This document shows positions 1 through 64,000 of a stretch of 64,000 nucleotides of DNA, in pieces. Origin of the DNA: Aureococcus anophagefferens (Eukaryota > Sar > Pelagophyceae > Pelagomonadales > Pelagomonadaceae); assembly GCF_000186865.1 (NCBI RefSeq), contig NW_008705570.1:1099395-1163394 (forward strand). Direction: 5' to 3'. Positions within the stretch are counted from its first letter, which is position 1. Each line of letters opens with the position of its first letter. The position numbers and the translations under genes are program-made. The notes under the pieces were generated by a model, which made no database searches, was not told where the DNA came from, and was given only the letters and a program-made list of their open reading frames with translations.

Positions 1-127
1 GTGCTTCGAGAACTCGACGAGAGCAATCGATCCGTCCAAAAATCAGCCGAATCGACTTCGATTTGATTGAGATAGAGAGTTCTGAAGTTTGGTGGGGACC
101 CCCCACCAGTGGTTGATTTCCACACAG
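1..127 (-). mobile_element. Introner element type 1, left end outside window
   Basis: This is the right-hand part of a type 1 introner lying in the minus-strand beta-helix gene. The visible part carries the shared core (GCTTCGAGAACTCGACGAGA) and ends with the terminal repeat GATTTCCACACAG. The neighbouring 8 bases (128-135) read GTCCGCGA on the gene strand and should be one copy of the target duplication, giving a GT 5' splice site. The other copy lies outside the window. In this and the following entries, strand means element orientation: plus is the orientation that reads TAGCTCGGTCAAATCGAAG in the core. Confidence 0.88.
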
Positions 128-135
128 TCGCGGAC

Positions 136-3100
136 GCGTGGAGCGTCGACCGCGTCAGCGAGGCCGCGCCGCCGTCGCCGGCCGCGTTACTTTTGAAGAC
201 GACGCCGCCGTGGACGCTCAGCGCGGCGTCCTCCGCCGCGAGGCCGCCGCCGGAGTCCGCGGCCGCGTTCGCTTCGAGCGCCGCGCCGGATCGCAGGAAC
301 GCGCGCGACCCCCGGCCCAGCAACAGGCCGCCGCCGTCCCTCGCCGCGTTGCCCGCGACGCGCCCGCGCAGGTCCACCGTCGACGTCTCCGCGACGTGGA
401 CGCCGCCGCCGGACCGCGACGCGACGTTGTCCTCGATCGCGCCGCCCGCGGCGACGACGACCCACGCGTCGCGCTCGCCCGCGACGCCGCCGCCGTCGAG
501 CGCGTCGCAGTTCCGCACGGCGCCGTCGTCGATCACCAGGACGTCGCCCGCCGCCAGGAAGACGCCGCCGCCGCGGTCGCCCGCGCCGCAGTCCGCGATC
601 TCCGACGCGCCGTCGACGACCAGGCTCCCGTGGACCCCGCCGCCGTCGCGCTCCGCGGCGCACGCGCGCACCGAGGACCCCCCCGACAGCCAGGCCGCGT
701 GGGGCGTGAAGATGCCGCCGCCGACCATGGCGCCGCAGCGCAGGATCGACGAGCCCGCGTCCGCGTGGACCGTGCCCGCCTGCACGTTGATCGCGCCGCC
801 GACGAACGTCGCGGAGCAGTCGGCGATCGTCGACGAGAACAGCGCCACGGGCACCAGCGTCGACGCGTCCTCCGCCTGCAACCCATAATAACTATAAATA
901 GCACCGCCGCCGTGGCCGCCGAGCGCCTGTGCCGGAAACGACCAGTGAGCTGGACCGGTCCGGCGAAACTTCTCGAGCTCGGTCGATTCGGCTCATGTTG
1001 GGACGAGTCGTTTGCTCTCGTCGCGCGCGTTCCAGAGAGCACTCGAACCTGTTCGATGACGCGCACATTGAAGTCGTGTCGACTCTTTTGTGTCCCGCCC
1101 GGCCGCGCGCGTGGCAGTTGCTGATCGACGACGCGTCCAGGACCACCGAGTCGCCCGACGCGACGCCGCCGCCGCTCTGGGCCGCCGTGCTGTCGGCGAT
1201 GCTGGAGCCCCGGCTGAGCGCGACGAGCCCGAAGGGTTCCGCGAAGACCGCGCCGCCGAAGCCCGCGTGGCAGTCCCGCAGCGCGCCGTCGACGACGACG
1301 AACGTCGCCGCGGCCGACACGTAGACGCAGCCGCCGCCCTCGTCGTCGCCGACGTCGCCGCCGGCGAGGGTCGCGCGGAGCACCGTCAGCGCCGCCATCG
1401 GCGTCAGGAATAGGAGCCGGTGCGGCGGGCCGACGGCTCGGAGCTCGTAGCGCGGCGCGGCGGCGTCGAGCTCGAGGCCCAGCGCCGCGTTCGCGAGCGC
1501 GGCCTCGCCGCCGCCGCCGAAGAGCGCCCGGGGCAGCATCGCGCCGGGGTAGCCCGCGTTTAAGGGCGCCACCTCGAGCGCCTCCGGCGCGTCGACGTCG
1601 CCGTCGAGCAGCGCCGTCGTCTCCGAGGAGCCCGCGAGCGCGTCGCGCACGCGCTCGAAGCGCGCCGACGGCTCCGGGAGCGCGGCGGACGGCGCCGGCG
1701 ACGCGGCGGCGAAGGGCGCCTCGCAGCCCAGGGCGACGTCGCCCGACCACGCCGGGGACGCCGGCAGGGAGAAGGTGTCGCGGAAGCCCGCGCGGCCCTC
1801 GACGCGGCCGAGCTGCCAGTGGACCTCCTCGGGGCTCGGGCCGTCGCCGGAGACCGTCAGCGAGTAGCAGACGTCGAGCTCGAGGCAGTGGAAGTCGACG
1901 GCGGACGCGCCCGACTCGAGGCCCCCGGACCCGACCGCGCCCCGTTCGCCGCGGATCTCGTAGGTCTCGCCCCAGCCGTCGCCCCAGAGGTCCCACATCT
2001 CCATGGGCGCCCAGACGCCGTCGCAGGCGCCGTCGTCGGGCCTCGCGACGCGCGCGTCGAGCGCCGTCGGCGCGGGCGCGACGGGCCCGTCCGCGTCGGG
2101 GAAGCCCGGGCACGACGCCGCGAGCGACGCGGTCCCCGCCTCGAGCGCGACGAAGCTCCGCGGCTCCTCGCAGGACACCGTCGTCCGCCAGAAGGCGTCC
2201 GCGTCCGCGGGCGCCGCGCCGGCGAACGCGGGCCCGAGGGTCCAGAAGCAGGGCGCGAAGACGCCCGGCCGCCCGCCGCTCACGTCGACGCGGTAGCAGC
2301 CGTCGCCGAGGCACAGGTCGTCGCGGACGTGCGCCGACGTGCGCTTCTCGCCGGCGGCGACGAGCGCCGCGGCGCCGTCGAAGACGGCGAGCGCGCGATC
2401 CTGCCACGCGCCGCGGAGCACGAGCGCGTAGCAGCGCCGCGCGTCCGACTCGAAGACGACGCCGCCGCCGTCGGCGCCGCAGTCGAAGCCGCAGGCGCCC
2501 GTCTGGTCGTCGTAGGCGCAGCCGGGCGTGGCCGCGCAGGCCGCGACGTCGCACGCGTAGCACGCGTCGCGCGAGCACGCGGGCGCGAGGAACCCGGCCG
2601 CGAGGTCGACGGCGCAGAGGTCGCCCGCGCCCGGCAGGCTCTGGCTCGCGCAGCCCGGCACGGCGTCGCAGGCGGACGCCGTCGCGCAGAGCGCGCAGGA
2701 CGCCGGGCCGCAGGCCTGCGCGCCGCAGCCGTAGTAGGCCTCGTCCTTGCCGCACGCGTCGCCGAACGCGCACCCGGGCGCCGCGTCGCAGAGCTGCGGC
2801 ACGGGGCAGAGCTCGCAGAGCTCCGCGCGGCAGGGCCCCATGCCGTCCTCGAGGAAGCTCAGGTCCTGGGCGCACGTCCCGAAGGGCGTCGTCGAGCAGA
2901 GGAGCAGCGCGTCGCACGCGGCGCCGGCGCCGCACGCGCCGCAGTTGACGTTCGAGCACGCCAGCGCGGCGTCGTCGGCCTCGCAGCGCGTCGCGTCCTC
3001 CGAGAGCTTGCAGCCGGGCACGTAGCCGACGGCGCAGAGGTCCTCGTCGCAATTGCCGCAGGCGTAGTAGGGCACGCACGCGTCCGGGCGCGCGCACGCG

Positions 3101-4119
3101 AAGGACGCGCCGAGCAGCGCCGGGTCGCCCTCGTAGAGCTCGCAGGTCTCGCTCGCGCGGCAGGCGCCCTCGCCGCAGGACTCGCAGTCGTCGCAGCGCG
3201 GGTCCACGCAGAGGTCGGCGCCGTCCGCGTCCTCGACGACCGCGCAACCCGCGGCGGCGCAGGCTTCCCCCGTCCCGCAGGCCCAGCAGTGGTCCGGGGA
3301 GCAGTCCCGGGCCTCGACGCACAGGCCCTCGTGGCGCATGCAGCCGTCCGTGGCGTCGCAGTCGTCCTCGAGGCAAAAGTAGCAGTTCGTCGGCGAGCAG
3401 GCCTCGACGCAGAGCTTGGGTCGGAAGTCGTCGTCCGCGCCGGCGAAGAGGTCGGAGGCGTCGACGAGGTCGCAGCCCCGGGCCTCGCACTCGTCTTCCC
3501 CGCAGACGTGGCACTTGCCCGCGCCGCACGCCTCGGCGCAGTAGTCGCCGAGCCACTCGCAGCCGTCCGCGGCGCCGCACTCGGCCTCGGCGCACGCCCA
3601 GCAGTCGTAGTCGCCCGAGCACTCCCGGAACGCCGTGCAGCTCGGGTGGAAGTAGTCCGCCGCCCCGGGCCCGCCGCGCGGCGCGTCGAGCATGCACCCG
3701 TCGACGCCCGCGCACTCGTCGAGGCCGCAGGCGAAGCACGTCGCCGCCCCGCACGCGTGATTCGTGTCGCAGAACGGGTAGTCGCCGCCGACCCACGCGC
3801 AGCCGTCGCCCGCGGCGTCGCACTCGTCCGCCGCGCGGCAGGACCAGCACGCCGTCTCGGAGCAGGTCTCGCCGCAGTAGTCGAACTCGGCCTCGTAGAA
3901 GCAGCCCGCGGCCTCGCAGCTCGACGCCGTCGGGCAGGACCAGCACTCGGCGTGCTCGCAGGCGTCGTCGCCGGCGTCGAGGCGGCGGCGCGACCAGGCC
4001 TCGACGAGGCGCCGCCACGCGGGCGAGTCCGCCTCCGCCGGCGGCGCTGCGACGCCGCCGGCGGACGGCCGCGACGCCGCGACGAGCGGCAGCAGCCGCG
4101 CGACCCAAAGCGCCGCCAT
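136..4119 (-). CDS. Secreted Cys-rich protein with Pmp-like beta-helix repeats (3' end off window)
   Basis: The protein starts at 4119 with a signal peptide (MAALWVARLLPLVAAS). About 450 residues of Cys-rich modules follow, roughly 40 residues each, of the form CxxCxxxxxCxxxxGC. Next come two WGDGWGETY-type beta domains, then a run of repeats with GGGV/GGAI turns and single Cys residues, the pattern of polymorphic-outer-membrane-protein or pectin-lyase-like beta helices. Exons are 4119-1111 and 926-136, and a third lies left of the window. The first intron (1110-927) is a diverged introner and joins NCH to ALGGHGGG in frame. The second starts at 135 with GT. A cell-surface or extracellular-matrix role is inferred, with no enzyme motif seen. 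The 1266 codons visible are not the whole protein. Confidence 0.75.
927..1102 (+). mobile_element. Diverged introner element, 176 bp
   Basis: This is an intron of the minus-strand beta-helix gene. Flanking direct repeats at 919-926 and 1103-1110 read, on the gene strand, GCGCTCGG (downstream) and GCGCGCGG (upstream), a 7 of 8 match. It keeps parts of the type 1 core (GAGCTCGGTCGATTCGGCT, TTGCTCTCGTCG, CACATTGAAGTCG) and a CACAG 3' end on the gene strand. The opposite terminal repeat has been lost. Its 5' splice site is GC. It is probably an old copy. Confidence 0.75.
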
Positions 4120-4246
4120 GGTGGCCGCCGCCTTCGAGGAGTTTCGAGGCTTCTTGACCTTCACCGCTCCTTCACCGTCGGTCGAGGACCCCCTAAGGAC
4201 CCCCGCGGACGATCGGGGAGACCGGCCACGCTCCTCTATGACCGCC

Positions 4247-5137
4247 TCACCGTCGCCACTCGCACTCGAAGCTCTCCGTGGCGGAGTACTTGCAGTTGCA
4301 CCGCGTGTTGAAGAGCTCCCGCTCGAAGTCCGGGAACCAGCCGCGCCAGCGCGCCTCCGCGACCATGATGGACCGGTTGAGGCCGTTGTCCTCGAAGGAC
4401 TCGACGACGGCGTCGGACATGAAGAAGTAGAGGTAGTCGTCGTAGATGCGGTAGGCCCGCGTGTCCACGGGAGGCCCGAGGTTCGCGGCCGTCCAAGAAA
4501 ATCCGTTGGCGTCGAACTCGGACGCGAGGCCGTAGGCGCAGAAGCCGCCGAAGCGCGGCTCGTAGCGGCCCGGGTCGTCGACGAAGGCGCGCCGGTTGAT
4601 CGCGTTCTTGAAGTACCAGCGGTAGCCCTTGTAGTCGTAGGAGAAGTCGCGGCCGCCCTCGATGAGGTTGCCGTGGAACGGCGAGACGACGTCGAGGCCG
4701 TTGAGCACGGGCACCTTGGACGTCGTGCAGTTGCAGTCCTCCTTGCACGCCGTCGCGTGGTACTCGAAGGGCGCGTCGTCCGTGGCGTTGGCCGCGGGCG
4801 CGGCCGCGCCGTCGTCGTCGCCGGGCCGCGGCGGCGACGGCCGCGTCGTCGCCGTCGGCCAGGGCACGAAGGCGTTCGCCGCCGCGGCGGTCGGCGCCGG
4901 CGTCGCGATCTGCGCCGACGCGAGGGTCGCCGCGTGCGGGGCGAGCGGCGCGGCGGCGAGCGGCGCTTCGAGCGGACGTCGCCGCGCCGTGACCGCCGCG
5001 GCGGCGAACATGGCCGTCGCCGCGATGGCGGCGCCCGCGAGGGCCCGGCGGCCGGATCGCGGGGCGGGCGGCCGCGCGGGCGCGTCGAGGGCGTCGGCCT
5101 CGGTCCCCCGAGGGCTGCCCATCTCAGAGTGCGCCAT
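4247..5137 (-). CDS. Membrane-anchored YHS-domain protein
   Basis: 296 residues. A short cytosolic N-terminus is followed by one hydrophobic segment at about residues 37-55 and a Pro/Ala-rich linker. The C-terminal half holds a YHS-like domain: NGLDVVSPFHGN, then YDYKGYRWYFKNAINRRAF, then DPGRYEPRFGGFCAYGLASE. YHS domains occur in metal-handling ATPases and in stand-alone secreted or periplasmic proteins, and may bind metal. Six Cys lie outside the domain (CKEDCNC and CNC), suggesting a disulfide-stabilised extracytosolic fold. The start at 5137 is the first ATG before the hydrophobic anchor. Only 63 bp separate it from the divergent kinase-like gene at 5201, so the two probably share a promoter. 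The substrate is unknown. Confidence 0.75.
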   Translation of the reverse strand: MAHSEMGSPRGTEADALDAPARPPAPRSGRRALAGAAIAATAMFAAAAVTARRRPLEAPLAAAPLAPHAATLASAQIATPAPTAAAANAFVPWPTATTRPSPPRPGDDDGAAAPAANATDDAPFEYHATACKEDCNCTTSKVPVLNGLDVVSPFHGNLIEGGRDFSYDYKGYRWYFKNAINRRAFVDDPGRYEPRFGGFCAYGLASEFDANGFSWTAANLGPPVDTRAYRIYDDYLYFFMSDAVVESFEDNGLNRSIMVAEARWRGWFPDFERELFNTRCNCKYSATESFECEWRR

Positions 5138-5200
5138 CGATTTGGCCACAAGTGCGGGTTGATATTCGCCGTCAAACAAAACGCTGCCCTTTTGTGCACT

Positions 5201-6172
5201 ATGGTGGCCCTCTCTTTGCCCATCCCCAAGGAGCCCGTCGCCCGGGACGAGCCGACGGCGGCCGACGGCGACGGGCTGCCGCCCTTCTTCGAGCTCTGGC
5301 TGTCGCAGAAGCTCGGGAAGACCGTGCGAAGCGTCCGCCTCCTCGACGAGCCGCCGAGCGCGCTCTCGCGCGTCCAGGTCGTCGAGGCGGCCTGCGAAGA
5401 CGGGTCGTTCGTCGAGCTCGTGCTCAAGTCGACGCGCTTCCCCGTGCCCGCCGCCCGCGTCGCCCTCGGCCTCGCGCGCGAGGCCGACTTCTACAACGAC
5501 GTCGCGCCGCGCCTCGGCGCGCTCGTCCCCCGCTGCTACTTCGCGGGCGGCGACGTCGCGACGGGCGACATGATGGTCCTCCTGGAGCGGCGCGCGCCCG
5601 GCGAGGCGGACCACGCCGCCGCCGCGCGCGCCTACGCGGCGCTCCACGCGGCGACGTGGGGCGCGCCGCGGCGGCACTGGCATCGCGCCGCGGCGCCCGA
5701 CGCGGCCGCGTGGCGCCGGCTCGGGGCGAGCGTGACGGTTGACGCGCGCCTCGCGGCGCGCGCCGCCGCGGGCGCCGCGGCCTACGACGGGCCCGTGTGC
5801 CTCTGCCACGGCCACGCGCGCGCGGACCACGCCGTCGCCGGCGGTTTCGCGAGCTTCGGCCTCGCCGGCGTCGGGCCGGCGACGGCGGACCTCGGCGCCT
5901 ACTGCATCGCGGCCCTCGCGCCCGAGGAGCGCCGGGCGACGGAGCGCGCGCTCGTCGCGACGTACGCGCGCGCGCTCGACGCGGAGCTCGCCGCCGCGGG
6001 CCTCGACGCGGCCGCGGCCGCGCCGGACGCGTGCTGGCGCCGCTACGTCGACGGCGGCGTCGCCGCGTGGCTCGCCCTCCTCCCGGACCTCGCGCCGACG
6101 CTCCCGCCGGGCGAGGCCCAGACCATCGCGGACCGCCTCGCCGCGTTCGTCGACGACCACCCGGGCGCCTAG
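5201..6172 (+). CDS. CHK/APH-type small-molecule kinase-like protein
   Basis: 323 residues resembling the ecdysteroid/choline kinase-like (CHK, DUF1679) branch of the aminoglycoside phosphotransferase fold. The N-lobe contains VELVLKSTRFPVP, where the Lys would contact ATP. READFYNDVAPRL matches the conserved E-x-x-F-Y helix. The catalytic loop reads CLCHGHARADH in place of the usual HGDxxxxN, so the catalytic Asp is shifted or missing. A TADLGAYCIA segment sits where the second metal-binding Asp is expected. It could be a diverged kinase or a pseudo-kinase. The substrate cannot be predicted. The start is the first ATG (5201), 63 bp from the divergent YHS gene. Confidence 0.65.
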   Translation: MVALSLPIPKEPVARDEPTAADGDGLPPFFELWLSQKLGKTVRSVRLLDEPPSALSRVQVVEAACEDGSFVELVLKSTRFPVPAARVALGLAREADFYNDVAPRLGALVPRCYFAGGDVATGDMMVLLERRAPGEADHAAAARAYAALHAATWGAPRRHWHRAAAPDAAAWRRLGASVTVDARLAARAAAGAAAYDGPVCLCHGHARADHAVAGGFASFGLAGVGPATADLGAYCIAALAPEERRATERALVATYARALDAELAAAGLDAAAAAPDACWRRYVDGGVAAWLALLPDLAPTLPPGEAQTIADRLAAFVDDHPGA

Positions 6173-6378
6173 GCCGCCGGCGGCGGCGCGGAGCAGGGGG
6201 GGCACGATGTCCTTCGGTTCTTACACGTCTCGTTACGCGGGGTTCGACGCAGCGCCACTGGCAACTCGACTTCTGGCGGCCGCGGCACACGCACGGTAAA
6301 TTTGGACGAAGGTAAGCTAGTTATCACATGCCAGGCTAGTCATCCGGGCTCGTTATCCCCCCCGACGGCGACCTGCGC

Positions 6379-7839
6379 TCAGAAGTTACTCACGTGCGTG
6401 GCGTCGAAGGGCCGGAGCTTGTCGACGGCGCCGTAGGCCGCCATGGCGTGGGCCCGGCCGCCGAGGAAGGCGCGCGCGGTGGCGCGGAGGTCCTCGGGCG
6501 ATACCGCGTCGACGCGCGCGAGGAGCTCGGCGAGGGGCACGCGGCGGTCGTAGGTGAGGAACTGGCGGCCGATCTCCTCGCAGACGTGGGCGAGCGCGTC
6601 GAGCTGGGAGATGACGTTCGCCTTGAGCTGCGCCTTCGCGCGCGCGACGGCGTCGTCGTCCATGAGGTCGCCGCGGCCGAGCGCGGCGAGGTGACCCATC
6701 GTCGCGGCGACGGCGGCGTCGCAGCCCGACGCCGGCGCCACGAGGTAGAGGCCGAAGAGGCCGCCGTCCTTGTAGCACGTGTTGAACGTCACGTACGAGT
6801 GGCAGTCGTCGGACGCCGCGAGAACGCGCGCGAGCGCGCCCGGCGCGCCGCCGGCGCCGCCCGCCGCCGGGTTGAGCCGGTCCCACTGGCCCAGCAGCGT
6901 CTGGAGCACCATGAGCGGCACCGCGTACTTGGACGTCCACGACGCGCCGGAAAACGCGAGCGCGACGTGCGCGCGCGGCTCGTCGGCGTCGGGCCGCCGC
7001 ACCTCCGTCGGCGTGAAGACGGCCGCGTCGAAGTCCGCGGGGAAGGTCGTCTGGGAGCTCCGCGGCCGCGCGCCCCAGTGCTCCGATGCCAGGTCGACGA
7101 CGGCGCCGTGGTCCAAGTTGCCCGCGGCGGCGACGACCATGCGCGGCGCGGTGTAGTGCGTCCGCACGTAGGCGTCCAAATCGTCGCGCGAGATGGTCCG
7201 GATGTTCGCCTCGGGCCCCAAGATCGTGCGGCCCAGGCCGCCGCCGCGGTACGCGGCCTCGTGGAGCAAATCCAAGATGAGCTCCTCGTGCTGCTTGTTC
7301 ACCTCCTCCATCTCCCTCAATATGACATCGCGCTCGCGCTCCACGGCGCCCGCGTCCAGGAGGGAGTTCTGGAGGATGTCGCCCAGGATCTCCATGCCCG
7401 CGCCGACGTCCTCCTTGAAGAGCTTCGCGTAGTAGACCGTCTGCTCGCGCGACGTGTACGCGTTGAGGTGCGCGCCCATGTCCTCGACCTCGACCTCGAG
7501 GGACCGCTGGCTCCGCTTCGCCGTGCCCTTGAAGGCGATGTGCTCCAGGAAGTGGGCGCTGCCGTTGTTCGACGCCGCCTCGTAGCGGCTGCCGGCGTCG
7601 ATCCACACGCCCAGGGTCACGGTCTCGCACTCCGCGGGCGTGCGCTCCGTCGCGACGCGCAGGCCGTTGGGGAGCGTCGAGCACTCCGTCAGCTCCGGCA
7701 GGGCGCCGAAGAAGCGCCGGGCCCCGAGGTCGCGGCCGAGGCGGCGAGCGGCAAGCATCGCGCCGCGCGGCTTCGCAGAGGCCAGCATTCGCTGCATCGC
7801 GCCGCGATACTCCCTCGTCCGGCCTGTGCGACGCCTCAA
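6379..7839 (-). CDS. PMPCB: Mitochondrial processing peptidase, beta subunit (M16)
   Basis: 486 residues from 7839, or 472 from the second Met at 7797. This is the catalytic subunit of the matrix protease that removes mitochondrial targeting peptides. The zinc site is intact: HFLEH at residues 96-100, followed about 75 residues later by the third ligand region (RERDVILREMEEV). The N-terminus is rich in Arg, Ala and Ser without acidic residues, as expected of a mitochondrial presequence. The C-terminal M16 half-domain with its flexible glycine-rich loop region follows. Keeping HxxEH argues for beta rather than alpha. In some lineages the beta subunit also serves as core protein 1 of complex III, which cannot be excluded. 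No intron is seen. Confidence 0.93.
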   Translation of the reverse strand: MRRRTGRTREYRGAMQRMLASAKPRGAMLAARRLGRDLGARRFFGALPELTECSTLPNGLRVATERTPAECETVTLGVWIDAGSRYEAASNNGSAHFLEHIAFKGTAKRSQRSLEVEVEDMGAHLNAYTSREQTVYYAKLFKEDVGAGMEILGDILQNSLLDAGAVERERDVILREMEEVNKQHEELILDLLHEAAYRGGGLGRTILGPEANIRTISRDDLDAYVRTHYTAPRMVVAAAGNLDHGAVVDLASEHWGARPRSSQTTFPADFDAAVFTPTEVRRPDADEPRAHVALAFSGASWTSKYAVPLMVLQTLLGQWDRLNPAAGGAGGAPGALARVLAASDDCHSYVTFNTCYKDGGLFGLYLVAPASGCDAAVAATMGHLAALGRGDLMDDDAVARAKAQLKANVISQLDALAHVCEEIGRQFLTYDRRVPLAELLARVDAVSPEDLRATARAFLGGRAHAMAAYGAVDKLRPFDATHVSNF

Positions 7840-7956
7840 GTGACGCCTCTGTGTGTGGACGCCGTCAATTACGCCGTCGCCACCGGTCGCCGGACAACCG
7901 CGGGGGGCTCAACAGGCACGAATTAAAGCACGAGGGGCGTCCCGCCCGGCCGGCCC

Positions 7957-9114
7957 CTAGGGCGGCGCGGCGATGTCCAGCGCGACGTCGCGGGGCGCCG
8001 CGGACGGGCGGCGGTGGAGGACCGCGTCCGACGCGTGCGCCGCGCCGCTCGCCGCGTGCGCCGCCGCGCCGGACGCGCGGTGGACGACGCCCCCGGCGAC
8101 GTGCGCCGCGCCGGCCGCGCCGTGGACGACGCCCCCGGCGACGTCGGCCGCGCCGTGCGCGACGACCTCCCCGGCGGCGCGCTCCGCGGCGGTCGCGGCG
8201 TCCGACGCGGCGAGCTTCACCTTGGACGCCGCGCGCGCCGCGGCCTCCTTGGCGGCCGCCATGTTCGACTCGATGAGGTCCGTTGTCACGCCGATGGCCA
8301 TGGCGATGATGCCGACGCCGATGAGGATGAAGAGCACCTCCCAGAGCGTGACGTCGCGGATGCTGTAGTCGCCGAAGCCGATCGTCGACAGCGTCACGAA
8401 CGCGTAGTAGCACCCGTTGCCCAAAGTCCAGCCCATCTCCTCGGACGCGTGGTACCCGTAGGCCAGCACGAAGAGGAACGGCAGCGCGAACACGAACATG
8501 CACATGCACCCCTGGAAGGCCTTCGTGTCGCCTGCGGACGGCGGCGTGAGGGGGAGAAACAGGGACGGGGGGACGCCGCGCGCCTTTTCACCGATGCTCG
8601 CGAGGTCGTGGTGCACCTTCTTGTTGAGGCGCGCGATGCCCGCCATGAAGTAGCCCAGGGCGATGACGCCGGGGAAGAAGATGATTACGACGAGGACCTT
8701 GCCGCCCGCCGTCGCGGGCGTGAACGTGCCGTAGCCGATGGTCGTGAAGATCGTGAACGCGAAGTAGAACGACCCGATCCAGTTCCAGTTGCAGTGCTTG
8801 AGCTTCGACGTGCACTTGGAGTCGAGGTCCGCGCGGTTGCAGCGGCCGCAGCGCGGCGTCGGCACGGAGAGCGCGTCGACGATGTCCGCGTAGTCCGACT
8901 TCGTGATGTTGTACTTGGCCCGCATGCCGGCGAGCGTCACGCGGGCGTGCATCGCGCGGCTGAGCTCCTTGGGCGTCTCGATGGCCTGGAACGCCGACGC
9001 CGCGCAGGCCGTGAGCACGAAGAGGAGCACGACGGACTTCCATCCCCGCCATCCGCCCCGCTGCCCACCATCGTCTAACCAAAAACACTTTTTGTTTTCA
9101 TTGAACCTAAACAT
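7957..9114 (-). CDS. Two-pore-domain potassium channel
   Basis: 385 residues. Four membrane segments enclose two pore loops with K+ selectivity filters: TTIGYGT at 124-130 and TLSTIGFGDY at 241-250. The arrangement TM1-P1-TM2-TM3-P2-TM4 is that of TPK/TWIK channels. The long first extracellular loop carries four Cys (CGRC, CTSKLKHC). The C-terminal tail (about 275-385) is an Ala/His/Val-rich repetitive region, probably cytosolic. A 45-nt in-frame stretch near 8532-8576 (GVPPSLFLPLTPPSA) is pyrimidine-rich and ends in GCAG, so it may be a small intron. The start at 9114 is only 24 bp from the divergent SGNH gene at 9139, so transcripts or promoters must overlap. Confidence 0.9.
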   Translation of the reverse strand: MFRFNENKKCFWLDDGGQRGGWRGWKSVVLLFVLTACAASAFQAIETPKELSRAMHARVTLAGMRAKYNITKSDYADIVDALSVPTPRCGRCNRADLDSKCTSKLKHCNWNWIGSFYFAFTIFTTIGYGTFTPATAGGKVLVVIIFFPGVIALGYFMAGIARLNKKVHHDLASIGEKARGVPPSLFLPLTPPSAGDTKAFQGCMCMFVFALPFLFVLAYGYHASEEMGWTLGNGCYYAFVTLSTIGFGDYSIRDVTLWEVLFILIGVGIIAMAIGVTTDLIESNMAAAKEAAARAASKVKLAASDAATAAERAAGEVVAHGAADVAGGVVHGAAGAAHVAGGVVHRASGAAAHAASGAAHASDAVLHRRPSAAPRDVALDIAAPP

Positions 9115-9138
9115 CGGCCCGAGGCTGGGTCGTGGCCG

Positions 9139-10095
9139 ATGAAGGCCTCGATGAGGCTTCTCGGCGTCTGGGCTGCACTGCTTGCGTTGCCCATCGCAAT
9201 TGCGAGGAACGCGACGTCGTGCTGGGGCAGCTGCGGCGTCTTCGACGACGAGCGCTGCTCCGTGTCGGAGGCGTCGTCGGTGCTGGTACTTGGCGACAGC
9301 GTGACGCAGAGCTTCATGCCGGCGCTGGAGGAGCTGCTGCGGCCCCTGGGCCTCGCACCGATCATGCCCTCGGGTGAGTCGCGCAAGGGCTGGTGCGGCT
9401 CTTCCCACGGGCTGCGAGGATGTTTGGAGCCCCTCGTCGACGGACGCCGCTTCGCGGTCGTCTATTTCAATTGGGGTTTACACGACATCAAGCCCCACAC
9501 CTACGCCAAGGTCTCGCGCGCGGAGTACCGCAGCAATATGATCGACGCGTTCCGTCTGCTGAACGCGTCGACGCGCAGTCTCGTGTTTGCGACGACGACC
9601 CCGGTCGGCGCGCGAAACGCGAAGCGCGGCGACGGCGACGTCGTCGAGCTCAACGCGGTCGCGCGCGAGGTCTTCGCCGACACGGCCGTCCTCGACTTGT
9701 ACGCGGCCGTCGTCGACGAGTGCCGGAAGACCTACCCGGGATTCCCGGAACAGTCGGACTGCCCGCGAATGCAAACCGACGAAATCCACCCGACGGCCGC
9801 GGGGCAGCGCCTGCTCGCGCTCCTCGCGGCGTCGGCCATCCTCCAGGCCGCCGAGGCGCCCATCGGCGAGGCCGTCGTCAACGCGTCCGCCGCGTCCTGC
9901 GTCCGCGACGTGCGCTACTACGACTCCCGCGCGCGCGACGGGAAGGAGCCGCGCTGGTGGATCATCGCCATCGCCGGCGCCGTCCTCGTCGTGCTCGCAG
10001 TGCTGGCCGCGGCCCTGCGCTGCCGCCGCGCAACCCCCCGACCCGAATCCCCGACGTCCGGCGTCGCCCTCGTCCCCGCGGCCGCGCTCGCGTGA
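9139..10095 (+). CDS. SGNH/GDSL-type hydrolase, secreted with C-terminal membrane anchor
   Basis: 318 residues. The signal peptide is at 1-22. Block I (VLVLGDSVTQS) places the nucleophile Ser at about 54. Block V is TDEIH, with Asp 214 and His 217. NWGLHDIKP gives the Asn block (III). A single membrane helix (WWIIAIAGAVLVVLAVLAAAL) precedes a short basic tail, so the catalytic domain should face the outside or the lumen. It resembles the GDSL esterase/PC-esterase families that act on acylated glycans. The exact ester is unknown. Six Cys in the ectodomain suggest disulfides. It shares a 24-bp divergent spacer with the K+ channel. Confidence 0.83.
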   Translation: MKASMRLLGVWAALLALPIAIARNATSCWGSCGVFDDERCSVSEASSVLVLGDSVTQSFMPALEELLRPLGLAPIMPSGESRKGWCGSSHGLRGCLEPLVDGRRFAVVYFNWGLHDIKPHTYAKVSRAEYRSNMIDAFRLLNASTRSLVFATTTPVGARNAKRGDGDVVELNAVAREVFADTAVLDLYAAVVDECRKTYPGFPEQSDCPRMQTDEIHPTAAGQRLLALLAASAILQAAEAPIGEAVVNASAASCVRDVRYYDSRARDGKEPRWWIIAIAGAVLVVLAVLAAALRCRRATPRPESPTSGVALVPAAALA

Positions 10096-10111
10096 GACAG
10101 ACAGTAATACG

Positions 10112-12706
10112 TTACGCGGGGTCCACGGGCGTGGACGCGCCGTCGTGGAGCGCGTCCTGCTTGTGGTGGGAGCAGGCGACGAGGTCCTTGCGCGTGAGGA
10201 TGCCGACGACGCCGTTGTCGCGGTGGTCGACGACGACGAGGTGGCGGAGGCCCATGGTCACGAAGAGGCGGTACGCGCGGCTCACGGGGCAGTCGTCGTA
10301 GACGACGTGGGGCGACCGGACCATGATGGGCGCGAGGTCGAGGTCGTGGTCCGGCCCGGTGTCCGCCGACGACTCGCGCGTGCCCGGGGCGTCGTCCGAG
10401 TCGCGGCCGAGCGGGTGCTCGGGGAAGAAGCGCGCCGCCGGCGCGCCGTCCCCGGCGGACCGCGACCGCACGCTAACCCCGGCGTCGTAGGACGACGTCG
10501 CGAGGCGCGTCGCCAGGTCCGGCGGGAACGCGCCGCGCGCCGAGTCGTCGAGGCCCGGCCCGTGGCGCAGGAGCGCGCGGACGTGCTCCCGGAGCACGAG
10601 GCCCAGGAGCACGCGCGGCGGCGGCCGCGCGCGCGCGGCCTTTGGGTTTTCCGCGTCGCCGCGCTCCGGCTCCTCCGGCGCGTCCAGCACCACGGGGAAC
10701 GCGCCGTGGGCCGTGTGCTTGAGCACGCGCCGCGCGTCCGACGCCCTGGCGACGCGCGGCAGCGACACCACCGGCCGCCCGACGACCAGATCCGCGACGG
10801 GCCGCGCGTCGAGGCCGGCGTGGACGTGCTTCTCGAGGAAGGGCACGTGCTTGAGCTCCAGCGCGAGCTCGTACAAACCCTCCGAGAGGAAGTTGCCCGC
10901 GCCCCGCGCGCAGACCGTCGCCACGATGATCGGGATCAGCAGGTGCTGGTTGCCCGTGCCCTCGAGTATGATGACCACGAGCGACACCGTGGACCGCTGC
11001 ACGCCCGCGAGCAGCGACACGGCGCCCAGCAGGGCCACGTGGCGCTCCGCGGCGCCGCGGAAGCCGTCGGGGATCGACGCGAGCCGCGCGAGCGCGCCGC
11101 CGAGGCACGCGCCGCAAAAAATGAGCGGCAGGAACAGGCCGCCCGGCAGCGCGTTGCCGAAGACGAGCGCGAGCGTCGCCAGGGTCAGGACGCCGCTCAG
11201 CAGCAGCCCGCCGCCGCGGAGCTCGCCCGCGCCGGCCTCGAGAATCTTCTTGATCGCGCGCTCGCGCGATCCGAACCAGAGGCTCGCGAGCTCGTGGACG
11301 TGGCCGGGCGCGCAGTCGAAGCGCCGCGCGAACTTGTCGTCCACCGTCCAGGCCGCGACGTCGGGCGACGCGCGCACGCAGGCCCACGCCGACGACGCGC
11401 GCGCGGCCCCGTAGAACGCGACCGACGTGACGGCGACGCCGACGACCGCGTCCGCGACCTTCAACGCCGCGCGCCGCCGCCCGGCGGCGCGCGCGTCCGG
11501 CGCGCGCCGGCCGACGGCGTCGCCCGCGCGTCGTCGCGCGCGCATGAGCGCGTGCCAGCACACGTTGAAGCCCGCGCCGAGCACGCCGCCGAGCACGCCG
11601 ACGAGCGCGGCCAGCGGCAGCAGCGAGATCGCGACCTCGCCGTCGGACGCGCCGGCCAGAGAGATGAGGCCGTAGTGGCTCAGGCGCCGCAGGCGCCAGA
11701 CCCGGTGCTTGAGCGCCAGCGCCGTGAAGGTCGAGAGCACCGTGCCCACGAGCCCGCGCCAGAGCAGGTGCGTCGACCAGAACGACGACGCCTCCTCGAG
11801 CGAGAAGAGCACGCCGCCGATGGGCGCCCCAAAGGCCGCGGAGAAGCCGCAGGCCGCCCCCAGGCTCAGGAAGTCGCGGCGGTCGACGTCGCTGTGGAAG
11901 AAGGGCGGCGGCCGCTCGTCCTCGGCCCGCGACGCGTCGGCCGCCGTCGCGCCGCGGCCCCGCCGCGTCGCGTAGAGCGCCGCGGGCCGCCTCCGACGCG
12001 CCGCGCAGCGCGTCGGGTCGAGCCCGCCCGTGAAGAAGGACCCGACGATGGCGCCGAGGTGGACGAGGGGGCCCTCGGGGCCCAGGGACGCGCCGGAGCC
12101 CACGGCGAGCGCCGTGCCGAAAAACTTCACGACGAAGACGCGGACGCTGAGGCAGCCCCGCATGCGCACGCCGTTGAGGTAGGCCTTGACGACGGGGATG
12201 CCGCTCGCCTCGGCGCCCGGCGCGCAGCCCACGGCCGCGGCCGCCGCGGCCAGCGCGAGGACCGCGTTGATGAGAACGAACGCGGCGAAGCCGGACCGTT
12301 CCCGCGGCGCGACGCGGCCGTTGCGCCACTCGACGAGCACGTCCGTGAGCTGGGCGAGGGCGATGGCGACGACGCCCATGGAGCAGCCGATGGCGCAGGT
12401 CACGACCCAGCGCGCGAGCGTCCGGCCGCTGTAGCCCACGCACGCGACGCGGCGCGCGGGCCGCCACCGCCGCCTCTCCGCGACGGACACGTCGTTGACG
12501 AAGTCGTCGTAGTTGAGCGACCCCCAGCTGTCCGCCGGCGCCGGAAGGGGCGCCGGCGCGTCGTCGGCGACGGCGACCTCCCGGCCGGACCGCGCGAGCT
12601 GCCAGTGGAAGGCCGACCAGAGGCTCGCGGCCTCCGACTCGCGGCCGGCGCCCTCGGGCTGGCCGCCGTCGAGGCGCGTGTACGTCTCCTGGTCGTCGTC
12701 GGGCAT
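10112..12706 (-). CDS. CLC-family chloride transporter with CBS domains
   Basis: 864 residues in one exon. CLC signatures appear in order: ASGIPVVKAYLNG, then GASLGPEGPLVHLGA with the gating Glu of the G(K/R)EGP motif, then GAPIGGVLFSLEEASSFW, then GGLFLPLIFCGA (the GxFxP motif). SLEEASSFW is the form found in CLC-6/7-type H+/Cl- exchangers of endomembranes, and its Glu fits a proton-coupled antiporter. A C-terminal CBS pair follows (VADLVVGRPVVSL about 645, and HLVVVDHRDNGVVGILTRKDLV near the end). Between them lies a long low-complexity insert. It is probably in a vacuolar or endosomal membrane. The GPEGP variant (Pro for Lys/Arg) is unusual and may affect anion preference. Confidence 0.92.
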   Translation of the reverse strand: MPDDDQETYTRLDGGQPEGAGRESEAASLWSAFHWQLARSGREVAVADDAPAPLPAPADSWGSLNYDDFVNDVSVAERRRWRPARRVACVGYSGRTLARWVVTCAIGCSMGVVAIALAQLTDVLVEWRNGRVAPRERSGFAAFVLINAVLALAAAAAAVGCAPGAEASGIPVVKAYLNGVRMRGCLSVRVFVVKFFGTALAVGSGASLGPEGPLVHLGAIVGSFFTGGLDPTRCAARRRRPAALYATRRGRGATAADASRAEDERPPPFFHSDVDRRDFLSLGAACGFSAAFGAPIGGVLFSLEEASSFWSTHLLWRGLVGTVLSTFTALALKHRVWRLRRLSHYGLISLAGASDGEVAISLLPLAALVGVLGGVLGAGFNVCWHALMRARRRAGDAVGRRAPDARAAGRRRAALKVADAVVGVAVTSVAFYGAARASSAWACVRASPDVAAWTVDDKFARRFDCAPGHVHELASLWFGSRERAIKKILEAGAGELRGGGLLLSGVLTLATLALVFGNALPGGLFLPLIFCGACLGGALARLASIPDGFRGAAERHVALLGAVSLLAGVQRSTVSLVVIILEGTGNQHLLIPIIVATVCARGAGNFLSEGLYELALELKHVPFLEKHVHAGLDARPVADLVVGRPVVSLPRVARASDARRVLKHTAHGAFPVVLDAPEEPERGDAENPKAARARPPPRVLLGLVLREHVRALLRHGPGLDDSARGAFPPDLATRLATSSYDAGVSVRSRSAGDGAPAARFFPEHPLGRDSDDAPGTRESSADTGPDHDLDLAPIMVRSPHVVYDDCPVSRAYRLFVTMGLRHLVVVDHRDNGVVGILTRKDLVACSHHKQDALHDGASTPVDPA

Positions 12707-12811
12707 GGTCGTGCGAGCGAGCGCGCGATGCACTCGGTCGGCGCCCGCGGACCCGGTGCGGCGCGGCGCAGCTCGAGCTCTTGCCTGTGGACGAATTGCG
12801 ACTGGCCGCAG

Positions 12812-12819
12812 CCAATCAG
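12812..12819. promoter_or_regulatory. CCAAT box upstream of the CLC gene
   Basis: CCAATCAG lies 106 bp upstream of the CLC start codon, in the gap before the EF-hand gene. NF-Y-type CCAAT boxes work in either orientation. A motif match this short is weak evidence on its own. Confidence 0.25.
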
Positions 12820-12928
12820 AGGCCGCCGCGAACGTTTTGGGTACCGGTGCTGTGAGATCTTGTGAGGGCACACACGTCTCTGCGGCGGCGCGCGCGCGAC
12901 GCCGTCGTACTGCTCCGCAGCACAAAAA

Positions 12929-13732
12929 CTACATAACGGCGCACGCGGCGCTCGCTTCCCGCTGCTGCCTCCGGTCGCGGTCCTTCGCGAGGCGCCGCCA
13001 GAGGAGCATGGCCTGCATGAAGTCGTTCTTGTCGAGCGCGCCGTCGCCGTCGCTGTCGCAGGCGCGGACGAGATAGGCCGCGGTCTCGTCGTCGCAGCGC
13101 TGGAGCAGCGCGCCCGACTTGCAGCGCTGCTCGCGGACCCTGAAGTTGCCCTTCTCGAGGTCGTTGAGCGCGCGGCGCAGCTCGTCGTGCTCGAGGAGCC
13201 CGGACCCGTTGGCGTCGCAGGTCCGCCAGAGCGCGGCGATCTGCGGCGCCAGCGCCGCGTACTTGAGGTAGCGCTGGACGCAGGCCGCGAAGTGCGCGCG
13301 CGGAATGAGCTGCTCGGTCGTCGCCGCGTCGACGACGACGGCGACGGCCTCCTGGGGCCGCCGCGGCGCGAGGTCGGAGTCGCCGGTCGAGGGCCGCGGC
13401 GGCGACTCCGGCTCGGGCGCCGACTCGGCGACGGCCAGCGCGTCGACGGCGGCCTCGGGCACGGGCGTCGTCGCCGCCAGCGCGAGGGACCGCGCGTGCG
13501 CGAAGGCCACGTTGACGCCCTCGCCGTCGACGGGCTCGCCCGGGTATAACACGTCGAGAATTTCGCCGAAGACGGCGCGCGAGCAGCCGAAGGTCCGCTC
13601 CGGCGGGCAGCGCCGGTCGAAGACGACGAGCGCGCGCACCTCCTCGACGGCGCGCTTATTTGCGCGCTTGTTGCGCAGGTGGGATTTGCGGATGTTGTGA
13701 AAATGGTGGAAGGAGCCCTGGACCGCGGCCAT
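12929..13732 (-). CDS. EF-hand calcium-binding protein with CaaX-like C-terminus
   Basis: 267 residues with two canonical EF-hand loops: DANGSGLLEHDE at about 172-183 and DSDGDGALDKND at about 224-235, each with Asp or Asn ligands and an acidic position 12. The first 110 residues form a separate basic N-terminal region containing RALVVFDRRCPP and the segment FGEILDVLYPGEPV, which is weakly reminiscent of a BTB edge but not safely assigned. The last four residues are CAVM, which fits a CaaX prenylation box (Met at X favours farnesyl), so a membrane-associated calcium sensor is inferred. No kinase or phosphatase domain is present. It lies head-to-tail behind the CLC gene with about 220 bp between coding regions. 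Confidence 0.75.
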   Translation of the reverse strand: MAAVQGSFHHFHNIRKSHLRNKRANKRAVEEVRALVVFDRRCPPERTFGCSRAVFGEILDVLYPGEPVDGEGVNVAFAHARSLALAATTPVPEAAVDALAVAESAPEPESPPRPSTGDSDLAPRRPQEAVAVVVDAATTEQLIPRAHFAACVQRYLKYAALAPQIAALWRTCDANGSGLLEHDELRRALNDLEKGNFRVREQRCKSGALLQRCDDETAAYLVRACDSDGDGALDKNDFMQAMLLWRRLAKDRDRRQQREASAACAVM

Positions 13733-13892
13733 GGGGGGCCTGCGATGGCCGCGCCCGCGCGCGGAACACAGGGGAAGGACGCCAGTCGTGGCGGAGAGGC
13801 CGCGCGCCGCCGGGCAGCCTCTGGGGCCAGTGCTTCCTGCAACGTTGACCTAGAACTCGCCGAGCTTCTGCCCCGAGGGGGTTGACCGCCGG

Positions 13893-14380
13893 TATGCCTG
13901 GTAGTATGCGCCCGCTATGCGGGCTTTATGCGGGCTTTATGCGGGCTTTATGCGGGCTTTATGCGGGTGGTATGCGGGTGGTATGCGGGTGGTATGCTGG
14001 TGGTATGCTGGTGGTATGCGGGTGGTATGCGTCTGCTATGCCGGTGGTATGCGGCTGCTATGCCGGTGGTATGCGGCTGCTATGCCGGTGGTATGCGGCT
14101 GCTATGCTGGTGGTATGCGGCTGCTACGCTGGTGGTATGCTGGTGGGCTGCTATGCTGGTCTTATGCGCCTGCTATGCTGGTGGTATGCGGCTGCTATGC
14201 TGGTCTTATGCGGCTGCTATGCTGGTGGTATGCGCCTGCTATGCGCCTGCTATGCGTCTGCTATGCGCCTGCTATGCGCCTGCTATGCGTCTGCTATGCG
14301 CCCGCTATGCGTCTGCTATGCGGCTGCTATGCGGCTGCTATGCTGGTGTATGCCGTGGCTGGTGTATGCCTGGTGGTCGG
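13893..14380 (+). repeat. 11-bp minisatellite, about 40 copies
   Basis: Tandem copies of an 11-bp unit with consensus TATGCGGSTGS (variants TATGCGGGCTT, TATGCTGGTGG, TATGCGCCTGC, TATGCGTCTGC). The array grades from one variant to the next along its length, as expected when copies duplicate locally. Because 11 is not a multiple of 3, all three plus frames stay open and give the same 11-residue repeat in different phases. It lies between the EF-hand gene and a minus-strand ORF, so it is most likely non-coding. Confidence 0.95.
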
Positions 14381-14448
14381 CCCCCTCTGCTTCTGCCCCG
14401 GTTGCGCCTAGATGCGGAAGACGCCGTGCGACGAGTGAGCGCGGATCC

Positions 14449-14769
14449 TTAAGCGAGAGTTGACTTCGCACCGCGCTTCGGCAGGAACGGAAGCAGGTGG
14501 ACCCACTGTTCGGTCACCAGCGGGACGCACGGGTGCCAGGTGTCCACGTAGAGCGCGCCGATCGGGACGCGCGCCTGGAGGGCGATTTCGAGCGCCGCCT
14601 GGTACTCGCCGATGATCTTCGCCGCCGGGAGAACCACGGCGCGCGTATGGCTGGCGAGGAGCATCTCGGACGTGACCCACGCGTCGTGAAGGTCGCGGAC
14701 GAGGGCGAGGTTCCCGTCGAACGAGCGATCGAGCTGTTTAAGGGTTCTGGGAATTTGGCGGCCCCTCAC
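14449..14769 (-). CDS. Unrecognised exon-like ORF fragment
   Basis: About 105 codons open to a stop at 14449, starting LKQLDRSFDGNLALVRDLHD and ending LLPFLPKRGAKSTLA. It has balanced amino-acid use and two hydrophobic strands (TRAVVLPAAKIIG and VPIGALYVDTW), unlike the Arg-rich shadow frames nearby. There is no upstream ATG in frame; the apparent start is a GTG. It could begin after CCCAG at about 14752, so it may be the last exon of a gene whose 5' part is the sulfatase-like region at 14893-15691, or a separate remnant. I do not recognise the family. Confidence 0.4.
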   Translation of the reverse strand: MRGRQIPRTLKQLDRSFDGNLALVRDLHDAWVTSEMLLASHTRAVVLPAAKIIGEYQAALEIALQARVPIGALYVDTWHPCVPLVTEQWVHLLPFLPKRGAKSTLA

Positions 14770-14892
14770 CCTTACCCTCCCGAGGGTTTCGCGGGTTCTC
14801 GGGTCGGCCCCTCGCCCTTGTGTGGCCCTGGCCGGGCGGATGCGCGAGGGCCTTGACGTCGGACGCGTTGCCGGCGAAGAGCTCCGTGCCGC

Positions 14893-15691
14893 CTACGAGT
14901 GATCGTCAAATCGCCTCAAACGATCGACGCCGGCCGCGGGCCCCAGTTCTGCGACTGGCCCTCCGCGAAGGAGCAGATCGTCCGCGTGCGCCAGGCCGTC
15001 GCGTCGCCGCCGAAAAGCAGCGGCGCGAGCGACCGCCCGTCCATGATGGGCGGCACGGCGGCGCCCGCGAGGTCGAGCACGGTCGGCGCGATGTCGCTGT
15101 TCACGCCCATGACGTCGAGGACCGTCCCCGGCGCGATCCCCGGGCCCCGGATCCAGAACGGGATGCGCACGTCGTGCTCGTAGGGCCACATCTTCTCCAT
15201 GGACGGCTGCGACGCAAGCGGCTGCCCGACGCACGACTTCAGCGCGTGCGAATGTGAATGAGTGCACAAATCAGATACATTGAAGATCTAACTAGGTTTT
15301 AACGATCGACGACGGCCCAAGCAAAAACACCGAGCATCACACCCGAAAACACCCGGACCGAGGGTCACACTGGGCATCACACCAACACACCTGGGCATCA
15401 CACCTGGGCATCACCCGTCACTACTAAGCCCGGCCCGCGAGCGCCGGGCCGCACGTTGTGGTAGTGGCGGCCCGTGAGCTGGCCCGTTCTCGACGGCGTG
15501 CACTTGGGCGACAGCGTCCGGAAGCGGGAGAAGGTCGCGCCTTTGTCGCCGACGAGCGCCTTCGTTCGCGTCATGAGCGACGCGGAGCCGAGGAGCTCGT
15601 CCGTGTCGTCCATGAGGATGTAGACGAAGTTGGGCTGGCTCGCGGCTACGGCGAGGATGCAGCCGAGGAGGTTTGTTCGCGGCAGCCCCAT
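14893..15691 (-). pseudogene. Fragmented sulfatase (central part missing)
   Basis: Two pieces of one sulfatase. The first (from ATG 15691) has a signal-like start and QPNFVYILMDDTDELLG, where the Asp pair would bind calcium. It also has CTPSRTGQLTGRHYHN, which holds the C-x-P-S-R motif whose Cys becomes formylglycine. The second (about 15220-14905) reads PYEHDVRIPFWIRGPGI, then NSDIAPTVLDLAGA and MDGRSLAPLLFGG, typical of the C-terminal third of N-acetylglucosamine-6-sulfatase-like enzymes. About 200-250 residues normally found between them, including metal-binding and catalytic His/Lys positions, are absent. The gap (15270-15410) holds short GGGCATCACAC repeats instead. A possible GTGCGG 5' splice site follows HYHN. 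It is either an internally deleted gene or an assembly collapse. Confidence 0.6.
15345..15420. repeat. Short degenerate repeats inside the broken sulfatase
   Basis: Several copies of CTGGGCATCACAC and related CACC-rich words occur between the two sulfatase pieces. They occupy the place of the missing catalytic centre and may mark the deletion or expansion that broke it. Confidence 0.6.
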
Positions 15692-15816
15692 CGTCGGCGC
15701 GGGGGCGGCAATAAACCTTCAAGATGCCGTCCATCATGTACCTCAACTTTCTGAGGCCATCTTGCGCGAGTTGCTCGTCGAGCACCAGTGGCACCGCGCA
15801 CCGCGACGCAACGACC

Positions 15817-17085
15817 ATGCGCCACGCCCTGCTCCGCCTGGCCGTCGTGCTCGACTGCGCCGCGGCGCTCTTCCCCTTCCACGCCTTGAAGGGCCGCGTG
15901 GACCAGTCGTCCTGGATCACGCAAAAAACGCCAACGGCACCGACGGGGGGCCTCTTCGGCCGGCGCGTCGGCGGCGCGCGCCAGGCGCCGCAGCGCTTCA
16001 TCACGCCGTCGCCCGCGCCGCGGCCGGCCGCCGAGGCCGACGCGACGAGCGCCGCGACGAGCTCGTGGGTCGCGCTCGCGCTCCTGCGCCAGGAGCTCGA
16101 CGACATGGGCGTGGCGCAGCACGAGGCGGAGGCGGCGCACACCGCCACACGCCAGGAGCTCGCGACGGCCCTGCGCAATGCGACGGCCCTCGCCGCGGAC
16201 CTGGCAAAATCTGAGCGGCTCCGGCGGCTCGTGCAGCGAGAGGTGCAGCAGCTGCGGGAAGTGGCTCGCAACGCGACGTCGAAAGCGCTGCGGGCGGAGT
16301 CGTCCGCGAAGCGCGCGACGAGCCGGCGGCCCGCGACGCGCGGCGCGGCGATGACGCCGGAGAATCCGACGGCGCCCGGCTGGCTCGACGCGGAGGACGC
16401 GCTGTCGCCCGAGGCGCGCGCCGCGCGGCTCCGGGAGCGGAAGCCGCGCGAGGTCGCGGCGCGCCCGGCGGCGACGGAGCCGCCGGGCGCGCTGTCGCCC
16501 GAGGCGCGCGTGGCGCGGCTCCGGGAGCGGAAGCCGCGCGAGGTCGCGGCGCGCCCGGCGGCGACGAAGCCGCCGGGCGCGCTGTCGCCCGAGGCGCGCG
16601 CCGCGCGGCTCCGGGAGCAGAGCCTGCGGACCCGCGATTCCCAGATCCGCGTGTACAAGAGCGCCGCGCCGCGGCGGCCCGCGGCGATCACGGGAACCTT
16701 CCAGCGCGGCATGACCGCCGAGGAGAAGCGCACGCCCCCGCCCGTCCTCGAGTCGCGCCACGCCGCGCCGCCCGCCGCGAAGAAAACGCGGTGGTCGCCG
16801 CTCGTCCCGCCGCGCGCCGGGAAGGCCCGCGCCGCAGCGCCGCCCGCTCCGCCCGCTCCGCCCGCGCCGCGGTGGTCGCCGCTCGTCCCGCCGGAAGTCT
16901 TCGAGCGCCGCGAGACCGGCGGCGGCGGCGCGGCCCGGCCCTCGGACTCGCCGCCCAAGAAGAAGTCAAAGAAGCTCGCCAGCGGCTCGGCGCTCTACCA
17001 GCAGCTGCAGATAGCCGAGATGGAGGCCGCGGCGGAGTTGGAGGCCGTGCGCCGCGTACGCCACCGACTTCGCAGGATGCACTAA
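15817..17085 (+). CDS. Secretory or plastid-targeted coiled-coil protein with 30-residue repeats
   Basis: 422 residues from the ATG at 15817, chosen because it opens with a signal-like segment (MRHALLRLAVVLDCAAALFP). The following F-P-F could be a plastid transit motif or simply the mature start. Residues about 95-165 are Glu/Ala/Arg-rich and predicted helical or coiled coil (LALLRQELDDMGVAQHEAEA). Next come two and a half copies of a 30-residue repeat with the core ALSPEARAARLRERKPREVA, encoded by a 90-bp tandem DNA repeat. A proline-rich region contains two RWSPLVPP motifs, and the end is basic (PPKKKSKKLASGS). I do not recognise the family. It is divergent from the sulfatase remnant, 125 bp away. 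Confidence 0.55.
   Translation: MRHALLRLAVVLDCAAALFPFHALKGRVDQSSWITQKTPTAPTGGLFGRRVGGARQAPQRFITPSPAPRPAAEADATSAATSSWVALALLRQELDDMGVAQHEAEAAHTATRQELATALRNATALAADLAKSERLRRLVQREVQQLREVARNATSKALRAESSAKRATSRRPATRGAAMTPENPTAPGWLDAEDALSPEARAARLRERKPREVAARPAATEPPGALSPEARVARLRERKPREVAARPAATKPPGALSPEARAARLREQSLRTRDSQIRVYKSAAPRRPAAITGTFQRGMTAEEKRTPPPVLESRHAAPPAAKKTRWSPLVPPRAGKARAAAPPAPPAPPAPRWSPLVPPEVFERRETGGGGAARPSDSPPKKKSKKLASGSALYQQLQIAEMEAAAELEAVRRVRHRLRRMH
16399..16620 (+). repeat. 90-bp coding tandem repeat, about 2.5 copies
   Basis: Copies start at 16399, 16489 and 16579 with very few base differences. The period is exactly 30 codons, so the repeat number can vary without shifting frame. Confidence 0.85.
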
Positions 17086-17273
17086 GGATACACCGTAGAA
17101 CTGGAAGCCCGCCGGCCTACTTGTCAACCTGCTGCATCCCCCCCCGGCCGCGCCGGGGCCCCGCGGCATTCTCCGCGCACACACTGGCAAGTTCTCTGGT
17201 GGCCGCCTCTAGCGAGCCGCGCGGCGGCGACGCGCGCGCGGCGTCGACGGCGAACGCGGCGGACTCCGCGCGC

Positions 17274-17674
17274 CTAATCTCTCGTCAGGCGAATGGGTCC
17301 GTCGTCGCCCGATGCCGCCTCCGGGCTCTCTTTCAGCACCGCAAAGTACACGACGGCCGCGGCGACGACGAGGCCGAGCAGCACGGCCGGGATCATCATG
17401 CCGCCGCCGCCGCCGCCGGACCCCGTGCTAAAGTCTGCGAGCGCGCGCGCGTGCGTCGACGCGCGCGGCGGGCGAGGCGGCGGGCGCGTCGGAGGCGCGA
17501 GCGCGGGCGCGGAAGGGAATCGGGAGAAGCAGGGATGCGCGCACCCTTCTTGTTGGATTCGATGCCATACCGAGCCCGGAGCTGCGCGGCGGACAGGTCC
17601 GCGTCCGACGCGGAGCCGCCGGCGTGGTAGCGATTTCTCAGCTCCGACGCGGAGAGGCCGTCGTCGGCTCCCAT
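17274..17674 (-). CDS. Small tail-anchored membrane protein, spliced
   Basis: Exons 17674-17545 and 17434-17274 encode 96 residues. The 110-bp intron (17544-17435) is an ordinary GT-AG intron (GTGCGC ... TCGCAG) with no flanking duplication. Splicing joins NKK to DFSTGSGGGG. The N-terminal part has two related motifs, LSASELRNRYHAGG and LSAAQLRARYGIES, a short repeated LSAxxLRxRY helix. A Gly linker and a single membrane helix (MMIPAVLLGLVVAAAVVYFAVL) follow, then a polar tail. One C-terminal helix with a cytosolic N-terminus suggests tail anchoring. I do not recognise a named family. It is divergent from the LRR gene (17782). Confidence 0.6.
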
Positions 17675-17781
17675 GCTTGATCAACGTTCGCAGGTGCAGG
17701 GCTGCCCCGGAGTGCGCCAACGTTGGCTGCTTGACGCGTTACCACGAGCGCTATGGTGGCGAGATAGGGCTGCCTTCCACC

Positions 17782-19959
17782 ATGGGCGGCGGCTTCGACA
17801 TGCAGAGTCCGAATCCCATCGCCCTCCGGAGCCGCCTCGCGGAGGACGCCTTCGACGCGCCCCTGGCGTCGAAGACCGCGGGCTGCGTCGCCGGCCGCGT
17901 GTCCAGCAAGGTGCGCGCGTCCATGGGCCAGGAGCCCATCCGGTCGCGGAGCACGGGCACGCTCCAGGAGCGGTCCCGCGCCTTCGGGTCGTCGGCGCGG
18001 TCCGGCGCGCCCCGGGCCGCCGGCGACGACGAGCCTCCCTCGCCGTCGAAGTCGGAGGCCGTCGCGTCGACGCGGCTCATCCGGCGCCAGCACCGCAAGG
18101 GGAAGCGCTACGGCAACGACACGCACATGACGAGCCTCAAGTCCCTCGCCCTCAACAGCAACTTTGCCTCGGCGTCGTCGAACGAGACCATGGGCCTCGA
18201 GTCCAAGGCCGCGGGGTGCCTCTTACCGCAGCTCGCGGCGACGCCCTTCGCGTTCCGCTACCTGGAGAATCTGGACCTCTCGGGCACGGTCGTCGGCGCG
18301 CCGGGCATCAAGGCCCTGAGCCGCTTCCTGGGCTGCGTCGAGGACTGCCACCTGAAGTCGCTGCGCCTCGACAAGTGCGGGCTCAGCGACAAGGTCGCGG
18401 CGCTGCTCTTCCGCGGCGTCGAGCGGACGTCCTCGCTCAAGGTGCTGAGCGTGTCGCGGAACCGCGTCGGCGACCTGGGGACGGCGGCCCTGGCCCAGTG
18501 CTTCCACACGTCGAAGACGGACCTGAGGGACGTCAACGTGTCGGGCAACAACGTCAACGGCGCGCCGTTCACGGAGCTCTGCGCGGAGCTCAAGCACTGT
18601 TTTACATTGACAAGGTTGGACCTGTCCTGGAATTTATTAACCAAGGTCGACATGCTCGAGCGCGTCGGCGGCGAGGCCGCGCCGGCCGCCGTGGCGTTGT
18701 CGTACGCGCTCGAGCACAACCGCGTGCTCCAGGCCCTCAACCTCAACAACTGCGGCCTCGACGCCGCCGCCGTGGAGACTTTAGCCGGGGGGCTCAAGCA
18801 GAACACGTCCCTGCTGGCGCTGCGGGCCACGGAGGGCAACTGCGGCCGCACAGACCCCAAAATGTTCCTCGAGGTCGCGGAGCCGCACGGCGGCGGGCTG
18901 CTGGGCCTCCCGCGGGGCATCGCCAAGGCGGAGGGCAAGGACGCGGCCAAGGGCCACTGCTGGGCCGACGCCTACGACGAGGTGCGCTTCACCTTCGCCG
19001 TCGGCGCGTCGGGCGCGTACGTGTCGACGCGGCCGCTCTTCCTCCACCTCGAGTGCGACGAGTGGCGCGGCGACGAGATGAAGCCCGAGATCTGGAAGGA
19101 GGGCGGCGACGCGGCCGCGCGCCACGAGACCGTGCGGCGGCACGCGGCCCACGAGTCCTTCAAGGAGAAGGGCAAGGAGCGGCGGAGCACGCGGCGCCGG
19201 AGCGAGCGCATGGTCTGCAAGATCACGGGCGCGACGATCTACCGCGTGCTGCCGCCGGGGCGCCACTGGTACTTCTTCAGCCAGGACGGCCGCGTGCTCT
19301 GCGCCGACGACCACGCGCTCGGCACGCACCCCCGGTACAAGGAGCGGCGGAACGTCGTCGACGTCGCACCGCGGCGCAGGCCCATCAAGCTCACGGACCT
19401 GACGGGCACGCGGCCCCGGAGCCAGGACTGGACCGATTTCCCCTACCTGGCGACGATGATCCGGAGCCCCCACGCCTGGACGCTGACGTCGTCGTTTTTA
19501 GGATCCACGCGGCGCCTCGACGACGAGGAGAAGAGCGAGATCAACCGCCTCGGCACGGAGATCGCGAAGATCAACCGCGCGCACAACACGGCCCACGTCG
19601 GCGAGCGGTGCCAGACGGCGACGGCGCCCCAGAACGACCGGGCCTACGCGGAGTACGAGCTCTTTGACGTGCCGGGCCGCGCGCGCGCGGCCGCGGCGGA
19701 GGACTGGGCGGACATGAAGCTCATCAAGCTCCGCCTCATCCCGGAGACGGACGCGCCCGTCGCCCTCGAGGGGCTCACGGAGCACTACGTCCTGCTGGCG
19801 GCGCTCTTCCTCCACCTGTGCTGCACGGAGGACGCGGAGCACAACGCGACGTTCGAGACGTCCGTGACCTTCGACGACTTCCTCAAGCTCGGCGTCGACT
19901 GCGGCCTCGTCCGCGAGCCGCGCAACGACATCTACAAGCCCGACCCGGCCTTCGACGAG

Positions 19960-19995
<36 letters not shown>

Positions 19996-22352
19996 TTCGA
20001 CGTCGACAGGCCCCTCGCGAAGATGGGCGCGTCCGGCGGCGTTCCGCAGAAGCAGGGCCCGTCGGGCGGCTTCCTGCAGAAGCAGGGCTCGAGGCCCGCG
20101 CTGGTGAAGCAGGCGAGCTCGCGCCTCGCGCCCGAGGAGCCCAGGGTGCGCAAGGCGACCTTCGGCCGGCGGACGCAGTTCGCGGCGCCGCGCGGCCCGC
20201 CGGCGCCGCTCGCGGCCGCGGCGCGCGCGCGGCACCCGTCCTTGGTCCGCGAGGCCGCGGGCGGCCGCCGGTCGCTCCGGGGTCCCCTGGGCGACCCGAG
20301 CCGGCGCAAGTCGCTGGGCATCGACCACCAGTCCATGCCCGTCACGGAGCAGCAGCTCCGCGAGCTCTTCTATATCGTCAACGTCGACTTCAAGGACACG
20401 TTCAACGCGAACGAGTCGCGAAAAAACGACAAGAACGTGCTGGACCGCGGCGAGTTCATCGAATTGTTGACGCGCCTCGCGCTGCTGCGCTACGCGGACC
20501 CGAAGGAGCCCGACGGCAAGGCGCTGCCCGAGGCGCTCGCGCTGCTCGTCGCGAACCACGTCGGCCCCTACATCAAGGCCGTCGCGGAGCTCAACGCGCC
20601 GGAGCTCGCGCCCGGCGCGGCGTCGCCGGAGTTGATCGGCAACAACGACGCCTTCCGGCGCGAGCTCTTCTACACGGAGAAGGTCGACGCCAGGGCAGCA
20701 AAAGAGAGCGAAATTCCCAACTTCAAAGGCTCCGATCTCGGCCATTTTCCACTCGTTTCGGCTGATTTTTGGACGAGCGATCATCTCTCGGAACGGTCTC
20801 GAAGCGTGGATGCTGTTTCCGGAACGCGCGCGCGCGGAACACTCACGTTGAAGCGACGTCGAACCACCCTTTTGCTGCCCAGGTCGACGCGGTCTTCGCG
20901 ACGTACGAGCCCGAGCTGAGGCGCATGTTCCAGGAGCACTGCTACGGCTTCGTGCCCGAGGACCACCCGAAGCACCCGTCGAAGAAGAAGAGGGGCGCCG
21001 CGGCGCCGCCCCTCGACATGTTCGGGCCCCGGGCGAAGGGCGAGGACGACGACGGCGAGGACAACGCGTCCGCGGTGCCGCGGCTCGCGTTCCGCGACTA
21101 CCTCGAGCTCATGTCGCGGAGCGGCATCTTCGAGATGCGCTACCTGAAGCGGGACCGGGAGAACCCGCGGGACGGCGTCGGGCGGGGGCGCCTGACCATG
21201 TACGAGATGCTCGCGGACGTCGCGAAGAGCCGGCTGCTGCCCATCGACGACCACGTGGCCATGGCGGAGAACCACGATTTGGCGTTTGGCGATTTCTTGG
21301 AGGCCGTGGGCCGCGCGATCTGGCGGCTGCAGCTGCTGGACGTCGACGGCGACTCCATGCACTACCACGAGCGCCTCGACAAGTTTTTGCGGAACCTGCG
21401 GTCGGAGCTCTACTTCACGGACGGCCACGGCGAGCTCCGCGCGCGCTACGTGCGGGGCAAGCTCCCGGCGACGCCCGCGTCGGAGGCGCGGCCCCTCGTG
21501 GACCCGGCGGAGCTCCGCGCGACGCGCGCGGGGCCCCAGACCGTCGTCGCGTGCGCGGGCGGCGCGGCGCGCATCGGCCTCAAGCTCAAGAACCTGGGCA
21601 AGAAGTTCCACGTGGAGCACCACGACATCACGGCGACGCAGATGGTCAAGTTCGGCCACAAGCTCAAGAAGATCGCGAAGCGCCACAAGAAGTCCGTCGA
21701 CGCGGGCGCCGTCGAGCCCCAAAAGGCCGACGCGGCGAAGAACCCCTACGCGCTCGCCTCCGCGAAGAGCGCGCGGTCGTTGTTCGCGCCCGTCATGTCC
21801 GCCGAGGAGATCCGCAAGGCGAAGCCCCGCGTCGACAAGTCGAAGAAGCCCAAGCCCAACGCCATGCTCGCGGCGTTCGTACGGCAGAATACCGAACCTT
21901 TGGAAGCCCTGGCCAAGTCCATCACGGTCTACGAGGAGCCCATCGCCGAGGCGCCGTCCTACCCCTCGACGCAGGCCGCGGGCGGCTACGCGCCCCCCGA
22001 CGACTACGCCGACGACTTCGAAGCGTCGCCGGCGCGGGCCAAGGTCGAGGAGCTGGAGAGCATCCAGGACGAGAAGCGGAAGGTCGCCGACGAGATCGAG
22101 GCGCTCAAGGCGCAGATCGCGCGCGAGCAGGCCAAGGAGCGCGCCGCCGCCGACGACGACGCCTACGACGACGACTTCGAGGAGGAGAAGGGGCGACGGC
22201 CGGCCGTCGACGTCGGCGACGCGTACGCGGACGACGCGTTCGACGACGACGCGGCCTCGCCGCCGCCGCGGCGCCGCGGCGCCGAGCGGTCCGCGGCCTT
22301 CGACGAGCCCGAGAGCGACTCCTTCGACGAAGAGGAGGGGCCCGCGACGTAA
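17782..22352 (+). CDS. Large leucine-rich-repeat protein with acidic linker
   Basis: 1456 residues in two exons (17782-20682 and 20883-22352) separated by a type 2 introner. Splicing joins TEK to VDAVFATYEPELRRMF in frame. Residues about 160-370 are RNI-like LRRs (NLDLSGTVV, SLRLDKCGLSD, VLSVSRNRVGD, DVNVSGNNVNG, RLDLSWNLLTK). The centre has a segment with GRHWYFFSQDGRVLCADDH. A run of Asp encoded by (GAC)n at 19963-19998 leads into a basic linker. The C-terminal half contains predicted helical segments resembling degenerate EF-hand pairs (QLRELFYIVNVDFKDTF, FGDFLEAVGRAIWRLQLLDV) and ends in acidic coiled coil. No catalytic motif is seen, so a scaffold or cytoskeleton/flagellar role is only a guess. 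The start is the ATG in good context at 17782; in-frame upstream Met codons lie over the opposite gene. Confidence 0.72.
20691..20882 (+). mobile_element. Introner element type 2, 192 bp
   Basis: Perfect 8-bp duplication GTCGACGC at 20683-20690 and 20883-20890. Terminal repeats are CAGGGCAGCAAAAG and CTTTTGCTGCCCAG, one mismatch apart when inverted. The interior contains GTTTCGGCTGATTTTTGGAC, shared with type 1. The GT at the start of the duplication and the AG at the element's end restore the LRR reading frame. Confidence 0.93.
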
Positions 22353-22476
22353 GGAGGGGTGCTGAGGTGCGCGTTTTGCAGTGGAGTTGCAGGACGTGTC
22401 CCAGGTTGAACCTCTTCGCGGCCCCTTCGTCTGTGCATCGAGATTGAGGCCATCGTGATCGATCGAGGCCATCGTC

Positions 22477-22902
22477 ATGCTCGCCCAGCTCCTCGTAGCA
22501 ACCTTCGCCGTCGCCGCGCAGGCCTTCGCGCCTCACGGCGCCACGCGCGCGACCATCGCGTTGCGCGCCGTCGTGGCGGAGACGATGCCGGAGTCGCTCG
22601 CGGACGTCGGCTGCGACGAAGCGCTCTGGAAGGGCCTGCCTTTCGGCGCGAAGAAGGACCTGACGCGCTTCGCGGCGGACCCTGACCTCACGGACTACGC
22701 GGCGGCGCGCATCGAGACCATGAAGGCCGTCCGGGAGCACCTGAACCCGGACTTCCTCGACGCCGACTGGGACGAGGCGTCGTGGAACGAGGCAGTCAAG
22801 GCCCGCGAGGCCGTGTCCAACGCCGAGGCCGCCGTCGCGACCAAGAAGGCGAAGGAGTCGACGGCGGCCGACCTCGACGCGCAGTTCAAAGCCGACTCCT
22901 AG
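22477..22902 (+). CDS. Small plastid-targeted protein, paralogue A
   Basis: 141 residues. The signal peptide (MLAQLLVATFAVAAQ) is followed at once by AFAP, the phenylalanine motif at the signal/transit junction of proteins imported into secondary red-type plastids. The mature part shares with the downstream gene: CDEALWKGLPFGAKKDLTRF, then a conserved VREHLNPDFLDADWDEASWN, then an Ala/Lys-rich helix. No database family comes to mind. It is probably a small soluble or thylakoid-lumen protein. It forms a tandem pair with the gene at 23253, with 350 bp between them. Confidence 0.75.
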   Translation: MLAQLLVATFAVAAQAFAPHGATRATIALRAVVAETMPESLADVGCDEALWKGLPFGAKKDLTRFAADPDLTDYAAARIETMKAVREHLNPDFLDADWDEASWNEAVKAREAVSNAEAAVATKKAKESTAADLDAQFKADS

Positions 22903-23252
22903 GCGCCGCGCGGTAAGCCGAGATTCGTGTGACGAGCGGCCGGGACCCGTCGTGCTCGATCGAGGGAGAGTTGCCTGCCGGCACTGGGGCCCAGCAGCAG
23001 CCCTCGTGCCGCGTCGGGAATCGGGCAGAGTCCGTCTTGCTTGGCGCGGCAGGTCGAGGCACTATCGCGGCAACATGTGGCTCAACGAAAAGATCTCAGC
23101 GAGGCAGCGCCGGCCTGCACGCGCCATGAGCTGAGCCAATGTCGAGGCTTTGCGACCTGCAAGTTGTGCGAGGCATCGATCGAGGTCTCAGTGCAAAGCG
23201 CGAGTGCAACGATTGCGAACAGCTTACATAAAACATCTGCTGCATCGCAGCC

Positions 23253-23792
23253 ATGCTCACCAAGCTCCTCGTCGTCGCCGCGGCCGTGCATGGGTTCGCT
23301 CCTTCGCAGCGATGCGCCCGCCGGTCCGCCTTGCGCGCCGTGCCGCCGATGCCGGCGGAGCTGACGGACTTCGGCTGCGACGAGACGCTCTGGAAGGGCC
23401 TGCCGCTGGGCGCGCACAGGGACCTCGCGCGCTTCGTCGAGACCGGCAAGCCGGACCTCGCGAAGGCGCGCGTCGAGAGCATGAAATTCGTCCGCGAGTA
23501 CCTGAACCCGGACTATTTGGACGCCGAGTGGGACGAGGCGTCCTGGAACGAGGCCGTGCAGACCTCCGAGAAGGTCGCGGAGGCCCAGGCGGCCATCGCG
23601 AAGAAGGAGGCCAAGGCCGCGAAGCTGGCCGCGGCCAAGGCGAAGAACGCGGCCGAGAAAGCCGCCAAGGAGGCCGAGGCCGCCGCGCCGGCGAAGGAGG
23701 CGGCGCCCGACGTCGCCGCTGCCACGCCGGCAGGCCCAGAAACAGCGGCGACGACGGCGAAGTGGGCCTGGAGCGGGCCCGTCTTCGATTAG
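23253..23792 (+). CDS. Small plastid-targeted protein, paralogue B
   Basis: 179 residues, a tandem duplicate of the gene at 22477. The signal peptide ends at GFAP. Shared blocks are CDETLWKGLPLGAHRDLARF and YLNPDYLDAEWDEASWNEAV. It differs in its tail, which expands an Ala/Lys/Glu helix (about residues 110-160) and ends KWAWSGPVFD. The expansion suggests the C-terminal region is a flexible or coiled segment under weak constraint. The stretch 22903-23252 between the paralogues holds no ORF or RNA gene that I can support. Confidence 0.75.
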   Translation: MLTKLLVVAAAVHGFAPSQRCARRSALRAVPPMPAELTDFGCDETLWKGLPLGAHRDLARFVETGKPDLAKARVESMKFVREYLNPDYLDAEWDEASWNEAVQTSEKVAEAQAAIAKKEAKAAKLAAAKAKNAAEKAAKEAEAAAPAKEAAPDVAAATPAGPETAATTAKWAWSGPVFD

Positions 23793-23886
23793 CGGGCGCG
23801 AGTAAACCCGAGCCGACGGGCGTAGATTACGCGGGAGGCGTCGTCGCGCCGACCCCGAGCGGGAGTAGATGCAATCGACACGCGTC

Positions 23887-25710
23887 TTACGCGGCGCGGC
23901 CGAGCGTGTCCGCGGGCTCGCTCCGCCCCAGGGCGATGCGCCCGCCGGCGACGGGGTTCGGCGGCGCCGCCTCGCCCCACCAGGCCGTGCCCGCCTTGAG
24001 GTCGGCGCCCATGGCGTCGAGGAGCCGCAGGTGGTCGCCGAGGGGCGCGAGCGCGTTGGCCACGAGGATGCCCGACGCCGCGGCCGCGGGCACGCCGATG
24101 CCGGGAAAGTTCGAGTCGCCGACGGTGTAGAGCCCGTCCACGGGCGTGAGCCCGTTCGCCAACCCGGAAACGCCCGACGGGCCGTAGGAGCCGCGGTGCC
24201 GCCGGAGGAAGTCGCGGTGCGTGAGGGGCGTGCCGACGACGACCATCTCGCTCCGTTTCCGAATATCCGGCACGACGGCCTCGAGCGCGCGCCACAGGGG
24301 CTCCGCGGCGGCCTCCTTCTTCGCTTTATACTCTTGGCTCGTCCGGTCCAGGTGCTCCCAGGCCTCGAAGGGCTCGTGCGCCGCCGCGTAGCAGTGCGCC
24401 ACGTGCTTCCCCTCCGGCGAGAGGGCCGCGTCGAAGAGCGACGGGATCGAGATGATGTACATGTTCTCCCGCGCGTCGATGGCCGCCGCGTCGTCGCCGA
24501 GGAAGCCCTCGTTGAACACCGTGTGGTGCACGTCGAGGTCGGCGGGGATGTCGGCGCCGTCGAAGCCGACCCAGAGGTGCACGAACGACGGCGTCGGCGC
24601 CACGTCCCGCTCCGTCGCCGCCCGCCAGGCCGGGGCGACGCGCGCCGGCAGCAGCTTCACCGTGTTCCAGATGTCCGCGTTGGACACGACGCGGCGAGCT
24701 CTCACCTCCGATCCGTCGCGGAGCCGCACGCCGCGCGCTTCGTTCCCCTCGACGAGGATCTCCGCGACGTGGGCCCGCGTGCGCACCTCCGAGCCGGCCT
24801 TCGCGATGCTCGCCGCCAGCGCCTCGGCGACGGCGCCCGAGCCGCCGACGGGGTAGTCGAGGAACGCGCCCGGCCGGTGCAGGTCGCCGAGCGTGTAGGC
24901 GACGGCCGCGCCGACGGTGTCGTCCGCGGGGCGGCCGCTCAGCGCGAAGGCGAGGTAGTCGAGCCACTTGAGGACGAAGGCGTCGTCGACGTCCGCGAGG
25001 TCCGCGAGGGCCGCCGCGGGGCCCGTGAGCAGGTCCGGCATGAACGCGCGCGCGCGGACGCTCGTCGACGCGATCGCCGGGAGCAGGTACGGCCCCAGCG
25101 CCGTCCGCAGGAAGCCCAGCGGGTCGGCGCGCAGGGCCATGGGCGGGCAGGCCATGGACGCGTCGACGACGGGCTCGATGGCCGCCAGCAGGCGCCGCCA
25201 CTGGCCGACGTCGCCGTACTGTCGCACGACGGCCTCGAAGGCCTCGGGCCCGACGGACATGCGGAAGGCCTCGCCGGCCCGGAGGTCGTGGACGCCCCAG
25301 CCGTCGTAGGTCACCCAGTCCACCTCCGCGCCGACGGCGTCCATGACCTGGCGCAGCGGCGACGTCGACGGCACGCTGCAGCCCGCCCAGAGGCTCGGGC
25401 CGCTGTCGAGCGTGTACGCGCCGCGTCTGAAGCCGTGCGCGCAGCCGCCGACGTGCTCGTGCGACTCCAGCACGACGACGCGCTGGCCGTAGTGGGCCAG
25501 CAGCGCGCCGCAGCAGAGGCCGCCGAACCCGCTGCCGATGATGACCGCGTCGTAGGCCTCATCCGTCGCGGCGGCGCGGCGCGGCGCCGAGCGGCGCGCG
25601 GCGGAGCGCGGCGCGCTGCGCGGCGCGAAGCTCGACGCGCGCAGCGCGCAGAGCAGCAGCGCGAGGAGCTGCCATCGAGCACCCCGCAACTGAGATGACG
25701 CGGCGGCCAT
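23887..25710 (-). CDS. Plastid carotenoid isomerase-like FAD oxidoreductase
   Basis: 607 residues. The signal peptide ends in ASSFAP, the plastid transit motif, followed by a Ser/Arg/Ala-rich transit region to about residue 50. A Rossmann FAD-binding motif (DAVIIGSGFGGLCCGALLA) and ESHEHVGGCAHGF follow. The C-terminal block GLYTVGDSNFPGIGVPAAAASGILVANAL is the second FAD signature of the phytoene desaturase/CRTISO/retinol saturase family. Length and motifs fit a CRTISO-like enzyme, which isomerises or desaturates polyene chains in carotenoid synthesis. Assignment to CRTISO itself rather than a related family member is not certain. It is divergent from the sulfotransferase gene with 98 bp between starts. 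Confidence 0.85.
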   Translation of the reverse strand: MAAASSQLRGARWQLLALLLCALRASSFAPRSAPRSAARRSAPRRAAATDEAYDAVIIGSGFGGLCCGALLAHYGQRVVVLESHEHVGGCAHGFRRGAYTLDSGPSLWAGCSVPSTSPLRQVMDAVGAEVDWVTYDGWGVHDLRAGEAFRMSVGPEAFEAVVRQYGDVGQWRRLLAAIEPVVDASMACPPMALRADPLGFLRTALGPYLLPAIASTSVRARAFMPDLLTGPAAALADLADVDDAFVLKWLDYLAFALSGRPADDTVGAAVAYTLGDLHRPGAFLDYPVGGSGAVAEALAASIAKAGSEVRTRAHVAEILVEGNEARGVRLRDGSEVRARRVVSNADIWNTVKLLPARVAPAWRAATERDVAPTPSFVHLWVGFDGADIPADLDVHHTVFNEGFLGDDAAAIDARENMYIISIPSLFDAALSPEGKHVAHCYAAAHEPFEAWEHLDRTSQEYKAKKEAAAEPLWRALEAVVPDIRKRSEMVVVGTPLTHRDFLRRHRGSYGPSGVSGLANGLTPVDGLYTVGDSNFPGIGVPAAAASGILVANALAPLGDHLRLLDAMGADLKAGTAWWGEAAPPNPVAGGRIALGRSEPADTLGRAA

Positions 25711-25808
25711 GCTCTCAGCGGCGCGATCACTTCAGGAGCAATCAAGATGAAGTCAACAACTCGAGGCTTAGTGCGCTTCCTGATGGGCAGCCCTTGGCCA
25801 CCGTGTTG

Positions 25809-26952
25809 ATGAACGCGATGAGTATTCTGGGCAGCCTTTTCGCCCTCCTGGCGGGCATCGTCGGCGGCGACCCGGCCGGGTGCCTCGTCTACCTGCACCA
25901 GAACAAAGCAGGCGGCACGACCATGAAGGCCGTGCTGCGCGAGAAGCTGCGCCCGCCGGTGGCCGGCGCGCGCCGCGGGCGCTTCGGCCAGTGCGCCTAC
26001 GGCGAGTACCGCACCAACGGCTGCTGGCCGCCCAAGTACTGGAGCGGCGCCGGCGGCGTCGAGCGCTGGGTCTTCTACGGCGACGCCGTCATGGGGATGT
26101 TGGGCGCCGGCTGGCTCGGCTCCGTCCGCGGCGGCTCGCGCTGCCGCGCGTTCACGCTCTTCCGCGAGCCGACGGCGCGGCTCGTGTCCGCCTGGGGCTT
26201 CTGCAAGCGCGCGCGGAGCGACGAGCTCTGCGGGACCAAGGCGCTCGACGCGCGCAACGCGACGCTGCGCCAGTGGGCCAGGCACTGGCGCCACTTCGCG
26301 ACGACGCAGCTCGACCTCGCGCCCGGCCGGCGGCCGGACCGGCGCCGGCTCGAAGCGGCCTACGACGACGACGACGAGGGCGCGGCGTTTCATACGGACG
26401 CGGTCTGGGTCGCGCGGCGCGACGCGCGCGGCGACGCCGCGAACGACGCCGCGGCCGCGCGGCTCGCGGCGCGCGTCGCCGCCGGGTCCCTCTTCGCCTT
26501 CGTGGGCGTCCTCGAGCGCGCCGAGGACACGGCCAAGAGCTGGGACACTTACATGCCCCTGCGGGACGGGTCTTCCTGGCGCGACGCCTTCGCCTGTGTG
26601 GAAATCAACCAGTGGAACGCCCTGTCCAGCAAAAACTTCATACCTCTCTATCTCGATCAAATCGAAGTCGATTCGGCTGATTTTTGGACGAATCGATTGC
26701 TCTCGTCGAGTTCTCGAAGCAAAGTTGAAGAGCTTGCGTCGAAACTTTCAAATACGCTCAAATTGAAGTCGGGTTGAAGATTTGATTTCCACACAGGCCT
26801 TCGCGGGCAAGAGGCACAACGCCGACCCCGGCGCGCGCGCGTCGCCCGAGCCGGACGCGCGGCGCGACGCGGAGGTCCAGCGCTACCTCGCCGCCGACTA
26901 CGCCCTCTACCGGGCGGCGAACGCCGCCCTCGATCGCCAGCTGTCGCGATGA
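25809..26952 (+). CDS. Golgi-type sulfotransferase-like protein, split by an introner
   Basis: Exons 25809-26585 and 26797-26952, 310 residues. A short hydrophobic start (ILGSLFALLAGIVGG) acts as signal or anchor. LVYLHQNKAGGTTMKAVL fits the 5'-phosphosulfate-binding loop, and FTLFREPTARLVSAWGF fits the 3'-phosphate-binding motif of PAPS-dependent sulfotransferases of the heparan-sulfate 2-O or Sulfotransfer_2 kind. The intron is a 203-bp introner plus one copy of its 8-bp duplication. Removing it joins WRD to AFAGKRHNADPG in phase 0 and reaches a stop at 26952. Without splicing a false stop is met inside the element. A second gene of this type lies at 43876. Substrate is probably a cell-surface glycan. 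Confidence 0.78.
26594..26796 (+). mobile_element. Introner element type 1, 203 bp
   Basis: Perfect duplication GCCTTCGC at 26586-26593 and 26797-26804. Inverted ends are CTGTGTGGAAATC and GATTTCCACACAG, identical over 13 bp. The 5' splice site is the GC that starts the duplication, and the 3' splice site is the terminal CACACAG. Confidence 0.96.
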
Positions 26953-27018
26953 CGGTGAAGCGCCGCGCGTCGACTCGCGAAGAAGCATAAAAAGCGACGG
27001 TTCTTAAGACCGGGTCGC

Positions 27019-27708
27019 TCACTCGTACTCCTTGTAGGCGGCGACGGCGCAGTGCATCTTCGAGGACGGGTCGAGGAGCATCTTCATGTCCGCGCCCGAC
27101 TTGCGGCCGTGCTCCGCTAGGAGGGTCGCGAGGCTCTTGAGGTACTGGTGCTTCGTGAACTCGCCGTACTCGCCGTTGGCCGTCGTCCGCTGGAGGCAGT
27201 CGGCCTTGCTGTTGTTGTAGGGCGACCAGTTGGGGATGCCGTAGCCGTAGTCGCGCATCTTCTGCTTGCCGAGCTGCGGCGCGTCGGCGACGACGGCCGG
27301 CGCGCTCTTGGGCCGCGGCCGCCGCGTCACGTTCGACGCCCAGACCTCGGGCGCGTCGGGCGCCTCGCGGCTCATGGGCCGCGACGACACGGGCGCGTCG
27401 CGGGCCGGCGCCGCGGGCGCCGCGCGCGACGGCTTCCGCGGCCGCGACTTGGCGCTCCTCGGCCGCCGGCACTTCTCGCCGCTGCGCCAGCGCTTCGTCG
27501 AGTCGCTGTAGTGGCGCCGGTTCGCGTAGAGCCGCTCCGACGCCGCGGCGGCGGCCTCCTCCGTGGGCGTCGGCTCGCGCGTCCGCTCGTAGTAGGGCGT
27601 CTTGGCGTACATGGGGCTCGGAGCGCCCCAGGCGTTGTACGGCGTGCGCTGGCGCGTCTGGCGCAGCGTCGAGCTCCAGGGCGTCTGGCCCCACTCGGGG
27701 CAGTACAT
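27019..27708 (-). CDS. Hypothetical basic protein
   Basis: 229 residues with no recognised domain. It is Tyr/Pro-rich at the N-terminus (MYCPEWGQTPWSSTLRQTRQ) with short phrases such as YAKTPYYERTREPTP. The middle is strongly basic (GEKCRRPRSAKSRPRKPSRA). The C-terminal 80 residues are better balanced (YGYGIPNWSPYNNSKADC, FTKHQYLKSLATLLAEHGRK). Phrases of this kind are common in axonemal or microtubule-inner proteins, but that is only an impression. No signal peptide or membrane helix. It is divergent from the DUF4336 gene with 204 bp between starts. Confidence 0.6.
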   Translation of the reverse strand: MYCPEWGQTPWSSTLRQTRQRTPYNAWGAPSPMYAKTPYYERTREPTPTEEAAAAASERLYANRRHYSDSTKRWRSGEKCRRPRSAKSRPRKPSRAAPAAPARDAPVSSRPMSREAPDAPEVWASNVTRRPRPKSAPAVVADAPQLGKQKMRDYGYGIPNWSPYNNSKADCLQRTTANGEYGEFTKHQYLKSLATLLAEHGRKSGADMKMLLDPSSKMHCAVAAYKEYE

Positions 27709-27912
27709 GGCTGCGGTTTTTCTACTGCTCTTGTGTGTGGTGTGCGCGACGCACCTCCCGGAACCGACGCTATGCGTGAGATGCTCTGCGGGCGCGCTGT
27801 AACTTACAGCCCTCGATCATGCCTTTTTGCATATCGGCAACATCGTCAAGGTGCAGTTCTCGATTTTGCGATGATCGTCGACTTGAAGCGTTTGCACACA
27901 TAAGCAAGAGCC

Positions 27913-29615
27913 ATGGCATTCGTGAATCGCGTGCATCAATTGCTCGTCGCAGCGCTGCTCGTTGCAGAGCCGACGAATGCCTTGCATGAAAAATTTCCGG
28001 CGCGGTCGTCGTTGCGCGCGCGCGACGCAGCAACTCGCAGTCTGCGCATGTCCCTCGACGACGAGCCGCCGCGCGCCGCCGGCGCCGGCCGCCGGCCACT
28101 AGTACCATCCCTCGACGCCGAGCCGCCGCGCGCCGCCGGCACCGGCCGCCGGCCACTCTTGAAATCCCTCGCCGCCGCGAGCGCCGCGTCGCTCGCCGCG
28201 CCGGCGGCCGCGGCGCTCGGCCCCGAGAGCGAGTACCCGCTCTGGCTCGCGCTGCCCGTCGCGCCGTACTCGCGGCGGAAGACGATCCGCAGGGACCTGG
28301 GCCGCGGCGTCTGGACCTTCGACCAGATGATCGGCATCTACTACGTCCACGTGCCCATCCGCATGACCGTCGTCAAGCTGCGGCGGGGCGGCCTCTTCGT
28401 CTACGCGCCCGTCGCGGCCACGGACGAGTGCCTCGCGCTCCTCAAGGAGCTCACGGACGCGCACGGCCCCGTGAAGCACATCGTGCTCCCGTCCGTCGCC
28501 GTCGAGCACAAGGTCCTCGCCGGGCCCAGGGCAGCAAAAGGGTGATTCAACGTCGCTTCAACGTGAGTGTTCCGCGCGCGCGCGTTTCGGAAAAAGCACC
28601 TATGCTTCGAGAGCGCTCCGAGAGATGATCGCTCGTCCAAAAATCAGCCGAAACGAGTGGAAAACGGCCGAGATATGAGCCTTTGAAGTTGGGAATTTCG
28701 CACCCTTTTGCTGCCCAGGCCGGGCCCTTCGCGCGGAAGTTCCCCGCCGCGACGTTCCACGTCTGCGACCAGCAGTACTCCTTCCCGGTGCCGCTGCCGA
28801 ACGCGTTCCTGGGCCTGCCGCCCTGGACCCAGCCGCTGCCGCGGAGCTCGAAGGACGGGAACCCCTTCGGCGACGACTTCGACTTCGACGTGCTGACGGT
28901 GAAGCCGGGCCCCGGCAGCTACTACCAGGACGCGACGTTCGTGCACAAGCCGTCGAAGACGCTCCTCCTCTGCGACGCGCTCTTCGCGACGACGGAGGCG
29001 CCGCCGCCGATCCTCGAGTCGGACCCGGAGTACGTGCGCGCGCTCCTCTTCCACGCGCGCGACGGCCCGCTGGAGCGCGTCGCGGACACGCCCGAGAACC
29101 GGCGGAAGGGCTGGCGGCGCATCGTGCTCCTCTTCAACTTCTTCTTCCCCGGCGCCGCGACGCCGGACCTCGGCCTGAAGCCCCTGCTCGCGCTCGGGCC
29201 CTTCGAGCCCTACGGGTGGCGCGGCTGGAAGCCCTTCGAGTGGAAGAGCGAGGCCAAGGAGCGGCGCGCCTTCGAGGCCTTCGCCCAGAACGGGAAGCCG
29301 ACGATCCTCCCGATCATCCAGATCATCCTCGCGCGCGGCGACTCCGGCGCGGCGACGGCCGCGTGGGTCTCGCGCGTCTCGACGTGGGCCTTCGACCGCG
29401 TCGTCCCGCAGCACCTGGACGCGCCCGTCGACGTCGGGCCCGCGGGCTTCGCGGCGACCTTCGCGAACGTCGGGAACACGCGCTTCTGCGACGAGGACGT
29501 CGCCTTCCTCAAGGTCGCGGAGGAGGGGCCGCTCAAGTTCTCCGTCTACCCGTCGACGCTCACGCCGCTCCGCGGCCGGGGCAAGTGCGACCTGAACGAG
29601 GGGCTGTTCACGTAA
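27913..29615 (+). CDS. DUF4336 family protein, probably plastid-located
   Basis: Exons 27913-28518 and 28719-29615, 500 residues. GVWTFDQMIGIYYVHVPIRM, then GGLFVYAPVAATDECLALL, then GPVKHIVLPSVAVEHK match DUF4336, a family of plants, algae and bacteria related to metallo-beta-lactamase-fold proteins. The N-terminus has a signal-like segment (LLVAALLVAEPTNA) and an Ala-rich second hydrophobic stretch (SLAAASAASLAAPAAAALG) that could be a thylakoid or transit signal. Between them is a duplicated 20-21 residue unit (PPRAAGAGRRPL). The intron is a type 2 introner, and splicing joins HKVL to AGPFARKFPAAT in phase 0. The function is unknown. Confidence 0.78.
28527..28718 (-). mobile_element. Introner element type 2, 192 bp
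   Basis: Perfect duplication GCCGGGCC at 28519-28526 and 28719-28726. Ends CAGGGCAGCAAAAG and CTTTTGCTGCCCAG are the same as in the copy at 20691, but the interior is inverted relative to the host gene. The core ATGCTTCGAGAGCGCTCCGA matches type 1 elements. Length is identical to the other type 2 copy. Confidence 0.94.
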
Positions 29616-29793
29616 GTGCTCACGGCGTCGCGAGCTCGAGCGCCGACCTCGAACGGCATCATCGAGGGCGGTGCGGTCCTTGAACTCTCTCGATCAAGCT
29701 TGCCAGAGCGTCGACGTACACGCCGAGCAGCGACGCGCACCGACGCGCAGCACACCCGTTTCGACGCGCGCGCGCCGCCTCCAGCCTACAACG

Positions 29794-30138
29794 ATGCCGT
29801 ACAAGGCGGCGGCCGGCCGCGTGAGCCCGAAGGGCGTCGCCCTGAACCTCACGACGACGCTCATGTTCATCACGCCGATCCTGCTGACGACCGTCGGCCT
29901 CCACCTCTGGACCCACCTCTGGAAGGCCAACGTCGTCGCACTCTTCCTCACGCTGATCACGCCGCCCTGGGGCTGGAAGAAGCCGCACCCGCGCGGCGCC
30001 CGCGTCCCGCCGAATCGAATCCGCCGCTTCGGCCGCGACCGCGCCGGCCGCCGACCCCTCGGGCGCGACGCGCGCGCCGTGCGCGATCCGTGCCTCACAC
30101 GATCGCGCGTCGCAGGTACTCGGACCAGCCGCACCTGA
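29794..30138 (+). CDS. Small membrane protein, unrecognised
   Basis: 114 residues. After a basic start (MPYKAAAGRVSPKG) come one or two hydrophobic segments (TTTLMFITPILLTTVGLHLW and ANVVALFLTLITPPWGW). The remainder is Arg-rich and may instead be intron or untranslated sequence, since a GT-containing stretch follows the hydrophobic part. A short two-helix membrane protein is the safest description. It is convergent with RPF2. Confidence 0.45.
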   Translation: MPYKAAAGRVSPKGVALNLTTTLMFITPILLTTVGLHLWTHLWKANVVALFLTLITPPWGWKKPHPRGARVPPNRIRRFGRDRAGRRPLGRDARAVRDPCLTRSRVAGTRTSRT

Positions 30139-30217
30139 GGTCCCCGCCCGCGGACTCGTACAAAGCGCGGTAACCGCGCGGCGCCGCGTCTTTAAAGCGA
30201 GCTTCTTAGAACCGCGC

Positions 30218-30236
30218 CTACTCGTCGTCGCTCTCC

Positions 30237-30280
<44 letters not shown>

Positions 30281-31165
30281 GTGGCGCTGCTTGAGCGCCT
30301 TGACCTTGCGGGTCTGGATCTCGGCCGTGTTCTGCTTGCCGAGGTGGATGCGGCCGACGGTGTCGCCGAGGTCCGTCGTCTTGATGTTCTTCTTCTTCTT
30401 GGGCTTGAGCTCCTTGGGCTGCTTGAGCGCGACCTTCCAGAGCTCGAGCGACGGCTTGTGGTCGCGCCGGAGCTCGAGGACGAGCGGCGGGCCCGAGGGG
30501 TCGAGGTTCGCCGCGGGGACCGTCGTGCCGCTCTTCGTCAGGCGCAGGCGGTGCGGCGCGACGTCGACGAGGCGCGCGCCCGTCGACGCGCAGCGCCGGA
30601 TGCCCACCGCGAGCACGTGGTCTAAACCCGCCAGGTTCACGTCGTCGACGTCCGCGCCCCGGAGCAGGTCGCAGAGGAAGTTCTTGCAGCGCTTCGTCTC
30701 GTCGCAGTCGTCCCACTCGCCGACGAAGCTCAGCAGGGGCTTGCTGCCCACGAGCTTCGCGTAGCCGTGGCCACCGCCGGCCTCGACGACGCCGAACTCG
30801 AACATGTCGAGCAGGTGGCCGTCGTGCGTGCGCCCGAAGACGAGGTTGTGGGGCCGCTTCTTGCTGTGGCTCCCGACGACGAAGAGGGAGCAGTCGTGCC
30901 GCGCCGCGAGGCCCTCGACCGCCGTCGCGTCCTCGAACGGCCGGAGGTCCTCGCGGCGCCGGCTCAGCGCCTTGCAGAAGGGGCTCTTGAGCGCGGCGAG
31001 CGTCTGGAGCGCCGACGACGTGCGCTCGCTCGTCTTCGAGCCCCGGAGCGCCAGCAGCTTCTTCGGGTTCTCCCGCAGCTTCGGCGCCCGGTCCTCGAGG
31101 AAGCGCTTCCCCGCGGGCGTCACGCGCTGGCCCTTGAAGGACGTCGACTTCGCCTTCTTGCCCAT
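30218..31165 (-). CDS. RPF2: Ribosome biogenesis protein RPF2 (Brix domain)
   Basis: 315 residues. Rpf2 works with Rrs1 to bring the 5S RNP into pre-60S particles in the nucleolus. The Brix domain is clear: AGKRFLEDRAPKLRENPKK, SLFVVGSHSKKRPHNLVFGR, HLLDMFEFGV, then LVGSKPLLSFVGEW. The C-terminal part has LELRRDHKPSLELWKVALKQPKELKPKKKKN, characteristic of Rpf2 rather than of Brx1, Imp4 or Rpf1. The protein ends in a long Asp tract encoded by a (GAC)n repeat (30237-30285). The start at 31165 gives MGKKAKSTSFKGQ, the usual N-terminus. There is no intron. Confidence 0.93.
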
Positions 31166-31433
31166 GTTTCCGCGCGCGGCGTCCGGCGCGGTTCTGGCGG
31201 CGCGCGCGCGTCGGGCACTGGTTGCTGTCGGAGGCGACGCGCGGCTCGAGACCTCGAACAACACGGAGCTCGACGATCGCCGGTTGTGGCTGCGGCTCGT
31301 GAAGTGCTCGACCTGCACGTTGAAGCTGCGCAGGCCCTAGGCCTTGGACGTCGTCGTCGGCAAGTGCTCTCGCCCCCCCGCCCCCTTCACCCACGCAAGC
31401 AGGCGCGCCTTACGCGGCGCGAAGCCGCCTCCC

Positions 31434-33517
31434 CTAGGCGCCTTCCGTGGCGTTCTCCATGACCGGGAGCACCGTCAGGCGGAGGTACGTGTGCGCGAGG
31501 GGCACGAGGTCCACGTCGACGACGGACCCGTTGGCGTACTTGCTCTGGACGGGCGAGTCCGGGACGTAGCCCTTGTCGTAGGATTTCACGCCCGTCGTCA
31601 CCTTGGCCTTGGCGGTGATCGTCGCCGGCGGGCGGTCGCGGTCGAAGGGCAGCCCGTCCGTCAGGGCCTCGAAACCGCCGAAGGTCAGCGACGCCGCGTC
31701 CGTCGGGTCGACGAGCGCGATCTGCCAGGGCGCGCCCGCGTCGACCATGACGAAGGTCGTCTCGACGAACGTGCCGTTGAGGGACGTCGTGTTCCGGCGG
31801 CCGGGCACGGGGAACGAGAACAACAGCGGCCCGCGGGTAATTTCCACCGCGTTCTTCGGCGCCGTCCACTTGTCCTCGAGCACCTTGATGGAGTGGGTGA
31901 AGAGCAGCGTCGCCTCGAAGGACGCGTCGTCGGCGGCCAGGCCCGGCACGTCGAAGAGGGCGCAGGGCGGCGCGTCGACCGTCGCGCCGCCGGCGACGAC
32001 GAGCGCCGCGGCGTCGGCCCAGCACGGCACGCGGAGCCTGAGCTTCCAGGCCTTGCCCGGCGTCCGCGCCACGGAGATCGTCGCGTTGTCGGCGAAGGGG
32101 TACTGGCCGCCCACGGACACGTTCGCCGTCGGCAGCGTCGCCGCGAACGGCGAGTAGCCCGAGACGACGATCGTCGCGCCGCCGTCCGCGGTCTGAAGCT
32201 GGGCCATGACGAACTTGGGCCAGCCCTGGTGCACGTTGCCCGTGCAGCAGCCGTTCATGCCTACGAAGCACGTCGGTGACGATGTTTCGTCGTTTCCCCG
32301 GTCGAAATCTCTCGAATATCGTCGCGCTGGTTCGTGCCGTAGCCCGACTTGCCGCCGAGCTGGATCTGGTTCACGGAGTGGTAGTACGCGTTGCCCGTGA
32401 AGCGGTCGTTCGTCGTCGCGGGCATCGCGTTGAACGCGACCCACTCGAGGCGGTCGAAGAGGCGCACGTCGGCGTTGAGCTCGTAGGACGTGCGCAGCGA
32501 GTACATGGCCTCGACGACGGAGCAGGTCTCGACGCCGTTCGTCGGGAGGTTCGGGAGCTGCGCGAAGCAGTCCGGCGCGGTGAACGTGCCGTCCGCGGAC
32601 CGCTCCCACTCGTCGATCCAGGCCAGCGCCGTCGCGGCGTTGCCCAGGTCCGTGGCGTTGCCGGAGACGCGGTACCAGGTCGGCCCCGTCTTGATGGCCT
32701 CCATGATGTTGACGCCGTGGTGGATCATGAAGTTCTTTTCGGTGGCGTCGCTCTTGTTCGGCCAGCAGTGGACGTCGCTCGGCGGGTGGAAGGGGTCGCC
32801 GCCCGTGAAGTAGTCCTCCCAGGGCAGGCGCGCGTCGGCCTGGGTCCGCACGAGGTCCATCAGGGACCAGAGCTCGCTGTCGTTGCGCCCGCGGTCGATG
32901 AGCCACTGGCACGAGATGAGGATCTCGTCGTAGCGCGCGTAGCCCCAGGGGTTGTGCGTGAACTTGGGCTGCTCGTCCTTGATCTGGGCCTCCATGGCCT
33001 TGTGGTGCACGACGAGGGCGTCGACGACGGCCTCTTGGGCCGTCGCGTTGGGCGCGTAGGGGCCCTCGCACTCCGCGTAGCTCTGCAAGGCGAGCGCGAT
33101 GATCATGCGGCCCCAGTAGTTCTCGTTCTGGTCGTAGTCGACGTCGCGGGGGATGTCGCCGCCGAGCATGCCCGTCGAGCCCACGGCGCCCAGGATCTTG
33201 GTGATCGCGGCCTCGCGGAGGTCGCGCATGGCCGCGCTGTCGACCTGGCACGTGAGCGGCACGAAGCCGTTCATGAAGTACTCGCCGCCCTGCTCCTCGC
33301 CGCCCGTCTTTTTCGGGTCCGCGAGCCACTTGGACGCGCTGATGCCGCCGCCGGACCAGAAGCCCAGGCCGAAGGTGCTGCCCGCGGCCATGAGCTCCTC
33401 CTCGGCCTTGAGCCAGCCCGCGGGCATGATGCGGCCCACGGGCAGCCGGTCCAGCGCCGGGGCGACGAGCTGGGCCGATGCGGTGGCGAGGAGCGCGAGG
33501 GCCGCGGCGAGCTTCAT
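31434..33517 (-). CDS. GH127-type beta-L-arabinofuranosidase-like glycosidase
   Basis: Exons 33517-32338 and 32260-31434, 668 residues. The signal peptide is MKLAAALALLATASA. The (alpha/alpha)6 barrel contains GGDIPRDVDYDQNENYWGR and HNPWGYARYDEIL. In GH127 a Glu and a zinc-bound Cys cluster carry out catalysis. Here GVETCSVVEAMYS supplies the Glu-x-Cys, and NGCCTGNVH supplies the Cys pair including the likely nucleophile. The beta-sandwich C-terminal part follows. The 77-bp intron lies three residues before NGCC; splicing yields GYGMNGCCTGN. Without splicing the frame closes before the catalytic pair. It probably acts on secreted or dietary arabinose-containing glycans; the exact linkage is unknown. 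Confidence 0.83.
32261..32329. mobile_element. Short introner-like intron, 69 bp
   Basis: Flanked by 8-bp repeats which on the gene (minus) strand read GCACGAAC upstream (32337-32330) and GCATGAAC downstream (32260-32253), 7 of 8 matching. The intervening sequence starts CAGCG and ends GCTTCGTAG. The splice pair is GC-AG. No inverted ends are seen. It resembles the 80-bp element at 59211 in its start and end. Confidence 0.6.
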
Positions 33518-33778
33518 CGTCGAGCGAGCGGGGCTGCCGCCGTCGAGGGGAGTGCGCTTGTCAACACACTGGACCAGAAGCGCCCCGAAGGAAGGCCTCG
33601 GGGCCCAAGAAGGGGTTCCTTTGGCCTCAAGAACGACAAAAAGCACCGCGCTCACACACGTGCTCACTCCTAGGCTAGAGCTCTAGTTCTTGCGATACAC
33701 CAGGCCTTTCTCGAGGTACGGCGCCTCGCGGCTACTTATTTTCTAGACACCTAGAGGTACAACTTGCTCATATGGTGC

Positions 33779-36344
33779 CTACTTCTTCTGCTTGCACTTG
33801 TCGTTCTTCCACTTGCAGCCGGCCTCTTTGCACGAGTTCTTGCTCGTGTTGTCCTTGCACGACCCGTCGCCGACGGTGAGGCCGCCGGTGTCGCCGCCCT
33901 TGGTCTTGCACTCGTCGTTCTTCCACTTGCAGCCGTCGGTCTTCTTGCACTTTTTCTTCGACAGTCCGGAGCACGACGAGGCGGCGCTGCACTGCTTCTT
34001 CTTGTAGTCGCAGCCGTCGGTCTTCTTGCACTTTTTCTTCGACAGCTCGGAGCACGAGATGCACGTCTTCTTCTTGTAGGCGCAGCCTGCGGTCTTCTTG
34101 CATTTCTTCCTGGCGAGTCCCGAGCACGCGTCGCCGCCGTCGCCGTCGTCCGCCGTGATGTCGCAGGACGGGCACTGCGAGCACAAGGACTCGCCGACCA
34201 TGTCGATGACCTCCTGGCACGTCCAGCCCCAGTCGGTGATGATGTCCTCGCAGGACCTGTAGCTCGCGTCGCCTTCGGCGTCCTCGTTGCTGATCGTCGC
34301 GGGGCAGTAGCCGCACGCCTTCGCCTTTTTGTTCCACACGCACGAGCCCTTGCAAGTCTTTTTGCTCGTGAAGCCCGCGCAGGCGTCCTCGTCCGTCGTC
34401 GTCGTCGTCGTCGTCGCACTTAGAAAAAAGCGACGACGATCGCGGCGAGTAGCGCGGCCGGCGCCGCGACGGGGACGCGAGCGGCGTCGCTGGGTTCGGG
34501 CTCCGATTCGGACGCCGGCGTCGCGCCCTCGGTCGTCGTCGTCGTCGTCGTGCTCGTCGCGCCCTCGGTCGTCGTCGTCGTCGTCGGGCTCGTCGCGCCC
34601 CGAGTCGTCGTCGTCGACGTCGGTCTCGTCACGGTGATGGCGATCTTCTGGCCGTTGAGGCAGTGGTCGGAGATGCTGCAGATGAAGTAGATGGGCGAGC
34701 CGTAACCCGGAGACCAATCGATCTCCGCGAGCGACGACGCCTGCGTGATCGTGTACGGTGACTCGTCCTTGGCGCCGGGCATGAGAGCGTCATCCGCGAG
34801 GCAACGGTCGAACTCGTCTTTCGTGAGCACCACGCGGACGTTGTGGTTGCCGCCCCACTGGAAGGTGATCGATTCGTCGCCGCACACGGTCAGAGCCTGC
34901 TCCGAGGGGCCCATGCCTTCCCTCCAGTCGATGACGGCGGAGCCGCTCGCGCAGCTCGGAGTCGCCGTCGTCGTCGTCGGGCTACCCTGAGTCGTCGTGG
35001 AGGTCGTCGGCGGCCGGGTCGGCGTGGAGGTCGTCGGCGGCCGAGTCGTCGTCGACGTCGGGCTCGCCGCGCAGGATCGCGCGTCGGCCGCGTCGGCCCA
35101 GCCGGGCGGCGCCGGCGCCGCCGGCGGCGCGGCGAACCGCGCGAGGACGTCGTCGATCGTCGCCGTCGCGAGCCAGGCGTCGGCGGCCGCGAAGATGTCG
35201 TCGACTTTCTCGTCGCCCGTCCAGTCCGTGACCGCCTTGCGCCAGCCGGCGCCCTCGGGGACCGCCGACGGCCAGTCGTCGACGTGGTCGATGTCGGCGT
35301 AGGGCGCGCGCGCGAGGTAGGGACCCGTCGGCCCGGCGAAGAACTCGGCGTAGTCGCCGCCGCCGCGCTCGACGGCGAAGAGGACGACGACGGCCGCGAG
35401 GTCGTAGAAGACCTTGCGCTGCATGTTCGCCGGGTCCGCGGCCGGCCAGGGGTCGTCCCCGGGGCACTCCCAGTCGACGGTCAGCGCCGCTTTCGACGGC
35501 ACGGCGCGCGTCCAGTTTCCGTACGCGTAGACCTCGAGCGCGTTCCGCGCGACCTCGCGGAGGCAGTACGCCCACGGCTCCAGGTCGCCGCCCCAGTCGT
35601 CGTAGTATTCGCCGACGACGCACTCCAGAAGCACGGCACCGCCCTCCACGAGGAAGTTCGCCCAGACGCCGCCGCGGCTGAATTGGAACGCGTGCGCGTA
35701 CTCGTGGATCGCGCGCTGCTGGATGTTCTTCGGCGTCTCCTTGTCGCCGTGGATGGCGAAAAACAACGGCACGTACTCGATCGCGTAGCCGCCGCACATG
35801 CAGGAGGACCGCGAGGACGCGTAGTACGCCTCGTTCTTGCGGCAGATTTCGTCGTCGTCGTCCCAGGAACACTGGTCTTGGCAATGGTCCTCGTCGCGCC
35901 CGTCACACGTCCGGTCCATGGCGTCGTCGACTTCCTCCTGGATGTCGAAGCCGAAGCCCTTCCACGCCTTGACGGCCGCGGTCATCGAGGAGTACGCGGA
36001 CGCGTCCTTCTCGAGCTCCATCATGATGACGGGCACGGGGCCGACGCGCCCGAGGAACGCGGCGGCGAGGTCGACGCCGCGCGCGACGGCGGCCTCGAGG
36101 TCCGGGGGGAACCCGGCGGACGAAAAGTACGTCGGCGAGCTCTCGTCGAGGCTCATCGTCGAGTACGGTTGCGGTGCGGTGAGTTGCACCCGCGCGTGCG
36201 CGGGCACTCGTCGTCGAGGCGGCGCGCCTCGTGGTCGACGTCCGACGACCCGTCGGAGCATCGGCGGCGCGACCCGGAGCGCCACCAGGTCGCGCCGCCG
36301 GGGACCAGGGCCGAGAGGACCACGACGAGCGTTATGGAGGGCAT
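33779..36344 (-). CDS. Secreted metallopeptidase-like/cupredoxin/Cys-repeat protein
   Basis: Model: exons 36344-36208, 36151-34514 and 34418-33779, 804 residues. The signal peptide is MPSITLVVVLSALVPG. IHEYAHAFQF, with LVEGGAVLLE 18-25 residues on, fits an HExxH...E zinc peptidase. Thr-rich linkers lead to a cupredoxin-like domain (GGNHNVRVVL, then CSISDHCLNGQK) whose Cys-x4-His-x4-Gln is the copper site of stellacyanin-type phytocyanins. After another Thr linker come five Cys/Lys repeats such as CSGLSKKKCKKTDGCKWKNDEC-like units. Intron 1 is 56 bp (GTGCCC...GATGAG). Intron 2 is 95 bp (GTCCGA...TTTTTTCTAAG). If intron 2 is kept, the protein instead ends in a hydrophobic GPI-anchor-like tail at 34420. 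It is extracellular or surface-bound. Confidence 0.62.
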
Positions 36345-36576
36345 CGGGCGTGATGGTTGCGTTCGGAGGCACCGAGCGTCAACGGCGGTTAAGACGAAGG
36401 TACCGAGATCGACGGCGTCGAAGACGAAGGTTGTCAAGTTCAGAAGTGGCGGACGTCGACGAGACGGGTTGACGAAGAGTTGTCAAGCCAGTCAGGAGCG
36501 GCCCGGGATAAAAGTTGGGGTAGCCTACGCCGGGTTCTTCGATCGCGCGCCCGGCACCCACCCACCCACCTCCTGG

Positions 36577-36584
36577 CCAATCAG
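36577..36584. promoter_or_regulatory. CCAAT box in the 36.3-37.1 kb intergenic region
   Basis: CCAATCAG, identical to the one near 12812, lies 233 bp upstream of the metallopeptidase/cupredoxin gene. The rest of the ~770-bp region (36345-37114) has no convincing ORF. It holds a CCCACCCACCCACCTC word twice (36554 and 36902 areas) and an alternating CG run near 36840-36858. Confidence 0.25.
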
Positions 36585-37114
36585 GGACCTCCCTTTTCGT
36601 TAGTTGCCTTCAAGTTGCCGCTCGCAAAATCGCCACAACGCGCGCGCGATTTCGCGCGCGCGCTCTCTCGTGTCGCGGAGCTGCGCGGTCCAATCTCCAC
36701 TTTGCGATGAGAACGGGCACCCGCGCCGCTCGACTCGCCGCGGCGAGAAGCGGCGCTTGCCCAGAGACGACGATAGCGGCGTGAAGACACGTCGCCGAGG
36801 CGCCGCGCGACCGTCAGCCGCGGCACCGCGGGTCATGACCGCGCGCGCGCGCGCGCGTTACAAGTACCCATCAGTACACTGTAGATTTTCCAAACCAGGC
36901 CTCCGGACCCACCCACCCACCTCGGCGCGAGGTTCGAATCTTTTGTCCGTGGGTGGCTCCTGAGCCAGTGCCAGAATGAACCTCACGCGAATCACCATTT
37001 ATGACATTGCCACCGAGCCCTCACATGGAGGCCTACATGGCAAACCCCCAACCTCCCCGAACATGGCCCCCGAACACACGGGAAACTGGTGATTAGAACG
37101 GGGCGACGGGCGGG

Positions 37115-39061
37115 TCAGGAGGGGCACATGCGCTTGGGCTTGGGCTCCGCGGAGCGCTTGGCCACCGCGGCCCAGGAGAGCGGCGCGGCGGGCGGCGGCG
37201 GCCCGCCGTCGCCGTCGACGTCGACCATGTCGCTCGAGTCCGCGCGGGGCTTCTTGGGCGACAGGGACGCGGACCCCTCGTCGTCGAGCGTCGGCGCCGA
37301 CGCCGCGTCGCCGCCGTCGGACGCGTCGCCGTCGCGCGGCCGCGCGGCCGCGCGGAGGCCGTCGTCGTCGTCGTCGACGTCGTCGACCTCGTGCAGGTAG
37401 AGGTTCTCCTCCGCGTCGACGTCGCCGCCGTCGCCGGCGCCGCCGTCGCCCGGCGCCGGCGACGCGCCCGGGGGCAGCGCCTCGGGCGGGAGCGCGTCCT
37501 TGGGCGTGTGGCGGAGCTCGAGGTCCATGTCGCTGGACCGGTGCTCCCAGTTGTTGACGCGGTTCGAGAACTCGCGGACGCAGGGCGTGAGGTCGATGTG
37601 CTGCACATGCGTCTCGAAGGACAAAGCCACGAAGTAGGACCGCGTCTTCTTCGTCGCGCCCGTGGCCTCGCCCGCGTCGTCGACCGCCGCGACCTCGCGC
37701 TCGACGTGCGTCGCGTGCGGCCGCGCGCGGACGTAGCCCGGCGTGTCCAGCGCCACCACCAGATTCCGCAGCCGCGACTCGCACCAGGCGTTCCACTTGC
37801 GCAGGCCCGCGTCGTCGGCGGCGGACACGTCGACCTGCACGTAGTGGCGGTGCCGCGCGAAGAAGTCCGACGGCGCGAACAACCGGCGCCACGCGTCCCG
37901 CAGGTCCGCCGCGCGGTCGCCCGTCGGCGACTCGTCCGCGCGCCAGTGCGCCGCGAGCTTCTCCACGCGCCGGGTCGTTTCTAACCCCTTGGACAGCTCG
38001 TCCTTGATGGCCCGGAGCTGCGGCGCGCCGACGTTGTACGAGCTGTTCATCGTCGGGTGCGCCGGCGTCACGATGGGCGCGAGGTGCGCGCGGTCCCGCG
38101 GGTTCAGGCGCGGGTTCCAGGCCGCGTAGCGCGACGCGACGGACTCGTCGCCGGCGGACGACGGCGGAGCTCCCGGCGCCGCGATGAGCACGGGGTTCGG
38201 CCAGTCCCAGCCGTCGAAGATCCGGAAGAAGCGGCCGACCACCGTGCTCGGCGCCGCGTTCGGGTAGCGCTGGCACACGAAGGCCGCGAGGATCGCGCAG
38301 TTCACGCCGCCCAGCAACCCGAGCACGTTCGAGTACAGGCCCTTGCACCGCGCCCAGCGCTTGACGGCCCGTAAAGCTACTCGGAACACCGCCGGGTCCG
38401 GAACCAAAGACAGCAGCATCTCCGCGACCCGGGCCCCGTTCAGCGACCGGATCGCCGCCTCGTCCAGGCCCTCCAGCACCGCGTCGTCCATGACGTCCAG
38501 CGGCTCGGGCAGCTCGTCGCAGGCCAGCGGCGCGAACAGCAAATCGACGTCCGTCGCGCCCACCCGCAGTTTGACCACCGGCGTGTACGCGTCGCGGACG
38601 GCCATGACGCCGCCCGCGCCGATGTGCGCGTCGCCCTCGAGCGCGGCCACGAGCGTGTCGAAGAAGGCGCGCCGCGTGCAGTGGCGCGGCGCCACGAGCA
38701 CGACGTCGATGTCCGCGTCCGGGGTATGCACGTCCAACCGCACGCTTCCGAACGTCCGGAGCTCGCACCGCGGCGGCGCCGACGCGGCCAGCGCCCGCTC
38801 GCAGTCGGCGCCGTCGCAGGCCCGCTCGGCGATGGCCAGCGCCCACTCGTTCTCGCACCACGCGTCCGCGATGGCCCGGAGCCGGTCGAGCACGCCCGTG
38901 CGCACGGCCTTGCCGGCGTCGCTCTCGTAGACGCCGAGCTCCCGCAGCGTGTGCACGAGCGCCTCGGACGCCGCCGCGTCGTGCTCCGCGGGCATGTCCG
39001 TGTTGATGGGCGGCGTCACGCCGAGGTGCGCCTTGGGCGCCTCCGACGACGACGCCGTCAT
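37115..39061 (-). CDS. PAP: Nuclear poly(A) polymerase
   Basis: 648 residues in one exon. It adds poly(A) tails to pre-mRNA 3' ends. LGVTPPINTDMPAEHD is the signature N-terminal loop of canonical PAP. The nucleotidyltransferase site is FGSVRLDV followed by PDADIDVVLV, with the catalytic Asp pair; the third acidic position is in ATDVDLLFA. NGARVAEMLLSLVPD, AVKRWARCKGLYSNVLG and the GGVNCAILAAFVCQ region form the central domain. The RNA-binding domain ends near VREFSNRVNNWEHR. The last ~110 residues are acidic and low complexity with a basic stretch (SPKKPRAD) that could be a nuclear localisation signal. The start at 39061 gives the expected N-terminal spacing. Confidence 0.93.
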   Translation of the reverse strand: MTASSSEAPKAHLGVTPPINTDMPAEHDAAASEALVHTLRELGVYESDAGKAVRTGVLDRLRAIADAWCENEWALAIAERACDGADCERALAASAPPRCELRTFGSVRLDVHTPDADIDVVLVAPRHCTRRAFFDTLVAALEGDAHIGAGGVMAVRDAYTPVVKLRVGATDVDLLFAPLACDELPEPLDVMDDAVLEGLDEAAIRSLNGARVAEMLLSLVPDPAVFRVALRAVKRWARCKGLYSNVLGLLGGVNCAILAAFVCQRYPNAAPSTVVGRFFRIFDGWDWPNPVLIAAPGAPPSSAGDESVASRYAAWNPRLNPRDRAHLAPIVTPAHPTMNSSYNVGAPQLRAIKDELSKGLETTRRVEKLAAHWRADESPTGDRAADLRDAWRRLFAPSDFFARHRHYVQVDVSAADDAGLRKWNAWCESRLRNLVVALDTPGYVRARPHATHVEREVAAVDDAGEATGATKKTRSYFVALSFETHVQHIDLTPCVREFSNRVNNWEHRSSDMDLELRHTPKDALPPEALPPGASPAPGDGGAGDGGDVDAEENLYLHEVDDVDDDDDGLRAAARPRDGDASDGGDAASAPTLDDEGSASLSPKKPRADSSDMVDVDGDGGPPPPAAPLSWAAVAKRSAEPKPKRMCPS

Positions 39062-39573
39062 TTTTGAAAAGACCGGCCGCGACGGCGTCCGGCGCGCGGC
39101 GTCGCGCGTCGCCGCGACCGCTCCGAGCTCCGCGAGGCCCCCGGCGCCGGCGCGGGTCGCGGACGCGGCGCGGATGAAGGGCGGGCGCTCCTCGGCGCGG
39201 CCGCGGACGGCGCGGCGCTTCAGCGGGGGTTCCGACCCGACGAACCGGACGAGTGGGCGCCGCCGCTCGAGCCGCTGCTCGGGGGCTTGCTCGACGACGT
39301 CGGCGGGGCGACGCCGCGGAACCCGCTCCGGGGCGGCCGCGCGCGGGCGCGTTTGTGTTCGACAAGCCACTGGCGGCGACCAACACAAGCTCCGGTTTGT
39401 CCGGCCCAGGCCGGGGTGCACCATCTCCTTGAGCCTCAATGATGCCGTGCAGCCCAAGTTTTCGCCCATGTCGAGGATGGGGGACGGGAGAACGTCGCCT
39501 CCGCCGCGGTAGGGTCCTCACCACCGAGGTGACGTCGTCTCCGAAGTGCGTCGCCCGCCGTGGTCGAGGCCTC

Positions 39574-41031
39574 ATGGCGGAGGAAGACCTGTTCCGGAGC
39601 ATAAGCTTCGACGAGGACGGCCTGTCGGCCCCGGCGGAGGCGCGGCGGCGGACCTTCGACGACGTGCTGCTCACGGAGTCGTCCATGCGCGGCGCCATGC
39701 GCGTCGCGGCGCGGCGCGCGCGGAGCTCGTTCCGGGAGCAGCGGCTCTTCGCGTCGGCGCGGCGGCGGCTGCGCCCCGGCGGCGATGCCCCCGCGCCCGC
39801 GGGCGAGGCGGACTTCGCCGTGGAGGCGTCCGTGGGCGCGGGCTCCTTCGGGGAGGTCTTTCGCGTGCGGAAGGTCACGGGCCCGGACTGCGGCCGGCGC
39901 TACGCGATGAAGAAGATCGCCGGGCGGCGGCAGGAGGCGCAGGAACGGCGCATGCTGTTGGCCGCGGAGCACCCCTTCGTCGTGCGGCTGCGCTACGCCT
40001 TCGCGACGGCCGACGGCGCGTCGTGCCTCGTCATGGACTTCGCGTCGCGGGGCACGCTCGAGGGCCACCTGAACAAGCGCGCGGGGCGGCGCCTCGACGT
40101 CGCGTCCGCGAAAATGGTCGCCGCGGAGGTCGGCCACGCGATCCTGTGCCTGCACGGGCTCGGCGTCGTCCATCGGGACGTCAAGCCGGCGAACGTGCTC
40201 GTCGACGCGGCGGGCCACTGCCTCCTGAGCGACCTGGGGCTCGCGACGGTCAGCGACCGGGCGACGCTCGGCCGGTTCTGCGGAACGCTGGAGTACGTCG
40301 CGCCGGAGCAGCTCACGGGCGCGCGCTACGGCGGCGCCGTGGATCTGTGGGCGCTCGGCTGCACGGTCTACGAGTGCCTCGCGGGCGCGTCGCCCTTCGC
40401 GGCGCCGACGACGCGGGAAGTCTTCACGCGGATCCTGCGCGCGCGGCCGGACCTCGGCGCCGTCGCCGACGGCGCCGCGCGCGGCTTCCTCGGGGGCCTG
40501 CTCGCCAAGGACGCCGGGGCGCGCCTGGGGGCGACCGAGGCCGCGGCCTTCTTCGACGCGCCGTTCTTCGAGGACCTCGACTGGCGCGCGCTCGGCGAGC
40601 GGGCGCTCCCGCCGCCGCTGCCGAAAGCGCCGGGCGATAGCGACGAGACCTTCGTCGTGACGCCGGAGTCGACCGTCGGCGACGGCGCGGTGGACGCCGG
40701 CGACGGGCCCCGCGAGGTCCGCGAGTGGCGCACGGCGCCGGGCCGCCTGGGTTTGCTCCGCGGCGACCGCGCGCTGAGCCGCATCAACTCGGGCGACGGC
40801 GACGACGACGACTTCTTCCGGCGGTCCGAGTCCGCGGACGACGGCCTCACGGTGGACCTCGACGACGCGTCGCCGGCGTCGCCCGTCGTCGACCTCGACG
40901 CGCCGTCGCCGCCGCCGGAGCCGCGGCCGCCGCTCCTCGCGGACCTCGACGCGTCCGACGACGACGACGCCGCGCCGCCGGTCTACGCGCGGACCTCGTC
41001 GCGGCGGACCCTCGGCGAGTCCTGGGTCTGA
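39574..41031 (+). CDS. AGC-family Ser/Thr protein kinase
   Basis: 485 residues. The kinase domain spans about 82-345. It has GAGSFGEVFRV (Gly-rich loop), YAMKKI (ATP Lys), VVHRDVKPANVLVD (catalytic loop), SDLGLA in place of DFG, and FCGTLEYVAPEQL (activation segment, APE). DVKP, the FCGT activation segment and HPFVVRLRYAF are typical of the AGC group. DLG replacing DFG is an active variant seen in other kinases. The C-terminal ~140 residues are acidic and Ser-rich, ending RRTLGESWV; a clear hydrophobic FxxF motif is not seen. The N-terminus has RTFDDVLLTESSMRGAM. The target is unknown. The last coding bases lie in a 44-bp tandem duplication. Confidence 0.88.
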   Translation: MAEEDLFRSISFDEDGLSAPAEARRRTFDDVLLTESSMRGAMRVAARRARSSFREQRLFASARRRLRPGGDAPAPAGEADFAVEASVGAGSFGEVFRVRKVTGPDCGRRYAMKKIAGRRQEAQERRMLLAAEHPFVVRLRYAFATADGASCLVMDFASRGTLEGHLNKRAGRRLDVASAKMVAAEVGHAILCLHGLGVVHRDVKPANVLVDAAGHCLLSDLGLATVSDRATLGRFCGTLEYVAPEQLTGARYGGAVDLWALGCTVYECLAGASPFAAPTTREVFTRILRARPDLGAVADGAARGFLGGLLAKDAGARLGATEAAAFFDAPFFEDLDWRALGERALPPPLPKAPGDSDETFVVTPESTVGDGAVDAGDGPREVREWRTAPGRLGLLRGDRALSRINSGDGDDDDFFRRSESADDGLTVDLDDASPASPVVDLDAPSPPPEPRPPLLADLDASDDDDAAPPVYARTSSRRTLGESWV

Positions 41032-41091
41032 ATTCGCTCTCACGTCCGCGGACCCTCGGCGAGTCCTGGGTCTAAATTCGCTCTCACGTCC
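41004..41091. repeat. 44-bp tandem duplication across two convergent stop codons
   Basis: Two copies (41004-41047 and 41048-41091) differ at one position: TCTGAATTC against TCTAAATTC. The kinase stop is in the first copy. The methyltransferase stop, on the other strand, is in the second. Confidence 0.9.
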
Positions 41092-42713
41092 GCGGGGCGG
41101 CGCCGGCCTTGAGCGTGACGAGGTCCGTCGGGGCGAAGACGGCGTCGTAGAACTGGGCGAGCGCGCGCGCGAGCTTGTCGCGCATCTCGGGCATGAGCGC
41201 GGACCCCGGCACGCCCGCGCCGGCCCACGCGCGCGCCACGAGCGTCTGCACGTCGCGATGTCCGTCGATGAGGCGCACCATGACGGCGAGGAACGCGTTC
41301 TGGGGCCCCGGCTGCACCTCGAATGAGAGCGGCTGGCGGCCGCGGACCGCGCGGGGCGCCTCGCCGGGCGGCCCCGGGACGACCATCGCGAGCTGGAGCT
41401 CCGCGCGGCGCCTTTCTGTTGCTGCGGTGTCGAGGACCGCCGCGAGGGCGAAGAGGCCCGCGGCGTCGACCTGGTTCGGCACGAGGAGCGTAAACGGGTC
41501 GAGCGGCGACGGCGGCGGCGGCGCCGACGGCCGCGTGAGGAGGAACTTGAGCATATTGACGTCGCCGAAGCGCACCTCGTTCACCGCCTCCCGCGTCCGC
41601 CGGTCGAGCGCGCCCAGGCCCGGCGGCAGGGGCGCGCCGAGCTTGTACCGGACCTCCGGCGCCCACCTGTGTGGATTCCAACCACTGGTTTGGGGGGTCC
41701 CCACCAAACTTCAGAACTCTCTATCTCGGTCAAATCGAAGTCGATTCGGCTGATTTTTGAACGAATCGATTGCTCTCGTCGAGTTCTCGAAGCACAGCCG
41801 AAGAGACTGCGTCGAAACTGTCGCATACGCTCACATTGAAGTCGGGTTGAATATTTGAATTCCACACAGGCGCCCACGCGCGGAGCTCGAGGCCCGCGGG
41901 GTCGATCAATTCGTCGTAGAGCGCGCGGACGGTGTACGCGCGGTCGCGCGGGTGGAGCAGCAGGTCCACCAATTCCTCGTCGGGCAGCGTCGCGAAGGGC
42001 CGCGGGTAGGTCGTGCGCTTGAAGTGGTTCGTGGGCGGCAGGTTCTCGTCGAAGGCCTTGACCTTGGCGAGCATCGACGCGTCGTCGTCGCCGTCCGCGC
42101 GGAGCTCGTCGCGGAAGAGGTGTTGGAGCTCGTAGACGGCCGAGCGGCCGACGGCCCCGTAGATCATGAGCGCCATGGCGCCGTCGGGCGCGAGGACGCC
42201 CTCGAGCGCCCGGAGGCCCGCGAGCGGGTTTTCGAGGTGGTGGAGCACGCCCGTGCTGAGGATGAGGTCGTACGGCTCCGCGGTCACCGCCGCGACGTCG
42301 AGGAGGCTCATGGCGTGGAGCGCGAAGTGCTCCTTCTCCACGAAGCCGAACCGCTCGAGGCGCGCGCGCGTCGTCGCCACCGACGGCGCCGAGAGGTCGA
42401 GCGCGGTCACGAACGCGCCCTTCCACGGGCGGAGCACGTGCGCCATGCCGACGACCGCGCTGCCCGTGCCGCAGCCCGCGATGAGGACCTTGAACCCCGT
42501 GAAGTCGTCGCGCGTGCCGCCGTAGTTGTACTGGCTCAGCTGTTTGAGGCTTAGCCAGTGGTACTCGCTCGGGATATCCCCCTCGTCCGTGCCCTCCTTG
42601 ACGGCGGGGTAGGGGAAGGCCTCGTAGCGCTCTCTGACCGCCTTGGTGACGTCGACGGTGACGGTTTGCGCGACCGTTGCGGCGGCGAGGGTCACGAGGA
42701 GGAGCGGGCGCAT
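41084..42713 (-). CDS. SAM-dependent methyltransferase, split by an introner
   Basis: Exons 42713-41878 and 41666-41084, 472 residues. A signal-like segment (MRPLLLVTLAAATVA) is followed by VRERYEAFPYPAV, a phrase seen in bacterial-type methyltransferases. The class I fold follows: KVLIAGCGTGSAV (motif I), TALDLSAPSVATTRARL (acidic loop), and YDLILSTGVLHHLENPLAGL (motif IV). After it come about 200 residues with RRTREAVNEVRFGDVNMLKFLL, a helical domain of unknown function. The introner sits between the domains, and splicing joins LRAW to APEVRYKLGAPL in phase 2 with a GT 5' splice site. The methyl acceptor is unknown. Confidence 0.78.
41667..41869 (+). mobile_element. Introner element type 1, 203 bp
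   Basis: Perfect duplication at 41659-41666 and 41870-41877, reading GTGGGCGC on the gene (minus) strand. Ends are CTGTGTGGATTCC and GAATTCCACACAG. It is inverted relative to its host gene when compared with the copies at 26594 and 58743. Confidence 0.95.
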
Positions 42714-42904
42714 CCTCGTAGCGGGTCGAGGACGCGGGTCAGTGGCGGCTCCGAGGTGGCGGGAGGCGTTCTCGCCTTGACGCGTCTCTAAACGTAGGGG
42801 CGCCCGGCGTCTCGCCACGGCATCGAGATCTGATCGAGATTTTGAGGCGATTTTGAGGCGTCTTTGGCGAGTCACAAGACAAGGCGTGGGACCCCAAGGC
42901 TCGC

Positions 42905-43636
42905 TTACCCCCCGTCGAGCCTCCCCACGAAGTCCGCGACGGCGCGGGCGTAGTCCGCCGGGTGCGCGCGGTAGTGGCCGCAGTGGGGCGAGTCGTCGAA
43001 CTCCCGGAGCGCGACGTCGACGCCGCGCGCGGCGCGCTCCGCGGCGTGCGCGCGGATGCCCCGCGGCGGCACGAGGCCGTCGCCCTCGGAGAAGAGGTAC
43101 AGCTCCGGGCACGTCGTCCCGACGTCCGCGAACGTCGCGAGCGCGTCGAGGGGCGGCGGGGTCCCCCGGAGCGGCCGGAGCGCCTCCGCGGCGACCGCGT
43201 AGGGCGCGTGGCGCGCCAGGGTCCGCGCCGCTTCGGCCGCGCCGAGGCCCGCGGACAGGATGACCACGGGCGCGGCCGCGGGCCGCACGACGCCCGGCGG
43301 CGACGGCGCCGAGTCGACGACGAGGCCCGCGACGTCCAGCCCCGGCGCGCGCTCGAGCATCTTGAGCAGCAGGAGGACGCCGCCGTTGGAGAAGGCGTGC
43401 GCGATGACGGGGCCGCCGCCGACGGCGTCGAGCGCCGCGTCCGCCGTCGCCTCGAGGCGCGTCCACGCCGGAGGGAAGAACGTGTCGTCGATGGACTGGG
43501 CAGCCGTAAAGGTCTCGAAGCCCAGGTCGTGCCAAATTCGCTCGTGGCGGCGCACGTGCTTGAGCTGCCCCCCCGTCCAGCCGAGGAGCACGGCGGCGCG
43601 TTTCGCGGCCGCGGGGCCGGCGCGGTGGACGAGCAT
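42905..43636 (-). CDS. TMEM53/DUF829-type alpha/beta hydrolase
   Basis: 243 residues. AAVLLGWTGGQLKHVRRHERIWHDLG matches the N-terminus of the DUF829 family in pattern (GWxGxxxKxxxxY), and VIAHAFSNGGVLLL is its nucleophile elbow, with Ser as nucleophile. Asp and His candidates are LFSEGDGLVPP and SPHCGHYRAHPADY, in the usual order. Members include human TMEM53, a nuclear-envelope protein; other members are soluble lipase-like proteins. No membrane helix is evident here. The start at 43636 is an ATG close to the fold. It is divergent from the sulfotransferase gene (43876). The 240 bp between holds nothing I can assign. Confidence 0.82.
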   Translation of the reverse strand: MLVHRAGPAAAKRAAVLLGWTGGQLKHVRRHERIWHDLGFETFTAAQSIDDTFFPPAWTRLEATADAALDAVGGGPVIAHAFSNGGVLLLLKMLERAPGLDVAGLVVDSAPSPPGVVRPAAAPVVILSAGLGAAEAARTLARHAPYAVAAEALRPLRGTPPPLDALATFADVGTTCPELYLFSEGDGLVPPRGIRAHAAERAARGVDVALREFDDSPHCGHYRAHPADYARAVADFVGRLDGG

Positions 43637-43875
43637 TTCGGGCGCTGGAGCAGCAGCCCGGTCTCCTAGGAATGTTCGAGGGAGTACTGCGACTCGATGC
43701 AGCCCGCGCTGCGAGCACGACGACTCGGCCTACGCCGATGCACCGGGAGCACGTGGATGCAGGCTACACCAATGCAACGGGAGGACTTTGCGAGCAGCCC
43801 ATCGGGCACTGCATCATCGATGCCATGCTGAGATGATGCCGCGATGATGCTGCACAGACGGCGCTCGCTTTGCTT

Positions 43876-45265
43876 ATGCTTGGCACAAACACCCAGAGCG
43901 TCGCGCGCGGCTCCGTTCTCAAGCGTTTGATGATGGCGCCGCGGCGCGGCGCTCCGTACCAGCGATCGCCCTACGCCGTGTCGCTCGGCGTGTGCATCGC
44001 GCTGCTGCTCGGCGCGTCGTGGTGGCAGGGCGTGGCGACCTACGAGTCGGCGTCGCCCGTCGTCGCCGCCGGCGACGCCGGGTCGGCGGCGCGCTGCGCG
44101 GCGGCGCTCTGGGGCGGGCCCAACGCGTCGCAGGTCGCCCTCGCGGCGTCCCTCGACGACGGCGCGGCCGCCGCGTGGCGTTCCTGCAGCGAGGCCGCGT
44201 ACCGCGAGCGCGACGCGACGCTCGTCTTCGTGCACGTGCACAAGGGCGGCGGCACGACCTTCGTGGGCATGGCCCGGGGCAACCGCGCGGGCCTCGCGGC
44301 CGTCGAGCGCAACGGCGACCCGTCCGTCGGCGGCGCGCGCGTCGAGTGGTGGGCGCTGCCGCCGCGGCGACAGAGCCGCTGGTTCGCGAAGCTGCGGGAG
44401 CGCGACGGCGTGCGCTTCGTCTCGACGGAGAAGGGCTTCCCGCGCTCGCCGACGCACCTCCTGGCGCCGAAGAAGCTCGTCTACGCCATCGTCGTCCGCG
44501 AGCCCGCGCGGCGCTTCGTGTCCTACTACTTTTGGAAGTGGCGCGACGCGTCCTACGCGGCCGTCGCCAGGGCGCGGCTCCGCGCGGCCTTCCCGGCCCT
44601 GCTCGGCGCCGGCCGCGAGGTCGCCCGGCTGCGGCCGGGCGCGCCGACCTTCGCGGCGTTCGTCGAGTCGGAGGCGCCGCTCGACGGCTACTACGTCCGG
44701 CGGCTGCTCGGCGTGCCGCCCGAGGAGGCGGCGAGCTTCCCGCTGGACGCCGCGGCGCTGGCCGACGCGACGGCGGTGCTGCGCCGCGTCTTCTCCCTCG
44801 TCCTCGTCACGGAGCGCCTCGGGGACTTGGCGCCCGTCGCTGTGTGGAAACCAAATCTTCAACCCGACTTCAATGTGAGCGTATGCGACATTTTCGACGC
44901 AATCTCTTCGGCTATGCTTCGAGAACTCGACGAGAGCAATCGATTCGTCCAAAAATTAGCCGAATCGACTTCGATTTGACCGAGCTAGAGAATTGTGAAG
45001 TTTGTCAGGACCACCCAAACCAGTGGTTGGCAGGCCGGTCGTGTCCGCCGCGCTCGGCTGGGACAGGCCCGACTTCGCCGCGTTCCACGCCAAGTCGAAC
45101 CCGGCGCCGGACGTCGCCAAGCTCGTCGCCTGGCGCGACGACTGGCGCGAGGAGATCGGCCGGCGCATGCCCCTCGACGTCCAGTTCTACGCCGTCGCCG
45201 ACGACCTCTGCCGGCGCCGCCTCGACGACGTCGCGCGGACGACGACGACGCGCGCGCGAGGGTAA
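43876..45265 (+). CDS. Type II membrane sulfotransferase-like protein, split by an introner
   Basis: Exons 43876-44831 and 45034-45265, 395 residues. A basic N-terminus and one membrane helix (YAVSLGVCIALLLGASWW) indicate a Golgi type II protein. TLVFVHVHKGGGTTFVGMAR is the 5'-phosphosulfate loop, and YAIVVREPARRFVSYYFWKW is the 3'-phosphate motif, as in the gene at 25809. Splicing joins GDLA to PVVSALGWDRPDFAAFH-like sequence in frame (phase 2) and reaches the stop at 45265. The ATG at 43876 is the earliest in frame; 43930 is an alternative. The two sulfotransferases probably modify cell-surface or secreted polysaccharides. Confidence 0.78.
44840..45033 (-). mobile_element. Introner element type 1, 194 bp, eroded 3' terminal repeat
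   Basis: Duplication GCCCGTCG at 44832-44839 and GCCGGTCG at 45034-45041, 7 of 8 matching. The left end CTGTGTGGAAACC is intact. The right end has lost 9 bp and now reads GGTTGGCAG, but the terminal CAG needed for splicing remains. The core is intact, in the reverse orientation to the gene. Confidence 0.92.
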
Positions 45266-45281
45266 ACCGGTTGTGTCGGCG

Positions 45282-46250
45282 TTAGGCCCACGGGTCTACC
45301 GCGACGACGGCGTCGCCCGGCGCGATGTCCCGAGTCGCGACGACGACGAGCGCGGGCCGGGCCTCGCCGCTCGGGACTTTGCCCGCGAAGGACGCGAGCG
45401 CGGCGTTCGCGTCGCCGCCGCCGTTGACGAGCGCCTCCGGCGGGGGGATCGCCATCGCGTCCTCGCCGACGGCCGCCGCGACCTGGCGGCCCGGCTCGCG
45501 GATCGCGTCGGCGGTGACCTCCCAGGCGCCGGGCGCGCCGCCGTCCCCGAAGGGCGGCGGCGGCGCCCGCTGGCGGTCGATCGCGAGCGCCACCGCGGAC
45601 CGCGCGACGCGCTCGAGCTCGCCCCTAGACCAGCTGTCGCCCGCGCCGTCCTCGAGCATCGCGCGCCAGTTCGCCGGCGCGAAGCCCTTGGGTTCGACGG
45701 GCGCCGGCGCCGTGAAGGCGCGCCGCGCGGCGACCTCGAGCAGCGGCAGCAGCAGGGAGACGGCCTGCTCGACCAGAGGCGCGACGGACGGGTCGACGGC
45801 CGGCGCGTCCGCCGCCCAGAGCCGCCGCGCGACGGGGCCCCAGGTCGACGGCACGACGGTGCCCGCGGACTCGGGCGCGAGGCCCTGGTCCGCGCGCGCG
45901 CGATACGTGCGCACGCGCTCCGCGGCCAGCAGCCCCGCGACGGCGACGACGTCGAAGCCGGGGCCCGCCTGGCGCGCGAGGTCGCGCAGCGGCGGGCCGA
46001 GGTCCTTGTCGCCGTAGGCCGCCGTCGGCGTGAGGAGCGCGTCGCTGCTGACCGAGAAGATGGTCTGGCCCCTGTTGTAGGCGCGGGCTGCCGTGACGGT
46101 CCAGGCGTCGCCGGCGTCCTCGAGCGTCGCGCGGCTGCCGTCCAAGCCGTCGCAGCAGGGCAGCAGGAACTCGGCGTAGGCCTGGCGCGCGTGCTGCAAG
46201 GCCGTTGTCTGTGGGAGGAGGAGGAGCAGCATGATTTTGGAGGTGGTCAT
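45282..46250 (-). CDS. SET-like protein with signal peptide, diverged
   Basis: 322 residues from the ATG at 46250 (MTTSKIMLLLLLPQTTALQ), or 330 from 46274. The first part, AYNRGQTIFSVSSDALLTP, resembles the opening of SETD6/Rubisco-LSMT-type SET domains (GexLlxVPxxalL). The end, LVVVATRDIAPGDAVVAVDPWA, resembles the C-terminal SET segment but stops where the catalytic Tyr and post-SET part would begin. The canonical NH motif of SET domains is not visible. It may therefore be truncated, missing a downstream exon, or not an active methyltransferase. The clearly related full-length protein is at 56521. Confidence 0.5.
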   Translation of the reverse strand: MTTSKIMLLLLLPQTTALQHARQAYAEFLLPCCDGLDGSRATLEDAGDAWTVTAARAYNRGQTIFSVSSDALLTPTAAYGDKDLGPPLRDLARQAGPGFDVVAVAGLLAAERVRTYRARADQGLAPESAGTVVPSTWGPVARRLWAADAPAVDPSVAPLVEQAVSLLLPLLEVAARRAFTAPAPVEPKGFAPANWRAMLEDGAGDSWSRGELERVARSAVALAIDRQRAPPPPFGDGGAPGAWEVTADAIREPGRQVAAAVGEDAMAIPPPEALVNGGGDANAALASFAGKVPSGEARPALVVVATRDIAPGDAVVAVDPWA

Positions 46251-46480
46251 GGCGCGATTTTTAGGTGCGGTCATGGCGCGACTTTAAGTGTGTGCTGTGC
46301 GCAACTATTAGGTGTGAATTGTGCGCAATTTTCAGGAGTGAATTGTGCGTTCAGGCTCGATTTGAGGCGCCATCGCACGCGATCCAAGTCACCTTTGGCT
46401 ACTTTTTGCTCGCTGAACCTCTTGCCACGCGTGGCCACAGCATGAGCGCCGATTAGGGCCAGCCAGCGGCCACCAAGAGC

Positions 46481-48139
46481 ATGGATCCTGCCATGACGGA
46501 AATGGAGATGATGGCGGCCATGGGCTTGCCGACCGCGCTCGGCGGCGGCGGCGGCGCGGCGGCGCACCCGGCGCCGCAGAAGGCGGACCCGACGCGCTGC
46601 AAGGCGGCGGCCTGGGCCGACGAGAGCGAGCGCCCCTGCAAACAATGCAAGCGGTCCCTGAGCGCGATCATGTACACGCCGAAGCAGTGGACCAAGGCCG
46701 CGCCGTGCTGCATCGACTGCGCCTTCGAGCTGCGCATGGCCGGCCTCGACGACGGCGCCGACGGCGGCGCGGAGCGCGTCGTCGCGACGACGGCGCACCG
46801 CGCGGCCAAGGCCGCCAAGCTCGCGGCGCCCGCGGCGCGGCCCGCGGTCTACGAGGAGGCGCCGGCGGAGGAGGACCCCTGCGTCGTCGCGACGCGCCAG
46901 CTCGAGTACTACTTCTCGCCGAAGAATTGGTCGAAGGACGAGTTCCTGCGGAATTTGGCGGACGACGAGGGGTTCGTCGCCGTCGAAGCTTTATTTTCCT
47001 TCCCGCGGCTCGCGGCGGCGCTGCCGTCGGCGCGGGGCATCGGCCAGGAGGCCGACGGCGTCTTCCTGCGGCGCTGCGTGCGCTACGGGGCTTCTCTGGA
47101 GCTCTCGGACGACGGGTCCAAGCTCCGGCGGGACCCCAACGCGCCCGAGGCCAGGAAGAAGCGCAAGCGGGCCGACGTCTTCGTCAGCGACCGCGGCGCC
47201 ATCGCCCTGGAAGCGACGCCGGAGGAGCTCGCCGCGCGCGCGAGCCGCGCGGCGCGGTTCGTGGCCCCGGACGACGACGAGGAGTACGCCGTCGACGACG
47301 AGCCGGCGCCCCTGCCCGAGGACTGGGACGCGGGCGACGGCGGCGACGACGACGAGGGCGCGTCGAAGTGGCGCGTCGCGGGGACCTGCCGGACTTTGGC
47401 GAAAGCCTACTACCGCTTGACGTCCGCGCCGCGGCCGCGCGACGTCCGGCCGCCGGACGTCCTGGAAGCGGCCCTCGCCTGGGTCGCGGACAACCTCGAC
47501 GCCGACTACGAGCGATGGACCGAGCAGTTCAAGTCGCTGCGGCAGGACGTCACCGTCCAGGGTTTGCGGGGCGACCTCGCGGTCCGGGTCTACGCGGCGC
47601 ACGCGCGCTACGCGCTGGACCACGGCGACCTGAACGAGTTCAACCAGTGCCAGACGAAGCTCGCGGGCCTCCACGGCCTCGACGACGCCGGACGCGACGA
47701 GTTCGCCGCCTACGCGTTGCTCTACGCCTTGGTCTTCGCGGGGCCCCGGTCGCACGCGGCCGCGCGCGGCGTCGCGCGGTGCCTGGAGCGCCGCGGCCCG
47801 GCGGCGGCGCACGCGCTGCGCGTGGCGTCGGCGCTGAACTTGGACGACGCGCCGAGCGTGTTGGCGCTCGCGCGGTCCGCGCCGCACCGGGGCGGCCGGA
47901 TCTTGGACGCGCTGGCGCCGAAGCTCCGCGGGGCGGCCTACGTCGCCGTGCTCCGCGCCTTCGCGCCGTCGCTGCCCGTGTCCCGGGCCCACGTGCTCCT
48001 CGGCTTCGAGGACGAGCCGACGGCGGCCGACGCGTACCTCGCGGACCGCGGCGCCGTCTGCGCGAAGAACTCCGTCCTCATCAAGGAGAGCCGGGACGCG
48101 TTCAACAGGCGGAAGCTCGCGGGGAATAGGGATCCTTAG
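46481..48139 (+). CDS. La-motif plus SAC3/GANP (LENG8/Thp3-like) fusion protein
   Basis: 552 residues in one exon. Three units are visible. Residues 50-82 hold CKQCKRSLSAIMYTPKQW...CCIDC, a possible zinc knuckle. At about 140-185, RQLEYYFSPKNWSKDEFLRN and the following FVAVEALFSFPRLAAAL match the La-type winged-helix motif of LARPs. From about 300 on, CRTLAKAYYRLTSAPRP, FKSLRQDVTVQGLRGDLAVRVYAAHARYALDHGDLNEFNQCQTKL is the SAC3/GANP domain of the LENG8/Thp3 type, used in mRNA processing and export. A basic KKRKRAD stretch between them may be a nuclear signal. Both RNA-related modules sit in a single uninterrupted frame. Confidence 0.82.
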   Translation: MDPAMTEMEMMAAMGLPTALGGGGGAAAHPAPQKADPTRCKAAAWADESERPCKQCKRSLSAIMYTPKQWTKAAPCCIDCAFELRMAGLDDGADGGAERVVATTAHRAAKAAKLAAPAARPAVYEEAPAEEDPCVVATRQLEYYFSPKNWSKDEFLRNLADDEGFVAVEALFSFPRLAAALPSARGIGQEADGVFLRRCVRYGASLELSDDGSKLRRDPNAPEARKKRKRADVFVSDRGAIALEATPEELAARASRAARFVAPDDDEEYAVDDEPAPLPEDWDAGDGGDDDEGASKWRVAGTCRTLAKAYYRLTSAPRPRDVRPPDVLEAALAWVADNLDADYERWTEQFKSLRQDVTVQGLRGDLAVRVYAAHARYALDHGDLNEFNQCQTKLAGLHGLDDAGRDEFAAYALLYALVFAGPRSHAAARGVARCLERRGPAAAHALRVASALNLDDAPSVLALARSAPHRGGRILDALAPKLRGAAYVAVLRAFAPSLPVSRAHVLLGFEDEPTAADAYLADRGAVCAKNSVLIKESRDAFNRRKLAGNRDP

Positions 48140-48304
48140 GCGCTCACCGGATGGGGGGAACGCGATCTCGACGCCGTTCGAGGAGGGGCGCGGGCCGCGC
48201 GCGGGTCGCGGCCGGGAGGGCTGTGTGCCCCTCCCGGCCGGTCATGAAGCGCGCGGGTCGCGCCGGGCGGAGATCGCGGGGGGGGACGGGCGAGCGCGCT
48301 AGCC

Positions 48305-50430
48305 TCAGCCGCCGCCGCCGGGGCCGCAGCAGCCCGCGGCGCCGGAGTCGCGCATGACTTGGGACGGGAGCGCCGCCTCGACGTGGGCCTTGGACGGCGG
48401 CGCGCGCGCGTAGGTCGCGCGGGCCGCGCCCTCGGGGCACAGCGCGCGGAGCGCGTCCGCGCCGACGAGGTCGCCGCCCCGCCAGGGCACGGCGACGACC
48501 CCGAGGCGCGTGGTCGCGGCCGCGGCCGCGACGGCGGCGACGCGACCGGCCTGCGCCGCCGCGCGGCGGCCGAGGACCGCGTGGTCCGTCGCCGGCACGA
48601 GCTGGTTCACGACGAAGCCCGCGACGGGCAGCCCCGCGCGGCGCAGGTCCGCCTCGAGCGCGAGGGCCTCGGCGACGGGTGTGGGCTCCGGCAGCGCGAC
48701 GACGAGGATCGTCGCGCGCGCGCGGAGGAGCTCGAGGGGCGTCGCCGCGGCCGCGCCGCCGCCGCCGCTTTCGCGGTGCTTGTCGACGTCGCGCTGGTAG
48801 GCGCCCGTCTGGTCCAGGAGCAGGAGCGTGTGGCCCGTCGGCGCCGTGTCGACGACGACGAAGCCGTCCATGACGATCTTCTCCGCGAAGGCGTCGAAGA
48901 CCGCGAGCTCCTCCGTGCACGGCGAGTCGAGCTCCTCGCGGAGCAGCGCCTCGTCGCGCGCGCTCAGCGGGCCCTTGGCCGCGACGGCGCGCTCGACGTA
49001 GGCGCGCGTCGCCGCCGCCGCGTCGACGGCGTCGACGGTGAGGTTCGGGATGGAAGAGCCGAGCGTCGCGCCGACGTGCGCCGCGGGGTCCGTCGTGGTG
49101 ACGTGCGTCCGCAGGCCGCGCGCCGCGAGGCCGACGCCGACGGCCGCCGCGAGCGTCGTCTTGCCGACGCCGCCCTTGCCCACGAGCAGGACGACCGTCG
49201 GCGGGCCCCGCGCGAGCTCGTCGACGACGGCCGCGAGCGAGTGCGTCGCCGCGGCCGCGACGGGTTTCGGCGCCGCGGCCGGCGGCGGCGGGCCGCCGAC
49301 GAGCGCGCGCAGCGCGCCGAGGCCGACGACGTCGAAGGCCGCGAGCGCCAAGGACGCGACGATTTGTAGATTTTCGGGCTTTCCGGCGAGAGCGCGGCGC
49401 GCTGCTTCGCGGCGAAGGCCTTCGCGACGGCGTCGTCGCCCGGCGTCTCCAACACGCCGTTGAGCACGAGCCCCGCGGGCGCGACGTCGAGCGCCGCGAG
49501 CTCGCCCGCGGTGCGCGCGGCCTCGGCGAGCGCCGAGCTTTCGGGCCGCGCGACGAGGAGCAGCGCGGTCCGCGCGCCGTCCGCGAGCGCGGCCCGCGCG
49601 GCCGCAAAGGTCTCGGCCTGGGCCGCGAGCGCCTCGACGGGGCCGAGGCAGCTCGCGCCCGTCGGCGATTTCCCGAAGAAGGCCGTCCACTCCCACGCGA
49701 GGCCCAGGAGCCGCAGCGTGTGGCCCGTGGGCGCCGTGTCGAAGACGACGACGTCGTAGGCCGCGTCGGGCCTCGCCAGCACGCCCGCGAAGGCGTCGAA
49801 GGCCGCGATCTCGACGGTGCACTGGCCCGCGAGGCCCTCCTCGGCCCGGTCGAGCTCGTCGTCGTCCGCGCCGCGGGCCATGAGCGCGCGGAGCGCCTTC
49901 TTGCGGTACGCGGCGGCCGCCTGCGAAGGGGCGTTCGGGCGGTCGTGCCCGGTGGACCGTTCCCCGGCGGCACAACTCTTCGTGATTCCACGGTCTCTCG
50001 GACGTTCCGGCGCGCCCGTCGTCGTTCCGGCGATCGCGCGTCGTGCCGCCCCCGAACGCGAACCTCTCGGACGCCGCCCCCGCGCCTTCTCCGGGTCCAC
50101 GTTCGCCGCCCAGAGGTTGCCGCAGACGGACGACGGCGCGCCGACGGCCGCGGAGACGCCCGCGAGGCCTCCGTCCGCGAGCCCGAGCGCCTGCCCGAGG
50201 TTGCTCGCGGGATCCGTCGACACGAGGAGCGTTTTTTTGCCGCCGTCGGCGAGGGCGAGGGCCGTCGCGCAGGCCACGCTCGTCTTGCCCTGGCCGCCCT
50301 TGCCCGTGAAGAAGACGAACTTCTTGCCCGCGAGGACGCGCGGCAGGTCGCCCGGGAGCGCGCGCGGCGCCGCCGCGGGGCGGTCGCCCCGGCACCGCTC
50401 GACGTCGTCGCCGACGCGGCACCCACTCAT
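48305..50430 (-). CDS. ArsA/GET3-type ATPase with two nucleotide-binding halves, frame broken
   Basis: Two tandem ATPase halves as in double-domain arsenical pump ATPases. Half 1 has FFTGKGGQGKTSVACATALA, VSTDPASNLGQ and FDTAPTGHTLRLL. Half 2 has LVGKGGVGKTTLAAAVG, TTDPAAHVGATLG and VDTAPTGHTLLLLD. It ends GCCGPGGGG. An in-frame 165-bp GC-AG intron (50085-49921) is likely: removal joins NVDPEK to AAAAYRKKALRAL, the normal family sequence. Between the halves, near 49388-49392, the frame shifts by two bases at a GAGAG run. This could be an indel error, a real lesion or an unrecognised splice. The role is tail-anchored protein targeting or metalloid handling; the double form favours the ArsA type, probably plastid or cytosol. 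Confidence 0.75.
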
Positions 50431-50565
50431 CGCGACGCACGCCCTGGCGTCGCGGTCCGGACGTCAGCCGCTGGCGACGGGCACCGAGAGCGACGAGACC
50501 ATTTTCCGCTTTCGGCGAGTTCTTTTCAGCTGTTTCTTACACTCGGCGCTACAGGCACGACACGA

Positions 50566-50635
50566 CACAACACACACACACACAGCGCACTTTACGGGCT
50601 GTTACACACACCCACACACACACACACACACAGCA
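50566..50635. repeat. Two CA microsatellites followed by the same word
   Basis: A (CA)n run near 50566-50586 and another near 50608-50632. Each is followed by GC(G)CACTTTACG, so the unit is a partial tandem duplication. The rest of the 50431-51112 gap shows no gene I can support. Confidence 0.85.
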
Positions 50636-51112
50636 CACTTTACGATCTGTGCCTAGTGATTCGTCTTCGCCGTCATCTCGAATCGAGCTTCGAAGTGCAA
50701 GTTCGCCAAGGTGCTATTTTTATCCTCGAGTACACTTCGCGACACCGCCACTCGCGCGACCCACGTTCGCGTCGTGCACGGCGGGCCGGTGACGGCTCCC
50801 AGGCCCAAGCCGCGCGGCGCCCGCGGCGACGACGGTCCGCGACGGAGCGCGGCAGGTCGCCGTGATCATAGTCCTCGGCGGAGAGGTGGCGCGGACCTAG
50901 GGATGGCGACAAGAAGCAGCTAGCTCGACACAAGCGGAGCCTGCCGATCCGAGAACGCAGGCCTGAGAGGTGTCTTGGGAGGCGTTCTTGGTAGGCGTCC
51001 GAGAGTCGTTCCGAGGCGGGGTCTCGACTCCATCTCGAGGCAGAGCACGAGTCGCCACAACAGTCGGTCCTGAGACGTCGCGTCGAGTAACAGGCGGTCG
51101 AGAGAACGTCCG

Positions 51113-51294
51113 ATGGACTTCGTGAGCAGACTTCTGGCGAACATTCGCGGCACAGGCGGCCCCGGACAACCGCTCGCGCCCCCCGAAGCGACCCCGAACG
51201 AAGAGGCGGACCGCCCAACTTTGGATCAAGTTTTGGCGGCGGGGACGCCTTCTCTGGTCGAGGAGGGGGTCTATCCGCCGGCGACGCCGGCGTC

Positions 51295-51328
<34 letters not shown>

Positions 51329-53096
51329 CGAGCTCGACGACGACGACGACGACGCCGACGACGAGGACCGGCCCGCGGCGCTCGCCGTCGGCCGCCGGGT
51401 CACGCGGAGCGCGTCGCGCGCCGCGGAGAAGGAGCGCGAGGCCGCGCTCGTCAAGCTCGCGTGCGAGGCGGTCGTCGACGTCGACGTGCGCGACCGCGTC
51501 GACCGGATCCTCGGCGTCATCGCGTCCTGCCGCGACGACGAGGGCCGGCCGGCCGCGGAGCGCGACTTCCGGCTGTCGGGGCCCTTCGTCTGCGTCGGCT
51601 GCGGCGCGTGCCGCCGGACGTGGTTCGTCTGCGAGTGCCCCGCGGGCACGCGCCGCCGGCGCGCGCCCCCGCCCGCCGTGCCCGCGGCCGCGCCCCGCGA
51701 GGTCGTCGCGTACTTCCCTTCGAGGTCGTACTTCGACGCGTACTTCCCCCCGAGGCCGCCCGTCGCGCCGCCGCACGACCTCGACGCCCAGCCGCTCCAG
51801 TACGGCGGCACGATCCAGGAGGCGCCCGTCGCGGCCTTTGGCGCGGACGCGGTCTACGCGTACCTCGACGCGCACCTCGAAGCGACGCTCCGGGCGAACC
51901 TGCGCGTCAAGACGACGCGGGAGCACCGGGCCCAGGTCGCGCTCGCCCGCGCCGGCCCCGTGGCGCCGGCCGCGGCGTCGTTGCTCGCGCGCGACGCCCA
52001 GAGCCCGCAGCTCCAGCGCGACCTCGGTTTCGTCGCGGACGAGTTCCCGCGGTTCGTCTTCCCCGGCCCCTCGGAGCCCCACGTGCCCAGCGACGGCTAC
52101 GCGTTCTACGCGGAGCTCGACGCTCGCGCGGCCGGCGACTACCCGGCACCCCACGCCGTCGTCCGGTTCCTCGACGGCGAGCGCGCGAAGCGCGACCGCC
52201 TCGCGACGCTGCCGGCGGCGCAGCCCGGCGAGCTCTGGGGCGTCGCCCTGCGCGTCGGCAGCGTCGGCGCCTGGGCGGCGCTCCGGTCCTGCTCCACGGG
52301 GCTCCGCGCCGCGTGCGACGCCTGCGCGCCAAAAGTCTTCGCCGCCGCGGCGCGCCACCGCTTCCCGGCCATGGCGAAGCTCCTCGCCGCGTCGGGCCGC
52401 CGCGCGGACCACGTCGCCGTCTACCGGCGCCTCCACGAGGCCGACGCCCGGAGCCGGCCGCCCCGGGCCCTCCGGCCCGCGGTCACGTGGGACGACTTCG
52501 CGTTCACGGTAGAATTATTCAAGGGCGCGGACTGCGTCTGCTCGACGACGGCGAGCTTCCCCCGCGCGGGGCGGCAGCAGACCTTCGGCACGTCGCTCGT
52601 GACGCCGCCCGTGCCGCGGCCGGACCGCGACGACGCGCTCGCCTTCGACGACGACGGCGACTTCGACGACGCGCTCGACGACATGACGGTCCGCGTCTTC
52701 TGCCTCGACCGCCGTTCCGGCGACGCGGCGCTGCTCTACTCGTCGGGCTGCGTCGAGGACGTCGACGACGGCATCATCTTCTACGAGCTCCAGCCCGTGC
52801 CGGTCCGCACGATCATCCGAGGCTTCGCGCCCTTCGAGGGCGAGCCGTCGGACTCGCCCAGCGTCCAGGTCATGTACGACACGACGGCGCGCGTCTTCTC
52901 GATCATGTTCCTCACGCTGGGCTACGACATGGACGACATGGCGCCCAACGAGGTGCTGCTGCTGCTCCAACTCTTCCTCGACTTCAACGCGCCCGTCGTG
53001 CCGCCGCCGCCGGCCGCCGCGGAGGCCGCGGAGGCGGCCGCGCCGCCGGTGGCCATGGTCGACGTGCTCGCGCCGCTCCCGGCGGGGTACCTGTAA
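51113..53096 (+). CDS. Unrecognised protein with Cys cluster, uncertain 5' end
   Basis: The reliable part runs from about 51321 to the stop at 53096, roughly 590 residues. It starts with an Asp/Glu run, then RRVTRSASRAAEKEREAALV, then a zinc-ribbon-like Cys cluster (CVGCGACRRTWFVCECPAG). Further on are YGGTIQEAPVAAFGADAVYAYLDAHLE, CSTGLRAACDACAPKVF and a C-terminal region (VFCLDRRSGDAALLYSSGC, then FSIMFLTLGYDMDDMAPNEV). An ATG at 51113 opens a plausible N-terminus (MDFVSRLLANIRGTGGPG), but it is in another frame; the frames meet in a (GAC)n run at 51297-51325. A short intron or a repeat-length error would join them. No family is recognised. Confidence 0.55.
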
Positions 53097-53249
53097 ATAG
53101 ACGCGTCTGTACTCGCCCCGCGGCGAGCGACGACACATGTTGAAGCAGAAGTTGACGCCAAGTGCTCCTGAAGAGTGAAGAGTCCCCGATGGCATCGTGG
53201 CAAGCTTCTACTGAGGCGCACGCTGTCGTCGCAAGCTTCTAGAGGACGC

Positions 53250-54375
53250 ATGGCCGCTGTGGCAACCCTCCTACTGCTCGCGTTTAATCACAATGCAGCA
53301 GCGCTGCAGCCGCCGGACGTGCTATCGCGCGCCGAAGCGCTGCGAACGCTCGGACTCCCGGTAGCAGGCTACGCGGCCTTCCGCGCCGGCGCCGCGCTGA
53401 GCGTCATCAACCAGCCGCGCGTGCCCGAGATCGATGCGCCCGTCGGCTGCAAATTCGCGCGCATCGGCGACGCGGGACGGTCGTGCCGCGCGAAGATCTT
53501 CTACCCCGCGGCCGCCGGCGCGACGGGCGAGGACGCCGCGTACTGCGCCGACGGCCGCGCGACGTCCGACGGCATGGCGGGCCTCGTCGGCTTCCGCCAG
53601 CTCGGCCTGTCGTTCCTGCTCGCGCACCTGGCCGACGCGCCGTCGGGCTGCGTTTTGGACGCGCCGCCGGCCGCCGGCAAGTTCCCGCTCCTCGTCTACA
53701 GCCACGGCTTCGGCGGGAACATGGACATGGGCTCCTACTTCCTCCGCACCGTCGCGGCGACCGGCGTCGTCGTCGCGGCCTTGGAGCACACGGACGGCAC
53801 GGCGTCGCGCACGGAGCTCGCGGACGGCAGCGAGCTCCTCTTCTCGCCGCGGATGCTCGCGAGCGGCGCGCAGCTCCAGCGGCGGTCCGACGAGCTCGCC
53901 GCCGGCGTGGGCGCGGTCCCGGGTTTGGCGGGCCTGCCGAAGATCTCCGGCGCCTTCGTCGGCGGCCACTCCTACGGCGGCCCCTCGGCGCTCCTGGCCG
54001 CCGAGGCGCTCGGCGACGCGCTGCGACGGCCTTGTTCTCCACGATCCGGCGCTGGGCATGGCGTCGCGGCTGAAGCTCACGAAGCCGACGGTGTCCTGGA
54101 CGTCCGACGAGTACGACCGCGCGGGCGTCAGGTGCGGCGCGACGTTCCATGCGGAAGGGGCCTTCCACGGAAACTTCGTCGACGCGCCGCTCTGGGCGCC
54201 GCCCTGGGTCATGCGGCCGCTGTCGTCCGTGATCCCCGCCGCGGGGCCCGCGGACCCGGTCGCGGTCCACGCGGCGCTCGCGCGCGGCGCGGCCCGCTTC
54301 ATGCGCGGCGAGCCCGCGTCCGCGCTCATCACCGAGCCGCTCTTCGAACCCCGGGGCGACCTTAAAACGACCTAG
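53250..54375 (+). CDS. PAF-acetylhydrolase/chlorophyllase-like lipase, frame broken
   Basis: A signal peptide (MAAVATLLLLAFNHNAAALQ) precedes an alpha/beta hydrolase. FPLLVYSHGFGGNMDMGSYF is the oxyanion-loop strand, VVVAALEHTDGTASRT follows it, and VGGHSYGGPSALLAAEA has the GxSxG nucleophile. This order fits the plasma PAF-acetylhydrolase family. At 54022-54026 the frame must shift by one base to continue into GLVLHDPALGM (likely catalytic Asp) and GAFHGNFVDAPLWAPPW (likely His region), ending at 54375. No intron fits in the space. It is either a sequencing error or a real one-base lesion. Confidence 0.65.
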
Positions 54376-54420
54376 CCATGGTCACCCCGGGGCGACCTCA
54401 AAACTACCGAGCCACGCGCA
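54349..54420. repeat. 36-bp tandem duplication across two convergent stop codons
   Basis: CCCCGGGGCGACCT starts at 54349 and again at 54385, with the following bases also similar (AAAACGACC and AAAACTACC). The lipase stop lies in copy 1 and the opposite-strand methyltransferase stop (54404-54406) lies in copy 2. Confidence 0.8.
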
Positions 54421-55114
54421 GGATGGTCACGGGGGCGAGCGCGTTCGCCGACGCGTCGACGTGCGCCTCGTCGACGTCGAGCCCCGCGTCGCGCGCGGCG
54501 TCGAGGAAGTGGTCCAGCTGCGACCCGCCGGAGAGGACGCTCGCGAAGCGCCGGTGCTGGTGCGCGAGCAACGCGACGGACCCCTCGGGCGCGAGGAGCG
54601 ACGCGAGCGTCGCGCAGAGCCGGTCGTGCGAGTCGCGGTCGTAGGTGATGTCGCTCCCAACCACGACGTCCGCGGCGCCGTCGAAGGCCGCGCCCCAGGA
54701 CAGCGGCGCGACGGTCACGTTCTCCGTCGCGAAGAGGTCGGCGTTCGCCGCGACGTTCTTCGCCGCGATGCGCCGGAGCGCGTCGCTGCCGCCCTCGGTG
54801 AGCGCGACACTTCGAGCGCCGAGGGCGGCGGCGAAGCACCCGACGGCGCCCGTGCCGCAGCCGAGCTCGACGACGCGCCTGCCGCGCACGGCGTCCGTGC
54901 GCGCGAGGTAGCGGCACAGCGCGCCGGCGCAGGGCCACACCCGCCCGCCCGTGCCGACGCCGCGCGTCCAGCCGGGCGCCTCGAGCTCGAGGAAGGCGCC
55001 GCCGGGCAGGGGCGGCAGGCCGTGCTTGTCGGCGGAAGGCTGCGTGGTCGCGAATTGCAAACCGTTCGAGGCGCGCAGCAGCAGCGCCAGGCAGAGACCT
55101 TTGCGATGGCACAT
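54404..55114 (-). CDS. METTL21-like lysine methyltransferase
   Basis: 236 residues. GGRVWPCAGALCRYLAR matches the family's G-x-x-x-W-x-x-x-x-x-L start. RRVVELGCGTGAVGCFAA is SAM motif I, VALTEGGSDALRRIAAKN is the acidic loop, and DVVVGSDITYD is the (D/E)xxY-type motif IV of METTL21/FAM86 protein-lysine methyltransferases. The first ~20 residues (MCHRKGLCLALLLRASNGLQF) may be a signal or targeting peptide, which would suit a plastid protein. The start at 55114 was chosen because it gives that peptide; 55174 is an alternative. The substrate protein is unknown. Confidence 0.78.
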   Translation of the reverse strand: MCHRKGLCLALLLRASNGLQFATTQPSADKHGLPPLPGGAFLELEAPGWTRGVGTGGRVWPCAGALCRYLARTDAVRGRRVVELGCGTGAVGCFAAALGARSVALTEGGSDALRRIAAKNVAANADLFATENVTVAPLSWGAAFDGAADVVVGSDITYDRDSHDRLCATLASLLAPEGSVALLAHQHRRFASVLSGGSQLDHFLDAARDAGLDVDEAHVDASANALAPVTILRVAR

Positions 55115-55166
55115 CGCACCAGCAGAGTCGAAGTGCATGTTGAGCGGCAACTTGAACAAAAAAAAG

Positions 55167-56387
55167 TTACCCATCCGCGGCCCGCGCCGCGGCGTCCTCG
55201 GCCCGCAGGCGGTCGGCCTCGCGCTGGGCGACGTCGCAGCGCCGGTAGAAGGTGCACTTCGCGGACGCGTCGCCGCCGGCCATGTTGCAGGTGAGGTAGT
55301 AGGCGCCGTTCTTCGCCTTGAGCGCCGCGACGCGGCCGCAGGCGCACTCGACGCGCGCGCGCGCCGCGAAGTCGGGCCGCGCCATGCGGAAGGTCAGGCT
55401 GAAGCGCGTCGCGCCCGCGGCGGCGTGGGGCCGCACGTCCGCGGTCTTGACGACGGCGTGCTGCCACGACTCCTGGCAGTCCTGCCGCATGACGACGAGC
55501 GAGTTGTGCGGCGCCGGGATGGACACGACCGTCGCGCCGTCCGCGGAGCGGAGCCGGAACGTGCGCGTGGCGCCGAGGGACAGCCCGGCGATGATCGGCC
55601 GCGGGCCCAGCGACAGCAGGAAGTCGCTGTGGTAGCCGACGTGGTCCGCGCCGTCCTCGTAGCGGTTCCCGAAGGCCACGGACGGCCGCCACCGCGCCGC
55701 CGACGGCGCCGGGTCCTCGGCCACGACGGACCGCACGAACGCCGCGGCCTCGAGCAGTTCGGGCGGCGCGCGATGCGCGCGCCCGAGGTCGCCGCCGCGC
55801 TCCTCGCCGTCGAAGGCCAGCGCCGCGTACTCGTCGTGGTATTCGCGCGCGTCCGCTTCGTCCAACCGGAACGTCCGCGTCGTCCGCGCGTTGGCGCTCG
55901 TCTTGCCGAAGACCGTCCACGTGCCGCGGTGCCAGCCGTCCTCGTCCTCCCGGAGCCGCGCGAGGAGCGCGTCCGCGAGGGCCTCGGGCAGCACGCGCCG
56001 CCGCAGGCTCGCGGGCGCGTGCGCGGGGACGTCCGCGTCGGCGACGGCGACGGGCGCCGCGGCGCCGCGGCGCACGGTCGCGGGGTTCGCCGGCAGGCGT
56101 TGGAGCGTCGCGAGCGCGAAGGCTTTTTTGGGCGCGTCGTCGACGCGCGGCCGCTTGCGCGGTGGCGAGGCGGTGGTGGCGCTGGCGTCGGCGCGCGTCG
56201 TTGCCTCGTTGTTTGTCGAGGCGGCGGCTGCGCTGGTTGGCGCGGTTGCGCTGGCTGTCGTTGCCGCGTTGTTTGTGTCAGTGGGCGCGCGTGGGCTGGC
56301 GCACATTTCACAAGTCAAATATTGCGACTTTGTGTTGATGAACGTGCACGCCGCGCAGGTCCAGGGACCGCCGCTCGAGGTCTCCAT
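55167..56387 (-). CDS. AlkB-type dioxygenase (ALKBH2/3-like) with RanBP2 and GRF zinc fingers
   Basis: 406 residues. The first 30 form a RanBP2-type zinc finger (GPWTCAACTFINTKSQYLTC then EMC). A Ser/Thr/Ala linker contains a basic stretch (PPRKRPRVDD) that may be a nuclear signal. The Fe(II)/2-oxoglutarate domain has YHSDFLLSLGP (HxD), SWQHAV (distal His) and RFSLTFR (R-x5-R), as in ALKBH2/3, which repair alkylated bases in DNA or RNA. The C-terminus is a GRF-like zinc finger (CACGRVAALKAKNGAYYLTC, then CTFYRRCD), a nucleic-acid-binding module seen in NEIL3 and topoisomerase III. Start at 56387; an upstream in-frame TTG is not used. Confidence 0.9.
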   Translation of the reverse strand: METSSGGPWTCAACTFINTKSQYLTCEMCASPRAPTDTNNAATTASATAPTSAAAASTNNEATTRADASATTASPPRKRPRVDDAPKKAFALATLQRLPANPATVRRGAAAPVAVADADVPAHAPASLRRRVLPEALADALLARLREDEDGWHRGTWTVFGKTSANARTTRTFRLDEADAREYHDEYAALAFDGEERGGDLGRAHRAPPELLEAAAFVRSVVAEDPAPSAARWRPSVAFGNRYEDGADHVGYHSDFLLSLGPRPIIAGLSLGATRTFRLRSADGATVVSIPAPHNSLVVMRQDCQESWQHAVVKTADVRPHAAAGATRFSLTFRMARPDFAARARVECACGRVAALKAKNGAYYLTCNMAGGDASAKCTFYRRCDVAQREADRLRAEDAAARAADG

Positions 56388-56520
56388 GCCCTTTACAAGG
56401 ATGGAGAGGCTGGAGTTTGCTTCTCCTTGAGGCAATTATCCACGCTCGCTAAATTGCGGGCGCTGCAGCTATAGACGTGCGCCCGCTATAGTTGTGCGCC
56501 CGCAGGACAAAAACCCAGTG

Positions 56521-57873
56521 ATGGAGTCCATGGACGACGACGCGTTCTGGGACCAGGTCGAGCGCGACGACGGCGGCGCCGACGGCGGCGACTCCGACGA
56601 CGGCGACGCCGGCCCGAGCGTCAAGCTCGAGCTCGCGGGCATCACCGTGGCCTGGCTGCTGAAGCAGGGCGGCACGTGGCACGAGGGCATCCTGCTCGAC
56701 GAGGCGCGGTCGCGCGGGGTGTTTGTCATGGTGGACCCGAAGGGCGGCGGCGTCCGCGCGGGCGAGCGGCTCGTGCGCGCGCCGCTCGCCGCGACGCTGT
56801 CGAGCGCCGCCGCCGCGGACGACGCGGACGTGCGGCGCGTGACGGGCGGCGGCCGCGCCGAGGCCTTTGGGTTGTTGCTATTACTGACATTGAAGAAGCT
56901 CAAGGAGGCGGAGAAGACGCCCTACGTCGCGTTCCTCGAAAGCTGCTGCGACGGCGACTTCCTGCGGCCGCCGGACGTCGGCGCGGGCCCGCTGAAGGAC
57001 CACCTCTGGGCCGTCGTCGACGACCAGGACCGGGTCTTCGACGCGGCGGCGCGGCCGCTGCTGCAGGCCGACGCGTGCTTCGCGGACGTCGACGCGACCG
57101 CGTACGCGTGCGCGCGGAAATTGATCGAGACGCGCGCGTTCCAGCTCAACGGGTCGGCGTCGACGCGCGAGGACGCGGTGCAGGCGCTCGTGCCCGGCTG
57201 CGACTTCTTCAACTACGCGTCGCCGTCGCCGACGCGGCTCGTGGTCGACGACGGCTACGTTTCTATCGTAGCGACGGCGAACCTCCACCCGGACCACGGC
57301 GAGGTGTTCTGGGACTACGCGTCCGTCAACGGGAGCCCGCTGGTGTTGCTGTCCCAGTACGGGTTCCTGCCGGACGCGCTCGACGGGCCGCGCGCGCGCC
57401 ACGTCGTGCCCTTGAAAGCATCCGGCGCCGTCGGCGAGCTCCTCGACGGCGCGTGCGTCGCGCCGGACGTCGACGGCGCCGACGACGGCCCCCTGCGGCG
57501 GCGCCGCGCGGCGTCCGTGAAATTCTGCCGGGACCTCGAGGCGACGCCCATCGCGCGCGCCGCGCCGAAACCGCCGTCGGCCGTGGTCTGGTGGGTCGAC
57601 GTCGACGCGCCGGACGAGTCGCCGTTGCTCCTGGCGCTGCGCGCGGCGCTCGCGGCGCCCGACGAGCTGCGGAATAGGGACCGGACCGTCGCGGACTGGA
57701 TCCGGCCCCTCGAATCGAACGAGGCCGGCGCGCGCGCCGCGTTCCGGGACGCGGCCAAGGCCGTCTTCGACGGCCACTGGCGCGCGGAGGCCGCGCCGAC
57801 GCGCGTCGGCCGCGCGGCCCGCGACTACCAGATCGCCCACCTCTCCCGGCTCATGGCGCGGCTGGACGAGTAA
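56521..57873 (+). CDS. SET-domain protein lysine methyltransferase (SETD/Rubisco-LSMT type)
   Basis: 450 residues. The split SET domain has GVFVMVDPKGGGVRAGERLV at the start. In the catalytic half, ALVPGCDFFNYAS corresponds to the usual (V/I)P-x-x-D-x-x-N-H segment, with Tyr for His. EVFWDYASVNGSPLVLLSQYGFL corresponds to the YG-x-x-SN-x-x-LL-x-x-YGF block. The C-terminal helical substrate-binding domain follows, ending with NEAGARAAFRDAAKAVFDGHW. The change of NH to NY at a cofactor-binding position could weaken activity. It is cytosolic or plastid, with no signal peptide. It is divergent from the AlkB gene with 133 bp between starts. Confidence 0.78.
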   Translation: MESMDDDAFWDQVERDDGGADGGDSDDGDAGPSVKLELAGITVAWLLKQGGTWHEGILLDEARSRGVFVMVDPKGGGVRAGERLVRAPLAATLSSAAAADDADVRRVTGGGRAEAFGLLLLLTLKKLKEAEKTPYVAFLESCCDGDFLRPPDVGAGPLKDHLWAVVDDQDRVFDAAARPLLQADACFADVDATAYACARKLIETRAFQLNGSASTREDAVQALVPGCDFFNYASPSPTRLVVDDGYVSIVATANLHPDHGEVFWDYASVNGSPLVLLSQYGFLPDALDGPRARHVVPLKASGAVGELLDGACVAPDVDGADDGPLRRRRAASVKFCRDLEATPIARAAPKPPSAVVWWVDVDAPDESPLLLALRAALAAPDELRNRDRTVADWIRPLESNEAGARAAFRDAAKAVFDGHWRAEAAPTRVGRAARDYQIAHLSRLMARLDE

Positions 57874-57993
57874 TCGCGGCAACGTCGGTTCAAGAAAGCC
57901 TGCAAAAGCGGCGATTTTGTATTTTTGAGGTGGAGCGGCCTCCCAAGGCATCTCTGCAGCATCTCTGCAGCGGCGCGTCTCGCGGGGTCGCGC

Positions 57994-60468
57994 ATGGACA
58001 CGCCCGAGATGGAGCGCGCCGCGACGGCGCCGACGCGGTCCGTGAGCTACTCCATGTTCGACGACCTCGAGCGCCTGAAGCACGATTTCGACGCCGAGGA
58101 CGCGATGGCCAGCGCGCGCAGCGACGTCTTCTGGCGGAGCGGGCGGGACCCGACGGTGCTCAAGAATTCATTATCCATGATGGACCTGCCGCGCACGCCC
58201 TTCCAGGAGCGCCGCGGCACGCTCTACGCGTCGCTGCCCATGGTCGCGGTGCCCGGCCTCGCGACGCGGACGAACGACGTCGTCCGGGAGATCTCCTACG
58301 GCCGCTACGTCGCGGAGCGCGGGCTCTACCGCACGCTCGACGAGAGCGGCCGCACGTTCAGCGACCACGCGCGCCGGTCGCCCGCGGACCCGCTGCAGCG
58401 CCGCTACAACGAAATGCGCATGAAGCAGCGCCGGGGCGAGCTCGAGGGCTTGACGCGGAGCTACTCCTTCCTCCACCTCTCGCGGGAGCCGTCGGCGCTG
58501 AATTTGGCTTTGGTGCCGCGCACGACGGAGGAGGCGGCGCTCTACGCCGCGTGCCGCACCGCGGAGGACGAGCTCTTCAACGAGGTCGTGAGCGCGCCGC
58601 TGCTCATGGCCGCGGCCGTGGCGTGCGTGTCCCAGTTCCTCTGCGGCTACAACACGGGCGTCATGAACGCCTTCGAGGCGTCCGTCTTCCCGGGCCACTC
58701 GCAGGCCGCGTGGGCGCTCGCCGTCGCGGCGTTCGCCATCGGCTGTGTGGAAACCAACCACTGGTTTGGGTGGTCCTGACCAAACTTGAGAATTCTCTAG
58801 CTCGGTCAAATCGAAGTCGATTCAGCTGATTTTTGGACGGATCGATCGCTCTCGTCGAGTTCTCGAAGCCCAGCCGAAGAGCTTGTGTCAAAACATTCGA
58901 ATACGCTCACATTGAAGTCGGGTTGAAGATTTAAATTCCACACAGGCGATCGGCGGGCCTTTCGGCGCGTTGGCGGGCGGGCGCGTGGCGAACGCGAGGG
59001 GAAGACGGTCCGCGCTGCTGTTGGACGCGCTCCTCTTCCTCGCCGGCGGGTCCCTGTTCGCCCTGGCGCCGTCGATGGCGGCTTTGGTGCTCGCGCGCTT
59101 CGTCGTGGGCGTCGCGTCGGGATTAGCGTCCGTGCTCGTGCCCGTCTACCTCGGCGAGCTCGCGCCGCCGGTATTACGGGGCACCTTCGGCACGTGTACG
59201 CAGTTCGCCACAGCGTCGAGCACAGGCGTGTTTTTTCGCGTGAATTTCGCCTGAAGATGTGAAGGAATCCGACCCCGTCGCACTTGGTAGGTTCGCCATG
59301 GTCATCGGCATCCTAGCCGCGGACTGCGGCGCGTTCGTGGACGTGTCGTGGCGGTTCGCGTTCGGCGCGACGCCGGCGCTCGCGCTGCTGCAGCTGCTCT
59401 GCGCGCCCTACCTGCTGGAGTCGCCCAAGTGGCTGCTGGACCGCGACGCGGGGTCCGCGGCGGCGCGGTCCGCGCTGCGGCGGTTGTACGGGTTCCGCGA
59501 CGCGGAGGCGCTCGAGCAAGAAGTCATCCACATCATCGGCGACGGCGGCGGCGCGGCGAAGCGCCACGTGTCCGTCGGCGCGCTGCTCGCGGACCCGTCC
59601 CAGCGGCCCTTGCTGCTGAGCTGCGTCGCGTTGCACGTCGCGCAGCAGCTCTGCGGCATCAACGCGGTCTTCTACTACTCGACCATGTTCTTCGAGGGCG
59701 TGTTGGCGGACCCGGCGTTGGGGTCCGCGCTCGTCGCGGGCGTCAACGTCGTGGCGACCTACGTCGCCATCGTGCTCATGGACCGGCGCGGCCGCCGGGA
59801 GCTGCTGATGTGGTCCGCGGGCGGCATGGGCGCGTCGACGCTCGTGCTGACGGCGGCGCTGCTCGGCCTCGTGCCGACGGCGGCGTCGCTGGCCGCGGTC
59901 TGCGCCTTCGTGTCCTTCTTCGAGATCGGCCTCGGGCCCATCCCCTGGCTCATCGTCGCGGAGATGTTCGACGGGCCGGCGCTCGACGCGGCGCAGTCCG
60001 CCGCGTGCCAGGTGAACTGGGCCTGCAACTTCCTCGTGGGCCTCGGCTTCCCGGCGATCAACGCGGCGCTGGGCTGTGTGCAAATCAAATCTTCAACCCG
60101 ACTTCAATGTGCGCGTAATCGAATGTTTTGACACGAGCACTTCCGCCGTGCTTCGAGAACTCGCTGAGAGCAATCGATTCGTCCAAAAGTCAGCCGAATC
60201 GACTTCGATTTGACCGAGCTAGAGAATTCTGAAGTTTGGCCCCGACGTCCCAGCTCACTGGTTGATTTGCACACAGGCGCTGGGGCCCGCGTGCTTCCTG
60301 CCCTTTGGCGCCGTGCTCGCCGCGGCGTTCGCGTTCGTGAGAGCCGCGCTCCCGGAGACGAGAGGGCTGACGGTCAAGGACATCCAGGCCAAGCTCGCGT
60401 CCAAGGCGGTCGTGGTCGGCCTCCCGCGGCCGGGCTACGCGCCCGTCGACGGGCGGGGGGTCGTGTAA
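57994..60468 (+). CDS. MFS sugar transporter (GLUT/SP family) with three introner-type introns
   Basis: Exons 57994-58734, 58946-59202, 59291-60065 and 60277-60468, 654 residues. A ~200-residue cytosolic N-terminus precedes twelve membrane helices. Sugar-porter signatures appear only when spliced: GGPFGALAGGRVANARGRRS (loop 2-3), LESPKWLLDR, QQLCGINAVFYYST, LMDRRGRRELL (loop 8-9), GLGPIPWLIVAEMF and ALPETRGLTVKDIQ. QQxxGxN and GPxPW make a hexose or related sugar likely. Introns at 58735-58945 (GC), 59203-59290 (GT) and 60066-60276 (GC) each remove an element plus one copy of its duplication and restore frame (phases 0, 2, 0). It is the most introner-rich gene here. Confidence 0.9.
58743..58945 (+). 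mobile_element. Introner element type 1, 203 bp
   Basis: Duplication GCCATCGG at 58735-58742 and GCGATCGG at 58946-58953, 7 of 8 matching. Ends are CTGTGTGGAAACC and AAATTCCACACAG. It is in the same orientation as the host gene, opposite to the copy at 60074. Confidence 0.95.
59211..59290. mobile_element. Short introner-like intron, 80 bp
   Basis: Perfect duplication GTTCGCCA at 59203-59210 and 59291-59298. The sequence begins CAGCGTCGAG and ends GCACTTGGTAG. Removal joins TQ to FAMVIGILAAD in the sugar transporter. It lacks the type 1 and 2 terminal repeats and core. It shares CAGCG at the start and CTTxGTAG at the end with the 69-bp intron at 32261. Confidence 0.7.
60074..60276 (-). mobile_element. 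Introner element type 1, 203 bp, altered terminal repeats
   Basis: Perfect duplication GCGCTGGG at 60066-60073 and 60277-60284. Ends are CTGTGTGCAAATC and GATTTGCACACAG: the same base is changed at both ends, so the inverted repeat stays perfect. The core is in the reverse orientation to the gene. Confidence 0.95.
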
Positions 60469-60713
60469 GTGTGTTTCCGGAGTTTTGACGCTCGTGGCTC
60501 CGGGGGGCCCGTCTAAAGACCGCCTTCTTTTGGTGCAACCGCGCAAGCTTGTCGGTGGTGTCGCCCGGGTCCTGCCACTTCGCGCGCGAGCTGCAACGTA
60601 AAGGCACCGTTTACCCCTGCCAGGGGCCTGGGATGTTGACCCGACGTCGGGCATCTCTTCTCTCGCTCGCCTTAAAACGAGGCCAGAGCGTCGCAGAGCC
60701 CAGCGGTGCCAAC

Positions 60714-61643
60714 ATGTTCTCGCGTGCATCTCTCTTGCGCCTCATTCCTGCGGCGGCAACACCGGTCTTCGTCGCAAGCTGCGATGAGGCGAGCGCGCGC
60801 AGCGCAATCGCCAAGCTCATCGAGGATTCGGAGGAGAAGCGCGACGACGGCACAAGCATGGGTCCCACCTTCGTGCGCCTCGCCTGGCACGCGTCCGGCA
60901 CGTGGTGCGCGAAGACCAAGACCGGCGGCTCCGACGGCGGCCGCATGAAGTTCTGCCCGGAGAGCCGGTGGGGCGCGAACGCGGGCCTCGCCGAGGCCCG
61001 CCGCCTCATCGAGGGCGTCGCCACGGCCCACGGCCTGTCGCGCGCCGACGCCTTCACGCTCAGCGGCGTCGTCGCCATCGAAGGCATGGGCGGGCCGACG
61101 ATCGCGTGGCAGGCGGGCCGCTCCGACGCCGCCGACGGGTCGTCGTCGCCGCCGGACGGCCGCCTGCCCGACGCGGACAAGGGCACGCTCAAGGGCACGG
61201 TGCAGCACCTCCGCGACATCTTCCACCGCATGGGCTTCGACGACAAGGACATCGTCGCGCTCTCCGGCGCGCACGCGCTCGGCCGCTGCCACGAGACGGC
61301 CTCGGGCTACTGGGGGCCCTGGACCTTTGCGGAGACGACGTTCTCCAACGAGTACTTCCGCCTCCTCCTCGAGGAGACGTGGACGCTCAAGACGACGCAC
61401 AACGGCCGCGCGTGGACCGGCCCGGACCAGTTCGAGGACCCGTCCGGCAAGCTCATGATGCTCCCGTCGGACGTCGCGCTCCTCTGGGACAAGGAGTTCC
61501 GCAAGCACGTCGAGGTCTACGCCAAGGATGAGGAGCTCTTCTTCAAGGACTTCGCCGCGGCCTTCGCCAAGCTCCTCGCCTTCGGCACGCCCGGCGCCTC
61601 GACGGGCCTGGTCGGCGGCCTCAAGGCCGCCGTGGGCCTCTAG
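60714..61643 (+). CDS. Class I heme peroxidase (ascorbate/cytochrome c peroxidase type)
   Basis: 309 residues. It reduces hydrogen peroxide. The distal site [11 protein letters not shown] supplies Arg, Trp and His, and the proximal site [13 protein letters not shown] supplies the heme-ligand His. SGYWGPWTF holds a Trp near the position of the CCP radical Trp, followed by [16 protein letters not shown]. The motifs fit the APX-CCP group; which reductant is used cannot be told from sequence alone. The N-terminus ([20 protein letters not shown]) looks like a mitochondrial presequence. A 10-11 bp hairpin lies about 90 bp past the stop. Confidence 0.9.
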
Positions 61644-61735
61644 GCCGCCACTCTCAGCGCACCGAAGCAGGGAGCTCGAACGCGCGATTACTCGGCGTCG
61701 TCGATTAAACCCGACCTATATGGCCTACCCCAGAG

Positions 61736-61768
61736 GCCTACGCGCCCGCCCAAGGCAGGCGCGTAGGC
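61736..61768. terminator. Hairpin downstream of the peroxidase gene
   Basis: GCCTACGCGCC, an 11-base loop, then GGCGCGTAGGC: an 11-bp perfect stem. It lies in the 3' region of the peroxidase. In a eukaryote it is not a bacterial-type terminator; it could affect 3' processing or be incidental. Confidence 0.4.
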
Positions 61769-61840
61769 GGGGTGCGTCGCCTAATGCGCTAGAGAGAGGC
61801 CTGTGTGACAGGCTGTAGAGAGATCCGGGGTCCGGGCGTC

Positions 61841-62018
61841 GGGCGGGGCGTTCAGCGAGCGTTGAACAAAAACGCACACCGATTTCACCGAGTTCACGAC
61901 GGGCGGGGCGTTCAGCGAGCGTTGAACAAAAACGCACGCCGATTTCACCGAGTTCACGACGGGCGGGGCGTTCAGCGAGCGCTGAACAAAAACGCACACC
62001 GATTTCACCGAGTTCACC
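61841..62018. repeat. 60-bp tandem repeat, three copies
   Basis: Copies start at 61841, 61901 and 61961 with only a few base changes. Each contains GCGTTCAGCGAGCG, then AACAAAAACGCAC, then GATTTCACCGAGTTCAC. The array lies in the 5' region of the transhydrogenase gene, ending about 40 bp before its start codon, so it could hold repeated regulatory sites. Confidence 0.92.
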
Positions 62019-62058
62019 AGCACCTCGCGCGTGCGCGCAGTGACCTCGCCACAACACG

Positions 62059-63561
62059 ATGCTCCTCCGCCGCGCCCTGTCGTCCCTGAGCAGCAGGCGC
62101 TTCGACGTCGTCGTCGTCGGCGGCGGGCCCGTGGGATGCGAAGCCGCTCGACTCTCGGCGACGCTTGGCCACAAGGTGGCCGTCGTCGAGGCGACGCGTG
62201 ACGGCGCGCTCCTGGCGGCGCCCACGGGCTGGGTCAGCAAGGCGTTGCGCTTCGCGTCGCGCGAGCTCGGCACGGCGTCGGGCGATCGCCGCGTGCACTG
62301 GCGCGACGTCGGCGCGTACGTCGAGAACACCGCGGGTCGCGCGCTCGGCAAGACGGCCGCCGCGTTCGCGCCGCTCGTCAACGAGGACCGCGTCGAGGCG
62401 TTCGCCGGTCCCGCGACCTTCGTCGGCACGAATAAAATCGCCGTGGGCGACGCGACGCTCGAGGCGGCCACGGTCTTCCTCGCGACGGGTTCGACGGGGA
62501 CGCGCGTGCCGTCGCTGCCCTGGGACGACCCGGCCGCGGCGGAGTGGCTCTACGACTCGGACACGATCATGGGCGTGGGCCGCCTGCCCGAGCACGTGCT
62601 CATCCAGGGCGGCGGCGTCATCGGCGTCGAGTACGCGTTCATCCTCCGGCACCTGGGGGCGCGCGTCACCCTCGTCCTCCGCGAGCCGTCGCTGCTCGAC
62701 GGCAAGGCCGTCGACGACGACATCCGGAGCGCCATCGCGGGACGCCTGGAAAAGGTTGGGGTGACGGTCCGCTACGAGGACGGCGACGTCGTGAGCGCGG
62801 AGCCCCCGCGGACGCCGCGCGGCCCCGGCCGCGTCGTCCTGGGCAGCGGCGAAGAAATCGCCTGCGACGTCGTGCTCTCGGCCGTCGGCCGCTCCGGCGC
62901 GACGGCGAGCCTGGACCTCGCGGCCGGCGGCCTCCGCGCCACGCCCCAGGGCCACGTCGACGTCGACGCCGCGACGATGCGCGCGTCCGGCGCGGCCCGC
63001 GTCTGGGCCGCGGGCGACTGCGCCGGCCGCAACGCCGTATCGCCGCCGGGGCTCCTGTCGACGGGCTTGGCCCAGTGCCACGTGGCCGTGCGCGACGCGT
63101 TCCCGGAGGAGTGGGCGGCCTACGTCGCGGGCCACGGCTCCCACGTCGGCGAGGCCGTCAAGGAGGACAAGCACGCGGCGACGGCGCTCTGGATCGAGGA
63201 CGGCGTCGGCGCCGTCGGCCTCAGCGCGGAGCAGGCCGCGGACGCCCACGGGCCCGACGCGGCGTCGATCGCGGTCCCCTTCAACGACACGATCAAGGCC
63301 TGCGTCCAGCCGCGGCCCGACGACGAGTTTCTAAAGCTCGTCTTCCAGCGGTCCACGGGCCGCATCCTCGGCGTCCACATCTTCGGCCGCGACGCCGCGG
63401 AGATGGTCCAGCACGCGGCCGTTCTCGTCAACGGCGAGAAAACCATCTGGACCGCGATCAAGGAGGTCCCGCCCGCGGTCACCTACGGCGAGGTCCTCAT
63501 GAGCGCCTGCTTCCGCGCGGTCGACGACCTCGGCGGCGGCGCGCTCCCGCGGAAGGCGTGA
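62059..63561 (+). CDS. Soluble pyridine nucleotide transhydrogenase-like flavoprotein
   Basis: 500 residues. It would transfer hydride between NAD(H) and NADP(H). FDVVVVGGGPVGCEAARLSA is the FAD Rossmann motif and VLIQGGGVIGVEYAFILRHLG the NAD(P) motif. VWAAGDCAGRNAVSPPGLLS is the second FAD contact, and a dimerisation domain follows. Where disulfide reductases have the redox CxxxxC, this protein has APTGWVSKALRF, lacking both Cys. This is the mark of the SthA group, where TGTIPSKALR is usual. The N-terminus (MLLRRALSSLSSRRF) fits mitochondrial import. The His-Glu pair of disulfide reductases near the end is not evident. Confidence 0.85.
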   Translation: MLLRRALSSLSSRRFDVVVVGGGPVGCEAARLSATLGHKVAVVEATRDGALLAAPTGWVSKALRFASRELGTASGDRRVHWRDVGAYVENTAGRALGKTAAAFAPLVNEDRVEAFAGPATFVGTNKIAVGDATLEAATVFLATGSTGTRVPSLPWDDPAAAEWLYDSDTIMGVGRLPEHVLIQGGGVIGVEYAFILRHLGARVTLVLREPSLLDGKAVDDDIRSAIAGRLEKVGVTVRYEDGDVVSAEPPRTPRGPGRVVLGSGEEIACDVVLSAVGRSGATASLDLAAGGLRATPQGHVDVDAATMRASGAARVWAAGDCAGRNAVSPPGLLSTGLAQCHVAVRDAFPEEWAAYVAGHGSHVGEAVKEDKHAATALWIEDGVGAVGLSAEQAADAHGPDAASIAVPFNDTIKACVQPRPDDEFLKLVFQRSTGRILGVHIFGRDAAEMVQHAAVLVNGEKTIWTAIKEVPPAVTYGEVLMSACFRAVDDLGGGALPRKA

Positions 63562-63685
63562 CCCGCGCGCGGGTCGAAGGGTAACACGTACCTCAAGGTC
63601 GGCTAAATCTCTCGACGCTGCCCCCAATCCTGGCTCTGAGAATCGCTGCCAGCCGAATCACATAACATCCGCGAGCGCCGTCATC

Positions 63686-64000
63686 ATGGGCAGCGACGAC
63701 GAGAGCGAGGGATCCCGGGACCGTGAGCGGCGCGCGCGGTCCGGCAGCAAGGACGACAAGATGGACGCCGACGACGGCAAGGACGACGGCGAGGACCGCG
63801 AGCGCATCCAGAAGGTCATCGAGGTCGACAAGGACGACGCGGCGTTCGTGCTGGGCCGCGGCGGCTCGACGAAGCGCAAGATCGCGCGCGTCGCCGGCGC
63901 GGAGATCGAGCTCGACGAGCACGCGCTGACCATCACCATCTCCGGCTTGAAGGACCAGTGCCTGCACGCGATCGACTACATCGACTCATCCGGCAGCAGC
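63686..64000 (+). CDS. KH-domain RNA-binding protein (3' end off window)
   Basis: 105 codons to the window edge, no stop. An acidic/basic charged N-terminus (MGSDDESEGSRDRERRARSG) precedes ERIQKVIEVDKDDAAFVLG, then RGGSTKRKIARVAGAEIELD, then ALTITISGLKDQCLHAIDYI. FVLGRGGSTKRKI carries the GxxG loop (GRGG) of a KH fold, with the variable loop before LTITISG. More KH domains may follow outside the window. It is probably nuclear or cytosolic RNA binding. Confidence 0.8.
   Translation, partial: MGSDDESEGSRDRERRARSGSKDDKMDADDGKDDGEDRERIQKVIEVDKDDAAFVLGRGGSTKRKIARVAGAEIELDEHALTITISGLKDQCLHAIDYIDSSGSS

Follow-up and report, generated by a model that had tools for sequence, protein, structure and literature searches.

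Gene-less repeated elements with 8-bp target duplications as probable introns in Aureococcus anophagefferens

Eleven introns in a 64-kb stretch of the Aureococcus anophagefferens genome (the window, meaning the whole stretch of DNA analysed; G000:C10:1099395-1163394 in a 49-Mb assembly of 86 contigs; window G+C, 71.6%) are very probably repeated elements without genes of their own, for which the duplicated 8-bp target of the host gene likely gives the donor and the element likely gives the acceptor. The element families, the duplications, the GY (GC or GT) start of the duplications, the AG end of the elements, and the restoration of frame where tested are read directly from the DNA. In the proposed mechanism, insertion of an element would duplicate 8 bp of the gene on both sides; with its first two bases (GC/GT), the upstream copy would likely provide the 5' splice site, and with its terminal CAG or TAG the element would likely provide the 3' splice site, so that the RNA would regain its original message once one duplication plus the element is removed. 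The presumed mover is a hAT- or P-type transposase acting by cut and paste, and insertions lacking GY, or lacking an acceptor at the downstream end, would mostly be removed by selection. Family A has an acceptor at both ends and lies in genes either way; family B has an acceptor at one end, with lineages of both polarities; and family C was seen one way only. Splicing at the predicted junctions would be expected in living cells, and one contig-encoded protein supports three of them.

Insertions in the window and their excision

Profile hidden Markov models of the elements (E ≤ 1e-4, over the 64-kb window) matched exactly the eleven sites listed in the initial annotation and no further element; the training sets included most window copies, the informative part of the scan being the absence of further elements. 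Insertions are named below by the position of the element. At the start of the window, a family A intron on the minus strand runs on past the upstream edge (1..135, −; element to 127, repeat GTCCGCGA on the gene strand at 128-135); its profile match spans the window start and the locus L011, and the upstream DNA gives an 8/8 repeat GTCCGCGA on both sides. It is followed by a 184-nt GC..AG intron of family A, subfamily A2 (insertion 927; 927..1110, −; profile match, frame kept), with 7/8 repeats GCGCGCGG/GCGCTCGG and ends intermediate between those of families A and B. Three plus-strand introns come next, namely a 200-nt GT..AG intron of family B (20691; 20683..20882, +; repeats GTCGACGC, 8/8), a 211-nt GC..AG intron of family A (26594; 26586..26796, +; repeats GCCTTCGC, 8/8), and, in a DUF4336 gene, a 200-nt GC..AG intron of the reversed-core lineage R of family B (28527; 28519..28718, +; repeats 8/8). 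On the minus strand, a GH127-like gene carries a 77-nt GC..AG intron of family D (32261; 32261..32337, −), with 7/8 repeats GCACGAAC/GCATGAAC and an element that has lost an inner piece, and a 211-nt GT..AG intron of family A is found at 41667 (41667..41877, −; repeats 8/8, frame kept). The family A intron at 44840 (44832..45033, +; 202 nt, GC..AG, frame kept) has suffered a deletion of ~9 bases inside the 3' terminal repeat, which spared the CAG before the duplication; since two more 7/8 matches lie farther downstream, the 7/8 repeat there is weak taken by itself. Finally, a sugar transporter gene on the plus strand holds a family A intron of 211 nt (58743; 58735..58945, +; GC..AG, repeats 7/8), a family C intron of 88 nt (59211; 59203..59290, +; GT..AG, repeats 8/8), and another family A intron of 211 nt (60074; 60066..60276, +; GC..AG, repeats 8/8).

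Altogether, the repeats match at 8/8 positions for seven insertions (20691, 26594, 28527, 41667, 59211, 60074, and 127, the last completed by the upstream DNA) and at 7/8 for four (44840, 58743, 927, and 32261). With the boundaries fixed, a match of 7/8 or better has a chance probability of 0.0012 when computed from composition, and of 0.0018 in 200,000 random placements. Read on the gene strand, every repeat starts with G followed by C (seven) or T (four), and all eleven elements end in AG. The 8-bp repeats, their GY start, and the AG ends claimed in the initial annotation are thus borne out at every site.

Excision of one repeat plus the element was also said to restore the protein in all testable cases, and at the ten sites other than 127 it keeps the frame or yields a continuous protein. 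The frame of the codon model is preserved on both sides at 44840, 32261, 41667, 927, 26594 (where the right flank scores negative in the model), and 20691. Excision at 28527 yields a continuous DUF4336 protein, and excision at 58743, 59211, and 60074 a continuous sugar transporter. The longest open frame increases upon excision around 20691, 28527, 41667, and the sugar transporter; around 26594 (398 vs 410) and 44840 (769 vs 865), where other frames are long, there is no such gain.

The spliced sugar transporter, for which the nearest named protein is that of Chrysophaeum taylorii (56%), no entry named as Aureococcus being among the matches listed, agrees at 648/649 residues with the database protein P0121. 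All three junctions of the gene (58743, 59211, and 60074) lie within P0121. The contig encoding P0121 has 2,056 bases and the unspliced stretch requires 2,460; therefore, that contig cannot hold the unspliced stretch and represents either a cDNA or an allele in which all three elements are missing. Its source code, lgn, presumably stands for assemblies of public reads. In the DUF4336 gene, Pfam PF14234 matches over 4-79 before the 28527 intron and over 74-319 after it, and the residues at the junction are contiguous in P0001, P0002, and P0059, of which P0001 (from an 8.1-kb contig) probably comes from a relative whose site is empty. The spliced DUF4336 protein matched 422 database entries; among the 120 listed, the closest with a name is A. 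anophagefferens P0100, with ungapped pieces at 97% (162 aa), 100% (33), 100% (21), 95% (19), and 83% (24) identity. As the remainder of P0100, the 28527 junction included, seems by eye to be out of frame, it is uninformative on that junction in either direction. For the GH127-like protein, 17 database matches were found. Four homologues (P0242, P0243, P0244, and P0247) have no insert at the 32261 site, and P0241 has 26 extra residues there that resemble an in-frame translation of the intron, so that the 32261 insertion probably predates the divergence from the source of P0241.

Families, copy numbers, and search for a mobiliser

In place of the one introner system proposed in the initial annotation, we distinguish four families with differing orientation rules. 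Family A is 203 bp long with ends CTGTGTGG, and family B is 192 bp long with ends CAGGGCAG/CTGGGCAG. Family C (80-81 bp; CAGCGTCG...TTGGTAG) begins with CAGC followed by GT, and family D (~80 bp) reads CAGCGTC...TTGGTAG. The terminal inverted repeats pair at 15/18 bases in family A, 16/18 in family B, and 10/18 in family C; the inverted repeat is weak at most in the ~80-bp family of 59211 (C), and probably also in that of 32261 (D). A core of ~148 bases is common to families A and B (E, about 1e-12). This shared core with different ends first suggested an end-swapping between the two families, which we rejected: subfamily A2, whose two ends (CTGTGCCGG and CTGGGCAGG) resemble A on one side and B on the other, bridges A and B, so that ordinary divergence suffices.

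Searched genome-wide with at most one mismatch, the 15-mer of the family A end gave 859 + 862 matches (control, 1 + 1). A search with half of the family A element returned 1,342 first-look candidates, 40 of which were scored; four of these are 100% identical over 77 bases, which suggests, from the sequence, that family A moved recently. The 14-mer of the family B end gave 1,073 + 1,089 matches (control, 68 + 113), and its paired ends gave 578 + 557 (control, 0 + 2). For family C, 91 candidates were found genome-wide, and 40 places, 59211 among them, were scored. Across sixteen 10-kb loci placed at round coordinates, with 150,303 readable bases in all, 21 elements were detected (A, 8; B, 8; C, 2; D, 3), corresponding to 1.40 per 10 kb. 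The window holds 11 elements in 64 kb, or 1.7 per 10 kb, and its density, described as striking in the initial annotation, is therefore typical of the genome. By rough extrapolation from 21 elements in 150 kb, the assembly contains thousands of copies. At one place (L015:4696-5662), three family A elements lie inside 1 kb with gaps of ~150 and ~210 bases, near nucleosome spacing.

Target duplications of 8 bp are typical of the hAT and P transposon superfamilies, and CAG-type ends are typical of hAT. In this genome, no match was found to the hAT domain (PF05699) or to the KDZ domain, the control profile search being equally silent in each case. Nor was an autonomous partner with the ends of these elements found, or a transposase gene between such ends; one candidate (C1:357296-361794), with family A ends 4.5 kb apart, turned out to be two separate elements. 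A match to the P-type transposase domain PF21787 is present at C25:178372 (E, 1.4e-9) in a P-element-like relic. A decayed A/B introner core interrupts this transposase gene (L094:2300-2432; E, 3e-21), and the relic is thus host to an introner and gives no evidence that it moves these elements. Its readable part contains no 8-base end of A or B, no CAGCGTC, and no GGTAG, and only the 6-base pieces CCACAC (two) and GTGTGG (one). The relic (L094:1087-2280; G000:C25, ~178372-178818) has seven in-frame TAG and no TAA or TGA, with no obvious frameshift in the 399 codons ahead of the introner core; other kinds of stop occur farther downstream. A recoded stop, or decay in codons that end in G, may account for these TAG codons.

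Splice-site rules, target choice, and orientation

The copy statistics draw on 46 copies of family A, 35 of family B, and 23 of family C (104 in all), namely those in the window and in further loci that pass the score and edge cuts, plus loci selected for families A (20 with both ends intact), B (20 with exact ends), and C (20 of high identity); the window copies at 127 (edge-cut), 927 (low score), and 32261 (family D) fall outside this set. The coding strand was assigned from the flanks, with the element unused, by a codon model for which this genome served as training set (G+C at third positions, 97%). In 97 of the 104 copies the flanking repeats match at 7/8 or better, and in 75 the match is exact. 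The strand counts leave out the seven copies below 7/8, among which 44840 falls owing to its deletion, as well as eleven for which no coding strand stood out, ten of these having GY on one of the two strands; for one family C copy, L025, the model favoured the opposite strand, its score being negative. In the remaining 86 of 97 well-bounded copies, the duplication always starts with G on the coding strand (GC, 51; GT, 33; GA, 2), giving GY in 84/86, with the two GA donors as counter-evidence to the rule, and the element ends in AG in all 86. GC donors make up 59% of the pooled sample and 55-65% by family. No strong base preference is seen at positions 3-8 of the duplication, and the intron phases 0/1/2 (40/18/28) are in line with those expected from the codon positions of GY (34/22/30; p = 0.38).

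The start with GY could merely reflect a target preference of the transposase, uninformative on splicing. On the opposite strand, GY is slightly above its background in coding tiles (27/86, or 31%, vs 21.6%), as such a preference would produce; the asymmetry between the strands (84/86 vs 27/86) is very strong (p = 5e-22). Since a transposase is blind to the gene strand and the two ends of family A are alike, the occurrence of GY in family A at 33/34 on the gene strand versus 11/34 on the other must reflect the survival of spliceable insertions. In family B, GY likewise tracks the gene strand whichever way the core is oriented (31/32). The counts for family A contradict target preference, which is very improbable as the explanation of the rule. 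For family C, in which element and gene orientations agree in 20/20, a target preference relative to the element is inseparable from selection. Taken with P0121, which spans three junctions, the GY and AG rules in 86 sampled copies point, at the level of sequence, to the target duplication as the source of the 5' splice site, as the initial annotation had proposed. As a further sign of selection, a decayed unused acceptor end was sought in family A and was not found, both ends being intact in 9/9 copies not selected by their ends (with the added loci, 13 and 11 of 13). An apparent contrast between intact used and decayed unused ends (p = 0.008) was discarded, because it came partly from end-selected copies and from one misplaced boundary.

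Reverse splicing of the elements as RNA, the mode of spread proposed for introner-like elements of fungi, would fit the near-identity of the introns and the clear coding flanks of 86/97 well-bounded copies. It is scarcely credible in view of the 8-bp target duplications, the terminal inverted repeats of families A and B (15 and 16 of 18), and the presence of family A in both orientations relative to the gene (13 and 21 copies by core orientation).

Family C lies in genes in one direction only (20 and 0 among the confident copies). In family B, the core is found in both orientations (22 and 10), with the CAG end on the downstream side of the gene in 32/32. Genome-wide, exact-end pattern matches of family B have an acceptor at exactly one end in 1,135 cases, at neither end in none (control, 2), and at both ends in 14 (control, 6). 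Of the 14, seven were judged real by eye and seven were judged to be register artefacts (CTGGGCAGGGC...). The core is reversed in 34 of 100 listed paired-end matches, as counted by eye. A tree of 34 family B copies, in which 25/31 inner branches are poorly supported, clusters the two core orientations (four changes, a value as low in none of 500 shuffles), and nine core sites differ in frequency between them. The orientations thus represent lineages and not random flips, and may have had a single origin. As the copies descend from few sources, the genome-wide counts of family B are not independent events. One end of family B would serve the transposase.

For the short families C and D, both splice sites might instead lie within the element, in which case eight duplicated and four element bases would be kept in the mRNA, lengthening the protein by four amino acids. 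In favour of such an internal donor, family C begins with CAGCGT, and a 77-bp family of Aureococcus sp. shows identical arithmetic (4 bp of element plus 8 bp of duplication) in PMC9860276. An internal donor does not require the duplication to start with GC/GT, as it does in 20/20 confident copies of family C and in 6/6 copies of family D, all of which have repeats of at least 7/8; moreover, P0121 lacks four extra residues at the 59211 junction, and the homologues have none at 32261. We therefore consider an internal donor unlikely and retain the duplication as the probable donor of these families. A joint reading, possible but on balance doubtful, would divide the ends of family B into a transposase-preferred end (the CAG start) and an end that a single base turns into a splice acceptor, with both polarities present; the duplication would be the donor in C and D, with C inserted one way, and the published four-amino-acid insertion of the similar-looking Aureococcus family may be an effect of GC donors on gene prediction.

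Comparison with known introners

The core finding, transposon-made introns in Aureococcus, is already known, as the initial annotation recognised, and the same mechanism has been reported for this alga. The introners of A. anophagefferens described by Huff, Zilberman and Roy in 2016 (Nature) are reportedly short transposons with direct repeats and terminal inverted repeats, inserted in both orientations, one splice site being said to be borne by the element and the other co-opted from the duplicated gene sequence. Insertion between nucleosomes is a further reported trait of introners of this type. The present elements resemble those introners in the many near-identical introns across the genome, the 8-bp duplications, and the predicted splice sites split between element and duplication. 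As to insertion in both ways, family A is found in both orientations (13 and 21 copies), family C in one (20 and 0), and family B in both by core (22 and 10) with the acceptor end downstream in all 32. The parts that deserve a further look are the orientation rules and the GC-donor majority. The strand-resolved counts confirm how introns that leave the protein unchanged can arise from transposons. The polarity of family B provides a natural experiment on the conversion of a transposon end into a splice acceptor, and, with GC donors in the majority, junctions of this kind may be misplaced by gene prediction that disfavours GC-AG introns.

The elements share 8-bp duplications with both the hAT and P superfamilies and CAG-type ends with hAT, and differ from such transposons in that no transposase gene was found between the ends. 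Fungal introner-like elements that spread by reverse splicing are not known to have duplications or inverted repeats, whereas duplications are present here in 97/104 copies. The A. anophagefferens introners of the 2016 study are taken up in PMC10228655 and PMC7789003. According to PMC7789003, inverted repeats are always present in these elements and constant in length, and the splice motifs are canonical; in contrast, the inverted repeat of family C is weak at most, and GC donors are found in 51/86 copies. The parts of the introner literature covered (passages of PMC10228655, PMC7789003, PMC9860276, and PMC9481584) mention neither a polar family B nor a majority of GC donors for this alga. The GC donors amount to 59% in our pooled sample, above the 0-50% per family given in PMC9860276 (Gozashti et al. 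2022). Family C would correspond to the 77-bp Aureococcus sp. family of that study, which is said to hold both splice sites and add 12 bp, whereas family C here behaves as if the donor came from the duplication. Gozashti et al. include Aureococcus sp. and describe the combination of a duplication-derived donor with an element-borne acceptor as one type of introner, a type that the elements reported here fit.
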